Notes under the pieces: model-generated | Database searches by the model: none | Seen by the model: the letters and a program-made list of their open reading frames with translations, nothing else | Told to the model about the DNA's origin: nothing | Shown here: one piece after another, positions 1-64,000 of the stretch | Numbering within the stretch: the first letter of the stretch is position 1 | How the letters are laid out: each line of letters starts with the position of its first letter | Translations under genes and position numbers: made by a program | Assembly: GCF_000305935.1 (NCBI RefSeq) | Contig: NC_018870.1 | Location: forward strand, 1,195,942 to 1,259,941 | Direction of reading: 5' to 3' | Source of the DNA: Thermacetogenium phaeum DSM 12270 | GTDB taxonomy: Bacteria > Bacillota > DSM-12270 > Thermacetogeniales > Thermacetogeniaceae | DNA length: 64,000 nt

Positions 1-468
1 GATCTGTTTGATGGCCTGGTGGGCGCTTCTTTTGGGCCGGAACCCATAAGAGCAGCCCATGAAATCGGCTTCAAAGATGGGCTCAAGAACGATCAGACAG
101 GCCATTTGGGCCACCCGGTCCCGGATGGTGGGTATCCCCAGGGGTCTTAATCCCCCGTTGGCTTTGGGGATGTACACCCGCCTGATGGGCTGGGGGTGGT
201 ATTGCTTTTCCCGGAGTTCTTTCTCCAGGCTGGCCAGGAAGGCCTCTACGCCTTCACCTTTTTCGATGTCTTCGAAGCTTCTTCCATCTACTCCCGGTGC
301 ACCGCCGTTTTGCTTACAGCGGCGCCAGGCTTCTTTCAGAATGTCTGACCGGTAGATTTTGTCGTAGAGGCTGTAGAACCGGAACTCCTTCTCTCGCTTG
401 GCTTTGATGTAGAGCTTGCGCTGGAAAGTGCGGACGGTATCTTCATCCCGTAGTAGTCCGGTGGACAA
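1..468 (-). CDS. ltrA: Group II intron reverse transcriptase/maturase (LtrA type), N-terminal part
   Basis: Reverse transcriptase/maturase that helps its host intron splice and retrohome. The minus-strand translation begins at a TTG (466-468) preceded by a good AGGAGG site seven bases upstream, and runs off the left edge of the window. Visible RT landmarks are [41 protein letters not shown] and a stretch ending [16 protein letters not shown], which are the RT-0 to RT-2/3 blocks of bacterial intron RTs. The catalytic YADD box and the X and En domains lie beyond the edge, so activity cannot be judged. It sits inside the intron whose 5' RNA domains occupy 469-974. Confidence 0.93.
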
Positions 469-974
469 TCGGAGTCCTCCTTTTCATGCAAGCGTTGGTG
501 AAGCAGCGCCCCTTCCCTCCGGCAAGTTATGCTGTCCTGCCTTCCCTGGTACTATAGGCGCCTCCGACTCCCGACGGCGCAGGTCAGAACTTCAGCTCTT
601 CACCTTATATCTGACCCCTGGGTTGCCATCCCGACGCCGCCGGGTCTCCCGAGTTCCCGGGTCATGCTTTGAAGACGTGCCGCCCCTAATCACCACGGCT
701 GCTCCCGCCGTTTCTTCCTCCCGTTGCTCCACAGCGGATGACAGGCTTCCCCATTATGGGGCAAGGTCGCCAGCAGCAACTGCGTTTTCGAGGCCACCTC
801 GGGTTCACTTGCGTTACGGCCCGCCTTCCGTCTCGATCCTTGCGGACCTTTGTCAGGCAGCTTGGCGTTTCGGGTTACCCCTGCCCGCCTGCCTCAGACT
901 TCGCGGCGAACGGGAAATTACCGCGGTGGGCACTTTTCAGCCCACTAGCATAATCCGAGCTTGGCTCGGCGCAC
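469..974 (-). ncRNA. Group II intron, 5' ribozyme domains
   Basis: Non-coding minus-strand leader of about 500 bases between a GTGCGCC start (5' end at 974; a second GTGCG at 988 is an alternative) and the intron RT start. The GUGYG 5' end, the highly structured GC-rich sequence and an RT reading frame directly downstream match domains I-III of a bacterial group II intron. The 3' half of the intron is outside the window. The 5' splice site falls about ten bases beyond the end of the neighbouring IS1634-type element. Confidence 0.75.
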
Positions 975-983
975 CCCACATTT

Positions 984-2859
984 CGCACCCTGAAATGAAA
1001 ACGACCTTTAATTTTATGATGGCTAAAAATGGCAACTAATAAAAGCTAGTTGGCATAAGGAGACCTCCCATAATTCGTACCGCAGTAAATCTCTTCACTG
1101 AAACCGGCAAGATGCAAAAGCCGGCGGATATCTTCGGTCCACTGGTTCTCCGGAACCTGATGGATAAAACCGGAATCGGTTTCAATAGTGGCTATGGTAA
1201 GGGGTTTCAGCATCTCCAGCAGCATTGTCCCCGTTGGGCTGAAAGACTTGCGCTTCCCGGGGATCGCCAAAGGCTTACTTTCTTTGGCGAGATTACGCCG
1301 CACCCGGCGCTGCAGCAGGGCATAAATCAGTAAGGCCATCAGGAAGACATAGCCTATAGCCACCACCCGTTCCGGGTTCTTGACGTAAATCCCATCCACA
1401 TAAACCGGATTCTTCAGGAAGCGGAAAGACAGTTCTACTGCAGTCTGGTTTTTGTATTCCCGCAGCACATCAGCGGGAGAAAGCTCTTTATCATCAAGAA
1501 TGTTCGTAATCAACACGAAAGTAGCGGCTTTTGCCTTGAGCTCCTTGACAAACTCCTCATTGACAGAGACCAGAGAGGGAACCACGCGATAATAGGTCTG
1601 ATAGTTCACCGGCTCACCCTTGCGAGGCCGCCCCACCCGGCGCTTGATCACCTGCTCCTCTTTGATTTCGGTCTTCAATTCAAAGAGCGGTGAAGCGTGC
1701 TTTGCCAAAAAGATCTCCAGTTCTTTTTTGGCATCGGCCTCGCAGAAGAATTTCCTTTTAGCAAGCTCATCACAGGCAGAAAGCAGCTCCGACTTCCTGG
1801 TTTCGATCATCTTCTTGATGCTTTTCTCTTTCTTCTTGTCCAGGGATGAGGAGTGCACTACGATGAACCGGTAGGTGTGGCCGTTGAGTTCCCTGACCGC
1901 CTGCTGGATCCTGTAAACTGCGGCATCCTTTTTCTGTACGAGACTGCCCAGGTGCTGCCACCGGTTCTCCGACCATGCCCAGTCTTTCAGTTCGGCGGAG
2001 ATGCTGAAAGTTTCCGGCAGCCGTGAAATGAAGGGAATCTTCTTTTCAAACAGGAGATCAAGGTTGTCATTGGTGACCAGGGCTGAATCAGCAACGTAGA
2101 TTCTTTTGCCGCTATCGCAAGGCAGCATGGCTTGCAGCCGGTCAAGGACCTCTTTATTCCATTTCTTATCGCTCATGTTGCCGTCACGCATTTCCCCAAA
2201 GATGGGGATCCCTTCGCCGGTAGTGATGAGGCCGTAAAGAAACTGCTTCAGGTCAGGGCGGCGGTCTTTGCTGTAGCCGTAGGTGATGTCGAGTAAATGG
2301 TTATCTTCATCTTCCCAGTCGTACTCTCCGGCAACTGAGATGGAAGTGGTATCGGCATGAACAACTCTGGTTTCAATCCGGTGCACTTTAATGGCCGATA
2401 AGGCCAGAGCCAGGTAAACCCTGTTGGGATGGGCTTTGGCCAGTTTGGTAAGGGCTCTGCCCAGGGCATCATCATTGAACGCATCAGCGGTTATCCCCTC
2501 ACCGAAGAGCACGCTGAGGTTCATTTCACGATAGAACTCTTCCACCCGGTAGAGAGGTTTTCTGGCCGTCAGGACGTTGATGACGAGCGCCTCAATCAGT
2601 GTACCGGGAGACAGGCGGCACTGCTTTGGATCCCACGTAACCATCTCATCGATGATGTCTCTGAGTTTAATCTCCCGGCAAAAGGCTGCAACCAACGGGG
2701 CAGCACCGGCATTCAGGATCTTGAATTTGGGTATGAGGCTTCTCATTCGAAATTCCCCCGATTATTGTCATTAGGGGAAAATTCGCGGAATTTTCTGGAA
2801 TTCCTCCTTGCTCTGAAAATTTTTTTAAAAATTTTTTCTTAATGAAATGGCAGGGTGCG
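984..2859 (-). mobile_element. IS1634-type (IS4 superfamily) insertion sequence, copy 1
   Basis: One long transposase gene bounded by short inverted ends: CGCACCCTG at 984-992 and its complement CAGGGTGCG at 2851-2859. The outer halves of the repeats diverge. I cannot see a target duplication; the group II intron inserted beside the low end may have disturbed it. It is a different subtype from the two related copies at 11196 and 36750. Confidence 0.7.
1046..2746 (-). CDS. IS1634-family DDE transposase
   Basis: DDE transposase of 566 residues, full length for the IS1634 family of the IS4 superfamily. The N-terminal region (about 1-100) carries the DUF4277-like helical segment (LSPGTLIEALVINVL). 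The first catalytic aspartate lies in VVHADTTSISV, the second region in YVADSALVT, and the acidic C-terminal part in NQTAVELSFRFLKNPVYVDG. A Lys-rich insertion (about 290-350) and the GRPRKGEPVNYQTYYRV block are typical of the family. ATG start with a GGGGGAA ribosome site upstream. The frame is intact, unlike the two other IS1634-type genes in the window, so this is the best candidate for an active copy. Confidence 0.92.
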   Translation of the reverse strand: MRSLIPKFKILNAGAAPLVAAFCREIKLRDIIDEMVTWDPKQCRLSPGTLIEALVINVLTARKPLYRVEEFYREMNLSVLFGEGITADAFNDDALGRALTKLAKAHPNRVYLALALSAIKVHRIETRVVHADTTSISVAGEYDWEDEDNHLLDITYGYSKDRRPDLKQFLYGLITTGEGIPIFGEMRDGNMSDKKWNKEVLDRLQAMLPCDSGKRIYVADSALVTNDNLDLLFEKKIPFISRLPETFSISAELKDWAWSENRWQHLGSLVQKKDAAVYRIQQAVRELNGHTYRFIVVHSSSLDKKKEKSIKKMIETRKSELLSACDELAKRKFFCEADAKKELEIFLAKHASPLFELKTEIKEEQVIKRRVGRPRKGEPVNYQTYYRVVPSLVSVNEEFVKELKAKAATFVLITNILDDKELSPADVLREYKNQTAVELSFRFLKNPVYVDGIYVKNPERVVAIGYVFLMALLIYALLQRRVRRNLAKESKPLAIPGKRKSFSPTGTMLLEMLKPLTIATIETDSGFIHQVPENQWTEDIRRLLHLAGFSEEIYCGTNYGRSPYAN

Positions 2860-3000
2860 GAAGATGGGATTTAAAATTTCTTGAGGTGGATTTTGGGATT
2901 TCGGAATTGGGCACTGTTCGGTTACAAGGGGTCCGCATAAAACACGAGAGGAAAGAGAAGAATGTAAAAGACAAAACGAGGACAGGGGGGAATCTGATAG

Positions 3001-4041
3001 ATGCCTGAACTGAGGCAGGATCCTGTCACCAAAAAGTGGGTGGTTATTGCAATAGAACGCAGTAAAAGACCCTTTGACTTTCCGGTTCGGCAGGAAAACA
3101 TAAAGGGCGGCAATTGTCCTTTTTGTGTCGGAAATGAGGATAAAACTCCGCCGGAGATTATGGCCTTTCGGGAGGAGGGAACAGAACCGGATACACCGGG
3201 ATGGTGGGTAAGGGTTGTTCCGAACAAGTTTCCTGCCCTGGACCCCAAGTTAAATGAAGCTCCGGAGCAAAACTTTTATCTGAAGATGCCGGGTGCCGGT
3301 GTTCACGAGGTGCTGATCGAATCACCGGACCATGATTCATCTCTGGATAAACATTCATCACATCAGGTAAGAGAGATATTCAAGGCCTGGCGCGCCCGCT
3401 ACCAGGCACTGATTAACAGAGAGCCCCTTAAATACGTCCAGATTTTCAAAAACGAGGGCTCTATTGCCGGCGCCTCACTGTCTCATCCCCACAGTCAGCT
3501 GATAGCGACTCCACTGGTACCTCCGGTGATCGCCGAAGAATTGAAAGGGACACAGGAGTACTATGGAGATAAAGGGAAATGTCTTTATTGCGATATGATC
3601 TCCCAGGAACTGCGGGAAAAAGCACGTATTGCAGTTGAGAATGATGATTTTCTGTCTTTTTGCCCTTTTGCATCGCGGTTTCCTTTTGAGACCTGGATCA
3701 TGCCGAAGTGGCACCAGCCTGGGTTTGAGATGATTGATGACGGTATGCTCAGCAGCTTAAGTGAGATCGTCCAGAAAACAGTACAAAAAATCACCGGCAC
3801 CCTAAACAACCCACCTTATAATATTGTTCTGCATGCGGCACCTGCGGGTTATAATGATGTCGCTTTTTACCACTGGCATCTGGAGATTTTGCCGCGCCTT
3901 ACAATTGTTGCCGGCTTCGAGTGGGGCACCGGAATTATTATCAATCCTACGCCACCTGAGGCGGCGGCGGAATACTTAAGAAATTATGATAACGAGAAAA
4001 ATGCTGAAAAGGAGAGATTGTCATGGCAGCAGATTCATTAA
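3001..4041 (+). CDS. galT: Galactose-1-phosphate uridylyltransferase-like protein
   Basis: HIT-superfamily nucleotidyltransferase of 346 residues. GalT exchanges UMP between UDP-glucose and galactose-1-phosphate (Leloir pathway). Visible are the CPFC zinc pair near residue 39, a second Cys pair (CLYCDMI, about 199), the active-site HPHSQ at 162-166 in place of the usual HPHGQ, and a C-terminal HWHLEILPR zinc/substrate motif. ATG start eight bases after AGGGGGG. It overlaps glgA by 19 bases, so the two are co-translated. With no galK or galE here, the glgA partner and the Ser in HPHSQ leave open a role on another sugar nucleotide such as ADP-glucose (inference). Confidence 0.85.
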   Translation: MPELRQDPVTKKWVVIAIERSKRPFDFPVRQENIKGGNCPFCVGNEDKTPPEIMAFREEGTEPDTPGWWVRVVPNKFPALDPKLNEAPEQNFYLKMPGAGVHEVLIESPDHDSSLDKHSSHQVREIFKAWRARYQALINREPLKYVQIFKNEGSIAGASLSHPHSQLIATPLVPPVIAEELKGTQEYYGDKGKCLYCDMISQELREKARIAVENDDFLSFCPFASRFPFETWIMPKWHQPGFEMIDDGMLSSLSEIVQKTVQKITGTLNNPPYNIVLHAAPAGYNDVAFYHWHLEILPRLTIVAGFEWGTGIIINPTPPEAAAEYLRNYDNEKNAEKERLSWQQIH

Positions 4042-5489
4042 GAATCCTGTTCGTTTCAGCTGAAGTTGCTCCCTTTGCAAAAACCGGCGGCCTGGCCGAT
4101 GTGGCAGGATCCCTTCCTAAGGCATTAAAGAGGGCCGGTCATGACGTGCGGATCGCCATGCCTAGATACAAGCAGATAACGGAAGGCGAATATCTGCTGG
4201 ATTACCCTGTAGAAATGGACCATCACCTGGAAACGGGGATAATTAGAAAAACCATGATCAGGGGAAATGATGTTCCGGTCTATCTGATAGACAACTATAA
4301 ATATTTCTACCGCGATGGTATCTACGGTTTTCCCGATGAGGCTGAGCGCTACAATTTTTTCTGCAAAGCCGTTCTCAATATGCTGCCGCAGGTAGATTTT
4401 CAACCGGATGTCATTCACTGCAATGACTGGCACTGCGGACTGATTCCTTTAAGTTTGCAGACAAAATACGCAGAAGATCCTTTCTACCGGAGAATTGCCA
4501 CCCTCTTCTCCATCCATAATCTCCAATACCAGGGCATATTTCCTAAGAACGTTTTGCGGCTTATCGGTTTAGGGGAAGAGTTCTTTAATCCGGAGCGCCT
4601 GGAGTTTTACGGCCAGGTCAACTTCATGAAGGCCGGGATCCTATATGCGGACGTTATCAATACTGTTAGCAATAAGTATGCCCTGGAAATACAGACGCCG
4701 GAGTTTGGAGAGCGCCTGGACGGATTGCTCCGCAAAAGATCTCAGGACCTTTACGGGATAGTCAACGGGATCGATTATGAAGAAATGAACCCGGAAACAG
4801 ATCCTTCAATCTACCAAAACTATGGAATTAAGACTCTGGATTTGAAAAAAAAGAATAAATATGCTCTTCAAAAGGAAATGGGGCTTCCGGTAGAGGACAC
4901 ACCTCTTTTGGGGATCATCACCCGCCTGGTAGGACAGAAGGGGCTTGATCTCATCGCCGATGTCTTTGATCAGCTGATGAGCCTGGGGGTTCAGTTCGTC
5001 CTGCTCGGAAGTGGAGAGGATTACTATCAAAAGCTATTTTCCGAATTAAAAATGAAGTACCAGCAACAGGCGGCCATTAATCTCGGCTTTAATGCGGAGT
5101 TAGCTCAAAAAATCTACGCCGGAGCTGACGTCTTCTTAATGCCGTCCCGCTTTGAACCCTGCGGCCTCAGCCAGATGATCAGCCTGAGGTACGGAACAAT
5201 TCCGGTAGTTCGTGAGGTAGGGGGGCTGGCAGATACGATAACGAACTATAATGAACAGACGGGAACAGGCAACGGGTTCTCCTTCAAACCTTATGAACCA
5301 GGTGCCTTCCTGGAAGCCATTAAACGCGCCCTGAAGATCTATCGTCAGCAGCCCGAACAGTGGAGGCGCTTGATGATTCGGGCGATGCAAAGCGATTTCT
5401 CCTGGGACCGGTCGGCCGGGGAGTATGTCAAACTCTACCGCAAGGCTATGGAAAAAAACCAAAACACCCGGTATCGAATGGTGGTTTAG
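4023..5489 (+). CDS. glgA: Glycogen synthase (ADP-glucose)
   Basis: GT5-family starch/glycogen synthase of 488 residues, the family's usual length. It transfers glucose from ADP-glucose to the non-reducing end of an alpha-1,4-glucan in the cytoplasm. The N-terminal KTGGLADV motif (near residue 20) is the ADP-glucose-binding signature. HCNDWHCGL and FSIHNLQYQG follow, and the C-terminal GT-B half has RLVGQKGLDL, the phosphate-binding PSRFEPCGLSQ and GGLADT. The start overlaps the end of galT, indicating one operon. Its stop codon lies in the loop of a hairpin (5464-5502) shared with the convergent PBP gene. Confidence 0.95.
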   Translation: MAADSLRILFVSAEVAPFAKTGGLADVAGSLPKALKRAGHDVRIAMPRYKQITEGEYLLDYPVEMDHHLETGIIRKTMIRGNDVPVYLIDNYKYFYRDGIYGFPDEAERYNFFCKAVLNMLPQVDFQPDVIHCNDWHCGLIPLSLQTKYAEDPFYRRIATLFSIHNLQYQGIFPKNVLRLIGLGEEFFNPERLEFYGQVNFMKAGILYADVINTVSNKYALEIQTPEFGERLDGLLRKRSQDLYGIVNGIDYEEMNPETDPSIYQNYGIKTLDLKKKNKYALQKEMGLPVEDTPLLGIITRLVGQKGLDLIADVFDQLMSLGVQFVLLGSGEDYYQKLFSELKMKYQQQAAINLGFNAELAQKIYAGADVFLMPSRFEPCGLSQMISLRYGTIPVVREVGGLADTITNYNEQTGTGNGFSFKPYEPGAFLEAIKRALKIYRQQPEQWRRLMIRAMQSDFSWDRSAGEYVKLYRKAMEKNQNTRYRMVV

Positions 5490-5502
5490 GGATACCGGGT
5501 GT
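5464..5502 (-). terminator. Rho-independent terminator for the PBP gene
   Basis: A 12-bp perfect stem (ACACCCGGTATC / GATACCGGGTGT) with a 15-base loop. Read on the minus strand it is followed by TTTTGGTTTTTTT, so it terminates the PBP transcript. On the plus strand it lies over the glgA stop codon without a T-run. Confidence 0.8.
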
Positions 5503-5522
5503 AGTAAACACTAATTAGAGTG

Positions 5523-7967
5523 TCATTCAGGGGGAGTCTTGTTCCTTCTTTGATTGAGGTTGAGAAGATCGATTTTCTGCACCTGGTGGTCGGGCAGCGG
5601 GCACCTTAGTTTAGGAGCCTCATCTGCTTTAAATTCTACCTCTTCAACAAACTCCGGAGGGCAGCCGCCGGTCTCCAAGAGTCCCGGAGTGTTTGCCAGA
5701 TAGAGAGTCCCATTGTGGCGCGGGTCGGTACACACCTTAAGAACGATCACATCATTTTCTCCGCTCCCGGGTCCGTGAATGTTGCAGGATTCTGTCGGCA
5801 GCTGATCTTCTCCATTCCCCCCTCTTTCTCCCTTTATAAATACTGCGCTGATTCTGTTGGGGCAATAGGGTGTTGCTAGCAGCCCGGAATCAGGGCAGAT
5901 CTCTGCCATGACATGGACATCACAGGTATCTTTGGGCTCTGTCCCCGCCACAAACAGTTCGCTGATTAAATGGTTCGGCGGGCAATAGGCATTGGGCAGT
6001 TTTCCCGACTTCAAGCAGATCGTTTTCCTGACAATATTACCCGGCCGCGGAAAGTCTCGAACCTGTAGCCCCTCGGTTGCCGTTTGCATGACAGCTTTCC
6101 AGACTAGCGCCGGGAAATAACCTCCTGCCGCACGCCGGTCCTGAATGCTTTTTTCTTTATCAAACCCCATCCAAACCGCACCTGTAAACTCGGGTGTGTA
6201 GCCTACGAACCAGATATCTACTGTATTTTCCGTGGTGCCGGTTTTGCCGGCAACGGGCCGGTTTAACTGCGCTCTCTGCCCTGTTCCGTCCTTAACGACC
6301 GTTCGCAACAGATCGGTCATGATATAGGCCGTTTGTTCTGACATGACGACCCGCTTCTGGGGCTTGGCGTCATAAAGAACGTTACCGTTGCGATCGAGAA
6401 TTTTGATCACCGCATGGGGTTTTATATAAACTCCCTGATTGGCGATGGTGCTGTAAGCCCCTGCCATTTCCAAAGGGGAAATGCCATAGGTGATTCCACC
6501 TAAAGCCAAGGAAAGGTTTCGGTCGCGCACCGGGTCGAGGCTTGTTATGCCGAACCGCTTGACGAATTCATAACCGTAATCTATACCGATATGGTTCAAA
6601 AGCCTTACTGCGTAGGTGTTGATGGACCACTGAACTGCCGTCCGCATAGGAATAAGTCCCCTGTATCTGCCGTCGTAATTGTGAAATGTTTTGTTTCCAA
6701 AGGTAACAGGGGAGTCCTCTAACACCATGGCCGTGGTGATGCCTTTTTCCAGAGCAGGAGCGTAAACTGCAAGGGGCTTAATGGCGGAACCCGGCTGGCG
6801 CTTGGCCTGAGTTGCTCTGTTGAATGACCGCTGCTGTGTGTACTTTCTTCCGCCTACCAGGGCGACAATTTCTCCGCTCTTGTTGTCGAGGAGCACCATC
6901 GCACCTTGTACCTGTTCTCCCTGCTGGTCTGCAGGAAAAAAGGAGCTATCGGCAAAAACCTCCTCCATTTTTTCCTGCACTTTTGGGTCCAGTGATGTGT
7001 AGATCTTCAAGCCTCCCCGATAGATCAGCGTCTGGCTGTCCTCATGTGAAAGCCCCTGCTCCTTAAGGATTTGCTCTGTTTCTGAGATTACATGATCTGT
7101 ATAGTAGGGATGATCGTAAGCAGAGGCAATTTCTCCTTCCTGGTACTTGAGCTTTTCTTTTTTGGCCTTTTCGGCCTCAGCGGGGGTAATTTTCCCGTAC
7201 TTAACCATCAAATCAAGAACCAGTTCTTGCCGCTTTTTCGCCAGTTCTTCACTATTGAAGGGGTTGTAATTGTTCGGACTCCGAACAATACCCGCCAAAA
7301 CGGCGCTTTCGGCTAAGGTCAGATCCTTGGCATTTTTATTGAAGTACAGCTGAGAGGCTGTTTGAATACCGTAAGCGCCATTACCGAAATAGATGCGATT
7401 CAGGTAGAACTCCAGAATTTCATCTTTCGAGTAGCGGCGCTCTACCTGTATGGCCAGAATCGCTTCCTGAATTTTGCGCTTGAAGGTTTTTTCAAATGTG
7501 AGGAAGGAATTCTTAACGAGCTGCTGAGTTATTGTGCTACCCCCCTGAGCTCCGAATCCTCCCTTGAGGTTGGCTATTAAAGCCCTTCCGATGGCCTCCA
7601 GATCCACCCCGTGGTGCTCGTAGAAGCGGTGATCCTCAGCCGCAATGAAGGCTTCGGGTAAGTAGGGGGGTAAATCCTTTAGAGATACCGGAGTGCGGTT
7701 TTCTTCCGCGAAGACCCTTGAGGCGGGGCGGCTGTTCTTGTCATAGATGATAGTTGATTCGCTTCCGGCCAACTTTTGCGGGTCCCACTCAGGCAGAGAG
7801 AAGACTGCTCCTGCGACATAGCCACAGCCGACACAGAGCAAGGCGATTCCCAAAATAACAGCAATCAGCAGCGCAATACGGAGAAAGCTCACTCTTTTTT
7901 TTCTCTTTTTCTTCCCCGAACTTTTTGTCTGTTGCGTTCCCATTTCCCTGTAGGGCATTTTGCTCAC
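5523..7967 (-). CDS. Class A penicillin-binding protein (bifunctional transglycosylase/transpeptidase)
   Basis: Builds and cross-links peptidoglycan at the outer face of the membrane. It has 814 residues: a basic cytoplasmic tail, one membrane anchor (about 27-52), a GT51 transglycosylase domain (EDHRFYEHHGVD, GGSTITQQLVKN, RRYSKDEILEFYLNRIYFG) and a transpeptidase domain with SxxK (GSAIKP), SxN (SIN in VQWSINTYAV) and KTGTTE. The C-terminal 150 residues contain several Cys pairs and a Pro-rich tail beyond the catalytic core, as in many Clostridia PBP1A proteins. It is followed upstream (minus strand) by a GntR-RCK regulator 23 bases away, so the two may share a transcript. Confidence 0.95.
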   Translation of the reverse strand: MSKMPYREMGTQQTKSSGKKKRKKRVSFLRIALLIAVILGIALLCVGCGYVAGAVFSLPEWDPQKLAGSESTIIYDKNSRPASRVFAEENRTPVSLKDLPPYLPEAFIAAEDHRFYEHHGVDLEAIGRALIANLKGGFGAQGGSTITQQLVKNSFLTFEKTFKRKIQEAILAIQVERRYSKDEILEFYLNRIYFGNGAYGIQTASQLYFNKNAKDLTLAESAVLAGIVRSPNNYNPFNSEELAKKRQELVLDLMVKYGKITPAEAEKAKKEKLKYQEGEIASAYDHPYYTDHVISETEQILKEQGLSHEDSQTLIYRGGLKIYTSLDPKVQEKMEEVFADSSFFPADQQGEQVQGAMVLLDNKSGEIVALVGGRKYTQQRSFNRATQAKRQPGSAIKPLAVYAPALEKGITTAMVLEDSPVTFGNKTFHNYDGRYRGLIPMRTAVQWSINTYAVRLLNHIGIDYGYEFVKRFGITSLDPVRDRNLSLALGGITYGISPLEMAGAYSTIANQGVYIKPHAVIKILDRNGNVLYDAKPQKRVVMSEQTAYIMTDLLRTVVKDGTGQRAQLNRPVAGKTGTTENTVDIWFVGYTPEFTGAVWMGFDKEKSIQDRRAAGGYFPALVWKAVMQTATEGLQVRDFPRPGNIVRKTICLKSGKLPNAYCPPNHLISELFVAGTEPKDTCDVHVMAEICPDSGLLATPYCPNRISAVFIKGERGGNGEDQLPTESCNIHGPGSGENDVIVLKVCTDPRHNGTLYLANTPGLLETGGCPPEFVEEVEFKADEAPKLRCPLPDHQVQKIDLLNLNQRRNKTPPE

Positions 7968-7990
7968 CCATTTCCTTTAAAGGCTAATGA

Positions 7991-8662
7991 TTACTCCGCG
8001 TTCTCCGTCAATTTCGAAGAGCCGGGAGAGCCTGTCAGTATGGACAGGTTCAATTCTTTGGATTGCCTAATGGCTTCTTCTGGAGCGACGACGGTAAGTA
8101 CATCGTTTTCCCTAATGATTGTATTCGCATCGGGAGAGACAAACTCCTTCCCGTCACGGCGGATCGCCAGGATTGTACCCCCGGTGCGGCTGCGAAACTG
8201 CGTTTCCCCAAGGTTTTTTCCGATGAGAGGGGAGCCGGGCTCAACGCGAAATTCATGAATGCGCTGAAATCTGGTGGCCATTTTAAAGGTATAATCGAGC
8301 AGCTCATCAGTCAAACGGATGATCTTCAGATCGAGTTTTCTGCGCTCTTCTAAATAAGTACCCAGCTGCTTTTGAATGTCTGACAGAATCTGGCGCTGGC
8401 CGTACTCGGCAAGGTAATTTTCGGCCGCTATGTGGGAACAGACAACAACGCCGATTCCCGGTTGAACTTTGACAACTTTTCGCTCTTCCAATATGGCCAG
8501 GGCGCGCCTGATTGTCTCCGGAGATACGTTGTATCTTCCTGCCAGATAAGAACGGCCGAATATTCGCTGGCCCTCCCGGTATTCCCCTCGAGCAATGCGG
8601 GTGGCGATGTCTACGGCGATTTTTACATAGCGGGCGGAACGGCGTTGAGTATCCTCAGGCAC
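7991..8662 (-). CDS. GntR-type HTH regulator with C-terminal RCK (TrkA-C) domain
   Basis: 223 residues in two domains. The winged-helix GntR domain (about 10-80) shows SYLAGRYNVSPETIRRALAI and VVKVQPGIGVVV. A coiled linker (85-135) leads to a TrkA-C/RCK_C domain (about 135-210) with VEPGSPLIGKNLGE and NTIIRENDVLTVVAP. This layout matches BusR-type repressors, in which the RCK_C domain binds cyclic di-AMP and controls osmolyte uptake; the role here is inferred. GTG start with GGAAGGATGA upstream. It lies directly upstream of the class A PBP, which would fit a link between turgor signalling and wall synthesis. The partner promoter cannot be assigned from sequence. Confidence 0.8.
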   Translation of the reverse strand: MPEDTQRRSARYVKIAVDIATRIARGEYREGQRIFGRSYLAGRYNVSPETIRRALAILEERKVVKVQPGIGVVVCSHIAAENYLAEYGQRQILSDIQKQLGTYLEERRKLDLKIIRLTDELLDYTFKMATRFQRIHEFRVEPGSPLIGKNLGETQFRSRTGGTILAIRRDGKEFVSPDANTIIRENDVLTVVAPEEAIRQSKELNLSILTGSPGSSKLTENAE

Positions 8663-8824
8663 CGGACGTCATCCTTCCCAGAAAATTAGATATAGATACT
8701 CTTCTAATGAAGTATAGCACATCGCTTGTTCTGCCGGAAGTTTTGATTTCGACGGATTTCAGGGCACCTGTTGAAAAACAGGCAGGTATCGGATATAATA
8801 TGAGCGTGCACAATAGAAGAAAAT

Positions 8825-8913
8825 GCCGAAGTGGCGGAACTGGCAGACGCGGCGGACTCAAAATCCGCTGAGGTTAGCCCCTCGTGTGGGTTCGACTCCC
8901 ACCTTCGGCACCA
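8825..8913 (+). tRNA. tRNA-Leu (anticodon CAA)
   Basis: 89-base class II tRNA with a 7-bp acceptor stem (GCCGAAG/CTTCGGC), anticodon loop CTCAAAA giving CAA, a long variable arm, the TTCGA T-loop and an encoded CCA (8911-8913). It is intact. Its 3' part from the anticodon stem onward is duplicated at 51143. A short hairpin (AAGGC/GCCTT) with a few Ts follows at 8922-8939. Confidence 0.97.
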
Positions 8914-8923
8914 GGAAATCCAA
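8853..8923 (+). repeat. attL: 71-bp direct repeat at the tRNA-Leu 3' end
   Basis: Begins in the tRNA anticodon stem (CGGACTCAAAATCCGC) and ends ten bases past the encoded CCA. It is identical, base for base, to 51143-51213. Identical copies at a tRNA 3' end and 42,290 bp downstream are the signature of tyrosine-integrase insertion. The repeat lets the island leave an intact tRNA here and a fragment at the far end. Confidence 0.93.
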
Positions 8924-8937
8924 GGCTTTGCGGCCTT

Positions 8938-9090
8938 TTAGGGCGGTGAGAAGTTGCCGTCCTTTTTCCTTTGTTTGGGGGAGTTGCCGCCCATTTGCCG
9001 CCCAAAAAGTTCTTCAAGGGCATCAGCAACTTCCTTCTGCAGGGTCGGGATGACGTGGGAGTAGGTGTCGAGGGCCATCTCCATCTGGCA
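8938..9090 (-). pseudogene. Tyrosine recombinase (phage integrase), C-terminal stub
   Basis: The minus-strand frame reads QMEMALDTYSHVIPTLQKEV, then ALEELFGRQMGG and a short Lys-rich tail to a stop at 8938. The LDTYSHV segment carries the nucleophilic tyrosine region of XerC/phage-type integrases. Everything upstream (the catalytic Arg-His-Arg portion and the N-terminal SAM-like domain) is missing; the frame runs into unrelated sequence next to an IS110 fragment. The stop lies 15 bases from attL, the normal place for the island's own integrase. The GRQMGG tail coding sequence recurs near attR. Confidence 0.8.
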
Positions 9091-9129
9091 GAAGGTACAG
9101 GAACCACAGCTTAATGCCAGGCTCCCACC

Positions 9130-17525: not shown

Positions 17526-19426
17526 AAGCCTTACGGTAATATGTCAAGATCCAAGGACCAAAATTTCTAAGAAAATTTTCTAAAAAAGCGCATACCAAAC
17601 TAAGCTTGTTTCCAGAGGTAAATGGAAAAAAGCAACATAAATGGTTCATCGGTTGAGAGACAATAGTCAGGTGGTGATATGAATGATGCTCCACGCACTG
17701 TAGCGTCTTATCCGTTGTGGTCTTTCGGGGTAAACCCTACTGGAGGGTCGATGCAATATTATGATATGAAGCCGTTGCTATTAGCAGAAGAGCCACCCGA
17801 CAGACTAAACCTAAACCACCTTTCTCTGCCCCTGGGGCACGTATAGTTGGTTGCTGCGTAGCAGAGCATCAACCACCCGCACGAGTTTACGTGCGGTCAG
17901 AACCAAAGCACGGCGATGGTGGTGAGTGGAACTCTATTTAAACTTACGGGCATAGAACTCGGCAAACCTGGGGTCCCATTTACGCACGCTGTCGGCGGCC
18001 ATTACAAAGTAATAGCGCAGGTACACGTTGCCGGTTTTCGTAAGCGGTGTGTCATCGGCTTCAAACTCGCCTGACTGGTGTTTCCGCCAGGTGAGGCCGG
18101 CAAACTTGGCGACTGCCTTCTCGTTGTCGAACCGGTGGATGTCGCCGATCTCGGCGATTATTCCGGCGGTACAGACAGGCCCCATGCCCGGCATCGACTG
18201 CAGAGTGTTCGGAAAGTGTGACAGTTCTTTCTCAATCGCCCTGTCAATACTCTTGACCTGCTGTTCCAGGGTGCGGATGGTCTGCAAACTGGTGGCCAGG
18301 ATCAGGTTCACCGGCTCCAGGAGGCTTCCGTGCAGCCTGTAAGCGCAGGCTGCGGCATGCTTTAAGGCCTTGGCCGTAGCTTCGGGGTTGGAGAAATGAC
18401 TCTTTCCCTTCTCCATCAGGAAATCAATTAACTCATCAAGCGGTCGTGCCGCAATCTCTTCCGGAGAAAGGAACTCGGTCAGGATCGCCTCCGAGGTGGC
18501 CCCGAAGATGTCGCTCAGCACCTTGTCCTGGCAGATGGTATTGAACTTCAGGAACAGGTTGGTCAGAAAATAGTTCTTCTCCCGGGTGATGGTCTGGATC
18601 AGGTGGTAACGGAACCTGGTCAGCCGCTGGAGGGGCAGGTAGCGGAAGTCCACCTGGCAGCTCTCGGGCAACCGTCCGAACCTGAGCCGGTCGGCGATCA
18701 CCAGGCAGTCGAACCAGTCATCCTTCGGGATATCGACGTACTGTTTTCTGAAGTTGGCGATCACCTTGGGATTGAAGACGTACACCTGGGGGTGAAAGGA
18801 AGCCAGCAAAGGCTCACCGGCCAGGCGCATCTGCAGGTGCCAGCCATAGACAGAGGTGGACTCCATGCCGATCCGCAGGGAATCAACTTCGTTGGCGCCG
18901 CAGATCTCCACCAGGTACTTAACAAAGGACTCTGCACCCGGATCGTCGTTCTTGCAGCGAATGCGCTTGGCGATCTCCTCGCCCTCTGCGTCAAACATCC
19001 GGGCCTTGAAATCTTTCATGCTGACATCGATACCGACAAACAGTTTCATCAGTTTCACCCCCTCCCAGGGAGGAATTGTGCGAGATTATGCGGGGTCCCA
19101 GGCACCATAACCGGTCAACAGCCTCGCCGGAAACAACGCTTTCCTGTCAGGACCTTGTTCTATCCAACCTGCTACCATTGGACAGGATCTTGACAAGTTG
19201 CGCAACTTACGTGTCAGGGGTACAGGTTATGGGCTGGGGGTCAGGCTTTCTAAGAGGTCGGACCTCAAGGAGTGACATACCTACCCAAAACATAATCTCA
19301 CGACTACATTTTGCCTGGAACTCCACCAAAAGTGAATACCCAATTTCCAGTTGTCAAGGAGCATCTTTGATCCAAGCCGGGCTTCTTTTAAGGGCTGGAT
19401 CAATTGGTGTTACAAAAACTATCTTA
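17526..19426 (-). mobile_element. IS110-family insertion sequence, copy C (about 1.9 kb)
   Basis: Defined by comparison with the inverted copy D (43507-45370): shared sequence begins at AAGCCTTACGG (17526) and ends at ACTATCTTA (19426). No inverted repeats, as usual for IS110. Long non-coding arms of about 370-400 bp lie on both sides of the transposase and contain hairpins (CCGCACG/CGTGCGG downstream; GAGGTC/GACCTC and AAGTTGCGCAACTT upstream), where the guide (bridge/seek) RNA should be encoded. Relative to copy D it carries an extra AT-rich block of about 33 bp near 17550-17583. It is inserted just upstream of the DUF2922 ribosome-binding site. Confidence 0.85.
17934..19049 (-). CDS. IS110-family transposase (copy C)
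   Basis: 371 residues from ATG 19049 (a GTG three codons earlier overlaps the GGGAGGGGG ribosome site and is less likely). The N-terminal DEDD domain shows LFVGIDVSMKDFKARMFDAE, IGMESTSVYGWHL and DWFDCLVIADRLRFG. The C-terminal Transposase_20 domain shows LQSMPGMGPVCTAGIIAEIG, then FAGLTWRKHQSG. Full length and uninterrupted, differing from copy D by a very few residues (for example PVNLILA versus PLNLILA). Activity would need the guide RNA from one of the flanking arms. Confidence 0.93.
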   Translation of the reverse strand: MKLFVGIDVSMKDFKARMFDAEGEEIAKRIRCKNDDPGAESFVKYLVEICGANEVDSLRIGMESTSVYGWHLQMRLAGEPLLASFHPQVYVFNPKVIANFRKQYVDIPKDDWFDCLVIADRLRFGRLPESCQVDFRYLPLQRLTRFRYHLIQTITREKNYFLTNLFLKFNTICQDKVLSDIFGATSEAILTEFLSPEEIAARPLDELIDFLMEKGKSHFSNPEATAKALKHAAACAYRLHGSLLEPVNLILATSLQTIRTLEQQVKSIDRAIEKELSHFPNTLQSMPGMGPVCTAGIIAEIGDIHRFDNEKAVAKFAGLTWRKHQSGEFEADDTPLTKTGNVYLRYYFVMAADSVRKWDPRFAEFYARKFK

Positions 19427-19452
19427 CGAGGAGTGAAGGAGGTGAGCCAAGA

Positions 19453-19677
19453 GTGATCAGCAAGACTTTGGAGTTGATATTCACAACCGCCGGGGGAGGC
19501 CGGCTGCGGCTCTCCGTGCCCGATCCGCGCCTGGACCTTACCGCAGAGCAGGTGAGCGCCGCCATGAGCACAATTGCGGCCAAGAACATCTTCACCTCTG
19601 GGACGGGGGGCATTGCCGGCATCCTCAGCGCCCGCATCGTCACCAGGGAGACAACGGATCTCATCTCAGTCTCATAA
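19453..19677 (+). CDS. DUF2922 family protein
   Basis: 74 residues from GTG 19453, six bases after GGAGGTGAG. It matches DUF2922: KTLELIFTTAGGGRLRLSVP, LTAEQVSAAMSTIAAKNIF and ARIVTRETTDLISVS. The family normally follows DUF1659 directly; here the IS110 copy C lies between them and ends about 25 bases before this start, leaving the ribosome site intact but cutting any promoter upstream of DUF1659. YvrJ follows at 19779. Confidence 0.85.
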   Translation: MISKTLELIFTTAGGGRLRLSVPDPRLDLTAEQVSAAMSTIAAKNIFTSGTGGIAGILSARIVTRETTDLISVS

Positions 19678-19778
19678 CCAGTCGGCGGAGCCCTTTGGGG
19701 GCAGGCGCGGCGGAAGCAGTGGGGTGGGCAGTGCCCATCCATTTTTCATCTTGAGGAGCGAAGAGAGGGAGTGAAGCA

Positions 19779-19964
19779 GTGGAAGAGATCTTCAAGCTCA
19801 TCGCCAACTACGGCTTTCCGATGGTCGTTGCCGGCTACCTTCTGGTCAGGCTGGAGCCTATCCTGAAGGAGTTCCAGAAGTCGGTGACAGTCCTGACGAT
19901 CGTCGTGGCCAGGCAGAACGGGGCAGACTATGAGGAAGCCCGCAAAATGGTCTTCGGAGAGTGA
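19779..19964 (+). CDS. YvrJ family small membrane protein
   Basis: 61 residues, matching the YvrJ family: MEEIFKLIANYGFPMVVAGY, then LLVRLEPILKEFQKSV and an acidic end. One predicted membrane helix near the N-terminus (about 5-25), holin-like in size but without known function. Start GTG/ATG region preceded by GAGGGAGTGA. Third member of the DUF1659-DUF2922-YvrJ set and followed by an amidase gene, an arrangement that recalls a small lysis or cell-wall module. Confidence 0.8.
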   Translation: MEEIFKLIANYGFPMVVAGYLLVRLEPILKEFQKSVTVLTIVVARQNGADYEEARKMVFGE

Positions 19965-20244
19965 CGGTGGAGGCGCTCTTCCCCGCAGGTGATTCCCGCC
20001 TGGGCGGCGCCGAATGCCCCACTTTACAGGGAGCGGCTCAGCGGTGCCGCACCGGCTTACCTCAGAGTGTGGCAGCCGCCGGCAGGGAGGAGGCGGCAAA
20101 GCCGCAGGCGGTCTGTCTTCATCCAGTGGGGAACTGAAGCTGCTGCCCGGTTGTCAGAGGAGGCCCGGGATTTCCGGCGGCATCATCTCGTCATCAGAGT
20201 GAGAATTCCCATTTTGCGCGGCATAAAAGCGGGGAGGGATCGCT

Positions 20245-20871
20245 GTGAACTGGTCTTATGTGATCGTCCACCACACTGGGGCGGAGGAGAGGGATGCGGA
20301 GCAGGTGCGCCGCTACCACCTCTCTTTAGGGTGGCGCGACATCGGCTACAACTTTGTGATCGAACGGGACGGGAAGGTTGCTCCCGGCAGGAGCCTCGAT
20401 CTGCCCGGTGCCCACTGCCGGGCTGACGGGATGAACTCCAAGGGGATCGGAGTGGCGGTGATCGGCAACCTGGAGAGCCACCCGCCCCTGCCCGGGCAGG
20501 CTGCGTCTTTATTGGAACTGCTGGCCGACCTCTGCAGGCGCTTCGGCATCCAGCCGGACCAGCTCCTCGGCCACCGCGAGGTGAGGGGCGCGGCCACCGA
20601 CTGCCCGGGCAGATACCTGGACATGGAGGGAGTGCGGCGGGAGCTGGCTGAGCGCCTGGCGTCAGAGGAAAAGGTTGCCTACCAGACCCCGCCCTCCCAG
20701 GATGGTGAGATACCCACACATCAGGCGTAGCCGCCCTCAGGTCTCTGGCGCGTTCAGGCCGGTGCCTTCGCCACCAAAGAAAAGGCCGAGGCTTTGGCCG
20801 AAAGGCTTTGGGCAGCTGGCTTCGAGGCCTGGGTCGTCCCGCCTAGGGCCGCCTCAAGGGAGGAAGCCTGA
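20245..20871 (+). pseudogene. N-acetylmuramoyl-L-alanine amidase with SPOR domain, split by in-frame TAG
   Basis: The first 161 residues are a PGRP/amidase_2 enzyme that cuts the peptide from peptidoglycan: SYVIVHHTGAEERDAEQVRR (zinc His), IGYNFVIERDGKV, HCRADGMNSKGIGVAVIGN, LGHREVRGAATDCPGRYL (second His and Cys). GTG start after GGGAGGGATC. A TAG at 20728-20730 ends this frame, but the very same frame continues with LWRVQAGAFATKEKAEALAE and FEAWVVPP to TGA at 20871, a normal SPOR domain that would anchor the enzyme to denuded glycan. So one nonsense codon separates the catalytic and binding domains. The shortened amidase may still be active. Confidence 0.85.
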
Positions 20872-21157
20872 GGGCTCATCCTTTCCTTTAGCGCCCCGTT
20901 TGCCGGGAGGGGAGGGGTGGAGCAGCCCTGCTTCTGTGCCTCATCCTGTGCCGTGTGGTGGCTTCCGACAGGAAAATTTTTTCTACAGCGAAGCATAAAA
21001 AGAAAGGAGATTTCATAGAATGGAAGCTCTCGTGTGAGGGGTGGCTTTATGGGTCAGGTTAGGCTTGAGGTACTTGTCTGGGCGCTGGTCGTGAAAGCGG
21101 CCTTAAGGTGACTTTTTGGAACCAGGAAAATCAAATCAATTCATGGGTGGTGAAAAA

Positions 21158-21839
21158 ATGCCTTTTTCGCCGTTCAATGCCAACGATTTTGCTTTGATGC
21201 AGCAGGTAAGAGAGGGGCAACTGCTCCCTCAGCCGCTGGCAGAGCAAGATAGAGGATTTGCGAAGAGATTTGTGCTCGTTCCCGGAGTACGACCTGGAGT
21301 TCTTCCGCAAGAGAATCGTGCGCCGGAGTATGCGAGGGGATAAGGGCATGGTTTTTGGACCGCCGCGCACCCACGACGAGCATTGGTTTTTGTACACGGT
21401 CGGCGGCGGGGATCAAGACGAGGTGCAGTTAAACATAGGAATGTATCCGGAGTACATCCGCGTTGGCCTCGGCTTTCAGATAGGGCGCCAGGTTGCACCG
21501 AAGATTCCCGCGTTCCGGGTGTTTCAGACTTTCCTAGGGGTCCGGCCACCTCTTCCGTTCCGCGCTGCTTTTTACTACTGCGTTGCGCGAAATGGTTTTG
21601 GCATAGAAATACAAGGGGATCCTAAGAAAGTGGGGCCAGATGATGTCTTGCGCTACCTCGAGACCTATGTTGTTCCAGCGGACGGTTCGCCAGTTTTTGT
21701 GTTTGTGGGGGCACTGTGGGACGTGCAGGAAGCAGCGAACAAGACCATCGATGCCTACCGAGAAGTGTTTCTAGAGCTTATGCCGTTTTACGAGGAACTC
21801 CTGCTTGCTGGGGGGCGCTATGTTTTCTATTCTTCTTAA
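21158..21839 (+). pseudogene. Unknown protein, one-base frameshift
   Basis: ATG 21158 begins MPFSPFNANDFALMQQVREG and runs to PLAEQ, where an extra G (GCAAGATAGAG, about 21249) shifts the frame. The second frame continues IEDLRRDLCSFPEYDLEF, then GMVFGPPRTHDEHWFLYTVG, VQLNIGMYPEYIRVGLGFQI and a C-terminus ending GGRYVFYSS (TAA 21839). The joined product would be about 226 residues. I do not recognise the family with confidence; the beta-rich central block resembles N-terminal DNA-sensing domains of some restriction proteins, which is only an impression. Single-base lesion or sequencing error. Confidence 0.6.
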
Positions 21840-22463
21840 GCATTCTTGAGGAGTAGACGGTGCAGCTGTTTGTCTATGAGGGAACGGTAAGGAAGCGAAG
21901 CAGTACGTGCCCGGGAGACGGGGCTAGTTACTTAGTGAAGAACTCTAAAGTAGTAACTATGAGTTTCACTGGTGATGAGTTTCGCTAGTGGAATGAAGCT
22001 GGAAGGAATTTTTTACTATCTGGCGAAGGATTACATTTAGGGTGATGCAATTGGCCCAGTTTTTGCACATACTGCCAGAAGAAGGGAGAAACCCAATACC
22101 TTCAAGCGGGTGATGCAGTTGCTCCAGCTTTTGCGCCCACCCCTGGCCGGTTAGGAGTTCTTAGTGTCTCCGGCTCTCCCGGGGTCAAAATAGGGATGTA
22201 TACCAGTTGATAGGGGGTAGACTGGTAGAGAAGCGCGACACACTGTATTGCTGTGGAACCACGACCCCCCTAGATTAAACAGACACTGCGACCAGTGGCA
22301 GTGTTTTTCTTTTTTGGAGGGCGCCCTACAGGAAAATGTTGCATTCTGGCGAATAGTTCAAAAAGTACCAATTTTCTTGGCTGGTTATCCAGCCGAGGAA
22401 AACGCAGCTTAAACCTAATTGATGGGCCCGTGGCCCAGATTCGGAATGTAAGGGGAGGAACCA
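21840..22463 (+). other. Gene-poor stretch with direct repeats and a terminator; possible ncRNA
   Basis: Contains a 42-codon frame from GTG 21859 (behind GAGGAG) to about 21987, too short to call. Two imperfect 30-base direct repeats beginning GGTGATGCA start at 22041 and 22109 (23 of 30 positions identical). An intrinsic terminator at 22283 is not preceded by any gene on that strand for 440 bases. This combination suggests an untranslated transcript, but I see no known RNA family. Confidence 0.4.
22283..22314 (+). terminator. Rho-independent terminator
   Basis: 7-bp stem ACACTGC/GCAGTGT, eight-base loop, followed by TTTTTCTTTTTT. It ends transcription arriving from 21840-22280. Confidence 0.75.
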
Positions 22464-23240
22464 GTGGTGAAAAAGAAACCTTGGTTTATACTTCTAGCGG
22501 TTTTGGTTCTCTTGGGAGGCGCTTCGCTCTTCAGGTGGGAGAGAACATCGACGAAGAAAGAAGGGGATTTGGATGTAACCTATGCTCGCGATCGCTGGAC
22601 GGGAAGTAAGTGGATTATTTTAAGCGGGAGCGAAGATGACAAAGTTTACGTCAACGAAAGGATACCATATCTTGCTTCTAACCTTGTTAGAGCAAGGCAG
22701 CAGGATGTTTTAAAACGCCCGGAGTTCCAGAAGAGAATATCTGAGGTGGAGGAAAAGAAAAAAGCTGTTAGCACTAAAGCAGAAGCTCTGGGAGAGGCGC
22801 ACGATAGCTATGAGGAATTAGCCGAGGCGTGTAAAAAAGATTGGGAACGAGAAAATCCGCCAACAAGTGAGAAGTATTTTGATACTCTTTTTGAATGGGC
22901 GGAACTTTTATGGTCACCATCTACTTCTGTTGGTCCGCCACTACCTATTCCCTTAGATTCAGATAACGATGCCATTACTTTCTTAAAATCGCATATTCCA
23001 CTTGAGCTAATCCAGGCTGAAAATGAGTACAGAGAATATTATATGGATCTTTGGAAGTTAAAAGAGGAAGAGGATGCAATAAAAGAGAAAGCGCAGTCAA
23101 CTGCAGAAAGAGAACTCGCTCGCGAAATACAGCGAAAGAGCAACATTGCTACTTGTGCTTGGGCGTGTCTCCTTGTCTTGGTTGCTGGTTCTGCACTTTA
23201 CCTTTATTTAAAAGATATTAAAAGTTCGGCTTTGGCTTAG
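22464..23240 (+). CDS. Membrane-anchored coiled-coil protein, unknown
   Basis: 258 residues from GTG 22464 after AGGGGAGGAA. A short basic start leads to a membrane helix (about 6-24, WFILLAVLVLLGGASLF), then a long charged external or cytoplasmic region with coiled-coil stretches (EFQKRISEVEEKKKAVSTKA and KLKEEEDAIKEKAQSTAE) and a second membrane helix near the C-terminus (about 230-248, WACLLVLVAGSALYLYL). No family recognised. Codon use is more AT-rich than the flanking genes, suggesting a separate origin. It stands alone between the terminator and an intron remnant. Confidence 0.7.
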   Translation: MVKKKPWFILLAVLVLLGGASLFRWERTSTKKEGDLDVTYARDRWTGSKWIILSGSEDDKVYVNERIPYLASNLVRARQQDVLKRPEFQKRISEVEEKKKAVSTKAEALGEAHDSYEELAEACKKDWERENPPTSEKYFDTLFEWAELLWSPSTSVGPPLPIPLDSDNDAITFLKSHIPLELIQAENEYREYYMDLWKLKEEEDAIKEKAQSTAERELAREIQRKSNIATCAWACLLVLVAGSALYLYLKDIKSSALA

Positions 23241-23562
23241 AAAACTAGGATTTTTTGGGATGCTTGGAAAAAGGGGCTTTTGTCAGGCATTTGTGTTTAG
23301 AGGGTTAAGGTAAGTTTTTCTGCTTAAAGCTTTTAACCTCTCAAAATGGTAATGGCTAAATTCTCCATAGTTAACTCAAAATTAGTTCAGCATTTGCTTT
23401 TAGTTAAGGGAAGACGAGGGTATCACCTAGAGAGTAAATCCCTGTATTTTCGAGCAGAATATGACAGGCTGCCAGTCGCACGACATTGGACGGTGTTGAA
23501 AATACCCTCGCCCCTTTGGGGGACGGAAACGCGTAAACCTGACCGATTGGGCAGCTTTCTCC

Positions 23563-23890
23563 ACGCGCCCGGCATGGGCGTTAACCTGGTGGTGAAAGTC
23601 CGCTGCAGGCGAGCCAGCACGTGTCTGCTAGCCGAAGGCAAGGGTGTTCATCGCGAGGTGGGATCTGGTGAGGCCGATGAGTTCGCGGGAAGAGCGGATA
23701 GAGCAGAAGACCTCGGGAGGAGCTTGCCTGCGGGAGGAAGTGGTGAAGCCACAGGGGATTTCAGGAGGGCTGAGCTCCGGGTGCCCTTAGGTCGCGGCAC
23801 GAGGCGGGGCGGCACCTGGCGGAGACAAGGCAACGCCCTGATAGGCCCTGATGAGCTTCACAAACGCTGCTATAGGCTTCGTCAAGCTTG
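23563..23890 (+). ncRNA. Truncated group II intron, domain I remnant
   Basis: Shows the hallmark 5' region of bacterial group II introns: GCGCCCGGCATGGGCG, then GGTGGTGAAAGTCC, GCCGAAGGCAAGGGTGTTC and CATCGCGAGGTGG in the expected order and spacing. The first two intron bases, normally GT, read AC here. The remnant breaks off after about 330 bases; no RT gene, domain V or domain VI follows before the helicase gene at 24137. It is a different intron type from the one at 1-974. Confidence 0.8.
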
Positions 23891-24136
23891 GTGAACCGCC
23901 GGACAATGTGACTTTATTAACTTGTGGTGCTAATTGCAGGAATTAGAACTTTCAGTTGGGAGGAAAATTGACAAAGTTTGGCGAAAACAATCAAAAGAAA
24001 TCGCTGCCAGGATTTTATTGCAGGGGTTCCAGTCCGATCCGCATCATCAGCGTTGGCGAAACACAGCTCAATGGTGCTAAAACACTTTTGAAGGGTTCAT
24101 ATTTGGGCGTGGTAAAGAAAGGGACAATTCTTTGAT
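23891..24136 (+). other. Leader region of the defence operon
   Basis: About 245 bases without a convincing gene. The sequence is more AT-rich than its surroundings and ends in GAAAGGGACAATTC before the helicase start. No clear -35/-10 pair or terminator seen; the operon promoter may lie here or have been displaced by the intron insertion. Confidence 0.35.
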
Positions 24137-27100
24137 ATGCACGAGGGCGTTGACTGGGAGATGGTTTTTGAAACTGGGGACATAATTAGCGGCCCAATCT
24201 TCCCCGAACCTGTCAGGGTGCTTGCTGTCAGGCCTATTGGGCCGGCGCTTACCAAAATAGAGGCTGTCGGCGTTAACTCGAAGAAATACTATGACCCTGT
24301 CCTGAGCCCCGCTGAACTTGCTGCCATTACCAAAACCACTGAACAATCTACTGAGTTTACGGGTAACGCCGAGCACGTGTTTCTTTACTTAGAGGGGATG
24401 CGGATCCGCAATGCCTTTCAGTTTGATCCCCTCTATGGGGTGAGCGTTTCGCAGGTCGATGCCCTGCCGCACCAGATTGAGGCAGTCTACCATTACATGC
24501 TCAAGAGCCCCAATATTCGCTTTTTGCTGGCTGATGACCCGGGTGCCGGCAAGACCGTTATGGCCGGGCTCCTTTTAAAGGAATTGAAATACCGGGGTCT
24601 GGTCAATCGGGTTCTGATTATTGTACCCGGGCACCTCAAAGAGCAGTGGCTTAGGGAAATGAAGGAAAAATTCCAGGAACGCTTTTTGATCGTCGACCGC
24701 GGTGTCATCAACGCCAGTTGGGGGCAGAACGTCTGGACAGAGAATCATCAAATCATTACTTCCCTGGATTTCGCCAAACAGGATGACGTCATGTTTGCGC
24801 TGAAAGACTCCTCCTGGGACCTGGTGATTGTAGACGAAGCCCACAAGATGTCCGCTTATAAGTACGGGGAAAAGATCAATAAAACCGCTCGCTATCAATT
24901 CGGCGAGCTGATCTCCCGGATCACCAAATACCTTATTTTCCTCACCGCAACTCCGCACCGTGGCGATCCGGAAAACTTCCGCCTTTTCCTGGATCTTCTG
25001 CAACCCGGATTTTTCGCCAACACCAGAATGCTGGCTGACTCCATTCAAAATAAGGACAACCCGCTTTTTTTGCGGCGGCTCAAAGAAGACCTTAAAGGTT
25101 TTGACGGCAGGCCGCTGTTCCCCCAACGCAAGGTAGAGACGGTGAAGTATCGGCTGAGCGATGCCGAAAAGATCCTCTACAATGCCGTCACCGATTATGT
25201 GGAGAAAAATTTCAACAAAGCCATACAAAAGGAGAAGCGCAACGTCGCTTTTGCCCTCACCATCCTGCAGCGCAGGCTGGCATCCAGCGTCAGGGCTGTG
25301 CGCAAGTCTTTAGAGCGCCGCCGTGCCAGGCTGGAGGACCTGTATAAAAAGGGGCAGCTGCTTCAGGAAGTGGGTTATACGGAAGAATACCTGGAAGACC
25401 TGGAGGAGAGCCAGCGTTGGCAGAAAGAGGAAGAGCTGCTGGAGAAGCTCACATCGGCGGAAACGCTGGAGGAGCTGAGGGAAGAGATCAACAAGCTGGA
25501 CGAGCTTGTGGCTCTTGCCAGGGAAGTGGAGAAGCAGGAGATCGAGACCAAACTCAGCCGGCTCAAGGAAGTACTTGACGATATCAAGGTGCGGGAAAGC
25601 GGCACCAAAATCCTCATTTTCACGGAGTCCAAGGATACGCTGGACTATCTAGCAGAAAAGCTCAGGAAATGGGGATATGCGGTGACAACCGTCCATGGCG
25701 GAATGAACATGGATGCCCGCATCAGGGCCGAGCATGAGTTCAAGCACAATGCCCAGGTGATGGTGGCGACCGAAGCGGCAGGCGAGGGGATCAACCTCCA
25801 GTTCTGCTGGTTGCTGATCAATTACGACATCCCCTGGAACCCCAACCGCCTGGAACAAAGGATGGGGCGCGTCCACCGCTACGGTCAACGTCACGATGTG
25901 CATATTTACAACATGGTGGCGGTGGATACCAGGGAAGGGAGGATCCTGGAAAAGCTCTTTGAGAAGCTGAACCGCATGAAAGATCACCTGGGCTCCGACC
26001 GTGTTTTCGATGTCATCGGCGACATCCTGCCGGGGACGAGCCTTAAAGACCTGATTCTTGAGGCCATTGCCAATCCCCAGAGCACGGACGATATCGTGGC
26101 AGAGATGGAACGCATCCCTGATGAGGAGGTAGCCCAGCGGGTCAGGGAGGCGACGATGGAGGCGTTGGCCACCCGTCATATCGACCTCTCCCGGATCCTT
26201 GGCGAGCAGCGGGTCGCCCGTGAGAACCGCCTGGTGCCGGAATATATTGAAAAGTTTTTTCTGCGGGCGGCCCAAACGCTCGGGATCAGAGTAGAAAAAC
26301 GCCAGGATGGCTTCTGGCGGGTGCCAGCAGTTCCTTTTGAGGTGCGAAATCAGCCCTACGAATTCAAAATTAAGTACGGCGAGGTATATCGGGAGTACCT
26401 GAAGGTTGCTTTTGATAAGCAACAGGCCTCTGATGGGCAATGCGAGTTTGTCACGATGGGCCATCCCTTGATGGAGGCCGTTTTGGAAGCCATCTTTAAG
26501 AAGTACCGGGATGATGCTTCCCGCGGCGCAATTTTTATCGATCCCGATGGCAGGAAGAACGGGCTGTTGTGGTTTATGACCGGGGAGATCAAGGACGGGA
26601 GAGGAGAGGTAGCCGGCCGCAAGCTTTTTTGCATTTACCAGCCTGCCGATGGCCGGATGACTGCTGTCAATCCCTCTCTGCTCTGGGACCTGAAACCGGC
26701 TGGTGATGACTCACCTGAGCCGGAAGCAGAGGTTTTGCCCGCCTCACGGGAGAAAGTTGTCGCCTTTGCTTTAGAGCAGCTGGTGCTTCCGTACCGTGAA
26801 GAGTTGCTGGAGCAGAGGAGGCGGGATGCCGCCATCAAGGAAAAATATGGCCTTAAATCCATCGATTTGCTGATCCTGGAATCGGAGACCAAGCTCATGG
26901 AGTATGAAACTAGGAGGATTAAAGGAGAAAACATCCCTGATGTCACGGTCATCCAGGAACAGCGGAGACGGGAGGACCTGGACCGGAAAAAGGAGCGGCT
27001 TCTGGGCGAGATCCGCACCCAGACCAGCCTGTATTCTTCCGAACCGTCTGTCCTGGCCGTGGTCCGGGTGGTGCCGGGAGTTTCTCTGCAGGAAGGGATG

Positions 27101-27481
27101 GCGAGCGATGAAGAGATAGAGAGGGTGGGGATGGATGTGGCCATGAGGTATGAGGTGGAACAGGGCAGACAGCCGGAAGATGTCTCCGCCCAATCTCTCG
27201 GTTATGACATCCGCTCCGTCGACAGGGACGGGAACTACCGCTACATCGAGGTTAAGGCCAGGGCGAGGTCTGGAGCCATCGCTCTCACCCCCAACGAGTG
27301 GGTGATGGCCAACCGCCTTGGAGACGATTACTGGCTCTACGTGGTGGAGCAGGCGGCAACAGTTCCACAGCTTTACCTGATCCAGAACCCGGCAGCCTGT
27401 TTGAAGCCCGATGAGCAGGTGGAAATTGTGCGGTATGTGGTGAAAAACTGGCAACCTGCAGCGCAAAGGGCTGATGTATAG
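24137..27481 (+). CDS. SNF2-family helicase with C-terminal DUF3883 (DrmD-like)
   Basis: 1114 residues. Walker A is DDPGAGKTVMAGLL (about 135), Walker B/DEAH is LVIVDEAHKMSAYKYG, motif III is FLTATPHRGDPENF. A long coiled insertion (about 380-470) precedes the second RecA fold: ILIFTESKDTLDYLAEKLRK, ATEAAGEGINLQF, LEQRMGRVHRYGQRHDVHIY. The last 110 residues form a DUF3883 domain (EDVSAQSLGYDIRSVDRDG, RYIEVKARARSG), often found in defence proteins. SNF2-DUF3883 proteins translocate on DNA and are known from class 1 DISARM (drmD) and helicase-methylase-ATPase clusters. The start is uncertain; an ATG 8 codons later fits family N-termini well. First gene of a three-gene unit. Confidence 0.92.
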   Translation: MHEGVDWEMVFETGDIISGPIFPEPVRVLAVRPIGPALTKIEAVGVNSKKYYDPVLSPAELAAITKTTEQSTEFTGNAEHVFLYLEGMRIRNAFQFDPLYGVSVSQVDALPHQIEAVYHYMLKSPNIRFLLADDPGAGKTVMAGLLLKELKYRGLVNRVLIIVPGHLKEQWLREMKEKFQERFLIVDRGVINASWGQNVWTENHQIITSLDFAKQDDVMFALKDSSWDLVIVDEAHKMSAYKYGEKINKTARYQFGELISRITKYLIFLTATPHRGDPENFRLFLDLLQPGFFANTRMLADSIQNKDNPLFLRRLKEDLKGFDGRPLFPQRKVETVKYRLSDAEKILYNAVTDYVEKNFNKAIQKEKRNVAFALTILQRRLASSVRAVRKSLERRRARLEDLYKKGQLLQEVGYTEEYLEDLEESQRWQKEEELLEKLTSAETLEELREEINKLDELVALAREVEKQEIETKLSRLKEVLDDIKVRESGTKILIFTESKDTLDYLAEKLRKWGYAVTTVHGGMNMDARIRAEHEFKHNAQVMVATEAAGEGINLQFCWLLINYDIPWNPNRLEQRMGRVHRYGQRHDVHIYNMVAVDTREGRILEKLFEKLNRMKDHLGSDRVFDVIGDILPGTSLKDLILEAIANPQSTDDIVAEMERIPDEEVAQRVREATMEALATRHIDLSRILGEQRVARENRLVPEYIEKFFLRAAQTLGIRVEKRQDGFWRVPAVPFEVRNQPYEFKIKYGEVYREYLKVAFDKQQASDGQCEFVTMGHPLMEAVLEAIFKKYRDDASRGAIFIDPDGRKNGLLWFMTGEIKDGRGEVAGRKLFCIYQPADGRMTAVNPSLLWDLKPAGDDSPEPEAEVLPASREKVVAFALEQLVLPYREELLEQRRRDAAIKEKYGLKSIDLLILESETKLMEYETRRIKGENIPDVTVIQEQRRREDLDRKKERLLGEIRTQTSLYSSEPSVLAVVRVVPGVSLQEGMASDEEIERVGMDVAMRYEVEQGRQPEDVSAQSLGYDIRSVDRDGNYRYIEVKARARSGAIALTPNEWVMANRLGDDYWLYVVEQAATVPQLYLIQNPAACLKPDEQVEIVRYVVKNWQPAAQRADV

Positions 27482-27518
27482 CACAGGTATAAACTGGTAG
27501 CAAGGGAGATGGCAGAAG

Positions 27519-30209
27519 GTGAGTGTGAAAAGGACTTTTATTGAGGCCACTTTTCCGGTCAAAGCCGTAAGCGAGCAGTCCGCCCGGGAGAAGAACATCC
27601 GCCACGGGCACATCTCCACCCTGCACATCTGGTGGGCGAGGCGGCCGCTGGCAGCCTCGCGGGCGACCATCTATGCCGCCCTTACCCCGGAGCCGAAGGA
27701 CGAAATAGAGCGGATAGGACGGGCTGAGTTCATCGCTGAGCTTTCCAGATGGGAAAATTCTTTGAATCCCTATTATATGGAACGGGCGAGAAGGGAGATC
27801 CTGGCGGCCAATGGCGGAACACCGCTCCGGGTGCTGGACCCCTTTGGCGGAGGCGGTTCCATCCCCCTGGAGGCCCTGCGCCTGGGCTGCGAGACCTATG
27901 CCTCAGACCTCAACCCGGTGGCCGTCTTGATCGAAAAGGCTACCCTGGAGTTTCCCCAGAAATACGGCAGGTCGGTAAAGCGGAAGGAGCGCACTCCAGT
28001 AGGAGAGGTGGAGCGGGAGGTCAATCCCCTCCTGGAGGACGTTAAGCGCTGGGGGGAGTGGGTGCTGGAGGAGGCCAGGAAGGAAATCGGGCGCTTTTAC
28101 CCTCCTGACCCCGACGGGAGCATCCCTGTAGGCTATATCTGGGCGCGGACGGTGCGGTGCCAGAACCCGGCCTGCGGTGCGGAGATCCCTTTGATGCGCC
28201 AGACCTGGCTGGCCAAGAAAGAGAGGAAAAAGGTCGCCCTGCGGATCGTGCCGCGGGGGAATGCTGTGGAGTTTGAGATTGCAGAAGGCGAGGAGATCGA
28301 TTTCGACCCCGGGGAAGGCACAATAGCGCGTGCTAAGGCCATCTGCCTCTGCTGCCGCAGCGGCCTGACCGACAAAGAGATGCGCAAGCAGTTCCGAGAG
28401 GGCAGGGCCGGCCAGCGCATGGTGGCTGTGGTCCTCCACCATCCTGAGCAGCAGGGCAAGGCCTACCGGCTGGCCACGGAAGAGGACATGGAGATTTTCC
28501 GGGAAGCAGAGAGGTATCTGGAACAGAAGCGGGAGGAGCTGTGGGACAGGTGGGGCTTCGACCCGGTGCCGGATGAAGATTTACCTCCTAAGGATACGTT
28601 AGGCTTTCGTGTTCAAAGGTATGGTATTTTGAAGTGGGGCGACCTCTTCAACCCCCGTCAGAAGCTGTCACTGATCACCTTTGCGGATAAGGTGCGGCAG
28701 GCGCATGAGCTGATGCTGGCAGAGGGGTATGACGAGGAGCACGCCAGGGCGGTGGCGACGTATCTAGCACTTGGGGTGGATCGTTTAGTTAATAGAACAA
28801 GTCAGCAGAATGTGTGGAATGTCTTTGCAGAAAAAGCTGAGCAAGTTTTTCTCAGACAGGCGTTGCCCATTCTATGGGATTATTGTGAAATTAATACCAT
28901 TGGGGTTCAAGGATGGGGAAAACAATTTAGTTATATCAAGATAGTTTTAGACAACCTCTCAATATCCAATATTATGTCACCTAGTATAATTCAATCTTCC
29001 GCCACCTCCCTACCCTATCCCGATAACTTCTTCGACGCTGTGGTCACCGACCCGCCGTACTACGACAACGTGCCCTATTCTTATCTTTCGGACTTCTTCT
29101 ACGTCTGGCTCAAGCGCACCGTGGGGGATTTATACCCTGACCTCTTTGCTACTCCACTCACTCCGAAGTCCGAAGAAATCGTCGCCTACACCCGTGAGCA
29201 AGGCGGCTTTGAGGAGGGTAAAAGGTTTTTTGAGGAGATGATCACCAGGGCCTTCCGGGAGATCGCTCGCGTCCTGAATCCCGAAGGCGTTGCGATCATC
29301 GTCTTCGCCCATAAGACCACAGATGCCTGGGAGACGATCATCAACGCCCTTTTGAATTCCGGCCTCTACCTCACCGCCTCCTGGCCGCTGAATACCGAGA
29401 TGCAGGCACGCCTGAGGGCTAAGGAATCGGCGGCCCTGGCCTCATCCATCTACATGGTCTGCCGCAAGCGCACGAAAAAGGAAACCGCTTACTTCAATGA
29501 GATCAAGCCTCAGGTGGAGGAAAGGATCCGTCAAAAGCTCGACCAGTTCTGGAACGAAGGGATCGGCGGCAGCGACTTCTTCATCTCCGCCATCGGCCCC
29601 GCTCTGGAGGTCTTCGGCCAATACGAGCGGGTGGAGACCTACTCGGGTGAGGAAGTCAAAGCGGCAGACCTCCTGGAGTTTATCCGCAAAACGGTGAGCG
29701 AATACGCCCTCGCCAGGATCCTGAAAGACAGCCATCTGGGCGGCATTGACGCCGAGACCCGTTTTTACCTGCTGTGGCGCTGGGCCTACAACGGGGCCAA
29801 AGTCCTTTTCGATGAGGCCAGGAAACTGGCCAGCGCCGTGGGGATCGAGCTTGACCAGTACTGGAGCGGGGGCTTTGTTAAGAAAGATAGGGAGTTTATC
29901 GGTGTGCTGGGGCCGAAGGAGCGAGATAAAAAGTTTCTGGAAAAGGGGAAGCTGGACAACATGGTGGATGTCCTCCACGCGTGTCTCGTCCTCTGGGAGA
30001 AAAACCAGCGGCAGAAGATCACCGAAATTCTTACTGCTACAGGGCACCTGCACAACAACGACTTCTGGCAGGTGGCACAGGCCCTCTCCGAAGTGCTGCC
30101 GCCGGGGGATAAGGAGAAGCAGCTGCTTCAGGGCTTCTTGTACGGGCGGGAAAGCTATCAGAAAGCGACAAACGGCGGTGACAACGGACAGCTCCGCCTG
30201 TTCCAGTAA
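27519..30209 (+). CDS. DUF1156-containing DNA methyltransferase
   Basis: 896 residues from GTG 27519, 38 bases after the helicase. The N-terminal DUF1156 block reads [40 protein letters not shown]. The SAM-binding motif I region is [19 protein letters not shown]; the catalytic motif IV is [19 protein letters not shown], a DPPY box expected of N6-adenine or N4-cytosine amino-methylases. A zinc-like Cys cluster ([12 protein letters not shown], then AICLCCRSG) lies between them. Probably marks host DNA for the neighbouring helicase and ATPase. The region near 28760-29020 is AT-richer than the rest, which may be a swapped recognition segment. Confidence 0.9.
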
Positions 30210-30279
30210 AGTTTTGATGCCTGTTCTGAATTTACCTCTGTTAGGGGGATAAATATCTGATTTTAAGGAGGGCGCGTCT

Positions 30280-33009
30280 ATGGCTCTACCGGCATGGTGG
30301 CAGGTAGTGATACCTCATAAAGACATCCGGGAAAAGTCCTTCAGCGAGGCGGTCTTCGCCGCCGATCTGGGTGATGTGGTAGGCGGCACGGCGCCAGAGG
30401 AATACAGAGACCCGCGTCTTTTCTTTGAAAAGACCTACCTGACCGCAGGTTTGAAAAACCTGGTGCGCAACGTCCTTTCCCGCCTCAGCACCGGCAAAGG
30501 CGACCCCGTTATCCAGCTGCAGACCCCCTTTGGCGGTGGCAAGACCCATGCCCTCTTGACCCTCTACCATCTGGTGAAGTCTTTCGGCCAGCTCACCCAC
30601 CTGGAGCAGCTCCAGGAGTTGCTGGCTGACTGGCAGGGCTTTTCCGGGGCAAGGGTGGCGGCCTTTGCCGGAACGACAGCCGACCCCGTAAAGGGCAGGA
30701 CGCCCTGGGGCGAGATCGCCTACCAGCTCGGCTGTTATGAGATCGTCAAAGAGCATGATCTAAGGCGGGTGGCGCCGGGGAAAGAGCGGATCAAGGAAGT
30801 CTTGCAGAAAAGCGGTCCCACCTTAATCCTGATGGATGAGTTATTGCAGTACATCGTCAAGGCCAATCAGGTTGAAAAAGTTGAGAAGATCACCCAGGGG
30901 CAGACACTGGCCTTCCTCCAGGAGCTGTCGGAGGCGGTCACCACCTCTGAGAAAGCCGTTCTGGTGCTGACACTCCCCGCCAGCATCCTGGAGCAGTACG
31001 ATGAAGAGGCCGAGAAGTCCCTCGCCCAGCTGCAGAAGGTATCAGGCAGGGTAGAGAGCATTTATGTGCCGGTGGAAGGTGTCGAGATCTACGAAGTCAT
31101 CCGCAAGCGGCTTTTCGAAAACCTGGGTGACTCCAAAGTCCATCGCCAGATCGCCGAGGCTTATTTCCGCTTCTATCAAGAACTCGGCAGCGATGCTCCT
31201 GCTGAGGTGCGGGAGACCGCCTACCGAGAGAAGATCGAGCGGGCCTATCCCTTTCACCCGGAATTTATCGATGTTTTGTACGAACGCTGGGGCTCCTTCC
31301 CCACCTTTCAGCGCACCCGGGGAGTGTTGCGGTTCCTGGCCATGATCGTCGAGGACCTCTATGAGCGCAAAGTTACATCTCCTCTGATCCACTCCTCCCT
31401 GGTGGATCTGGCCGATGTGCCTGTGCGCAGGGAGTTCATCAACCACATCGGCAATGAATTCGACAGCATCATTTGCTCCGACATCCTCGGCAAAGCCCGG
31501 CGAATCGATCAGGAGATGGGCAGTGAATACGAAAGGTACGGCCTCGCCAAAGGCCTTGCCACAGCGGTCTTTCTCTATTCCTTTAGCGGTGGGGAGCGTC
31601 GAGGAGTAAATCTCCCCTGGCTGCGGGTCGCCCTCTTGCGGGAGGGCGTTCCTCCCACCATTGTCGGTGACGCCGTCAGCAAGCTCGAAGACTCGCTCTG
31701 GTATTTCCATACGGAAAAGCGCTTCTACAGCTTCAAGAACCAGCCCAACCTGAACCGCATCATTGTGGACAAAGAAGAGGCCATTGACCCAGAACAGGTT
31801 CGTGAGAGCCTTTACGAGCATCTGAACAGATTGGCCAGAGGAGCTTCTTTTGACGTCTACCTTTGGCCGAAGGCTTCAGGGGACATCCCCGACAACCGGC
31901 GCCTGAAGCTCATCCTGCTGGATCCAGAGCAGAAATACGGGGAAAGCGAAACCGCAACCTTTATCCGGGAGATTTTGGATAACAGCGGCTCTACTTTTCG
32001 CATTTACCGCAATACGGTATTTGCCGCAGCCATGGATGCTGGCTCATACGCTGCGCTGGAGAGACAGCTCAGGCGCTTCCTGGCGTTGCAGGAGATCTCG
32101 GGCGACACCACCATCTCCCTGACTGCAGGTGACCGGGAGGAACTCCAGACTAAGCTCACTCAGTCAAGGAAGGATCTACCTAGTGCAATTGTTTCTGCCT
32201 ACCGCCACGTCGGCTGGCGCGGCAACGGAGATGTGGTCTGGCGGGATATGGGGATCATGACAACGGGGGAAAACCCGTCCGTATGCATCCGTGTCTGGCG
32301 GTATCTCAAAGACGAGGAGCGCATTTTGTCTTTCCTCACGCCTAAAGTGATCCTCGACCGGGCTTTCGGCAAGGAAGAGACAGAAAAGACTCTCAACGAG
32401 ATCTTTGATGTTTTCCTCAAAACTCCCGGACTGCCCTGCCTGGAGAGTGAAAAGGTGTTGCTTGATGCAGCCAGCCAGGGCGCAAAGGCCGGTCTGCTCG
32501 GGGTACGCCTCGGTTATGCTCTCTATTTTGGCAAAACTCCGCCGGAATTATCTCTGGATGCTCTCATTGTCCGTCCCGAAAAGGCGGAGGAAGAGAAGAA
32601 GGCCGGAGGTGAAATTCCCGGCGGCGGTAGCGGTTCTCACGGATGGGGCAGCGTTTATGCGGGTTCTGGCGACGGCAAGGGGGGTGTGCTGGTGGTCCAG
32701 GAAGATGGGGGAAGTGATGCGGGACAAGGTGACGAGCAGATTGTTTCAGGTGGTACAGGTGGTCCCGGCCAGCCGGCAGCGGTTAAAGTCAAGCGAGTCA
32801 GCATCAAGGCCGCTGTTCCCTGGGATAAACTCTCGCAGATTGTGGCGGGCGTGATCCGTCCTTTGAAGGCCTCAGGCGATGAGCCGAAAATCATCATAGA
32901 AGTTAAGGCCGAGTCCGAAAGCGGTTTTGACCGTACCACCCTCGACAGCAAGGTGAAGGAAACCCTCCAACAGGTTGGAGCGGTTATAGAAGAATGGGAA
33001 GAAAGCTGA
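30280..33009 (+). CDS. DUF499 ATPase of a helicase-methylase-ATPase cluster
   Basis: 909 residues from ATG 30280, seven bases after GGAGGG. The N-terminal PWWQVVIPHKDIREKSFSEA and the Walker A QTPFGGGKTHALLTLYHLV define DUF499; Walker B is TLILMDELLQYIV. A winged-helix-like middle and a Gly/Ser-rich linker (about 780-850) precede a C-terminal domain ending IEVKAESESGFDRTTLDSKV. DUF499 ATPases accompany DUF1156 methylases in defence islands and are thought to drive target recognition or remodelling. Same strand, 70-base gap after the methylase, so the three genes form one operon. No nuclease gene is attached. Confidence 0.9.
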   Translation: MALPAWWQVVIPHKDIREKSFSEAVFAADLGDVVGGTAPEEYRDPRLFFEKTYLTAGLKNLVRNVLSRLSTGKGDPVIQLQTPFGGGKTHALLTLYHLVKSFGQLTHLEQLQELLADWQGFSGARVAAFAGTTADPVKGRTPWGEIAYQLGCYEIVKEHDLRRVAPGKERIKEVLQKSGPTLILMDELLQYIVKANQVEKVEKITQGQTLAFLQELSEAVTTSEKAVLVLTLPASILEQYDEEAEKSLAQLQKVSGRVESIYVPVEGVEIYEVIRKRLFENLGDSKVHRQIAEAYFRFYQELGSDAPAEVRETAYREKIERAYPFHPEFIDVLYERWGSFPTFQRTRGVLRFLAMIVEDLYERKVTSPLIHSSLVDLADVPVRREFINHIGNEFDSIICSDILGKARRIDQEMGSEYERYGLAKGLATAVFLYSFSGGERRGVNLPWLRVALLREGVPPTIVGDAVSKLEDSLWYFHTEKRFYSFKNQPNLNRIIVDKEEAIDPEQVRESLYEHLNRLARGASFDVYLWPKASGDIPDNRRLKLILLDPEQKYGESETATFIREILDNSGSTFRIYRNTVFAAAMDAGSYAALERQLRRFLALQEISGDTTISLTAGDREELQTKLTQSRKDLPSAIVSAYRHVGWRGNGDVVWRDMGIMTTGENPSVCIRVWRYLKDEERILSFLTPKVILDRAFGKEETEKTLNEIFDVFLKTPGLPCLESEKVLLDAASQGAKAGLLGVRLGYALYFGKTPPELSLDALIVRPEKAEEEKKAGGEIPGGGSGSHGWGSVYAGSGDGKGGVLVVQEDGGSDAGQGDEQIVSGGTGGPGQPAAVKVKRVSIKAAVPWDKLSQIVAGVIRPLKASGDEPKIIIEVKAESESGFDRTTLDSKVKETLQQVGAVIEEWEES

Positions 33010-33035
33010 GATGTAACCCGGTGAAGAAAAAAATT

Positions 33036-33106
33036 TTGTTATTTCGTTTTATTTTATAACAACTATTAATACCTTATAATATCTTATAAAAAGAGGTATA
33101 ATAAAC
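33036..33106 (+). promoter_or_regulatory. AT-rich promoter/operator of the DUF4258-YgiT-ImmA operon
   Basis: An inverted repeat TTGTTAT (33036-33042) / ATAACAA (33056-33062) is followed by stacked TATAAT-like hexamers (33074-33080 and 33096-33102) and an AGAGG ribosome site ahead of TTG 33107. A symmetric site here is what an HTH-carrying antitoxin (gene at 33454) would be expected to bind. Confidence 0.45.
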
Positions 33107-33451
33107 TTGACTGTCTGGATAGCTCTTCTCCGTAAAGCCGCGAGAGAACGAAATGCCGGAAATTTGGAAGAGGGTTATATTATTTCCCGGCATGCCCTTC
33201 AAAGAATGGGTGAACGGGGAATAGCAGAAGAGGATATAACGAAGTGCGGCCTGGAAGGGAAAGTGTTGGAAACACAGGATCATGGCCGGGATATTAAAGT
33301 TCTTGTTCAGGGTGTCGATTCTGATGGCCAGGACTTTTACATGATAGTGGCCTTGCGTTTTCCCAGACCGGTCATTGTTACTGTCTGCCGCTTCCAGGAT
33401 GAAGCGTGGGAAGATTTAGGGCCTTTTAAGAAAAGGCGTAAGGAGGATTAA
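33107..33451 (+). CDS. DUF4258 protein, putative toxin
   Basis: 114 residues from TTG 33107 behind AGAGG. DUF4258 features: YIISRHALQRMGERGIAEED, VLETQDHGRDIKVLVQGVDS, MIVALRFPRPVIVTVCRFQD. The fold is related to RelE/BrnT-type RNases, and such genes are commonly paired with YgiT-type zinc-finger antitoxins, as here. The next gene starts two bases after its stop. Toxicity is inferred from the pairing and has not been shown; the conserved His and Arg (RHALQRM) would be the candidate catalytic residues. Confidence 0.75.
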   Translation: MTVWIALLRKAARERNAGNLEEGYIISRHALQRMGERGIAEEDITKCGLEGKVLETQDHGRDIKVLVQGVDSDGQDFYMIVALRFPRPVIVTVCRFQDEAWEDLGPFKKRRKED

Positions 33452-33453
33452 CA

Positions 33454-33954
33454 ATGGAATGTTATATCTGCGGTGGCGAAATGAAAAAGATCAAAAAAGA
33501 TGTGGATGCCACCTGGAAAGGTCGTACAATTACTTTTCGGGGGATGAATGCCTGGGTCTGCAGCTCCTGTGGTGAAGAGGCCTATGAGCCTGATGACGTT
33601 CGCCTGATGCAGGGGCTGATCCGGGGTACCCTGAATCAGCCTGAATATCCGGAAATAATGAATGTGAGTGAGGTAGCGGAACTGCTCCGTGTGAGCAACC
33701 AGACAGTTTATAACCTGGTTAAAAGCGGCCGGCTTCCTGCGACGAAAGTAGGTCGGGAGTGGCGCTTCTCCCGGGAAAAGATCCTGCAAGTACTGGGTGG
33801 GGAAGCCTTTAAGGAGGAGGCAATAACTGAGGAAAAGCAAGATAGTGGGGTGAAGATGGCGGCACGTAAAGCCGACGATAATGGTATCTCCGAGCGAGAT
33901 TTACAGGTAATTCAGAGGCATCTGGCCGAAATGGGCGGGCAGCAAGGGGGGTAA
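33454..33954 (+). CDS. YgiT-type zinc-finger antitoxin fused to excisionase-type HTH
   Basis: 166 residues. The N-terminal YgiT/MqsA zinc finger has two Cys pairs (MECYICGGEMKKIKKD and WVCSSCGEEAYEPDD). The middle carries an excisionase-type HTH (MNVSEVAELLRVSNQTVYNL, then SGRLPATKVGREWRFSREKI). The tail is charged. As in MqsA, the zinc domain should bind the toxin and the HTH the operator, here probably the inverted repeat at 33036. Its stop overlaps the next start by one base (TAATG), so the ImmA protein is translated in step. Confidence 0.82.
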   Translation: MECYICGGEMKKIKKDVDATWKGRTITFRGMNAWVCSSCGEEAYEPDDVRLMQGLIRGTLNQPEYPEIMNVSEVAELLRVSNQTVYNLVKSGRLPATKVGREWRFSREKILQVLGGEAFKEEAITEEKQDSGVKMAARKADDNGISERDLQVIQRHLAEMGGQQGG

Positions 33955-34730
33955 TGGCAGTGTCATTATCTCCCGTTTTTTATGCCCGGCAACTGCGCCA
34001 TGAACTGAAATTAACCGGTGCTGTGGATCTTAGTCTGGTGGCAGATCGGATGAATATCAAAATCTTCGAAGAAGCCCTTGATGCCGAGGGATACCTGATA
34101 CAAAAGGGTAAAGAGGCCCGTATTATTATAAACAACAACATTGGCTATGAAACCAGGAAGTGCTTTACTATTGCACATGAACTCGGGCATTTTTATATGC
34201 CCCATCACCAGGAAAGCATATTCCGCTGCCTGGCTAGAGATATTCAATCCTATTGCAGTGATCGGAAATTGGAATATGAGGCGAACGAGTTTGCAGGAGA
34301 ATTTTTGTTACCGGCTCAGGAACTGGAAAAGCGTTTATTGCAACCTCCAAATCTGGACATGATAAAAGAGTTCAGTAAGATTTATGGGACGTCTTTAACT
34401 GCAACAGCCGTCAAAGTTGTTCAATTAACGTGTGAAAAGATAGCGGTTGTTCTCTCCGAATCAGGTGAAATCAAATGGTTTCGCAAATCTGAATCCTTTC
34501 CCTACTGGATTAACAAAGGACCTCTTCACGAGTGGACCTATGCCTATGACTTTTTCACTGCGGGAAAAAGCCTTCCGGAAACACCGCAGAAGGTACAGGC
34601 TATGGCCTGGTGCCAGGGAGTTTCAAGAGAAGAATTGATTTTTGAGGAATCAATGGCATTTCCTAACCTGAATATAGTAATGACTTTGCTTTACATCCCG
34701 TATGAAGAGGAATTCGACGCTTTCTATTGA
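33954..34730 (+). CDS. ImmA/IrrE-family metallopeptidase
   Basis: 258 residues, ATG overlapping the antitoxin stop by one base. The zinc-protease motif HELGH is in CFTIAHELGHFYMPHHQESI, with a downstream glutamate in YEANEFAGEFLLPAQELEKR. ImmA/IrrE proteases cleave HTH repressors, for example in ICEBs1 and phage-like elements. Its natural target here is therefore either the HTH protein encoded just upstream or the island repressor at 10264 (inference). The C-terminal part (about 160-258) has no recognised domain. Confidence 0.87.
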   Translation: MAVSLSPVFYARQLRHELKLTGAVDLSLVADRMNIKIFEEALDAEGYLIQKGKEARIIINNNIGYETRKCFTIAHELGHFYMPHHQESIFRCLARDIQSYCSDRKLEYEANEFAGEFLLPAQELEKRLLQPPNLDMIKEFSKIYGTSLTATAVKVVQLTCEKIAVVLSESGEIKWFRKSESFPYWINKGPLHEWTYAYDFFTAGKSLPETPQKVQAMAWCQGVSREELIFEESMAFPNLNIVMTLLYIPYEEEFDAFY

Positions 34731-34934
34731 TAGTGCAAATTAAAGTATGGCCAATTTAAAGGTAATATCTATGACATCGTGGTGCCTGTAAAGGTATATG
34801 CAGTTCAACGGCTGCGCCTGATGCCGGGAAGCCGCGCCGGATCAAATGGTGGCCGCCAGGGAAGTGCGAGTATTTCAGCCCCAGTTGTGAGTGCTAAGCT
34901 GGTTTCAATTGAGTGTAGAAATTGAAAAGGCGTG

Positions 34935-35996
34935 ATGCTTTTGGATAGAAAACGCAAGGAATTTTTTAGAGGCTGTCTGTTGGGGGGAGCGGTGGGCGAT
35001 GCCCTCGGCTGGCCGGTTGAATTTATGAGGCTGGCTGAGATCAAAAAGAGGTACGGCGAACGGGGAATCGAAAACCTTGTTTTAAACGCTGACGGAAAGG
35101 CCGAAATCACCGACGACACCCAGCTGACCCTTTTCACAGCCGAAGGCTTGCTGCGTGCTTCTACACGGCGTAATTTGAGGGGGAACTGCCACCTCCCAAC
35201 AGTAGTTTACCACGCCTATCTCCGCTGGCTTCATACCCAGGGAGTGAAATGTAAAGGTGGAGAAGAGATCGTCAAAAATCTTGACGGCTGGGTGTCAAAA
35301 ATAAAGGCGCTTTACGCCCGCCGCGCTCCGGGGAGTACCTGCCTGAGCGCCCTCTCAAATGGGAGAATGGGGACGATCGAGAAGCACATCAACAACAGCA
35401 AGGGCTGTGGCGGAGTGATCCGCGTCGCACCTGTGGGCCTGATGTTCACGAAAAAGGATGCTTTTAAAATTGGCTGCGAACTCGCCGCCATCACCCACGG
35501 GCATCCAGGCGGCTACCTGTCGGCAGGGTTGCACGCCTGCATCATCAGCTGCCTGATTGAGGGTATGGAGCTGGAAGATGCCGTGAGCGCAGCGATTCAG
35601 GAACTTGCAGCATATCCCGGAAGTGAGGAATGCCTGGGGCTAATCAATAAGGCGGTTGAGCTTGCACAAGACAACGATCCATCAGAAGATGCCCTGAAAC
35701 AGCTAGGTGAAGGATGGGTAGGGGAAGAGGCCATTGCCATAGCCGTTTACTGCTTGCTTGTATACAAGAACGATTTCAAAAAGGCCGTTTGCCTTGCCGT
35801 AAACCACGATGGGGACAGCGACAGCACCGGAGCAATTACCGGCAACATCCTCGGCGTCTGTTTGGGGGTAGAAGGCATTCCCCCTGTGTGGTGGGAGCAT
35901 GTTGAGCTGAGGGATGAGATTATCGCTGTGGCGGATGACCTGCAGATCGGCTTTGAAGAGAGCGAGAGATGGTTGAAAAAATACCCTGGATGGTAA
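34935..35996 (+). CDS. ADP-ribosylglycohydrolase family protein
   Basis: 353 residues from ATG 34935 (a GTG one codon earlier is possible). It matches the DraG/ADP-ribosylglycohydrolase family: RGCLLGGAVGDALGWPVEFM, then EITDDTQLTLFTAEGLL (metal-binding Asp cluster), CGGVIRVAPVGLMF, ITHGHPGGYLSAGLH, VNHDGDSDSTGAITGNILG (second metal site). Such enzymes remove ADP-ribose from proteins or nucleic acids. No ADP-ribosyltransferase is encoded nearby, and the gene stands 200 bases from the ImmA operon on the same strand. A role as immunity to ADP-ribosylating phage or defence enzymes is possible but unproven. Confidence 0.88.
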   Translation: MLLDRKRKEFFRGCLLGGAVGDALGWPVEFMRLAEIKKRYGERGIENLVLNADGKAEITDDTQLTLFTAEGLLRASTRRNLRGNCHLPTVVYHAYLRWLHTQGVKCKGGEEIVKNLDGWVSKIKALYARRAPGSTCLSALSNGRMGTIEKHINNSKGCGGVIRVAPVGLMFTKKDAFKIGCELAAITHGHPGGYLSAGLHACIISCLIEGMELEDAVSAAIQELAAYPGSEECLGLINKAVELAQDNDPSEDALKQLGEGWVGEEAIAIAVYCLLVYKNDFKKAVCLAVNHDGDSDSTGAITGNILGVCLGVEGIPPVWWEHVELRDEIIAVADDLQIGFEESERWLKKYPGW

Positions 35997-36740
35997 ACAC
36001 CAGAAAGATGCTATAGCATTCTGCCAAGCAGGCAGGATGGCGGTGGGTGACGCCTGCTCCTCAATTGCATGCCTCTGGGGCGGGCCGCAGGCCTCGCGCG
36101 CTGGCGCCGCGCCATGCCGCCCCCGCAGGGCTGTCGGTGGCCGCCACTGCTGTTCTTTAGACGCAGCATCCGTGTGGTTCAGCGCCGCGCCCAACGAGCA
36201 TCCGGCAGCTGGCGTGCCCGGTACTCCCGGCGTGTCTTCCGCTCACCTCGGTCATTTCCTTCGTTTTGCTCACTCCGGCCGTTCTGCATCCAGTTCCTCC
36301 ACTAGGCTGCCGACCCACATTTATCGCCGAATCCAGCACCTGCAGGGATACTTTTCTCTCCGGCAATCTGCAGGAGCTGTCTCCGGCTCCCGAACGCCTG
36401 CGGCTGATCTGTCCCTGAACTATCCTCCTCAGGCTTGTATCAGTTGAGTGAGTGGAAAGCGGTGTGACGGCTGCCGCCGTCAGGCCTGCCGCTGCGCCCG
36501 CGCTCGGATGGCACCCGCCAACCCGCCTCCTCCTCTCTCATTGTACGGGGGGAGCCCCGCCCGTGGTCAAGGCACGCTCCAGCGGGCGGGCTCCCTCCAT
36601 ACCGTACCGTAACCTCCGCCCGCCCGCTTCCGCTCTTGCCGGCACTTGGGCAGAGAGGCGGCTGCTGATGATTGGTGCCGGGTTCAGCCTTGACTCCGGG
36701 CACCCCCCCGTTCCCCGAAGCAAAAAAGGAGGCGTTTCTC
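35997..36740. other. GC-rich stretch without a supported gene
   Basis: No reading frame here resembles a protein on either strand, although several are open because of the high GC. It contains one copy (36589-36620) of a 32-base sequence found again at 39959-39990. The stretch ends in the leader (AAAAAAGGAGG) of the SWIM gene. Confidence 0.4.
36589..36620 (+). repeat. 32-bp island repeat, copy 1
   Basis: Starts GGCTCCCTCCATACCGTAC and ends CCTCCGCC. It matches 39959-39990 with two mismatches. Each copy lies roughly 120-150 bases before a gene start (36741 and 40137). Confidence 0.65.
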
Positions 36741-36743
36741 ATG

Positions 36744-36749
36744 TTGGAG
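36744..36749 (+). repeat. Target-site duplication (TTGGAG) of IS1634-type copy B, left
   Basis: TTGGAG directly before the CCGCCACTCCGC end; the same hexamer follows the other end at 38659-38664. It falls within codons 2-3 of the SWIM gene. Confidence 0.92.
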
Positions 36750-38658
36750 CCGCCACTCCGCATGTCATTAACTGGTTATTAAGAATTAAGAATTAAAATG
36801 AAAAAATAAAATTTTTTCAAACAGAAGGAGGAATTTCAGAACAAATCGCGAATTACCTCTAGATACCATTATTGGAGGTAAAAAGGGTGGAAAATAGCAA
36901 TAAAACCTTTGAAATGCCCTATATCACAACAGTAAACCCAGGGGCTGTTCCGGTAATCACCATGCTCTGCCGTACAGCAAAGATCGGGGAGATAGTTAAC
37001 CAGATGGTCGAATGGGATGAGGACAGATCCAAAATCTCACCTGGACTGCTCATCGAAAGCTTGATCGTCTGTATCTTCTGCGGCCGTAAACCCCTCTGGA
37101 GAGTGGAAGAATTCTGGGCAAAACAGGACCTCAAATTGCTCTTCGACGGTGTAGATGTCACCGTAGACCAGCTCAATGACGATGCCTATGGCCGTGCCTT
37201 GGATAAACTGTCCGAAGTAAAGATGGAAGAACTGGAAAAGTCTTTTGCTCATTGGTTATGCTTACAGCCCATGACCTGAACATCTCAACAATACACTTGG
37301 ACACCACCACCAAATCAGTTCAGGGAGCTTATGAAAATGATGCATTTGGAGACTTTCTGATCACTTACGGCCATAGTAAAGACCATCGTTCCGATCTAAA
37401 ACAGTTCAAGATCGGCGCTGCAGTTCAAGAGAATGGCCACCCGGTGATGGGACAGATCTTTTCAGGCAATAAATCAGATAAAGTTTGGAACCCAGAGGCA
37501 GTACTCAAGATGTCTGAGTTTTTCAATAAAAAGGGGTATAAGGATGTCGTCTTTGTTTCCGATTGCGCTATCGTGTCAACAGATTCCTTAAATGAACTGT
37601 CCCGTAAACATATCCAGTTCATCTCCCGACTTCCGGAAACCTTTAAACTTGCCCAGGAACTCAAAGACCTGGCTTGGCAAGCCGATAACTGGAATGATAT
37701 CGGCCCTTTAAGCGACGCTAAAACGGCTGCAAACTACAAAACCTTTGCTATACAGAGAGAGCTAAACGGCAGAAAGTATGATTTTGTAGTGGTTTATTCC
37801 TCAGTACTGGATGCAAAGAAAGAAAAAACACTGAAAAAACGCATCGCCAAACAAAAAGAAGAACTGCAAAAGCTGGCAAAAGATCTAGCAAAGCAAAAGT
37901 TTGCCTGTGCGCCTGATGCTGAAACTGCCCTCAAAAAGTTTCAAGCAAAAGCTGAAGAAATGGGCTTTACAACTCAGGGCGAAATAAAGGTTGAAGAAAA
38001 GCGTTCTTATTCCGGCAAAGGCCGACCCCGCAAAGGGGAAGAACCAACAATCTCTATCACTTACCAGTGTCAATGCCGGATCGGAGAAATGAAACCAGAC
38101 TATTATGAGCAACTCCGCCAGAAAGAGTCTACCTTTGTTCTGATAGCCAATGTCAGGGATAAGAAAAAGTGGGATGATCGCAGGATTCTCCAGGAATACA
38201 AAAACCAATCTTCTATAGAAAACAAGTTTCGTTTCCTGAAAAGCCCCGTTTATCTTGGCCCTGTCTATCTGGAAAAACCCAACCGCATCCAGGCTCTCGG
38301 TTATGTTTTTATCCTGGTGCTTCTAATCTCTTCCTACCTGGAGTACCGGGTGCGCAAAAGCTTGAAGGAGAACAAGGAATATGTGCTGCTGCCGGGGAAA
38401 AAGAAAACTGACCGCCCTACAACAAAAACTATTATGGAATACTTCAGCTTCATCATGATCGTAATCGTTAACGGACAACGCCTTTTCCCCAGTAATTGCA
38501 ATAAACAAGCTCTAAACCTGGTGAGATGGGCCGGTTATGACCCTGAGGAAGTTTATCTAAAGCCACTGCCCTGGTATCCAGGTCGTAAAAAATGAGTGTC
38601 AATTCTATCATCAACCAAATAAAAGTAAAATGGAATAATCTGACACGCGGAGTATCGG
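36750..38658 (+). mobile_element. IS1634-type insertion sequence, copy B (1909 bp)
   Basis: Same ends as copy A (CCGnnACTCCGCrTGTCA, inverted), flanked by TTGGAG duplications at 36744 and 38659. It is opposite in orientation to copy A. It keeps the catalytic segment missing in copy A but has a frameshift at the same point in the transposase. Confidence 0.93.
36872..38595 (+). pseudogene. IS1634-family transposase, frameshifted (copy B)
   Basis: The N-terminal frame (36872 or GTG 36887, to 37279) reads VENSNKTFEMPYITTVNPGA, then VEEFWAKQDLKLLFDG and ends after KSFAHW. The C-terminal frame (37252-38595) continues LVMLTAHDLNISTIHLDTTT with the first catalytic Asp, VFVSDCAIVSTDSLNEL with the second, and SSIENKFRFLKSPVYLGPVY with the acidic C-terminal site. 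Adding one T after GCTCAT would restore one frame (FAHLVMLTAHD). The continuity elsewhere says the lesion is recent. No classical slippery heptamer is visible at the junction, so programmed frameshifting is unlikely. Confidence 0.9.
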
Positions 38659-38664
38659 TTGGAG
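38659..38664 (+). repeat. Target-site duplication (TTGGAG) of IS1634-type copy B, right
   Basis: Second TTGGAG, directly after AGTATCGG at the IS end. Confidence 0.92.
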
Positions 38665-39013
38665 AGTCTGGTTGGTCTGTTGGCTACGGTGGACGGGCGG
38701 CGCATCGGCCGTGCGGTGGATGGTATCGCTCAGGGGTACTACCGGGTGCAGGTGGTGAAAGTGGATGAGGAGCACGGCCTCGTCACCGCCTACGTCCTGG
38801 CGTTCAATGACGGGCAGTTCACCACTGAGTACTGCGTGGACACTCGGGACGGATGGCTTCGCCTGGTGCAGCTGCCGGGACTTCATCGTTGGCGGCCACA
38901 GGTGTAAGCACATGGCGGTGCTGGCTCTCTCGCTCATGCGGGAGGACGCTCTCAGGGCAGCGGAAGCGCAGGCCAGCGAGTTGGAGCAGCGGCGCAGCCG
39001 CAAGAGGCGTGCG

Positions 39014-39037
39014 GCGGGGTAAGCCCCGCTTTTTTTT
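39014..39037 (+). terminator. Rho-independent terminator after the SWIM gene
   Basis: 6-bp GC stem GCGGGG/CCCCGC with loop TAAG that includes the stop codon, followed by eight Ts. Confidence 0.88.
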
Positions 39038-40136
39038 GGTCGGCGCTTCAGCGCTTTGAACTAACGTGGGTGTATCAGACGGCGCAAGGCCCTTGCTCCG
39101 TGCCCCGTCCGCCCACCCGTCTTCAGCGGCATTCAGCTGGCCAACTGGCGGTTGGTGCGACTTCTGCCGAAGAGCAGTGCTGTTGAGGAGCTTGAGGCGA
39201 TTGACCCATCCCTGCTGGCTGCCGGTTTCCGGCCTCCGCAGACTGTGGGTGGGTATTCTGGGTAAGCATGTTTCGCAGCCCGCCGCACAGACTGCTCCGG
39301 CCACCGGCAGCGCCAGGCCTCCGCAGACCTGCGGTAAAGCCTTCCTTCTCAGGGTGCCGCAGGACTGCTCCGGCCTGGCTCCAAGTGAGCAGCTTCCCAC
39401 CCGGTGCTGTCTCCTCATCACAGCCCTTCCAACCCTGCCCGCCCACCCGGCAGCCGAGCCCTTGCCCTCCCGCCCAACTGCCGCGGCCTGGGGCACCCTT
39501 CTCCTCCAGCCCTCCCCAATCATCCCTCTTCAAGCCTACTCATCCAGAAAGAGCCGCAGGGGGAGGGCCGCCGCATCCCCACCCAGCCCTGCTTATCCAG
39601 CGGCTACCCCACTCATCAGGAATTATCTGCAGATCCGCAGCTGCAGGGCGCCTACCCCAAAGCAGCAGTGTATGCTTACCACCCCAGCCGCCAGGTCAGC
39701 TTCTCCTGCTGGCTGGACGCTGGGGGTTGGAGAAGGGGAGCATCATGCCCGGCAGTGCCAGTCATCCTTTGGGGTGCGGGCATCATGCTCCCCAGAAGCA
39801 AAAGAAGCAGCGGAAGGGGCTGCAGAGCGTCGCCTCTCCCCAGTGGTTTTTCCCTGATGGGCTTCCGCACTGCAGCCCCATTGGAAAAGTTTATCCCTTT
39901 CGGCACCACCATTCTACGCTGCGCGGCGGGCTCCTGCTGTCAATGGCCGGGCGCCGCCGGCTCCCTCCATACCGTACTGTACCCTCCGCCAGACGGCGCC
40001 CTCTCCGCTGCGCTCCGCCCTTGACAGCGCCCTTGCTCCGCTGAATGGTTACCGGTGCCCGAAAGGGAATAACGGGCGGGAGGCTTGCAGCAGGGATGCA
40101 TGCCTTCGCAAAAAATCTCAAAAGGAGGGCTTTCAG
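39038..40136. other. GC-rich 1.1-kb stretch, probably decayed coding sequence
   Basis: No intact gene. One plus-strand frame at about 39132-39267 (QLANWRLVRLLPKSSAVEEL, ending GFRPPQTVGGYSG) looks like a real protein fragment but has no recognisable start. Long open frames elsewhere are Pro/Ser/Arg-rich in every phase and look like GC artefacts. The 32-bp repeat copy 2 is at 39959-39990. Confidence 0.4.
39959..39990 (+). repeat. 32-bp island repeat, copy 2
   Basis: Two mismatches to 36589-36620; located about 150 bases before the start of the gene at 40137. Confidence 0.65.
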
Positions 40137-40901
40137 ATGTCAGATGCTGTGGGTGTTGTCAGGGAGTTAGTGGAGAGGGCACGCCGCCTGCCGGCGGAGA
40201 TCGAGGGGATGGTGCTGGTGCTTGCCGACAAGAAGCAGGCGCTGCACGACCTGGTCCAGGTGAAGGCTCAGATCGAGGCCAGCCTGGCTGGTGAGGTGGC
40301 GAGCGAAGTGGACGAGGCCGGCCGCAAGCGCTACCCCAACGAAGAATCGAGGAAGGCAGAGATCGCCAGGCGGCTCCAGGAAAACCGGGAGTATCAGGAG
40401 ACGGAGCAGATGCTGCGGGATATCCGCCAGGAGTGCATCGAGCTGGAAGCCAAGCTCGACCGGGCACGCTACGAGCACAGGGCGGCTACTACCCTGCTGT
40501 ACCTGGTGGCCAGCGGAGTCCAGGGCAGCAACCAGGCGGTGGTCGAGGCGGTGTTGGGCGTATGCGCCGCAGATGCTGCTCAGGATGCGGCCAGGGAAGA
40601 AAAGATGCAGAATTTCGTCAACTGCCTGCAGACCGGTGAGGTCCCGCACGAGAGTGATCAGCAAAAGGGATCCAGGCAGGCGAAGGGCGATTACCGGGAG
40701 GCACGGGTCACTGTCCTGGAGGCACGGCCGGGCAAAAGCGAGAATGTGATCAGGGCCTACTGCGAGACCGGCGACGGCGAAAGGGGGGCGGTCTACGGTA
40801 AAAACGGCACCGGCAGGAAGCTGGCCGCCCTGGTCGGCCAGGAGATCACCGTCAAGTTTCGGGAAGGCAATTACGGCTGGTTTGCGGTGGCGGTAAAGTA
40901 A
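40137..40901 (+). CDS. Coiled-coil island protein, unknown
   Basis: 254 residues from ATG 40137, preceded by AAAAGGAGGG. Residues 1-120 are helical and charged (VRELVERARRLPAEIEGMVL, RRLQENREYQETEQMLRDI, IELEAKLDRARYEHRAATTL), as in small proteins encoded beside phage recombination genes. The C-terminal 75 residues (EARVTVLEARPGKSENVIRA, then KLAALVGQEITVKFREGNYG) look like a small beta-barrel, possibly nucleic-acid binding. No named family. High GC like the surrounding island. A 22-bp perfect palindrome follows at once. Confidence 0.7.
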   Translation: MSDAVGVVRELVERARRLPAEIEGMVLVLADKKQALHDLVQVKAQIEASLAGEVASEVDEAGRKRYPNEESRKAEIARRLQENREYQETEQMLRDIRQECIELEAKLDRARYEHRAATTLLYLVASGVQGSNQAVVEAVLGVCAADAAQDAAREEKMQNFVNCLQTGEVPHESDQQKGSRQAKGDYREARVTVLEARPGKSENVIRAYCETGDGERGAVYGKNGTGRKLAALVGQEITVKFREGNYGWFAVAVK

Positions 40902-40905
40902 GAGA

Positions 40906-40927
40906 GGCCTGGGGTTAACCCCAGGCC
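40906..40927. terminator. Perfect palindrome, likely terminator hairpin
   Basis: GGCCTGGGG TTAA CCCCAGGCC: nine perfect pairs and a four-base loop, five bases after the stop codon of the coiled-coil gene. No T-run follows on the plus strand, so it may act as an RNA-stabilising hairpin or protein site. Confidence 0.5.
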
Positions 40928-41527
40928 GATCTCGGGAGCGGGTCCGGAGGTGGAAAATCGCCCGCTCTTATTTTCTTCTTTTCGCCGCCGGGAAGAAAAG
41001 TCCTCTTTGCAAAAAGAAAAGTTTATCTTCTGGTACCGGCAGGCGCCGCCCCGCCCACCCGCCAGCATTATCTGCTTCCGCCGGGGGAGGCCTGCCCAGG
41101 CTCGCACCTGCCCACCCGCCGCCCGGGCAGATCTTTTTTATTGCGGGTCAAGGTAATTCCGCCTGTTATTTCGCCAACGTCACCCTCACCTCCGACCGGA
41201 TTTTCTTTTTGAACACCTGAAGGGGTTCACCTAGCCACCGGGAAGAGCGGGATGCTCGAGGTGCCGCCCGGGGCGGGCCGGCTCGTTCCCCCGGAGCCCG
41301 GGGCGGTGCAGGCCAGAAGCCGGGCGAGGGAGAGGATGAGGACTTCTTCGTCGGCGCAAGTCATAAGGTCGTGGGACTTCAGCTCCGGAGTTTCCGGCTA
41401 GTTCTTTTACCTCTATTTTTTTACGACATTTGCCCATCAGCTGGGAGCGGTGGACCGGAAGCGGCCCGCCGGGCTCCTGGGTGGGCGATCCCGCGTTTTT
41501 TCGGCCCTTTATCTTTTTCTCTTCGTC
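40928..41527. other. GC-rich stretch without a supported gene
   Basis: 600 bases between the palindrome and the convergent ankyrin gene. Fragments of plausible coding sequence (for example FANVTLTSDRIFFLNT near 41170-41217) end quickly in stops. No RNA gene or repeat recognised. Confidence 0.35.
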
Positions 41528-42862
41528 CTACTGCTGTTCCAGTCTCGAAGTGACTTCAGCGTACAGGTTCCTCAGTTCGTTCAGGCACCTCTCTAATGGC
41601 TCTAAGGCCAACCTTTCATCGTTATCTATTTTTTGTAGACGGATTTGCTTCTCTGATTCGATTTGCTCGTAAAGCGGCGCGTAGGCTTCTTCTATCTTCT
41701 TTCTTTCGTACTCAACAAGGGGAGAAGAGCCCAGCCCGCGCGAGAGGGCGGACTTGACGGCGGCGTTGACAGCGGCTGTTTCCTGTCTCTTTAGGTTCTC
41801 GACAGATGCATTGTATGCGCTTTCGACTAAATTGCGCTGGTACTGGTACTCGCTCTTTACTTTTTGGATCTTTTGCTCCACGTCACTTATCGAAAGTTCC
41901 AGCTCTCTTTTAAGCTTCTCCAGCTCCATTCTCTCCTTAGCAGTCAGCCGGGGGACGCCAGTTACCGGCTGGAGCAACCTTATTACTTCCGTGTTCTCCT
42001 TACCTTCGGCGTATCTCAGTGCTGTATACCCGCTCTTGTCCCGGATGTTGGGGTCTGCTCCTGCTTTCAGCAGTGCTTCGACCACCGCCTTGTGGCCGTT
42101 GGCAGCGGCCAGTATCAGTGCCGTTACACCGAATTTGTCGTCTCTAATGTTAGGGTCGGCCCCTGCACTCAAGAGAGCATTAACTACTTCGATGTTGCCC
42201 GTTCCTGATGCCACTGCAAGGGGGGTAGCACTGGTTTCACCAAAATCGCTTTTGATGTTCGGGTCGGCGCCGCTTTCAAGCAGAAGTTTTACTATGCTCG
42301 TGTTGTTGTTGCTGACTGCAAGCATTAGAGCTGTTATGCCTTGCACTTGAGCATTTGGATCTGCCCCGCTTTCAAGAAATACCCTTACCATCACTTCGTT
42401 GTTGTCCTTTACGAACTGTAACAACCATCCGTTAAGTCTTTCAACGTCGACGATATCGACCGTTCGGCTAGCCTCGTCCCACTTAACCCTGCAGTTCAAG
42501 GTTTCGGCAACGAAGCGGAGCGGCACCATCAACCGCCCTCCTACTATTTGGGAGGGCACGTCCAATGCTACCGGCAGGTTGTTCTTCATGGCTTTGCCGC
42601 CTACTTTCAGCTTGAGTTGGAGTTCGCCTTTTGTTATGGTCGCCGTTTTTGTCGCACCATCCCACGCCACATCGGCGCCCAGCGCCTCTGCTACAAACCG
42701 GATGGGAACCACCGTCCGCCCGTTGATTATCTGCGGCGGCACGCTGGAATGAACTTCCTGACCGTTAACACAAAGGCGAATGGGGTTTGAAGCACTGGCA
42801 GGAGCTGACCCGCTGGTAGCTAGGACGGCAACCAGTGCAACTAAAACAAAAGCCTTTCTCAT
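41528..42862 (-). CDS. Secreted copper-amine-oxidase-stalk protein with ankyrin repeats
   Basis: 444 residues from ATG 42862, eight bases after AGGAGGG; an upstream in-frame ATG lacks a ribosome site. A signal peptide (MRKAFVLVALVAVLATSGSA) is followed by a stalk domain of the copper amine oxidase N1 type (VNGQEVHSSVPPQIINGRTV, VPIRFVAEALGADVAWDG, LMVPLRFVAETLNCRVKWDE), then four ankyrin repeats (about 165-300; VRVFLESGADPNAQVQGITA and GHKAVVEALLKAGADPNIRD) and a C-terminal coiled coil (about 320-444). The stalk module is common on surface proteins of Clostridia. Pairing it with ankyrins on the outside of a Firmicute is unusual; the ligand is unknown. Confidence 0.88.
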   Translation of the reverse strand: MRKAFVLVALVAVLATSGSAPASASNPIRLCVNGQEVHSSVPPQIINGRTVVPIRFVAEALGADVAWDGATKTATITKGELQLKLKVGGKAMKNNLPVALDVPSQIVGGRLMVPLRFVAETLNCRVKWDEASRTVDIVDVERLNGWLLQFVKDNNEVMVRVFLESGADPNAQVQGITALMLAVSNNNTSIVKLLLESGADPNIKSDFGETSATPLAVASGTGNIEVVNALLSAGADPNIRDDKFGVTALILAAANGHKAVVEALLKAGADPNIRDKSGYTALRYAEGKENTEVIRLLQPVTGVPRLTAKERMELEKLKRELELSISDVEQKIQKVKSEYQYQRNLVESAYNASVENLKRQETAAVNAAVKSALSRGLGSSPLVEYERKKIEEAYAPLYEQIESEKQIRLQKIDNDERLALEPLERCLNELRNLYAEVTSRLEQQ

Positions 42863-43104
42863 AATATCCCTCCTAAGGCAGGATTCAAAGGAAAAATGTT
42901 GCCCCACGGGATTGCGTAGACTTTAAGACCCCATGGGGTTTCTAAGGCTGGGCCTGTTTAACCGGCTGCCTCCAGGGGCTTGGTTGCAGGCGCTCTCTTT
43001 GTTTAAGGCCGGTCGTCGATCGGACTGCAAGGTTGCGGGGGTTGGCAAAGCTAAGCGAGGTGTTATGGAGGGACCTACCTGCAGCAGGTTTCAGTGCCTG
43101 TATC

Positions 43105-43488
43105 TTAGTAGTCCAGCCAACTATTAAAGGTGTAACTGGGATAGCTTTGGAGGTAGGAACGCCCAGAGTATAGTCTGCTGTCGAGCGAAGGAAAGGCTGA
43201 ATAGGAATAGCTGGGCCAGTAAGAAGAGTAGAACCAGGAGTAGCTGCGGTAGTAGGAAGAGCTGGGCCACCTTTTCGTCCCCGCCTTGCCGGTGTAAGGG
43301 TTGTAGTTTCCGTAGGTACTCCAGTTATTCCAGAAGTTGCCGTCAGGATAGCTCCGGTAGTGGGGGGCAACATAAGTGCCGTCTTTTCTAAAGTAGCCGC
43401 GCACGTACACTGCTGCGCCCGCCGTGCTCGAGAGGGCAAAAGCCAGGAGCAGCATGAGTGCCAGGGTGAAGATGATCCTCCTGTTCAT
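43105..43488 (-). CDS. Small secreted Tyr/Ser-rich protein
   Basis: 127 residues from ATG 43488 (GAGGTGAG eight bases upstream). A signal peptide (MNRRIIFTLALMLLLAFA ... TAGA) precedes the conserved block VRGYFRKDGTYVAPHYRSYP and NYNPYTGKAGTK, seen in many small bacterial secreted proteins of unknown function. The C-terminal half is mainly Ser, Tyr and Trp (SSYYRSYSWFYSSYWPSYS). Lies next to the ankyrin stalk gene on the same strand. IS110 copy D is inserted immediately before its ribosome-binding site, probably cutting it from its promoter. Confidence 0.72.
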   Translation of the reverse strand: MNRRIIFTLALMLLLAFALSSTAGAAVYVRGYFRKDGTYVAPHYRSYPDGNFWNNWSTYGNYNPYTGKAGTKRWPSSSYYRSYSWFYSSYWPSYSYSAFPSLDSRLYSGRSYLQSYPSYTFNSWLDY

Positions 43489-43506
43489 TACCATCTCACC
43501 TCCTCG

Positions 43507-45370
43507 TTAAGATAGTTTTTGTAACACCAATTGATCCAGCCCTTAAAAGAAGCCCGGCTTGGATCAAAAATGCTCCTTGACAACTGGAAATTGGGTATTC
43601 ACTTTTGGCGGTGTTCCAGGCAAAATGTAGTCGTGAGATTATGTTCTGGGTAGGTGTTGTCCTCCTTGAGGTCCGACCTCTTAGAAAGCCTGACCCCCAG
43701 CCCATAACCTGTACCCCTGACGCGTAAGTTGCGCAACTTGTCAAGATCCTGTCCAATGGTAGCAGGTTGGATAGAACAAGGTCCTGACAGGAAAGCGTTG
43801 TTTCCGGCGAGGCTGTTGACCGGTTATGGTGCCTGGGACCCCGCATAATCTCGCACAATTCCTCCCTGGGAGGGGGTGAAACTGATGAAACTGTTTGTCG
43901 GTATCGATGTCAGCATGAAAGATTTCAAGGCCCGGATGTTCGACGCAGAGGGCGAGGAGATCGCCAAGCGCATTCGCTGCAAGAACGACGATCCGGGTGC
44001 AGAGTCCTTTGTTAAGTACCTGGTGGAGATCTGCGGCGCCAACGAAGTTGATTCCCTGCGGATCGGCATGGAGTCCACCTCTGTCTATGGCTGGCACCTG
44101 CAGATGCGCCTGGCCGGTGAGCCTTTGCTGGCTTCCTTTCACCCCCAGGTGTACGTCTTCAATCCCAAGGTGATCGCCAACTTCAGAAAACAGTACGTCG
44201 ATATCCCGAAGGATGACTGGTTCGACTGCCTGGTGATCGCCGACCGGCTCAGGTTCGGACGGCTGCCCGAGAGCTGCCAGGTGGACTTCCGCTACCTGCC
44301 CCTCCAGCGGCTGACCAGGTTCCGTTACCACCTGATCCAGACCATCACCCGGGAGAAGAACTATTTTCTGACCAACCTGTTCCTGAAGTTCAATACCATC
44401 TGCCAGGACAAGGTGCTGAGCGACATCTTCGGGGCCACCTCGGAGGCGATCCTGACCGAGTTCCTTTCTCCGGAAGAGATTGCGGCACGACCGCTTGATG
44501 AGTTGATTGACTTCCTGATGGAGAAGGGGAAGAGTCATTTCTCCAATCCCGAAGCTACGGCCAAGGCCTTAAAGCATGCCGCAGCCTGCGCTTACAGGCT
44601 GCACGGAAGCCTCCTGGAGCCGCTGAACCTGATCCTGGCCACCAGTTTGCAGACCATCCGTACCCTGGAACAGCAGGTCAAGAGTATTGACAAGGCAATT
44701 GAGAAAGAACTGTCACACTTTCCGAACACTCTGCAGTCGATGCCGGGCATGGGGCCTGTCTGTACCGCCGGAATAATCGCCGAGATCGGCGACATCCACC
44801 GGTTCGACAACGAGAAGGCAGTCGCCAAGTTTGCCGGCCTCACCTGGCGGAAACACCAGTCAGGCGAGTTTGAAGCCGATGACACACCGCTTACGAAAAC
44901 CGGCAACGTGTACCTGCGCTATTACTTTGTAATGGCCGCCGACAGCGTGCGTAAATGGGACCCCAGGTTTGCCGAGTTCTATGCCCGTAAGTTTAAATAG
45001 AGTTCCACTCACCACCATCGCCGTGCTTTGGTTCTGACCGCACGTAAACTCGTGCGGGTGGTTGATGCTCTGCTACGCAGCAACCAACTATACGTGCCCC
45101 AGGGGCAGAGAAAGGTGGTTTAGGTTTAGTCTGTCGGGTGGCTCTTCTGCTAATAGCAACGCTTCATAATACCGTATCGACCGTCCAGTAGGGTTTATCC
45201 CGAAAGACCACAACGGATAAGACGCTACAGTGCGTGGAGCATTATTCATATCACCCACCTGACTATTGTCTCTCAATCGATGAACCATTTATGTTGCTTT
45301 TTTCCATTTACCTCTGGAAACAAGCTTAGTTTGGTATGCGCTTGGATCTTGACATATTACCGTAAGGCTT
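43507..45370 (+). mobile_element. IS110-family insertion sequence, copy D (about 1.86 kb)
   Basis: Inverted copy of the element at 17526-19426; identity ends at AAGATAG (43509) and GTAAGGCTT (45370). The left non-coding arm (43507-43884) and right arm (45001-45370) each carry hairpins. Relative to copy C the substitutions are clustered at 43610-43615, 43647-43665 and 45160-45184 and nearly absent elsewhere. Inserted beside ACCTCCTCG, the complement of a ribosome-binding site. Confidence 0.87.
43885..45000 (+). CDS. IS110-family transposase (copy D)
   Basis: 371 residues, intact, essentially identical to copy C. DEDD residues lie in FVGIDVSMKD, GMESTSVYG and DDWFDCLVIAD; the C-terminal Transposase_20 domain carries SMPGMGPVCTAGIIAEIGDI and the serine-containing AADSVRKWD region. 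ATG 43885 after GGGAGGGGGTG. Two identical full-length copies in inverted orientation 26 kb apart could also recombine and invert 19427-43506. Confidence 0.93.
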   Translation: MKLFVGIDVSMKDFKARMFDAEGEEIAKRIRCKNDDPGAESFVKYLVEICGANEVDSLRIGMESTSVYGWHLQMRLAGEPLLASFHPQVYVFNPKVIANFRKQYVDIPKDDWFDCLVIADRLRFGRLPESCQVDFRYLPLQRLTRFRYHLIQTITREKNYFLTNLFLKFNTICQDKVLSDIFGATSEAILTEFLSPEEIAARPLDELIDFLMEKGKSHFSNPEATAKALKHAAACAYRLHGSLLEPLNLILATSLQTIRTLEQQVKSIDKAIEKELSHFPNTLQSMPGMGPVCTAGIIAEIGDIHRFDNEKAVAKFAGLTWRKHQSGEFEADDTPLTKTGNVYLRYYFVMAADSVRKWDPRFAEFYARKFK

Positions 45371-45988
45371 CCCCTCGTTTTCTTGTGTTTCCAGTATATC
45401 CAATGCAACGCTCTAATGTCAATATATTCCTCCCGCGGGATTGACCAGTACGAGGAGCGACCAGACTTCCTGGAGTCACGGCATTGTCTCAGGGCCGTGC
45501 TTCTCTTTAAAGGAACTTTCTCCCAGGCGTGAACCTTTGAAAGACAGCAGGCGGCCTTTATAGCCCCGCTACTTGCCCTTTTGGGTGTGTGAGGTAGAAG
45601 GGCCTTCCCTGGGGCGAGCTGGAAAGCGCCAGGTGCTGGCGAACAGTACTCGGTAGGTCAAATGGGGAATGCGCAGCTCTAAATCTCAATATAGACGGGA
45701 GGAGCCTGCTGTGCAGGGAAGTTTGATGCCGCTTCGCGTTTTTCTCGACACGAATGCGCTGATCTCCTTTCTTGAGTCCGATCAATTTTCGAGGTACACC
45801 AGCTTTCCGAGACCTCTCCTGGACCTTCACTTCTGGAGCTAAAGATTGAAAGTAAGTCGGGAGATGATATTTCTTCTGAATCAATATCAGGAAGTGCCTT
45901 CCTTCCTGTGTAAAAGCAGGAAAAAACGTATTAATCGAGAAATTATCATTAGCTGCGTGGGAATCCGTAAAACAAGGGGGGATTCATC
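45371..45988. other. Gene-poor stretch with a PIN-domain remnant
   Basis: Between IS110 copy D and the stalk-protein gene. Apart from the PIN fragment at 45711 I see only a hairpin-rich segment around 45470-45570. No RNA family recognised. Confidence 0.4.
45711..45842 (+). pseudogene. PIN-domain ribonuclease, N-terminal fragment
   Basis: A 43-codon frame from GTG 45711 (GGGAGG eight bases upstream) reads MPLRVFLDTNALISFLESDQ before ending at TAA 45842. LDTNALI is the first strand and catalytic Asp of VapC-like PIN toxins. The remaining 90-100 residues with the other acidic residues are missing, so this is a truncated gene. No antitoxin gene remains next to it. Confidence 0.6.
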
Positions 45989-46798
45989 TTGTTAGGTGGG
46001 CTGTTCTCCAAACGCACAGTCCTCGTTGGTTTGGTTTTGGCCCTGAGTTTTCTGCTGGCGCCGCCATCTCAAGCTGCTAGTCTAGAGGCGGTTTACCTCC
46101 TCAAGGTCATGGATCTGGAAAACAAGGCAGTGGTAGTCAGGGCAAACGGCGACATGTACCTGATCGAGTACGGGATCGGGGTCCTATCTATCTGGCGCTA
46201 TGAGGGCAAGACCGTGTACATCTACTCTCCTACTTTATTCGCAGGGATTGGGTCGAAGATCATCCTCCCCGACCGGGATCAAGAGGCCCGGATTTGGGAC
46301 TCAGAGTATCTGGGGAACTACTTTGATTCCCTTGCTCCAGAGCCTGTTGCTCCTCCTGTTTCTCCTTCTCCTCAGCTCACTCCGGTGCCGTCATCTCCCT
46401 CCCCAGGGGGAACCACGGTGATGGCTGTCCTCAGGGCAGGCGATCCAGTGATGATGGTCAACGGGCAGGGAATTGTAATGGATGCCCTCCCATACCTTAA
46501 GAACAGCCGGCTGTACGTCTCAGCACGGTTCTGCGCCAGAGCCTTCGGAATTCCCGACGCGAACATCATGTGGGACGGGACGACGGGAACGGCTAGAATC
46601 ATAGCCGGTTCACGAGTCATCCAAATGACGATTGGAAGCAACGTTATGAGCGTCAACGGTGCATCGATCGTCATGGATACTGTTCCTGAAATTGTGCCCC
46701 CGGGCCGCGTGATGCTTCCGATTGGCTGGCTGGCGCAGGCACTTGGCGCACAGGCGACATGGGATCAGACAACCCAGACCGCGACCCTCGAATTCTAA
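45989..46798 (+). CDS. Secreted protein with copper-amine-oxidase-type stalk domain
   Basis: 269 residues from TTG 45989 after GGGGGGA. Signal peptide (VLVGLVLALSFLLAPPSQAA), an N-terminal domain of about 95 residues without a named family (LEAVYLLKVMDLENKAVVVR), a Pro/Ser linker (about 115-140) and a C-terminal stalk domain (VMMVNGQGIVMDALPYLKNS, RLYVSARFCARAFG, VMLPIGWLAQALGAQATWDQ). Such proteins are exported and often surface-bound. No catalytic site is visible. Same strand as ParA, 124 bases upstream of it. Confidence 0.82.
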   Translation: MLGGLFSKRTVLVGLVLALSFLLAPPSQAASLEAVYLLKVMDLENKAVVVRANGDMYLIEYGIGVLSIWRYEGKTVYIYSPTLFAGIGSKIILPDRDQEARIWDSEYLGNYFDSLAPEPVAPPVSPSPQLTPVPSSPSPGGTTVMAVLRAGDPVMMVNGQGIVMDALPYLKNSRLYVSARFCARAFGIPDANIMWDGTTGTARIIAGSRVIQMTIGSNVMSVNGASIVMDTVPEIVPPGRVMLPIGWLAQALGAQATWDQTTQTATLEF

Positions 46799-46922
46799 GT
46801 TGTGAGACTCTCTTTCCGATAAGTCCAGGATATCGTAAAGATATAGGATTCCTGCATTGCCTGTGTTAATAGTAATCCCGTTTGGTTTAGAGAAGTTTTT
46901 CTTGAATACGGGAGGCAACAAT

Positions 46923-47843
46923 ATGCCTGCGAAAGTGATCAGTTTTATTAACCTTAAGGGCGGAGTTGGCAAAACAACTTTAGCACTTGCTTGCGCGGAG
47001 ATTCTTGCAGGAACTCCGACCTGGAAAAAAATCTTTGATCCAAGATTTTTTGATTATGTTTATCGGGAAGGACCACCATCTAAGGTGCTTCTTATTGATT
47101 TAGATGGCCAGGCGAATTTAACATTTGCTGTGTTGGGAGAAGATACTATCAGAGAATGCTGGGATAACCATAGGTCAACGTATCATTTTTTTGCCTCTAT
47201 ACTCGAGGGTCGCCGTAAGACCTTAGAAGAATGTGTACGTAAGACATGTTCTAATGTAGAAAGTGCGCAGGGGAACCTCCACTTTATCCCTTCCAGTATA
47301 GAACTTTTTAATTTTGAAGAAAAGATAATAGAAGCTTGTGAAAAGGGTATGAGGATTGACTTATTTTCTTTGAGGAAAGAACTGAAAAAGGCTCTCATTG
47401 AGGAGGGCCTATTAGAGGCTTATGACTATGTCATTATTGATTGTCCGCCGAATTTATCCGTTCTCACGGAAAATGCTATTATTGCAAGCGACTTTTACGT
47501 GGTTCCGGTTATACCTGAAAAGCTTTCAACTTACGGCTTGGAACTTATTAAGAGAAGGGTTGGTGAGCTTCGAGAAGAATACCAGGAATATACTGCAATA
47601 GAAATTCTTGGTACTGTTCTTAATCGGGTTGACGTTCGCAGAGCTGATCATCTTAAATTAGCAGAGAAGATTATTACAGATAACAACTTCAAAACATTTG
47701 ACAACTGGATAGGAGATGTTAAGCCATTATACATAGTTACTGATTTTGGGTATGGCCCTTACCCCAACCCTTACTGCAAGTACGGAGGAGGGATGAGGCG
47801 CAAAAACCCCAAGGTGGCCCCTATTGTCAAGACAGTTTTTTAA
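46923..47843 (+). CDS. ParA/Soj-family ATPase (orphan)
   Basis: 306 residues from ATG 46923 behind GGGAGGC; an upstream GTG/TTG extension lacks a ribosome site. Deviant Walker A is INLKGGVGKTTLALACAEI, Walker B is VLLIDLDGQANLTFAVLG, and the second signature is YVIIDCPPNLSVLTENAI. The long spacer between Walker A and B (about 45 residues) and the C-terminal GYGPYPNPYCKYGG differ from chromosomal Soj. ParA proteins move plasmids or islands, usually with a ParB/centromere partner, none of which is visible. AT-rich compared with the neighbours, suggesting independent acquisition. It is followed by a truncated nuclease behind an IS3. Confidence 0.88.
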   Translation: MPAKVISFINLKGGVGKTTLALACAEILAGTPTWKKIFDPRFFDYVYREGPPSKVLLIDLDGQANLTFAVLGEDTIRECWDNHRSTYHFFASILEGRRKTLEECVRKTCSNVESAQGNLHFIPSSIELFNFEEKIIEACEKGMRIDLFSLRKELKKALIEEGLLEAYDYVIIDCPPNLSVLTENAIIASDFYVVPVIPEKLSTYGLELIKRRVGELREEYQEYTAIEILGTVLNRVDVRRADHLKLAEKIITDNNFKTFDNWIGDVKPLYIVTDFGYGPYPNPYCKYGGGMRRKNPKVAPIVKTVF

Positions 47844-47906
47844 AAATTTAAGAGCCCAACATACGTTCGGTTGGTTTGTTATCAGCAAAGTGGTTAGGGT
47901 TATTGA

Positions 47907-48786
47907 ACGATCCCTACTACCATTTCTGTAACAATATCCCTGGTGGCAGCCACCTCCTCTCGCATATTTTGGTAGGATTGCATGTAAAGTTCTGCAGGCG
48001 TCTGGTAGTTCAGTGATTGGTGCGGGCGGCGATAGTTATAAAAAAGTCCAGGTAGCGGGCAATTCTTTGTCTAGCTTCCCGGGGACTGGTGTACTCGTTT
48101 AAGTATACTTCCTCATACTTGAGACTGCGCCAGAGGCGCTCGATAAAGATGTTATCAGTTGCCCTGATTTGGATCCCTGCGTTTTTTAGAAGTTCTATGT
48201 ATTGCGGGCTGGTAAACTGGCTTCCCTGGTCGCTGTTCATGATTTCCGGCCGGGACCGGGCCAAAGATCTTTCGACTGCATCCAAGACAAAGGATATCTC
48301 CAGCGTGAGATCCATTTCCCAACCGACCACATAGCGGGAGTACCAGTCCATGATTGCCACCAGGTACATCCAGCCCTTTTGCAGGCGAATGTAAGTAATA
48401 TCTATGCCCCACACCTGGTCTGGATGAGTGATTTCGAGGTTTCTAAGCAAGTAAGGATAAACCTTATGTTGCTGACTGCGCCTGCTCAGATTTGGGCCGG
48501 GATGAATGCCGGTGATCCCCATTTCCCGCATATGTCGCTGTACCGCTTTACGGTTGACTTCAAAGCCCTCGCGGCGAAGCTGTGCTGTAATCCGTCTGGA
48601 GCCGTAGTACGGATGTTCTGTGTAGATCTCATCAATGCGGTGTTTGATAGCGATTTCCTCCGGTGAAGGGCCCACAGGCTTGTAATAAAGGCTTGTGCGA
48701 TTAAGGCTCAAAAGTCTGGCCTGTGTTGCAATGGGAATTTCCGGGTTATCCCACTCGACCAGGGCTATGCGTTGCTCACGGGTCAT
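47907..48786 (-). pseudogene. IS3 transposase OrfB, C-terminal frameshift
   Basis: Integrase-core transposase. HTH_21 segment HPYYGSRRITAQLRREGFEV; DDE residues in VWGIDITYIRLQKGWMYLVA, EIMNSDQGSQFTSPQYIE and NIFIERLWRSLKYEEVYL. The frame from 48786 ends at TGA 48010 after YLDFFITIAARTNH. Deleting one base from a six-A run at 48040-48045 gives the normal ending YLDFYNYRRPHQSLNYQTPA and continues to about 47907. The lesion lies after all three catalytic residues. A sequencing slip in the homopolymer is possible. Confidence 0.83.
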
Positions 48787-49072
48787 GGTGGATGCCAGAT
48801 TTTTTTTTCAACCAGGACAGTTGTGTGGTCAGACGGCCAATCTCAGCGTACAAGTCCTGGATCTGCTTTTCGTAGTCTTTTTTCATGGCCTCTATATTTC
48901 TTTTATCAAAAAGTTGGGGCAGGTTTTCGAGCGCTTCTTTTTTCCAATTCTTTAACTGAGTGGTATGGACTCCGTATTCCGATGATAGCTGTGAGAGGGT
49001 TTTCTCTTCTTTGAGAATTTCCAGCACGATCTTGCTTTTGAATTCCGGCGAATATTGTTTACGAACAGACAT
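48776..49072 (-). CDS. IS3 transposase OrfA
   Basis: 98 residues, HTH protein of the IS3 family: KQYSPEFKSKIVLEILKEEK, LSSEYGVHTTQLKNWKKEAL, then a leucine-zipper-like tail. Near the end the codons AAA AAA AAA (48800-48808 on the plus strand as nine Ts) form a typical -1 slippery site, from which ribosomes can enter orfB to make the OrfAB fusion transposase. Start ATG 49072. Confidence 0.88.
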   Translation of the reverse strand: MSVRKQYSPEFKSKIVLEILKEEKTLSQLSSEYGVHTTQLKNWKKEALENLPQLFDKRNIEAMKKDYEKQIQDLYAEIGRLTTQLSWLKKKSGIHHDP

Positions 49073-49117
49073 TTGGTTCTAAAAACCCCTTTCTCACTGT
49101 CTAAAATCTTGGGTCCA

Positions 49118-49384
49118 TTATACCCGAAATATTACAGGATACAGGTAAAAAATCTTAGGCTGGCATATAGTCGTGATCCTGAGGAGCCTTTATCAATAGA
49201 TCAGTGGGAAATTAGGGCTTATACCATAGCTAATGGCAAGAAAAAGACTTACAGTATTGAAGATACGGATCTTATTTTTGCAATTAACATTGAAACACAC
49301 GATTTTGCAATCATTCCGGTTGATTGTATCCCTGCTTCAGGGATTGTAAAAATATCACAAAAAACAAGAGAGGTTGTTACTTAA
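49118..49384 (+). pseudogene. PD-(D/E)XK endonuclease, C-terminal fragment
   Basis: The frame immediately after the IS3 end reads YPKYYRIQVKNLRLAYSRDP, then WEIRAYTIANGKKKTYSIED, DLIFAINIETHDFAIIPVDC and SGIVKISQKTREVV. The YRIQVK strand and the layout around it match the group I intron-associated PD-(D/E)XK endonuclease family (Q-x-K being part of the active site). The N-terminal half with the first acidic residue lies on the other side of the IS or is lost; nothing similar is found left of 47907. AT-rich like the ParA gene upstream, with which it may have formed one unit. Confidence 0.7.
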
Positions 49385-49399
49385 ACTCATTTTTAGCCT

Positions 49400-50900
49400 T
49401 AGACAATCATGTCACCTCCGGTGACACCAACAGAGGATCAAAATAGGTGCTAGTCGAATAAAACCTTCAGCGGCTGGTAACGAGGTCGAAATACCTTGGT
49501 GCTTTGAGCCCGATACTTAGACGGACCCCAGCGGCCTGGTGCACCACTGATTGTTGCTCCCATCTGGGAAGCACGCAGGGCAGATTGCTCATTCAAAGGC
49601 CACTGCACCAGCCCTGACTATCCAAAGCCGCTAAAGGAGGATCTTTGATGGATGTCGTGTTCCCGTACTGTTGTGGTTTGGACGTTCACAAAAACTCTGT
49701 CGTTGCCTGCGTTATTACGCCAGATGAAAAGGAAATAAGAACATTTGGTACCATGACCAGAGATCTTTTAAACCTGGCTGACTGGCTTACCAGCAAAGGC
49801 TGTACACATGTGGCCATGGAAAGTACCGGGGTTTATTGGAAGCCGATCTATAATATCCTTGAACAGTATCAGCTGGAACTCCTGGTCGTCAACGCCAAGC
49901 ATATTAAAGCCGTTCCAGGTCGCAAAACCGATGTCAAAGATGCCGAATGGATTGCAGACCTCTTGCGCCACGGTCTTTTGAAAGGAAGCTACATTCCTGA
50001 CAGAGAACAGCGGGAATTAAGGGAACTGGTCGGTTACCGCAAAAGCCTCGTCGAAGAACGTGCCAGGGAAGTTAACCGTATCCAAAAAACGCTGGAAGGC
50101 GCCGGGATTAAACTGTCATCAGTGGCAACAGATGTTGTCGGCGTCTCCGGCAGGGCGATGATCGAAGGTATCATTTCCGGTATCGATGATCCCGCTGTTC
50201 TCGCAGACTTTGCACAAAAGAAATTAAAGAAAAAGAAAGAGCAACTGGAGCAAGCCCTGTTTGGATTGGTGGGAAAACACCAGCGATTGCTTTTAGCAGC
50301 CCAACTGCGCCATATCGATTATCTTGATCAGGAAATTGCACGCCTTGATCAAGAGATCGAGGAGCGGATGCGCCCTTTTGAGGCAGAGCTGGCTCTTTTG
50401 GATACTATTCCAGGAGTTGGGAGAAGAACCTCTCAAGTTATTTTAGCCTGTATAGGTGCAGATATGTCACGATTTCCATCCGCAGCTCACCTGTCTTCAT
50501 GGGCAGGGGTGGCCCCCGGCAATAATGAAAGCGCCGGTAAACGCAAGAGCGGTAAAACAACCAAAGGTAATACGCTGTTACACACTACCTTGATCCAGGC
50601 TGCCAGGGCTGCCTCCCGCACTAAAAACACCTACCTTTCCGCTCTGTATCACCGTGTTGCTGCCAGAAGAGGCGCTAACAGGGCTGCTGTTGCTGTTGCT
50701 CATTCTATTTTGGTCAGCGTTTATTACATGTTGATTAGAAGAGTGCCTTATCATGATCTCGGCGGTGACTATTTTGAGAAAAGAAATTCTAAAGCGGTTG
50801 TCAATCGTGCTGTTAAGCAATTAGAACAACTGGGTTATCATGTGAGCATCGAGGTTGCATAATCGAGCTCTTAGTTTTATTCGTTTTTAAGTCTCATTAT
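49400..50900 (+). mobile_element. IS110-family insertion sequence, copy E (different subtype)
   Basis: Single intact transposase with a structured 5' non-coding arm (about 49410-49647) that includes stems such as GTCACCTCCGGTGAC and CTGGTGCA ... TGCACCAG. This arm is where IS110-group guide RNAs are usually encoded. Exact ends cannot be set without a second copy. Confidence 0.7.
49648..50862 (+). CDS. IS110-family transposase (copy E)
   Basis: 404 residues from ATG 49648, ten bases after AAAGGAGG. DEDD motifs in [37 protein letters not shown] and [20 protein letters not shown]. The C-terminal Transposase_20 domain has [20 protein letters not shown] and [20 protein letters not shown]; the conserved serine lies in this last block. 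Full length, no lesion. It shares only family-level similarity with copies C and D. It lies 280 bases from the attR end of the island. Confidence 0.94.
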
Positions 50901-51007
50901 CCCTTTAATGCCTAGGGTCTGCTTGATTATTGCCTTTTTTGTGAAGCTAATTTTCAGGGCTGATGAAGAGTAATTTTTATTAAATAAACGTGAAAGTTTG
51001 AACGAAA

Positions 51008-51035
51008 CTTGCCGCCCATTTGCCGCCCAAATTTT
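51008..51035 (-). other. Trace of an integrase C-terminal tail next to attR
   Basis: The minus strand encodes FGRQMGGK from the 19-base core TTGCCGCCCATTTGCCGCC, the same sequence that encodes FGRQMGGN in the integrase stub at 8998. No further integrase coding sequence is recognisable beside it. Confidence 0.45.
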
Positions 51036-51142
51036 CAAGAAAGGGCGGCAATTTACCTTTCTTGGACAAAAAAAGAGAGCCCGAAAACCGCATCAAATCA
51101 GCATTTTTGCTAATAAGCAACAGCTAACATTAACGCGCTTCT

Positions 51143-51213
51143 CGGACTCAAAATCCGCTGAGGTTAGCCCCTCGTGTGGGTTCGACTCCCACCTTCGGCA
51201 CCAGGAAATCCAA
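51143..51213 (+). repeat. attR: 71-bp copy of the tRNA-Leu 3' end
   Basis: Exact copy of 8853-8923. The 5' part of the tRNA (acceptor and D arms) is absent, so this is a fragment without function as a tRNA. A CTCCGCAA/TTGCGGGG hairpin with a T-rich tail (51215-51246) follows, probably the original terminator of the tRNA gene before the island inserted. Confidence 0.93.
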
Positions 51214-51214
51214 A

Positions 51215-51246
51215 CTCCGCAAGGATTTGCGGGGTTGTTTATTTTT
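51215..51246 (+). terminator. Displaced tRNA-Leu terminator
   Basis: 8-bp stem (one G-T pair), four-base loop GGAT, followed by TTGTTTATTTTT. It lies directly after attR, in the position expected for the terminator of the tRNA gene now 42 kb away. Confidence 0.65.
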
Positions 51247-51249
51247 GCC

Positions 51250-51600
51250 GGGATTTTTTCGTGGCGCAGTCGGAGACAAAGACGACTTCTTTGAATCCTT
51301 TTTTGTCAAAGAACTCAAAACTTTAAGCGCTGCTTCCCGATTCCATGCTTTATTCAATTTGTTGCCATCTTCCCTGTACCGCAAAGCATAGTAATCACCG
51401 AAACGGCTCCCGGAGTTACTGCGTGATATCAGGCCTAACATATGAATTATGCGACATCCTGTTACCTCCAGTATCTGTAGCTAGAGGCAAATTCGCGCTT
51501 TGTCTTAAAACCCCTCCTTCTGTCTGAAAAAATTTTAGCTTTTACCTGAAGTTTTTTAATCTTAATAACCAGTTATTAACATGTGAAGGGCAAGATCTAA
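51250..51600 (-). pseudogene. IS1634-type remnant with internal deletion
   Basis: The minus-strand frame near 51250-51390 reads NKLNKAWNREAALKVLSSLT, matching the transposase block NKSDKVWNPEAVLKMSEFF of copies A and B. The high end (51470-51590) keeps the promoter-side sequence of those elements (GAAAAAATTTTAG, CTTAATAACCAGTTATTAACATG) in degenerate form. The middle of the gene is gone. A third, older IS1634-type insertion at the island's right border. Confidence 0.75.
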
Positions 51601-51654
51601 CATTTAGCTGATCGGCGTTCACTTCCGTCACTACTCCTTTGCTCCGGGTGAAGG

Positions 51655-53171
51655 TTACAACCAGAAGCGCCGTTTTAACAAAAAAACCGTTGTTGCCATT
51701 GCTGCAATTATAAGCACAGAACCGGCAATAGAGCCGGTCCAAAACGCAACCGGGGATATTATTTCTTCGCTGTTTACAAGGATTACGATACCAAAGGTCG
51801 CCATGAGACCCCCTAGTATAATTGTTGAACAAATACTCCAAAACTTTGTAGGGACCTGCTCGAAGGCCATATCAGTAATCGAACCTCCCCGGTAATCGCC
51901 GGCGTTCATGGACAGGGATGCAGGGACCAGGGAAAGGGCGATTCCCGCCGCCGCACCGGTAAAAGCGAAGATGATCATCAGTAAGGCCGATGCCTTCTGC
52001 AAACCTAAGACTATAATCATTACACCCGCCGTTCCTGCCGCAAACAAAGCCAGAGGTAGGTAGGCAAGGAATTTTCCCAAAGCCAGCTGAACGGGTGAAA
52101 CGGCCGCCAGCCACAACAGCCCCAGACGGCGTCCCTCGGCCTGGTAGGCGGTGGCAACCAATTCCCCGAAGCAGAAAAACCAGATTGCAAATACTGTGAT
52201 TAATGGATAGGGGAAGGAGGCAACCAGAGAGCGCAAACCGGGGAGCAAAATAGAAGCAGCGATAGTATACTCCAGATCACGATGCGCAGAATCGTCAAAG
52301 GATTCCGCTTCAGGGACAGCCATTCTTTCAATATGACTGCCTGGATGGGAGACGGCAGATGGAGAGCTGACAGCAGGGCCAGGATGCTGCGGAATTGATT
52401 TTTTTCCGGCCTCCGACTGCTTTGACCTTCCTGTTGCCACAGAGTTTCCTCCCATAAATATGCTGATCGCCCCAGAGCGAAAAGGATTATACCGCTGGCC
52501 GTGAGCAGTGCCGGTATCCACCAAAGTATGTGTTGGAATGCCGGCGAGTCTATCAACGCTTCATTGATTGCGGCACTTCTTAAAAGTTTAATCACCACCC
52601 ATGCGGCTCCTGCGAGCCCGCCGACTTGTAATGCAGGAGCGACTATGAAGGCCAAACCACTCAACCTGTTCAGAAAACGCTTGATAAATAAGACTGTAAA
52701 AACCGCCAGGACGGTGCCAAATAACGGGACGAGAAACACTAAACCAAAAAGAGGGATCAGCTTACCGGGAAACCATGCAAGCGCTATCACCAATGCAATC
52801 AAAATTGGGTTTACCAGGGATGGCCGCAGGTTCGCCAGATAAGTAACGAGGGTTGTGGACAAAACAACATCCCGCGGGGCCACGGCAAGCAGCCGGTCCA
52901 CCCGGGCGGTGCACCCGAACAGCATCCGTTCGGAAAAGAGGTAGCCGTTGCCGAATGCCACTAAAAAAGTCATTACCGTAAGGAAACCCGTAATACCCGC
53001 TGGTTCCGGGCTCCCTGTTGGATTTTTAAGGACTGAGCGCATCCCAAAGCAAATCGCTGCTATAGTCGCCAGTTCCAACAGTACGAGCCAGAGGCCGGAG
53101 CGGCCGAACCGCATCCGCTCATTCCAGGTTTCCTTGAGTTTGATTTTTGACAGTGTCCACCAGTTACTCAT
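51655..53171 (-). pseudogene. ABC-2-type permease, frameshifted
   Basis: Two frames together give a permease of about 500 residues. The first (from ATG 53171: WWTLSKIKLKETWNERMRFG) contains about eight hydrophobic helices and stops at 52200 after LFCSPVCALWLPPSPIH. The second, in another phase, picks up near 52260 (SFPYPLITVFAIWFFCFGEL) and continues with more helices to 51655 (VFLLKRRFWL). A single-base indel around 52210-52270 explains the break. It follows the ABC ATPase gene by six bases, so the two encode one exporter or membrane-remodelling ABC system. Broken, or a sequence error. Confidence 0.75.
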
Positions 53172-53177
53172 CGGCAG

Positions 53178-54587
53178 TTACCCCCTTGCCTTTGTCTGAC
53201 TGCCGGTAAGCCTCAGAAACAAAGGCTCAAGGCCGCCATCTACCTCTGCCGCCCGGCAAAGCTCCTCCACCTTGCCAGATGCGATAAGGCGACCCCGGTG
53301 AATGATGCTCACGCGATCGCAGAGTTTTTCGGCAACATCCATCACATGGGTGGAGAGAAACACCGTTTTCCCTTCGTTTTTAAGACCGATTAGAATTTCT
53401 TTGATGTCGGCCAGAGTTGGAGCGTCGAAGGCATTGGTGAGTTCATCCACGATGATGATCTCCGGATCGGTAAGAAGAGCGAGAGCCAGTGAGACCTTGC
53501 GCTGCATTCCCAAGGAATAGGTGGCAATCATCTGATCCGCCCAATCCTGAAGGTTAAGGATGGCCAGGAGCTCTTCCGCTCTCTTCCTGATCCTGTCCTG
53601 CGGCAGGTTGTAGAGGCAGCCTGCCATAGTAAGGTGTTCTCTTGCCGTTAACCTCTCATAAATCAGGGGAGTGTCAGGAACATATCCAATTCGACGGCGA
53701 ACAGCCGTGCCCGGTTTCCATAAGTCCTCCCCTAGCGCCAGCACCGTTCCCGCCGTCGGCCGCAATAAACCTGTAATCATTTTGATAGTGGTGGTTTTTC
53801 CTGCTCCGTTTGCGCCCAGAAAGCCGAATATTTCACCGGGAAAGACCTGTAAAGAGAGGTCCTGAACGGCCGGGTAATCACCGTAATACCTGGTCAAGTT
53901 CTTAAGTTCCAGGTTAGGGGTGCCGTTTGCTTCAGGCGCTCCGGTTTTCACTGCTGGGTCCACTAACATTCTTTCTTCTCCAACTCCGGGAGCTATGTTG
54001 TTGCGGGGCACCCCAGGATCGGGTTGTTGTTTTGAACCGGTGATCGGGGTTAGTTTCTCGATAAACCTCTCCGGATCGTCGACGTTGATCAAAATCTCCC
54101 GAACCAACCCCTGCTTGCTTCTGCTTCCCACCGTCGGAGCTTTTACCATGATCTGTTTTGTGAGCGTGATCCGGATAACATCGCTCGCGCGCGAGAGGCA
54201 GTAGAGGAGATCTCCGTCACGGACGACGGTAATGCCGGCGATATCGGGCTTAGGGAATGAGACAGGAGACGCTCTTTCCACGCCGGCCACCAGCGGGAGC
54301 GGAATCCGGCCTTTAAACCGCGAACCCAGGCGGAGGAGGAGTTCCCCTTCCGTTAAGACGTGGGCGGATTGAAGCATTGAGCGCAGGGAGCCAACAGCGT
54401 AAAAATATACGGACAGCAATGCGGCAATGGCCAGGTAGAGCGGCCAACCCTTAGGCATTAAAAGGAAGATGCCGATCCCCACTATAAACAGTTCAATAAA
54501 AATTATAGGTATTACTCCGAACATGAACTGCCGGAGTTGGGTGGATTTCTTGCTATTCGTGAAGATTTCTTTGTTATCTCTGGGCAT
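53178..54587 (-). CDS. ABC transporter ATPase with N-terminal membrane PH domain
   Basis: 469 residues. Residues 1-200 hold two membrane helices (about 22-42 and 48-68) and a PH-like domain (HVLTEGELLLRLGSRFKGRI, PLPLVAGVERAS, ILINVDDPERFIEKL). Residues 225-469 are an ABC ATPase: LTRYYGDYPAVQDLSLQVF, Walker A GANGAGKTTTIK, signature YSLGMQRKVSLALALL, Walker B EIIIVDELTNAFD, H-loop LSTHVMD. Walker B has Leu where most have Pro (DELTNAFD versus DEPTNGLD). The PH fusion is unusual; it resembles the free TM2-PH protein at 9844. Partner of the permease at 51655. Confidence 0.88.
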   Translation of the reverse strand: MPRDNKEIFTNSKKSTQLRQFMFGVIPIIFIELFIVGIGIFLLMPKGWPLYLAIAALLSVYFYAVGSLRSMLQSAHVLTEGELLLRLGSRFKGRIPLPLVAGVERASPVSFPKPDIAGITVVRDGDLLYCLSRASDVIRITLTKQIMVKAPTVGSRSKQGLVREILINVDDPERFIEKLTPITGSKQQPDPGVPRNNIAPGVGEERMLVDPAVKTGAPEANGTPNLELKNLTRYYGDYPAVQDLSLQVFPGEIFGFLGANGAGKTTTIKMITGLLRPTAGTVLALGEDLWKPGTAVRRRIGYVPDTPLIYERLTAREHLTMAGCLYNLPQDRIRKRAEELLAILNLQDWADQMIATYSLGMQRKVSLALALLTDPEIIIVDELTNAFDAPTLADIKEILIGLKNEGKTVFLSTHVMDVAEKLCDRVSIIHRGRLIASGKVEELCRAAEVDGGLEPLFLRLTGSQTKARG

Positions 54588-54614
54588 TGTATTACCTCCG
54601 AACAGTAGTCCTCT

Positions 54615-55152
54615 TTAAACCGCTGTCCAACCACCATCAACGATCAAGTTATGATCGGTTATCATGCCTGCTTCCTCGCTTGAAAGATAGATAACGGCAC
54701 CAAGTTATCTCTCTATTTGCCAAAACGTCCCATGGGTATCTTCGGCAGCATTTCTTGCCTGAATTCTTCATCCTCCAAAAGCCAACTATTGGTCTCATTG
54801 TGTAATATGGTTGGGCTAATCGAATTTACACGTATATTAAAAGGTGCCCATTCGATTGCCAAAGTACGAATTAAGCCGATCGCGCCCGCTTTGCCAGCTG
54901 AGTAAGCGGCACGCGATAGCCGACTATTGTGAGGCAATGTAGATAATACAACCCCTTGCGTTGCCGCGAATCATGTAACGTGCTGGTTCCTGTGCACAAA
55001 AAAATGTACCTTTTAAATTAACAGAAAGAATTTCATCCCATTCCAATTCAGTAAGATTCGATGCAGGGCGTATACAATTCCCATCATAAATATTAAAAAA
55101 AACAAATCGACCATTTCTTTTTATAAATTGCTAAACTGTCACTGATTTTCAT
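54615..55152 (-). pseudogene. Short-chain dehydrogenase, decayed
   Basis: Fragments of one SDR enzyme in three phases: YDGNCIRPASNLTELEWDEI and SVNLKGTFFCAQEPARYMIR; then AAYSAGKAGAIGLIRTLAIE (YxxxK active site) and FNIRVNSISPTILHNETNSW; last VIYLSSEEAGMITDHNLIVD to GGWTAV. The N-terminal Rossmann GxxxGxG part is missing, a stop follows ASQ, and a TAG plus frameshift follow MGRFGK. Multiple lesions mark it as dead. Substrate unknown. Confidence 0.85.
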
Positions 55153-55555
55153 TTCCCCTCCATTTAGGTTAGGTTATTGTAAAGGTCTTGATAAAAACTA
55201 TTGTTAAATTCTACATATTTGACAAAAATCCTGCCATTGTTAGAAAACATTAGAATTACCTGAGCTGTCCCCGATTAAATAGATACAGGAAACCTAGACA
55301 TATATCTGTTACGCACTATTACGCAGTCTTTTGCACTGCCTCTCGGCATAGCATCTGTTCATATTCGCAAGGAGTCATGTACCCGATCCTGGAGTGAATT
55401 GAAACACCCCATGAATGGTGTAATTTCCCGCATCGCAATCATCTCACAACGAAAATGTAAAAACTTTTTTAGCGGAGCAACGATCAGGTATATAATTTAA
55501 AGAAGCAGACTTTTGGTGTGGCTTCCGCAGACATTTAACCAGGGGGGCGAGGAAT
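55153..55555. other. AT-rich intergenic region with an IS3 scrap
   Basis: Apart from the IS3 tail at 55319 this holds the upstream region of the MFS gene. No clear promoter beyond AT-rich hexamers near 55485-55500. Confidence 0.4.
55319..55410 (-). pseudogene. IS3-family transposase, C-terminal scrap
   Basis: The minus-strand frame reads VSIHSRIGYMTPCEYEQMLC, then REAVQKTA to TAA at 55319, the conserved end of IS3/IS150-type OrfB proteins. Only about 30 codons remain. Confidence 0.7.
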
Positions 55556-56986
55556 TTGACGGGTCAGAAAAACCTGGTAACAAAAAGGGTCGCTCTGATT
55601 ATATCTTCCACCAGTTCCTTTGTTACCCCTTTCATGGGTTCAGCAATAAATATTGCTCTTCCACAAATCGGTCGTGATTTTTCGGTACATGTAGTCTATT
55701 TAAGCTGGCTGGTTACCGCTTATCTTTTGGCGACGGCGGTTTTTTTAGTTCCTTTAGGGAGGCTTGCGGACATCTGCGGGAGAAGAAAAATTTTTCTCTG
55801 GGGAATAGCCGTGTTTACCCTGGCCTCCCTTCTGGCCGCTGTTTCCTGGAATCCCCATGTCCTGCTTCTGGCCAGGATTTTACAGGGTTTTGGTAACTCT
55901 ATGGTCTTTGGAACCGGAGTGGCCATCCTTATCTCTGTCTATCCTCCTTATGAGCGGGGGAAGGCCTTGGGGATCAATGTCGCCTCTGTTTATGCGGGTC
56001 TATCGCTGGGGCCTACTTTAGGTGGCCTGCTCACATATCACCTCGGCTGGAGAAGCATCTTCCTGCTGACCGTGCTTCTCGGGATCCTGGTGTTGGTCAT
56101 GGTTATCCTAAAGCTGCAAGGAGAGTGGGTTGGCGCGGCAGGAGAAGAATTTGACCTTAAGGGCTCCCTTCTTTATGGAGGGACGGTACTCACCCTGATG
56201 TATGGGTTTACACGCCTCACCTCACCTTATGGCCCGCTGCTGGTGGTTATCGGACTTGGTGGGTTGTTTTTCTTCATCTGGCGGGAGCTTCGTGTAGAGA
56301 GCCCGGTTTTGGAGATGCGGCTCTTTCGCCGCAACATCACCTTTACCTTTTCCAATCTGGCCGCTCTCATCAATTACAGCGCCACCTTTGCCGTAGGCTT
56401 TCTTTTGAGCCTTTATCTGCAGTACGTCAAAGGATTAAGCGAGCAAGAGGCCGGACTTGTTCTGGTCTTCCAGCCCCTGATGCAGGTAATCATCTCTCCT
56501 TTTGCGGGTAAGCTTTCCGACCGCGTTGAGCCGCGCCTTGTGGCTTCCGTGGGGATGGGTTTTTCTTCTCTCGGTGTAGCCCTGCTCGTTTTTCTATCAG
56601 GGGAGACCCCTATTTGGTATGTTATCCTCTGTTCCATCATACTCGGTTGTGGATTCGGGCTTTTTTCCTCTCCGAATACCAACGCCGTGATGAGCGCTGT
56701 GGAGAAAAAATTCTACGGGGTTGCTTCCGGGGTGCTGAGCACCATGCGTTTGATGGGGCAGATGTTCAGTATGGGTATTGTCACCTTGTTGCTTACCGTC
56801 TACATGGGGGAGGCTCAGATAACTCCCGCCAACCATCAATCCTTTTTACAGAGTGTCAATCTGTCATTTATAATATTCTCCGTCCTCTGTGCTCTGGGTA
56901 TTGCTGCCTCTCTTGCCAGAGGCAATCAGCGCCTCCCCTCCAGGGAGGAAGAAGGAGGAACATGCGTGCGTAAGGGCGAACCTTAA
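55556..56986 (+). CDS. MFS drug/metabolite efflux transporter (DHA2, 14-TM type)
   Basis: 476 residues from TTG 55556 after GGGGGGCGAGGAA. Proton-driven exporter of the EmrB/QacA class. Motif A appears as PLGRLADICGRRKIFLWGIA, the antiporter motif C region as GLSLGPTLGGLLTYHLGWRS, and a second half-repeat as FAGKLSDRVEPRLVA. About 13-14 hydrophobic helices fill the length. Substrate cannot be predicted. It ends 18 bases before ruvC, so the two may be read together, although the functions are unrelated. Confidence 0.9.
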   Translation: MTGQKNLVTKRVALIISSTSSFVTPFMGSAINIALPQIGRDFSVHVVYLSWLVTAYLLATAVFLVPLGRLADICGRRKIFLWGIAVFTLASLLAAVSWNPHVLLLARILQGFGNSMVFGTGVAILISVYPPYERGKALGINVASVYAGLSLGPTLGGLLTYHLGWRSIFLLTVLLGILVLVMVILKLQGEWVGAAGEEFDLKGSLLYGGTVLTLMYGFTRLTSPYGPLLVVIGLGGLFFFIWRELRVESPVLEMRLFRRNITFTFSNLAALINYSATFAVGFLLSLYLQYVKGLSEQEAGLVLVFQPLMQVIISPFAGKLSDRVEPRLVASVGMGFSSLGVALLVFLSGETPIWYVILCSIILGCGFGLFSSPNTNAVMSAVEKKFYGVASGVLSTMRLMGQMFSMGIVTLLLTVYMGEAQITPANHQSFLQSVNLSFIIFSVLCALGIAASLARGNQRLPSREEEGGTCVRKGEP

Positions 56987-57004
56987 AGAGGGGAGGTTAG
57001 GGCT

Positions 57005-57499
57005 GTGATCATTCTGGGGATCGATCCCGGGGTCATTTTCACCGGTTACGGAGTGATTTCCGTTAAGGAGAAAAAGCCTTTCTTAGTTGATTATGGTATT
57101 ATTGAAATTGACCGGGAAAAGGGGCTGCCTGAGCGCCTGAACGGCATTTATAAGAGGGTTATAAATTTGTGTGATAACTTTTGTCCCGGTGCCCTGGCCC
57201 TGGAGGAGATTTACTTCAATAAGAATTCCCGCACCGCACTGACGGTGGGCCATATGCGGGGTGCGGTCATTCTGGCGGCGGTCCATCGGGAAGTGGATGT
57301 CTTTACTTATACCCCTCTGCAGATAAAGCAGACCATTTCCGGATACGGCCGGGCGGCGAAGGAGCAGATACAGCGTATGGTCAAGCTCATTCTGGGTTTG
57401 CCGGAACTGCCTGAACCCGATCACGCAGGCGATGCTCTGGCCGCAGCCATCTGCCATTATTACATTGCGCGCACCATGGGGAGGGTAAATCGGGGGTAA
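57005..57499 (+). CDS. ruvC: Crossover junction endodeoxyribonuclease RuvC
   Basis: 164 residues from GTG 57005 behind GGGGAGG. Dimeric nuclease that resolves Holliday junctions bound by RuvAB. The catalytic acids are Asp in ILGIDPGVIFTGYGVI, Glu in ALALEEIYFNKNSRTALTVG, and the pair in PEPDHAGDALAAAICHYYI. Full length for the family. ruvA and ruvB follow on the same strand after a 224-base gap. Confidence 0.96.
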   Translation: MIILGIDPGVIFTGYGVISVKEKKPFLVDYGIIEIDREKGLPERLNGIYKRVINLCDNFCPGALALEEIYFNKNSRTALTVGHMRGAVILAAVHREVDVFTYTPLQIKQTISGYGRAAKEQIQRMVKLILGLPELPEPDHAGDALAAAICHYYIARTMGRVNRG

Positions 57500-57723
57500 A
57501 GCCCCTGCCATTTCCGTGTGCTACAGGGGTAAGAGTACCGCTTGCTCTCCGTAGGCGGTCGTCAGTAAGGGAGGCTGGGGGAGGGGGAGCTCCTTGTACC
57601 GGGTAAAATCCGGCGGAATCGGCAGTTTACTATTTCTGCGGTTGTTTATGTTCAGCAGTCGGGACGGAGCAGGTATTTCAGAATAACGGCCAGGAACATT
57701 TATGATGTAGGGAATGATGGAAG
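57500..57723. other. ruvC-ruvA spacer, with a possible antisense small reading frame
   Basis: On the minus strand an open frame reads YIINVPGRYSEIPAPSRLLN, then PPDFTRYKELPLPQPPLLTT and ends AVLLPL at TAG (about 57527). Its codon choice looks coding, but no ATG/GTG/TTG start is available at the proper place; an AAGGAG lies upstream at about 57730-57737. Treated as unproven. No terminator seen. Confidence 0.3.
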
Positions 57724-58326
57724 ATGATCTCCTTTTTGCGAGGGCGTTTGCTGGGGAGCGAGGAAAACCGTCTTCTTATCGACGTTCAGGGTATCGGTTA
57801 TGAGGTAACCGTTCCTTCCAGCCTGCTTCAGAGGCTGCCATCTCTCGGGCAAGAGGTAGAGCTCTATACGCACCTTTATGTGCGTGAGGATTCCCTGCAG
57901 CTGTACGGATTTCTTTCTCCCCGGGATCGGGCTATGTTCAGGATTTTGCTGGGAGCCCGGGGTATTGGGCCCCGGGTAGCCCTGGCGATACTTGATATAA
58001 TTCCCGGCAACGAACTGGTTGCCGTTTTAACAAAGGGAGAAGTAGAGGTTCTCGAGCGGATACCAGGGGTGGGAAAGAAGACCGCTCAGCGCTTGTTTTT
58101 CGAGCTGCGCAACAAACTTCCCTCCGACCTTCAAAAGAAAAAGGAGCAGACGAAAGGGAACAGTCCTGTTGTTGACGAGGTTACCCGGGCACTCCTCGCG
58201 CTCGGCTACAGCAATAAGGAGGCAGAATCGGCCCTGGAAAAGGTCCCTGACGATCGGGTGAGTACTGCATCGTGTGAAGAGCTGTTGCGGATCGCGCTCC
58301 GGGAACTGGGTAGAAGGAAGGGGTAA
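57724..58326 (+). CDS. ruvA: Holliday junction DNA helicase subunit RuvA
   Basis: 200 residues. Tetrameric protein that holds the four-way junction open and loads RuvB. N-terminal OB fold (MISFLRGRLLGSEENRLLID, YEVTVPSSLLQRL), two helix-hairpin-helix motifs (LLGARGIGPRVALAILDI and LERIPGVGKKTAQRLFFELR), and a C-terminal RuvB-binding domain (ALLALGYSNKEAESALEKV). Four bases separate it from ruvB. Confidence 0.97.
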   Translation: MISFLRGRLLGSEENRLLIDVQGIGYEVTVPSSLLQRLPSLGQEVELYTHLYVREDSLQLYGFLSPRDRAMFRILLGARGIGPRVALAILDIIPGNELVAVLTKGEVEVLERIPGVGKKTAQRLFFELRNKLPSDLQKKKEQTKGNSPVVDEVTRALLALGYSNKEAESALEKVPDDRVSTASCEELLRIALRELGRRKG

Positions 58327-58329
58327 AAC

Positions 58330-59379
58330 ATGGAGGAGAGGATAGTTTCTGCTGCGGCGCTGCCTCAAGAAAGGGAAACAGAAACATCACTGCGACCGCG
58401 TTCGCTGGAGGAGTTCATCGGGCAGCGTCAGATCAAAGAGAACCTTGCCGTTTTTATAAAAGCGGCGCTTCAACGGAAAGAGCCGCTGGATCACGTACTG
58501 CTCTACGGACCGCCGGGATTGGGCAAGACCACACTTGCCCATATCATCGCCAGGGAGATGGGGGTAAGGTTATATCCGACTTCAGGGCCGGCCTTAGAGC
58601 GGGCCGGCGACATGGCGGCAGTGCTGACAAATCTGGAGGAGGGGGAGGTTCTCTTTATCGATGAGATTCATCGGCTGCCGCGGGTTGTCGAAGAAATACT
58701 CTATCCTGCATTAGAGGACTATTGTCTGGATATTATGATCGGAAAGGGCCCCGGAGCCAGATCGCTGCGCATCGATCTTCCCCATTTCACCTTAATCGGA
58801 GCGACTACCCGGGCCGGGCTGGTCAGCCTGCCCTTACGCGACCGCTTCGGAATCATTCTACGCATGGATTATTACCCGACGGAGGAACTGCATGAGATCG
58901 TCAGGCGCGCGGCGAAGCTTCTAGGGGTTGAGCTGGATGATCAGGGTGCCTGGGAAATCGCCTGCCGGGCGCGGGGGACACCGCGTATTGCCACCAGGCT
59001 CTTGCGCCGCATCAGGGATTTTGCCGATGTGGAAGGGGCGCGTCTCGTTGATAGGGACCTGGTCAAAAGTGCTTTGGAAAAACTGGAGGTGGATGAAGCG
59101 GGGCTGGATAGAGTGGACAGGATCTTGCTGGAAACGGTGATCCATAAATTCCAAGGGGGGCCGGTGGGATTGGATACTTTGGCGGCAGCAGCACGGGAGG
59201 AGGCCGGCACCGTTGAAGATGTTTACGAGCCCTATCTTCTGCAAATGGGCTATTTGCAGCGCACCCCTCGGGGGCGTGTGGCTACTCCGCTGGCCTACGC
59301 TCATCTAGGTGTACCTTTACGTCAGGATGGGGAGCGTCTCGGCCAGCAAGAGCTTTTCAACAAGGAGGATAAGAAATGA
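58330..59379 (+). CDS. ruvB: Holliday junction branch-migration ATPase RuvB
   Basis: 349 residues, AAA+ hexameric motor. [19 protein letters not shown] at the N-terminus, Walker [19 protein letters not shown], Walker [18 protein letters not shown], sensor 1 [20 protein letters not shown], Arg finger [18 protein letters not shown] and a C-terminal winged helix ([20 protein letters not shown]). Overlaps queH by four bases (ATGA). Confidence 0.98.
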
Positions 59380-59921
59380 AAGTCCTGCTGCATATTTGCT
59401 GTGGACCCTGCGGTATTTACCCTATCCAGGATCTGTTAAATCGCGGGGAAGATGTAACCGGCTTTTTTTATAATCCCAATATCCACCCTTATCAGGAATA
59501 CGCCCGGAGGCGTGAAGGGGCGGAGGGAATGGCGCGTCAGCTCGAGGTGCCGCTGATTGTAGCGAAGGAGTATCGTCCGGAGCTGTACTTTCGGGAGGTC
59601 TCCTTTAAAGAGCAGGAGCGTTGCAGCATATGCTATTTACTGCGCTTGAGGGAAGCGGCGGCTCGAGCCGGTCGCGAGGGTTTTGACGGCTTCACCACAA
59701 CCCTGCTGGTCAGCCCCTGGCAAAAGCATGATCTGCTGCGCAGGATCGGTGAAGCAGTATCTGCAGATACAGGAGTGCCTTTTCTCTACTATGACTGGAG
59801 AAAGGGTTTCAGTGAGGGAAGGAGGCAGGCTAAGGTAATGGGGCTTTACCGTCAGCAGTATTGCGGCTGCCTCTACAGCGAGCAGGAGCGCTATGAGGGG
59901 GTTAACAGGAAGAATGAATAG
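59376..59921 (+). CDS. queH: Epoxyqueuosine reductase QueH
   Basis: 181 residues (DUF208). Completes queuosine synthesis by reducing epoxyqueuosine in tRNA, using an Fe-S cluster. Two Cys pairs are visible: [20 protein letters not shown] at the N-terminus and [17 protein letters not shown], plus a late [13 protein letters not shown]. Coupled to ruvB by an ATGA overlap. queA, which makes the epoxyqueuosine precursor, lies 3 kb downstream. Confidence 0.94.
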
Positions 59922-60138
59922 CTCAACCTTCTTGGCAAAGGTACTCATGATGATCGGGGGATTGCTGCTGCTTGGCGGTGGGGTTTTATACCTGCTGGGG
60001 AGAATTTCACCCATCGGAAGGCTGCCTGGGGACATATTATACCAGAAGGGTAATTTTACTTTTTATTTTCCCATCGTCACCTGTTTGCTTCTGAGCCTGA
60101 TCCTTACACTGCTTTTGAACCTCCTGTTTCGGCGCTAG
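59914..60138 (+). CDS. DUF2905 family membrane protein
   Basis: 74 residues from ATG 59914, which suits the family N-terminus; an in-frame ATG at 59893 is an alternative. Two membrane helices (VLMMIGGLLLLGGGVLYLLG and FYFPIVTCLLLSLILTLLLN) flank the conserved GRLPGDILYQKGNFTFYFPI. The family is usually next to queH or ruvB in Firmicutes. Function unknown. Confidence 0.88.
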   Translation: MNSSTFLAKVLMMIGGLLLLGGGVLYLLGRISPIGRLPGDILYQKGNFTFYFPIVTCLLLSLILTLLLNLLFRR

Positions 60139-60190
60139 CAATCTACCGGAAGGTAATTCGGCGCGGATTGCAGTCTCAGGGGAAAGTTTA

Positions 60191-60219
60191 CCGGTGCCCG
60201 GTTTGTGTCCGGGCACCGG
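60191..60219. terminator. Bidirectional-type hairpin between DUF2905 and agrD
   Basis: 11-bp perfect stem CCGGTGCCCGG/CCGGGCACCGG with a seven-base loop, located between convergent genes. T-runs are weak on both sides. Confidence 0.6.
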
Positions 60220-60334
60220 CATTGATAACCTCACTAGCTCATCATCTAGTGACGCCCATCACCCGCTTCTGGGAGCCCGGGCGTATTGCGGGAAAAGGCG
60301 GCGCTAAAGAGGATAATTGGTTTAAGTAAGAACT

Positions 60335-60463
60335 TTATTTTCTCAGCGCAGGAGGTACTTCAGGCTGATGCCACATCCAGAAGCAAGCCGGTTTGACTCC
60401 TATGGCTGCAACTATTGCCAGTAAGCCGTATAAGGCAGATAATACTTTGAAGAAACGCTTCAT
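60335..60463 (-). CDS. agrD: AgrD-like cyclic autoinducer peptide precursor
   Basis: 42 residues from ATG 60463, after AAGGGGGTG. An amphipathic leader (MKRFFKVLSALYGLLAIVAA) is followed by IGVKPACFWMWHQPEVPPAL, in which the Cys and the following hydrophobic residues fit the thiolactone peptide, and the Pro-rich acidic tail PEVPPALRK is the AgrB recognition end. Located directly downstream of agrB. The pheromone would be exported and sensed by an AgrC-type kinase not found in this window. Confidence 0.85.
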   Translation of the reverse strand: MKRFFKVLSALYGLLAIVAAIGVKPACFWMWHQPEVPPALRK

Positions 60464-60465
60464 AC

Positions 60466-61086
60466 TCAACACCCCCTTATTATAAGATTGTCCAAAAAGA
60501 AGGCAAGCCTGTGTGCTGCCCGGGTTAATGAGAAAGCCTGCCAACAGCTACCCAGAGTGATCCCCAAGAGTGGACCAGGCGGCAGGACCAGGTTTAAGGT
60601 GACGGCCTGGATGATAACGATGATAACCATAACAGTCACCGCTAACAGGCGAAATTTTCGCCGTTCTTGTTGTGAAGTGATCGGTTTGGCCGGGGAGTCG
60701 ACCGGAGCCAGCCTGTAGATTATCAGCAGGGACAGGAATGCTCCGGTTAGGATTACCGGGAACAGCGCTTCCGGTGGAAGCTGTCCAGCGGTGAGCGCTG
60801 CGATTTTCGCTAAAAAGGGAGCAACCGTCATTCCCAGAAGGACGCAGAAAAGCGGCGATCTGCTGTGTGCCCCTCCCGAAAAGAGACGCAGAGTGCTGGC
60901 GGTCAGCGCCACCGCCATGGTTTCCCAAAAGCATTTGAAGAGCCAGCCCACCAGGGAGATGGAAACGATCCCGAAGAAGCTGTAGGCTATTACCCGGATG
61001 CCATAAAGGGCTATCTCAGTTTCCTCACCGTTTAAGCCGAGCTGCCTTTGGAGGTACTCCACCACCGGGCGAATCATATCTGGCAT
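60466..61086 (-). CDS. agrB: AgrB-like peptide-processing membrane protease
   Basis: 206 residues with five to six membrane helices. AgrB cleaves and cyclises the AgrD peptide in the membrane. The catalytic His and Cys are in FSGGAHSRSPLFCVLLG. N-terminal EIALYGIRVIAYSFFGIVSI and C-terminal hydrophobic stretches match the family. The gene ends three bases before agrD, whose ribosome site overlaps its 3' end. No agrC or agrA follows, which is common in Clostridia with stand-alone agrBD pairs. Confidence 0.9.
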   Translation of the reverse strand: MPDMIRPVVEYLQRQLGLNGEETEIALYGIRVIAYSFFGIVSISLVGWLFKCFWETMAVALTASTLRLFSGGAHSRSPLFCVLLGMTVAPFLAKIAALTAGQLPPEALFPVILTGAFLSLLIIYRLAPVDSPAKPITSQQERRKFRLLAVTVMVIIVIIQAVTLNLVLPPGPLLGITLGSCWQAFSLTRAAHRLAFFLDNLIIRGC

Positions 61087-61509
61087 AGCGACCTCTTACC
61101 GTCCTCCTATAATCTTCCCTGGAATCGCCTCTTGATATCCTTGTCGGGTCCTGCTCATTTTGGTCTGAATTTATCAATTATTGCCACAAATGATCATGGC
61201 AAGCAATAAAAGCCAAATGTGATAATTATAGTATAGACTAGTATTATCTGTCAGTCAAGTCCCATCCTTCTTATATTTTGTCCGGGGAACGATCTGACCA
61301 CCGATGGGGTGGCAACAGGAGAATGGAACTATTGCACCTAAAAGATTGCTTTGGGAACTTGTGTCGCCCATCTGGTGTGGAGCAATGAAAAACAGCGTCC
61401 GTATGCCAAGTGATTAAACACCTGGATCATTTCCGGAAGCTTAAAAAGGATTTTCCTGCAGGTTGCAGAATTTTCTCTTAAAGCATGAAGAAATAGGAGA
61501 GGGTATCGG
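61087..61509. other. Divergent control region of agrBD and spoIID
   Basis: 423 bases with no gene. AT-rich around 61160-61260, where both promoters are likely; a TATAATTATAGTATAG cluster is visible near 61220-61240. Just before spoIID is the element GGATTTTCCTGCAGG with GTTGCAG, followed by an AGGAGAGGG ribosome site. I cannot assign a sigma factor. Confidence 0.4.
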
Positions 61510-62949
61510 ATGGGAGTCTGGAGGAAACTCCTGGCGGCATTTTTTTTCCTATTCATAGCAGGATTATTTGCGATAGCACCGGCCTGGTCCGCGGAAGCCC
61601 CCCTGATCCGGGTTGCCTTGCAGAATGGAGGGGGGGATGCGGTTTTTCGGGTTGATCACGGGAGCTATCTTCTTATTGACCAGTCAACCGGCCTTCGGCT
61701 GGGAACACTTAAACCGGGGGAAACATGGCGGGTTGCCGCCACCGGTACGGTGCTCCTGGTAGTTGCCCCGGGGGAAGAAACTCCGCGGATTTACCAGGGG
61801 CCGATCGTTCTTCAGGAAGAGCGGCAAGGCGGTCTTAACCTGTTCTACTTTAAGGGTATCCGTTATCGCGGCAACCTGGTGATCCAGAACCGGGAGGGGA
61901 GCCTCCTTGTTATCAATCTTCTCGATATCGAGAGGTATCTTTATGGCGTCATAGGCAGAGAGATGGGAGGGAATAATCTGGAGGCACTCTCGGCGCAGGC
62001 GGTCGCCTCGAGATCTTATGCCCTCTCCCTTAAGGGGCGCAACCCCTGGTTTGATGTGGGAACCGACACCGCCACCCAGGTTTATGGGGGTTATACCGCA
62101 GAGATAGCTTATGGGATGAACGGCAATAATCCCGTTGTGGAGGCGGTCGACAGAACAAGGGGAGAGGTTCTCACCTACGACGGAAAACTCGTCAATGCTG
62201 TTTATCATTCCAATGCGGGGGGGCATACGGAGGACAGCGAGAATGTCTGGAATGATCCCCTTCCCTATCTGAGGGCGGTGCCCAGCCCTACAGATGCCTA
62301 TGCCGATGAAGTTGGGGGATGGGCGGCGGAGACCTATCGCTGGGTGAAGACCTTTGACAAAAGCGAGCTGGAGGCAATCCTGGGGGTCGGTGAAATCAAA
62401 GAAATCCGCCTCTCCAGAGAACGCACGAGGGTTACCAGAAACCCCGTCACCGGGAAGGTGGTGAGAAGTTTCATCCCGGGTACGACTACGGCCTCCGGGA
62501 GGGTGACTGCGCTTACCGTTGTCGGCACCAAAGGGACAAAGAGCTATTACCGCGACCAGATACGGGCACCTTTTGGCCTAAAAAGCACCCTCTTCGATAT
62601 CGATTGGGGGGGACGTCAAATATACGTTATGAGGAATGACGGACAGGTGCAAGAGCTTGCAGGCGAAAATTTCTGGGTTCTGGGAGGAGCCGCCCGTATG
62701 TCCACGCTGAACCTGAGGGAGATGAGGCCGTATGTTGCCGGGAGCGGAAACAGGGTGGTTTCCTGGGATGCCTTTTCTGATAAAATTGTTTTTATCGGGA
62801 AGGGCTATGGGCATGGATTGGGCATGAGTCAGTGGGGTGCCAGAGGACTGGCCGCCCAAGGGTATAATTATCGAGAGATTCTGGAAATTTACTATAATCA
62901 GGGAAAACGTGACGGAAAACTGAAAATAAATGCCAACTACGGACGATAA
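61510..62949 (+). CDS. SpoIID/LytB-domain cell-wall protein
   Basis: 479 residues. A signal peptide (LLAAFFFLFIAGLFAIAPAW) is followed by an N-terminal beta domain (VFRVDHGSYLLIDQSTGLRL) and the SpoIID catalytic region: VINLLDIERYLYGVIGREMG, LSAQAVASRSYALS, AVYHSNAGGHTEDSENVWND, with a C-terminal KGYGHGLGMSQWGARGLAAQ. SpoIID-type lytic transglycosylases cut glycan strands during spore engulfment; longer LytB-like relatives also act in vegetative growth. The 479-residue length is greater than classical SpoIID (about 340), so the LytB-like reading is preferred. Confidence 0.88.
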   Translation: MGVWRKLLAAFFFLFIAGLFAIAPAWSAEAPLIRVALQNGGGDAVFRVDHGSYLLIDQSTGLRLGTLKPGETWRVAATGTVLLVVAPGEETPRIYQGPIVLQEERQGGLNLFYFKGIRYRGNLVIQNREGSLLVINLLDIERYLYGVIGREMGGNNLEALSAQAVASRSYALSLKGRNPWFDVGTDTATQVYGGYTAEIAYGMNGNNPVVEAVDRTRGEVLTYDGKLVNAVYHSNAGGHTEDSENVWNDPLPYLRAVPSPTDAYADEVGGWAAETYRWVKTFDKSELEAILGVGEIKEIRLSRERTRVTRNPVTGKVVRSFIPGTTTASGRVTALTVVGTKGTKSYYRDQIRAPFGLKSTLFDIDWGGRQIYVMRNDGQVQELAGENFWVLGGAARMSTLNLREMRPYVAGSGNRVVSWDAFSDKIVFIGKGYGHGLGMSQWGARGLAAQGYNYREILEIYYNQGKRDGKLKINANYGR

Positions 62950-62969
62950 CGGAAGGATCAGGAAAGCTT

Positions 62970-64000
62970 ATGCACATCAGTGACTTCGATTATTATCTGC
63001 CGGATGAGTTGATTGCTCAGTATCCTGCAGCCCGTCGAGAAGGTTCCAGGCTCCTTGTGCTCCCCAAAAAGGGGGGCGCAATTATCCATACGAGCTTTAG
63101 CGAAATCGGCGATTTTCTGGTGCCGGGAGACCTCCTGGTTTTAAACGAGACCAAGGTTTTCCCGGCACGGCTGTTGGGAGCGAGGGAAAGAACCGGTGGC
63201 CAGGTAGAATTATTACTGTTAGAGGAAAAGGCTTCTTTAGTCTGGGAGGCGCTGGTTAGACCCGGCAAAAAGGCCAGGATAGGGGAAACCCTAATTTTCG
63301 GCAACGGATCTCTGAGTTGTGTGATCGAGGGGAAAACTCCGGATGGGGGAAGATTGGTCAGGTTCACCGGAGTATCGGAACAGGAATTCTGGGATGAGGT
63401 GTTTAAGATCGGCAAGGTGCCTCTGCCTCCTTATATTAAACGGGATGAAGAGCAGATCGACAGAGAGCGCTATCAGACCGTTTATGCCCGAATTCCGGGA
63501 TCGGCAGCTGCCCCCACGGCCGGGCTTCATTTTACAGAGGAAATATTGCGGAGATTGCAGGAAAAGGGTGTGCGGATTGCCTTTGTCCTGCTGCATGTCG
63601 GGTTGGGGACCTTCCGTCCGGTTCGTGTTGCCGATGTGGAAAAGCATCAAATGCACGCTGAATACTGGAAACTGGAACCGGTTGCTGCCGATTTGATCAA
63701 CAGAACAAAACAGGAGGGAGGGCGTGTTGTTGCCGTCGGAACCACGACTGTAAGGGTGCTTTAGAGCGCCCCCTTTGATGGCGGCAGGATCCTTCCCGGT
63801 GAGGGATGGACAAGGCTTTTCATCTACCCTGGCTTTTCCTTCCGGGTCATCGATGGTCTCCTCACCAACTTCCACCTTCCCCGCTCCACTTTGCTGATGC
63901 TGGTTTGTGCCTTTGCCGGACGGGAGCGCGTCCTTAGTGCCTACAGGGAAGCGGTGGAGAAGCGCTACCGTTTTTTCAGCTACGGAGATGCAATGCTGAT
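62970..64000 (+). pseudogene. queA: tRNA ribosyltransferase-isomerase QueA with in-frame TAG
   Basis: QueA transfers the ribosyl part of SAM to preQ1 in tRNA to make epoxyqueuosine. The frame from ATG 62970 (MHISDFDYYLPDELIAQYPA) contains DLLVLNETKVFPARLLGARE, YQTVYARIPGSAAAPTAGLH and VAVGTTTVRVL, then TAG at 63762-63764. The same frame continues [40 protein letters not shown] to the window end. The family reads LESA at this point, so the TAG stands in place of the conserved GAG Glu codon. Either a nonsense mutation, a sequence error, or rarely suppressed. The gene is otherwise intact as far as seen. Confidence 0.88.

Follow-up and report, generated by a model that had tools for sequence, protein, structure and literature searches.

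The closest described systems are IS621, ISEc21 with ISMch6, and IS900. Like IS621 (PMC11208160), our element has a DEDD recombinase with the domains PF01548 and PF02371, a predicted bridge RNA in a long left end, a target-binding loop in which a left and a right target guide (LTG and RTG) both include the core CT, and a predicted promoter across the circle junction. It differs from IS621 in a longer recombinase (about 414 aa when intact), in the loop sequences and in a target that is the complement of a Shine-Dalgarno sequence. With the ISEc21 seekRNA and ISMch6 it shares the IS110 type, an upstream non-coding region and an RNA, in our case predicted, that matches both target strands (PMC11187229). 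The target of ISEc21 lies in a conserved stretch of the transposase genes of certain IS3-family elements, and for ISMch6, whose transposase is 72% identical to that of ISEc21, a natural redirection by altered guide letters is reported. In contrast to this pair, the guide differs here within a single genome, among copies with 98-99% DNA identity. For IS900, a mycobacterial member of the IS110 family, the target motif CATGNNNNNNTCTCCTT has been published (PMC8141618). We read this motif as a Shine-Dalgarno sequence and the start codon behind it, both in reverse complement, and thus as a target of the same kind; unlike for our element, the available part of its description contains no guide.

The window, i.e., the whole stretch of 64,000 nucleotides that was analysed, carries two copies, C and D, of an IS110-group element with eight copies in the 2.94-Mb genome of Thermacetogenium phaeum DSM 12270 (Table 1). 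The core CT and both element ends were fixed by comparing one uninterrupted site, seen in three places, with one filled site; in this pair, insertion occurs at the dinucleotide core CT without target duplication beyond the core. GGCTTT at the right junction, considered as target or end, was replaced because the uninterrupted site shows that the target starts at CT. The four strings quoted in the original prediction were all recovered at their coordinates, as were both right-arm intervals; the trailing CG of its D flank string, however, is part of the element and not of the flank. In an intact copy as well as in the D protein, the scores of both domains, PF02371 being C-terminal, exceed the curated cut-off; intact transposase copies are present elsewhere in the genome. 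Six letters, the stop among them, are common to C and D and absent from the other copies (copy G1967 not counted), so the transposase parts of C and D are close kin. G1967 has an inverted right end; it was omitted from the genomic-copy alignment and has no right-target value.

Table 1. Features of copies C and D and of the uninterrupted site. Positions are those of the window; guides, stems, bridge-RNA regions and donor guide are predictions.
Feature	Position	Strand	Remark
Copy D, IS110-group element	43505..45367	+	ends placed as for G2440, from its uninterrupted site
Copy C, IS110-group element	17529..19428	-	ends placed as for D
Uninterrupted copy of the G2440 target site, CAAAGATCCTC-CT-TTAGCGG	49628..49647	-	upstream of a different IS110-type gene; G2440 itself lies elsewhere in the genome
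Left target (LT) of D, TCACCTC	43496..43502	+	
Left target of C, TTCACTC	19431..19437	-	
Core CT, left junction of D	43503..43504	+	
Core CT, right junction of D	45368..45369	+	then right target TCCCC
Core CT, left junction of C	19429..19430	-	
Core CT, right junction of C	17527..17528	-	then right target TTAAAGG
Transposase gene of D	43876..45000	+	truncated by TAG stop at 44998-45000
Transposase gene of C	17934..19058	-	truncated at same codon as D
Bridge-RNA region of D	43587..43766	+	used in structure alignment
Bridge-RNA region of C	19168..19347	-	used in structure alignment
LTG of D, TGTCCTC	43658..43664	+	43665-43666 would pair with core
LTG of C, GTCACTC	19270..19276	-	19268-19269 would pair with core
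RTG of D, TTAGAAAG	43681..43688	+	complementary to CTTTCTAA
RTG of C, TTAGAAAG	19246..19253	-	
Outer stem of target-binding loop, 5' side	43646..43650	+	would pair with 43696-43700
Terminal stem of target-binding loop, 5' side	43668..43671	+	would pair with 43677-43680
Candidate left donor guide CGTAAG	43723..43728	+	letters repeated in right end CCGTAAGG
TTGACA in right end	45349..45354	+	in joined circle 17 nt (18 in D) from TAAGAT
Right-arm variable block of D	45160..45184	+	
Right-arm variable block of C	17741..17775	-	

With a probability of about 0.9, we consider C and D to be IS110-group insertion sequences that encode, in their long left end, a bridge RNA with a loop that reads the target. 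This RNA is probably made and would pair with DNA as follows. The target-binding loop would be held between the outer stem CTGGG/CCCAG and the terminal stem GAGG/CCTC. Its 5' side, the LTG, would carry the letters of the left half-site and the core CT, and its 3' side, the RTG, would be complementary to the core and the right half-site. Further 3', a candidate donor guide would repeat letters of the element's own right end, and the DEDD recombinase would rely on the bridge RNA when it joins the circle into the target at CT. The standard guide TGTCCTC would send the element to Shine-Dalgarno sequences, and the guide GTCACTC of C to a site with that sequence save one letter.

The differences between C and D are clustered, as had been claimed. 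In an alignment of 8 genomic copies (G1967 omitted, columns numbered from the left end), 22 of 1,904 columns are unique to C: 8 lie in the left arm (columns 104-156), 11 in the right arm (1656-1702) and 3 elsewhere. Both clusters are thus far from an even spread. Sequence comparison supports the left-arm cluster as the LTG, which forms the 5' side of the loop predicted to bind the target. The loop is predicted at 43646-43700 in the left end, with the recombinase gene downstream of it, and its stems are conserved: both are paired in 100% of the cells of 11 aligned sequences, the alignment used for this count being the one that had yielded the structure. One stem pair occurs as GC, CG, UG and UA in these sequences. 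At least as many pairs altered on both sides were seen in 53 of 500 shuffles, and at least as many further pair types in 52. Single-sequence folding gave the D left arm a stability no greater than that of shuffles (z -0.96), and Rfam at the gathering threshold reported no guide-RNA family in the window, its two matches being part of a group II intron and a tRNA.

The original prediction had further noted that the C block resembles its own left flank. This is the case: the guide agrees with the site in 6 of 7 letters, and this flank is absent from the other seven copies. As for D, the match to its flank had been called short, possibly due to chance; it is longer once the core is included, with CCTCCTT present both in the guide and in the D site as inferred. 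By itself, the match between C and its flank is modest evidence, and the weight is carried by a comparison over 31 insertions with 12 guide types in all; 8 of them belong to our genome, and 23 are contributed by eight further genomes together with a single viral contig. In the genome sets searched, which overlap, 22/199, 8/398, 1/20, 5/82, 1/3, 1/4 and 1/4 genomes had a match at the threshold used, and the comparisons drew on part of these. The viral contigs and the named genome collection contributed one relative each; plasmids held only relatives of less than 60% identity, at E values up to 1e-90. L135 was dropped as the same record as L062, having the same letters in the stretches compared, and L082 was left out, its left end lying out of reach. 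Outside the guide-site counts stand also L083 and L095-L102, L095-L096 entering one comparison only.

For positions -1 to -5, LTG and LT share on average 4.518 letters versus 3.574 with permuted guides, a value reached in 1 of 50,000 permutations; windows extending to -4, -6 and -7 gave 11, 1 and 7 of 50,000. The left guide thus agrees with the flank beyond permuted guides, which is the loop-flank covariation that had been proposed as a test on further copies. At position -4, guide and site are identical in 27 of the 31 insertions, with A, C and G all used (mismatches in G1967, G2644, L062 and L136). Six insertions match in only 4 of the 7 LTG letters, namely G1967, G2644, L062, L065, L066 and L134. 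A scan of 162 positions in a 180-nt left-arm stretch with 11 guide types placed the best agreement at the predicted LTG (z 4.39), the runners-up reaching 2.09 on the same and 2.27 on the other strand. The deleted guide of G2644 was its own type in the permutation test and was pooled with the standard type in both position scans. For the RTG with 10 guide types, 55-83 of 20,000 permutations reached the observed value, and the scan peak at the predicted place (2.65), weak on its own, is barely above the next of 165 (2.60). L063 matches in 8 of 8 letters and L134, L070 and L076 in 6 contiguous ones; in D and two G069 copies the right guide matches over only 2-3 letters, core included.

One may argue that chance accounts both for the left-arm difference and for its similarity to the flank, and that Shine-Dalgarno-like sites are found by protein contacts alone. 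At -4, -5 and -6 the new letters of the C guide are those of the site, at -7 they differ from it, which is modest for C alone, and CTC precedes the core in 30 of 31 sites, so that a fixed preference explains part of the match. Permuting the guides among types keeps such common letters, and yet the observed agreement was reached in at most 11, and as few as 1, of 50,000 cases; moreover, L067 deviates at -2 in guide and site alike, with C instead of T in both, and the signal peaks at a single position of the scan. We therefore regard coincidence as extremely improbable.

The standard guide is found in seven copies, one of them with a 1-nt deletion, and GTCACTC in C alone. C appears to have moved with its own guide; because its gene is truncated, the recombinase would have come from an intact copy. 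Alternatively, C was inserted with another guide, and a later patch, stemming from recombination with a diverged copy or from mutation, matches the flank by chance or selection. In agreement with such a history, the C-unique changes form two patches, C and D share close kinship in their transposase parts, and in A1 column 24 nine relatives agree with C and D alone differs, so that part of the patch looks ancestral. At A1 column 61, however, C alone differs and D agrees with the relatives, hence simple ancestry does not account for the patch. The guide of C, which fits its own flank in 6 of 7 letters, fits the other flanks of this genome in at most 4 (counted by eye), and guide and site agree in other families too. 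A later patch is thus rather unlikely, and movement of C with its own guide is the preferred reading.

Reprogrammed target loops had been proposed for both arms. This is supported for the left arm, where guide and site agree over 12 guide types, but not for the right arm, where the second cluster is real and shows no convincing sign of being a guide. The block does change in C along with the left guide, 12 letters of the D block are similar (91.7%) to the right end of three relatives, and in one of eight combinations the left-right arm pairing energy favours matched copies by about 4.5 kcal/mol, as might be expected of a second guide or a part of a split bridge RNA. The other seven combinations give matched copies no advantage. 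The longest strings common to block and own flanks measure 3-7 nt in 7 copies, as do those shared with the flanks of other copies. The block folds no better than shuffles (z -0.64), its best Rfam score is 13.8 bits against a threshold of 55, with no family near, and no counterpart was found in 8 relatives that do show guide-target agreement, whose right arms match the element only in the last 16-18 nt and in short stretches. A guide function of the block is accordingly very unlikely. A maintained opposite-strand reading frame, inspected by eye only, was dropped because block lengths differ among copies by non-multiples of three. Judged from this block, a guide RNA in the right end, the feature of the IS1111 group, is not supported either; the guide signal lies in the left arm.

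The candidate left donor guide tracks the right end through three forms only, CGTAAG, CGTAGG and CGAAGG, and by eye no right donor guide was found. When right end, core and left end are joined, TTGACA stands 17 nt from TAAGAT, TATCAT or TATAAT in three of the four element types inspected and 18 nt in D; a promoter across the circle junction is thus predicted in all four. No consensus match for an outward promoter toward the adjacent gene was seen in the left end at 43490-43900.

The choice of targets follows a common pattern, with 23 of the 31 insertions at the Shine-Dalgarno position of an opposite-strand gene. IS900 is likewise said, in older reports, to insert beside ribosome-binding sites. 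The standard guide with the following CTT reads CCTCCTT, which resembles the anti-Shine-Dalgarno end of the 16S rRNA. CTC or CCC before CTT ends the guides of all 12 types (in G2644 the last two letters likewise), and CTCCT is found in the left arm of five of six more distant groups (17 loci outside the guide-site statistics, L077 being counted among them despite a non-standard left end). This clade may have evolved a generalist guide that imitates the anti-Shine-Dalgarno end, from which copies such as C shift to neighbouring motif variants by an exchange of short guide patches; we put this forward tentatively, at slightly less than even odds. Alternatively, survival and not guide content could underlie the location, insertions in genes being lost. 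An element that inserts immediately upstream of a Shine-Dalgarno sequence spares the reading frame, and motif sites in the window that precede a start codon are a minority (AGGAGG 11/58, AGGAG 41/204), so that 23 of 31 may be more than the motif by itself can account for; with the longest motifs (AAAGGAG 4/16, AAAGGAGG 2/3) the numbers are too small to tell. Survival alone would, however, favour intergenic DNA generally and not this motif, and the motif is carried by the guides themselves and by the left arms of the distant groups. We consider survival in place of guide content unlikely. The literature searched, with most subscription journals outside it and judged mainly from titles and abstracts, showed no paper that connects the guide of a bridge RNA or of a seekRNA to the Shine-Dalgarno sequence, nor did passages of PMC7823733 and PMC3196728 contain anything on such a link.

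From a biological point of view, copies that are nearly identical and differ in a few guide letters represent a natural experiment on guide reprogramming within one genome, and the guide-target pairs with their tolerated mismatches are ready for testing bridge recombinases. If the generalist-guide reading is true, the element would find many target sites in any bacterial genome, and the Shine-Dalgarno sequence would be kept at each insertion. A clade tuned in this way would explain how an RNA-guided element does not run out of targets in a new host.

A genome search located eight copies of the element in T. phaeum, namely C and D and six copies outside the window, which we named by their kb position (G650, G1967, G1992, G2440, G2514 and G2644); the genomic copies are 98-99% identical to D. 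The original prediction took a left-arm and a right-arm cluster of differences between C and D for reprogrammed guide loops. All of its quoted strings were found exactly at their positions, and both clusters are real: among 1,904 columns in the alignment of the genomic copies, 22 are unique to C, with eight in the left arm (104-156), eleven in the right arm (1656-1702) and three elsewhere. Six letters are common to C and D but absent from the other copies (G1967 excluded from this count), among them a TAG that shortens the transposase to 374 residues in both; the open frames of all other six copies are longer. D also departs from the other copies in length: a single base is added at its left end, and 33 alignment columns of the right arm are missing.

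Coordinates of element copies, sites and further features (window positions, except for G1967)
Feature	Position	Strand	Loci	Remark
Copy C	17529-19428	-		IS110-group element
Copy D	43505-45367	+		IS110-group element
Right-arm block, C	17741-17775			second variable cluster
Right-arm block, D	45160-45184			second variable cluster
Extra base, D	43505-43515			left end
Missing columns, D	near 45342			right arm
Copy G1967	G000:C1:1967517-1969418		L021, L022	terminal part of right arm inverted
Empty site of G2440 target	49628-49647		L003	IS110-type gene without insertion
Distinct IS110-type gene	49645-50862		L003, L004, L005	three genomic copies
Group II intron domains D1-D4	809-947	-		Rfam match (RF02003)

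The ends of the element were derived from G2440, which sits before another IS110-type gene with insertion-free versions at loci L003 and L005. The empty site reads CAAAGATCCTC-CT-TTAGCGG; once occupied, it becomes GATCCTC-CT-CGTAAGATAG at the left junction and CCGTAAGG-CT-TTAGCGG at the right. The core is thus CT, the left end starts with CGTAAG and the right end terminates in CCGTAAGG; the ends of the other copies were assigned by analogy. The element has its core CT in common with IS621 (PMC11208160). The target of G2440 is the ribosome-binding site of the distinct IS110-type gene that also occurs in the window.

We compared relatives from eight further genomes and a viral contig, whose recombinases are 66-71% identical. 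In total, 31 insertions carrying 12 guide types were read for the half-sites left and right of the core (left and right target) and for the predicted target-binding loop of the bridge RNA. The guide, which is the 5' side of this loop in the left arm, reads TGTCCTC in the standard copies of T. phaeum, whose sites include CGTCCTC and AGTCCTC, and GTCACTC in C, whose site is TTCACTC. In other genomes, TTCACTC (G170) accompanies ten sites, nine of which have a terminal ACTC, TTCCCCC (G103) meets the site TTCCCCC, and TCCGCTC (G432) meets AACGCTC. Guide and site agree at position -4 in 27 of the 31 insertions; a match of just four out of seven letters was found in six (G1967, G2644, L062, L065, L066 and L134). 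When guides were shuffled among types and 4, 5, 6 or 7 positions were compared, the observed agreement was attained 11, 1, 1 and 7 times, respectively, in 50,000 trials. A scan of 162 positions in a 180-nt stretch that presupposed no location for the guide, with 11 guide types and the standard copies of this genome pooled, has its maximum at the predicted place of the guide (z = 4.39), followed by z = 2.09 on the same and 2.27 on the other strand. As the insertion sites are independent events, common ancestry of the guides alone would not produce agreement with the flanks. A Shine-Dalgarno consensus that differs between hosts could raise the agreement between genomes, but not that within this genome. 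The permutation test and the position scan thus support the left-arm cluster as a target guide resembling its flank, and over the 31 insertions loop and flank agree beyond what permuted guides give. For the right half-site and the loop's 3' side the agreement is weaker (55-83 of 20,000 permutations reach the observed value), and the right-guide peak of 2.65 barely exceeds the runner-up, at 2.60, among 165 positions; D is a weak case, its right target matching over CTT only. In G2644 (locus L018), the guide carries a one-base deletion and the copy occupies a standard-type site; this deletion may be later than the insertion.

In an unguided RNAalifold prediction for 11 left arms, an outer and a terminal helix enclose an internal loop that contains the variable block. 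These two helices are paired in 100% of cells, and six helices together in 95.3%; one outer-helix pair occurs as GC, CG, UG and UA. None of 500 shuffles equals the observed paired cells, cells changed on both sides or covariation score, a test in which kinship among sequences can outscore shuffles even without structure; the count of pairs altered on both sides is reached in 53 of 500 shuffles and that of further pair types in 52. Folded alone, the left arm of D is not more stable than shuffles (z = -0.96). On the 3' side of the target loop, CGTAAG, CGTAGG or CGAAGG tracks the right end GTAAGG, GTAGGT or GAAGGA; this hexamer, of which three forms occur, is a candidate for the left donor guide. 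Inspection by eye revealed no right donor guide. When the right end is linked through the core to the left end, the junction carries TTGACA, 17 nt (18 nt before TAAGAT in D) and TAAGAT, TATCAT or TATAAT, a predicted promoter spanning the circle junction like that described for the IS110 family.

In G1967, both breakpoints of the inversion lie at CT, one being the right end at its CT; the second falls on an inner CTTTCT of the opposite strand, and the right end now adjoins CTTTCTC. The standard right guide predicts CTTTCT (CTTTCTAA), which occurs four times over both strands of the 1,899-bp G2514 element, the guide itself being one. This fits a core recombination that the same RNA would have guided with a poor left match (3/7 by eye); breakage by other means is a possible origin as well.

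The right-arm block, which varies in sequence and length among otherwise near-identical copies, did not behave as a reprogrammed guide: in seven copies its match to the own flank is no better than to the flanks of others. Pairing of left and right arms favours matched copies in just one of eight combinations. No Rfam family comes close to its threshold for the block, shuffled sequences fold equally well, and eight relatives lack a counterpart beyond short stretches. Its joint change with the guide in C might, as a guess, reflect an exchange of two tracts with some diverged copy that our search did not reveal. In the left-arm alignment used for folding, C equals nine relatives and D differs at column 24, while D equals the relatives and C differs at column 61, and thus the evidence on this exchange is divided.

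Read on the opposite strand, core and left target form AGGAG plus one further letter in 30 of 31 insertions and AGGGGG in L067. An insertion was counted as passing when a start codon followed the six letters at a distance of 2-12 nt and opened a frame of at least 40 codons (or 40 up to the sequence end). By this rule 23 of 31 insertions pass and eight fail (C, G1992, G2514, L063, L064, L062, L136 and L117). Where an insertion passes, its gene is found to the left and reads away from the element, which is the direction covered by the scoring, and the Shine-Dalgarno letters remain next to it after insertion. That survival of insertions, not guide content, accounts for this location seems unlikely to us, although the motif-site controls lend it some weight. 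In the rest of the window, AGGAG passes at 41 of 204 sites, AGGAGG at 11 of 58 and AGGAGT at 2 of 27; AGGAG sites in flanks pass in 15 of 61 cases and random positions in 14.5%. Among longer motifs, AAGGAG passes in 15 of 61 and AAAGGAG in 4 of 16 cases, while AAAGGAGG (2/3) and AAAGGAGGA (1/1) are too few for judgement.

The rule is also passed by 11 of 17 insertions in more distantly related elements (42-49% identical), and the left arm contains CCTCCT in five of six groups inspected. The distant copies L086-L090 of G103 all lack CTCCT in the left arm (5/5) although their sites are CCTCCT, and thus their guide must differ in build or location. Relatives 44-48% identical were also found on 17 of 72,556 plasmid records, from Priestia and other Bacillales (E up to 1e-90). 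The published target motif of IS900 is CATGNNNNNNTCTCCTT (PMC8141618); its opposite strand is, in our reading, a Shine-Dalgarno sequence with start codon, so this type of targeting has precedent. A published link between guide RNA and Shine-Dalgarno targeting was not found in the literature searched, mostly at title and abstract level.

Expression and function of the predicted bridge RNA are deduced from sequence. Taken together, the system would represent a known mechanism that is well illustrated here, a bridge-RNA guided IS110 element with one naturally retargeted copy, and its clade appears to be aimed mostly at Shine-Dalgarno sequences.
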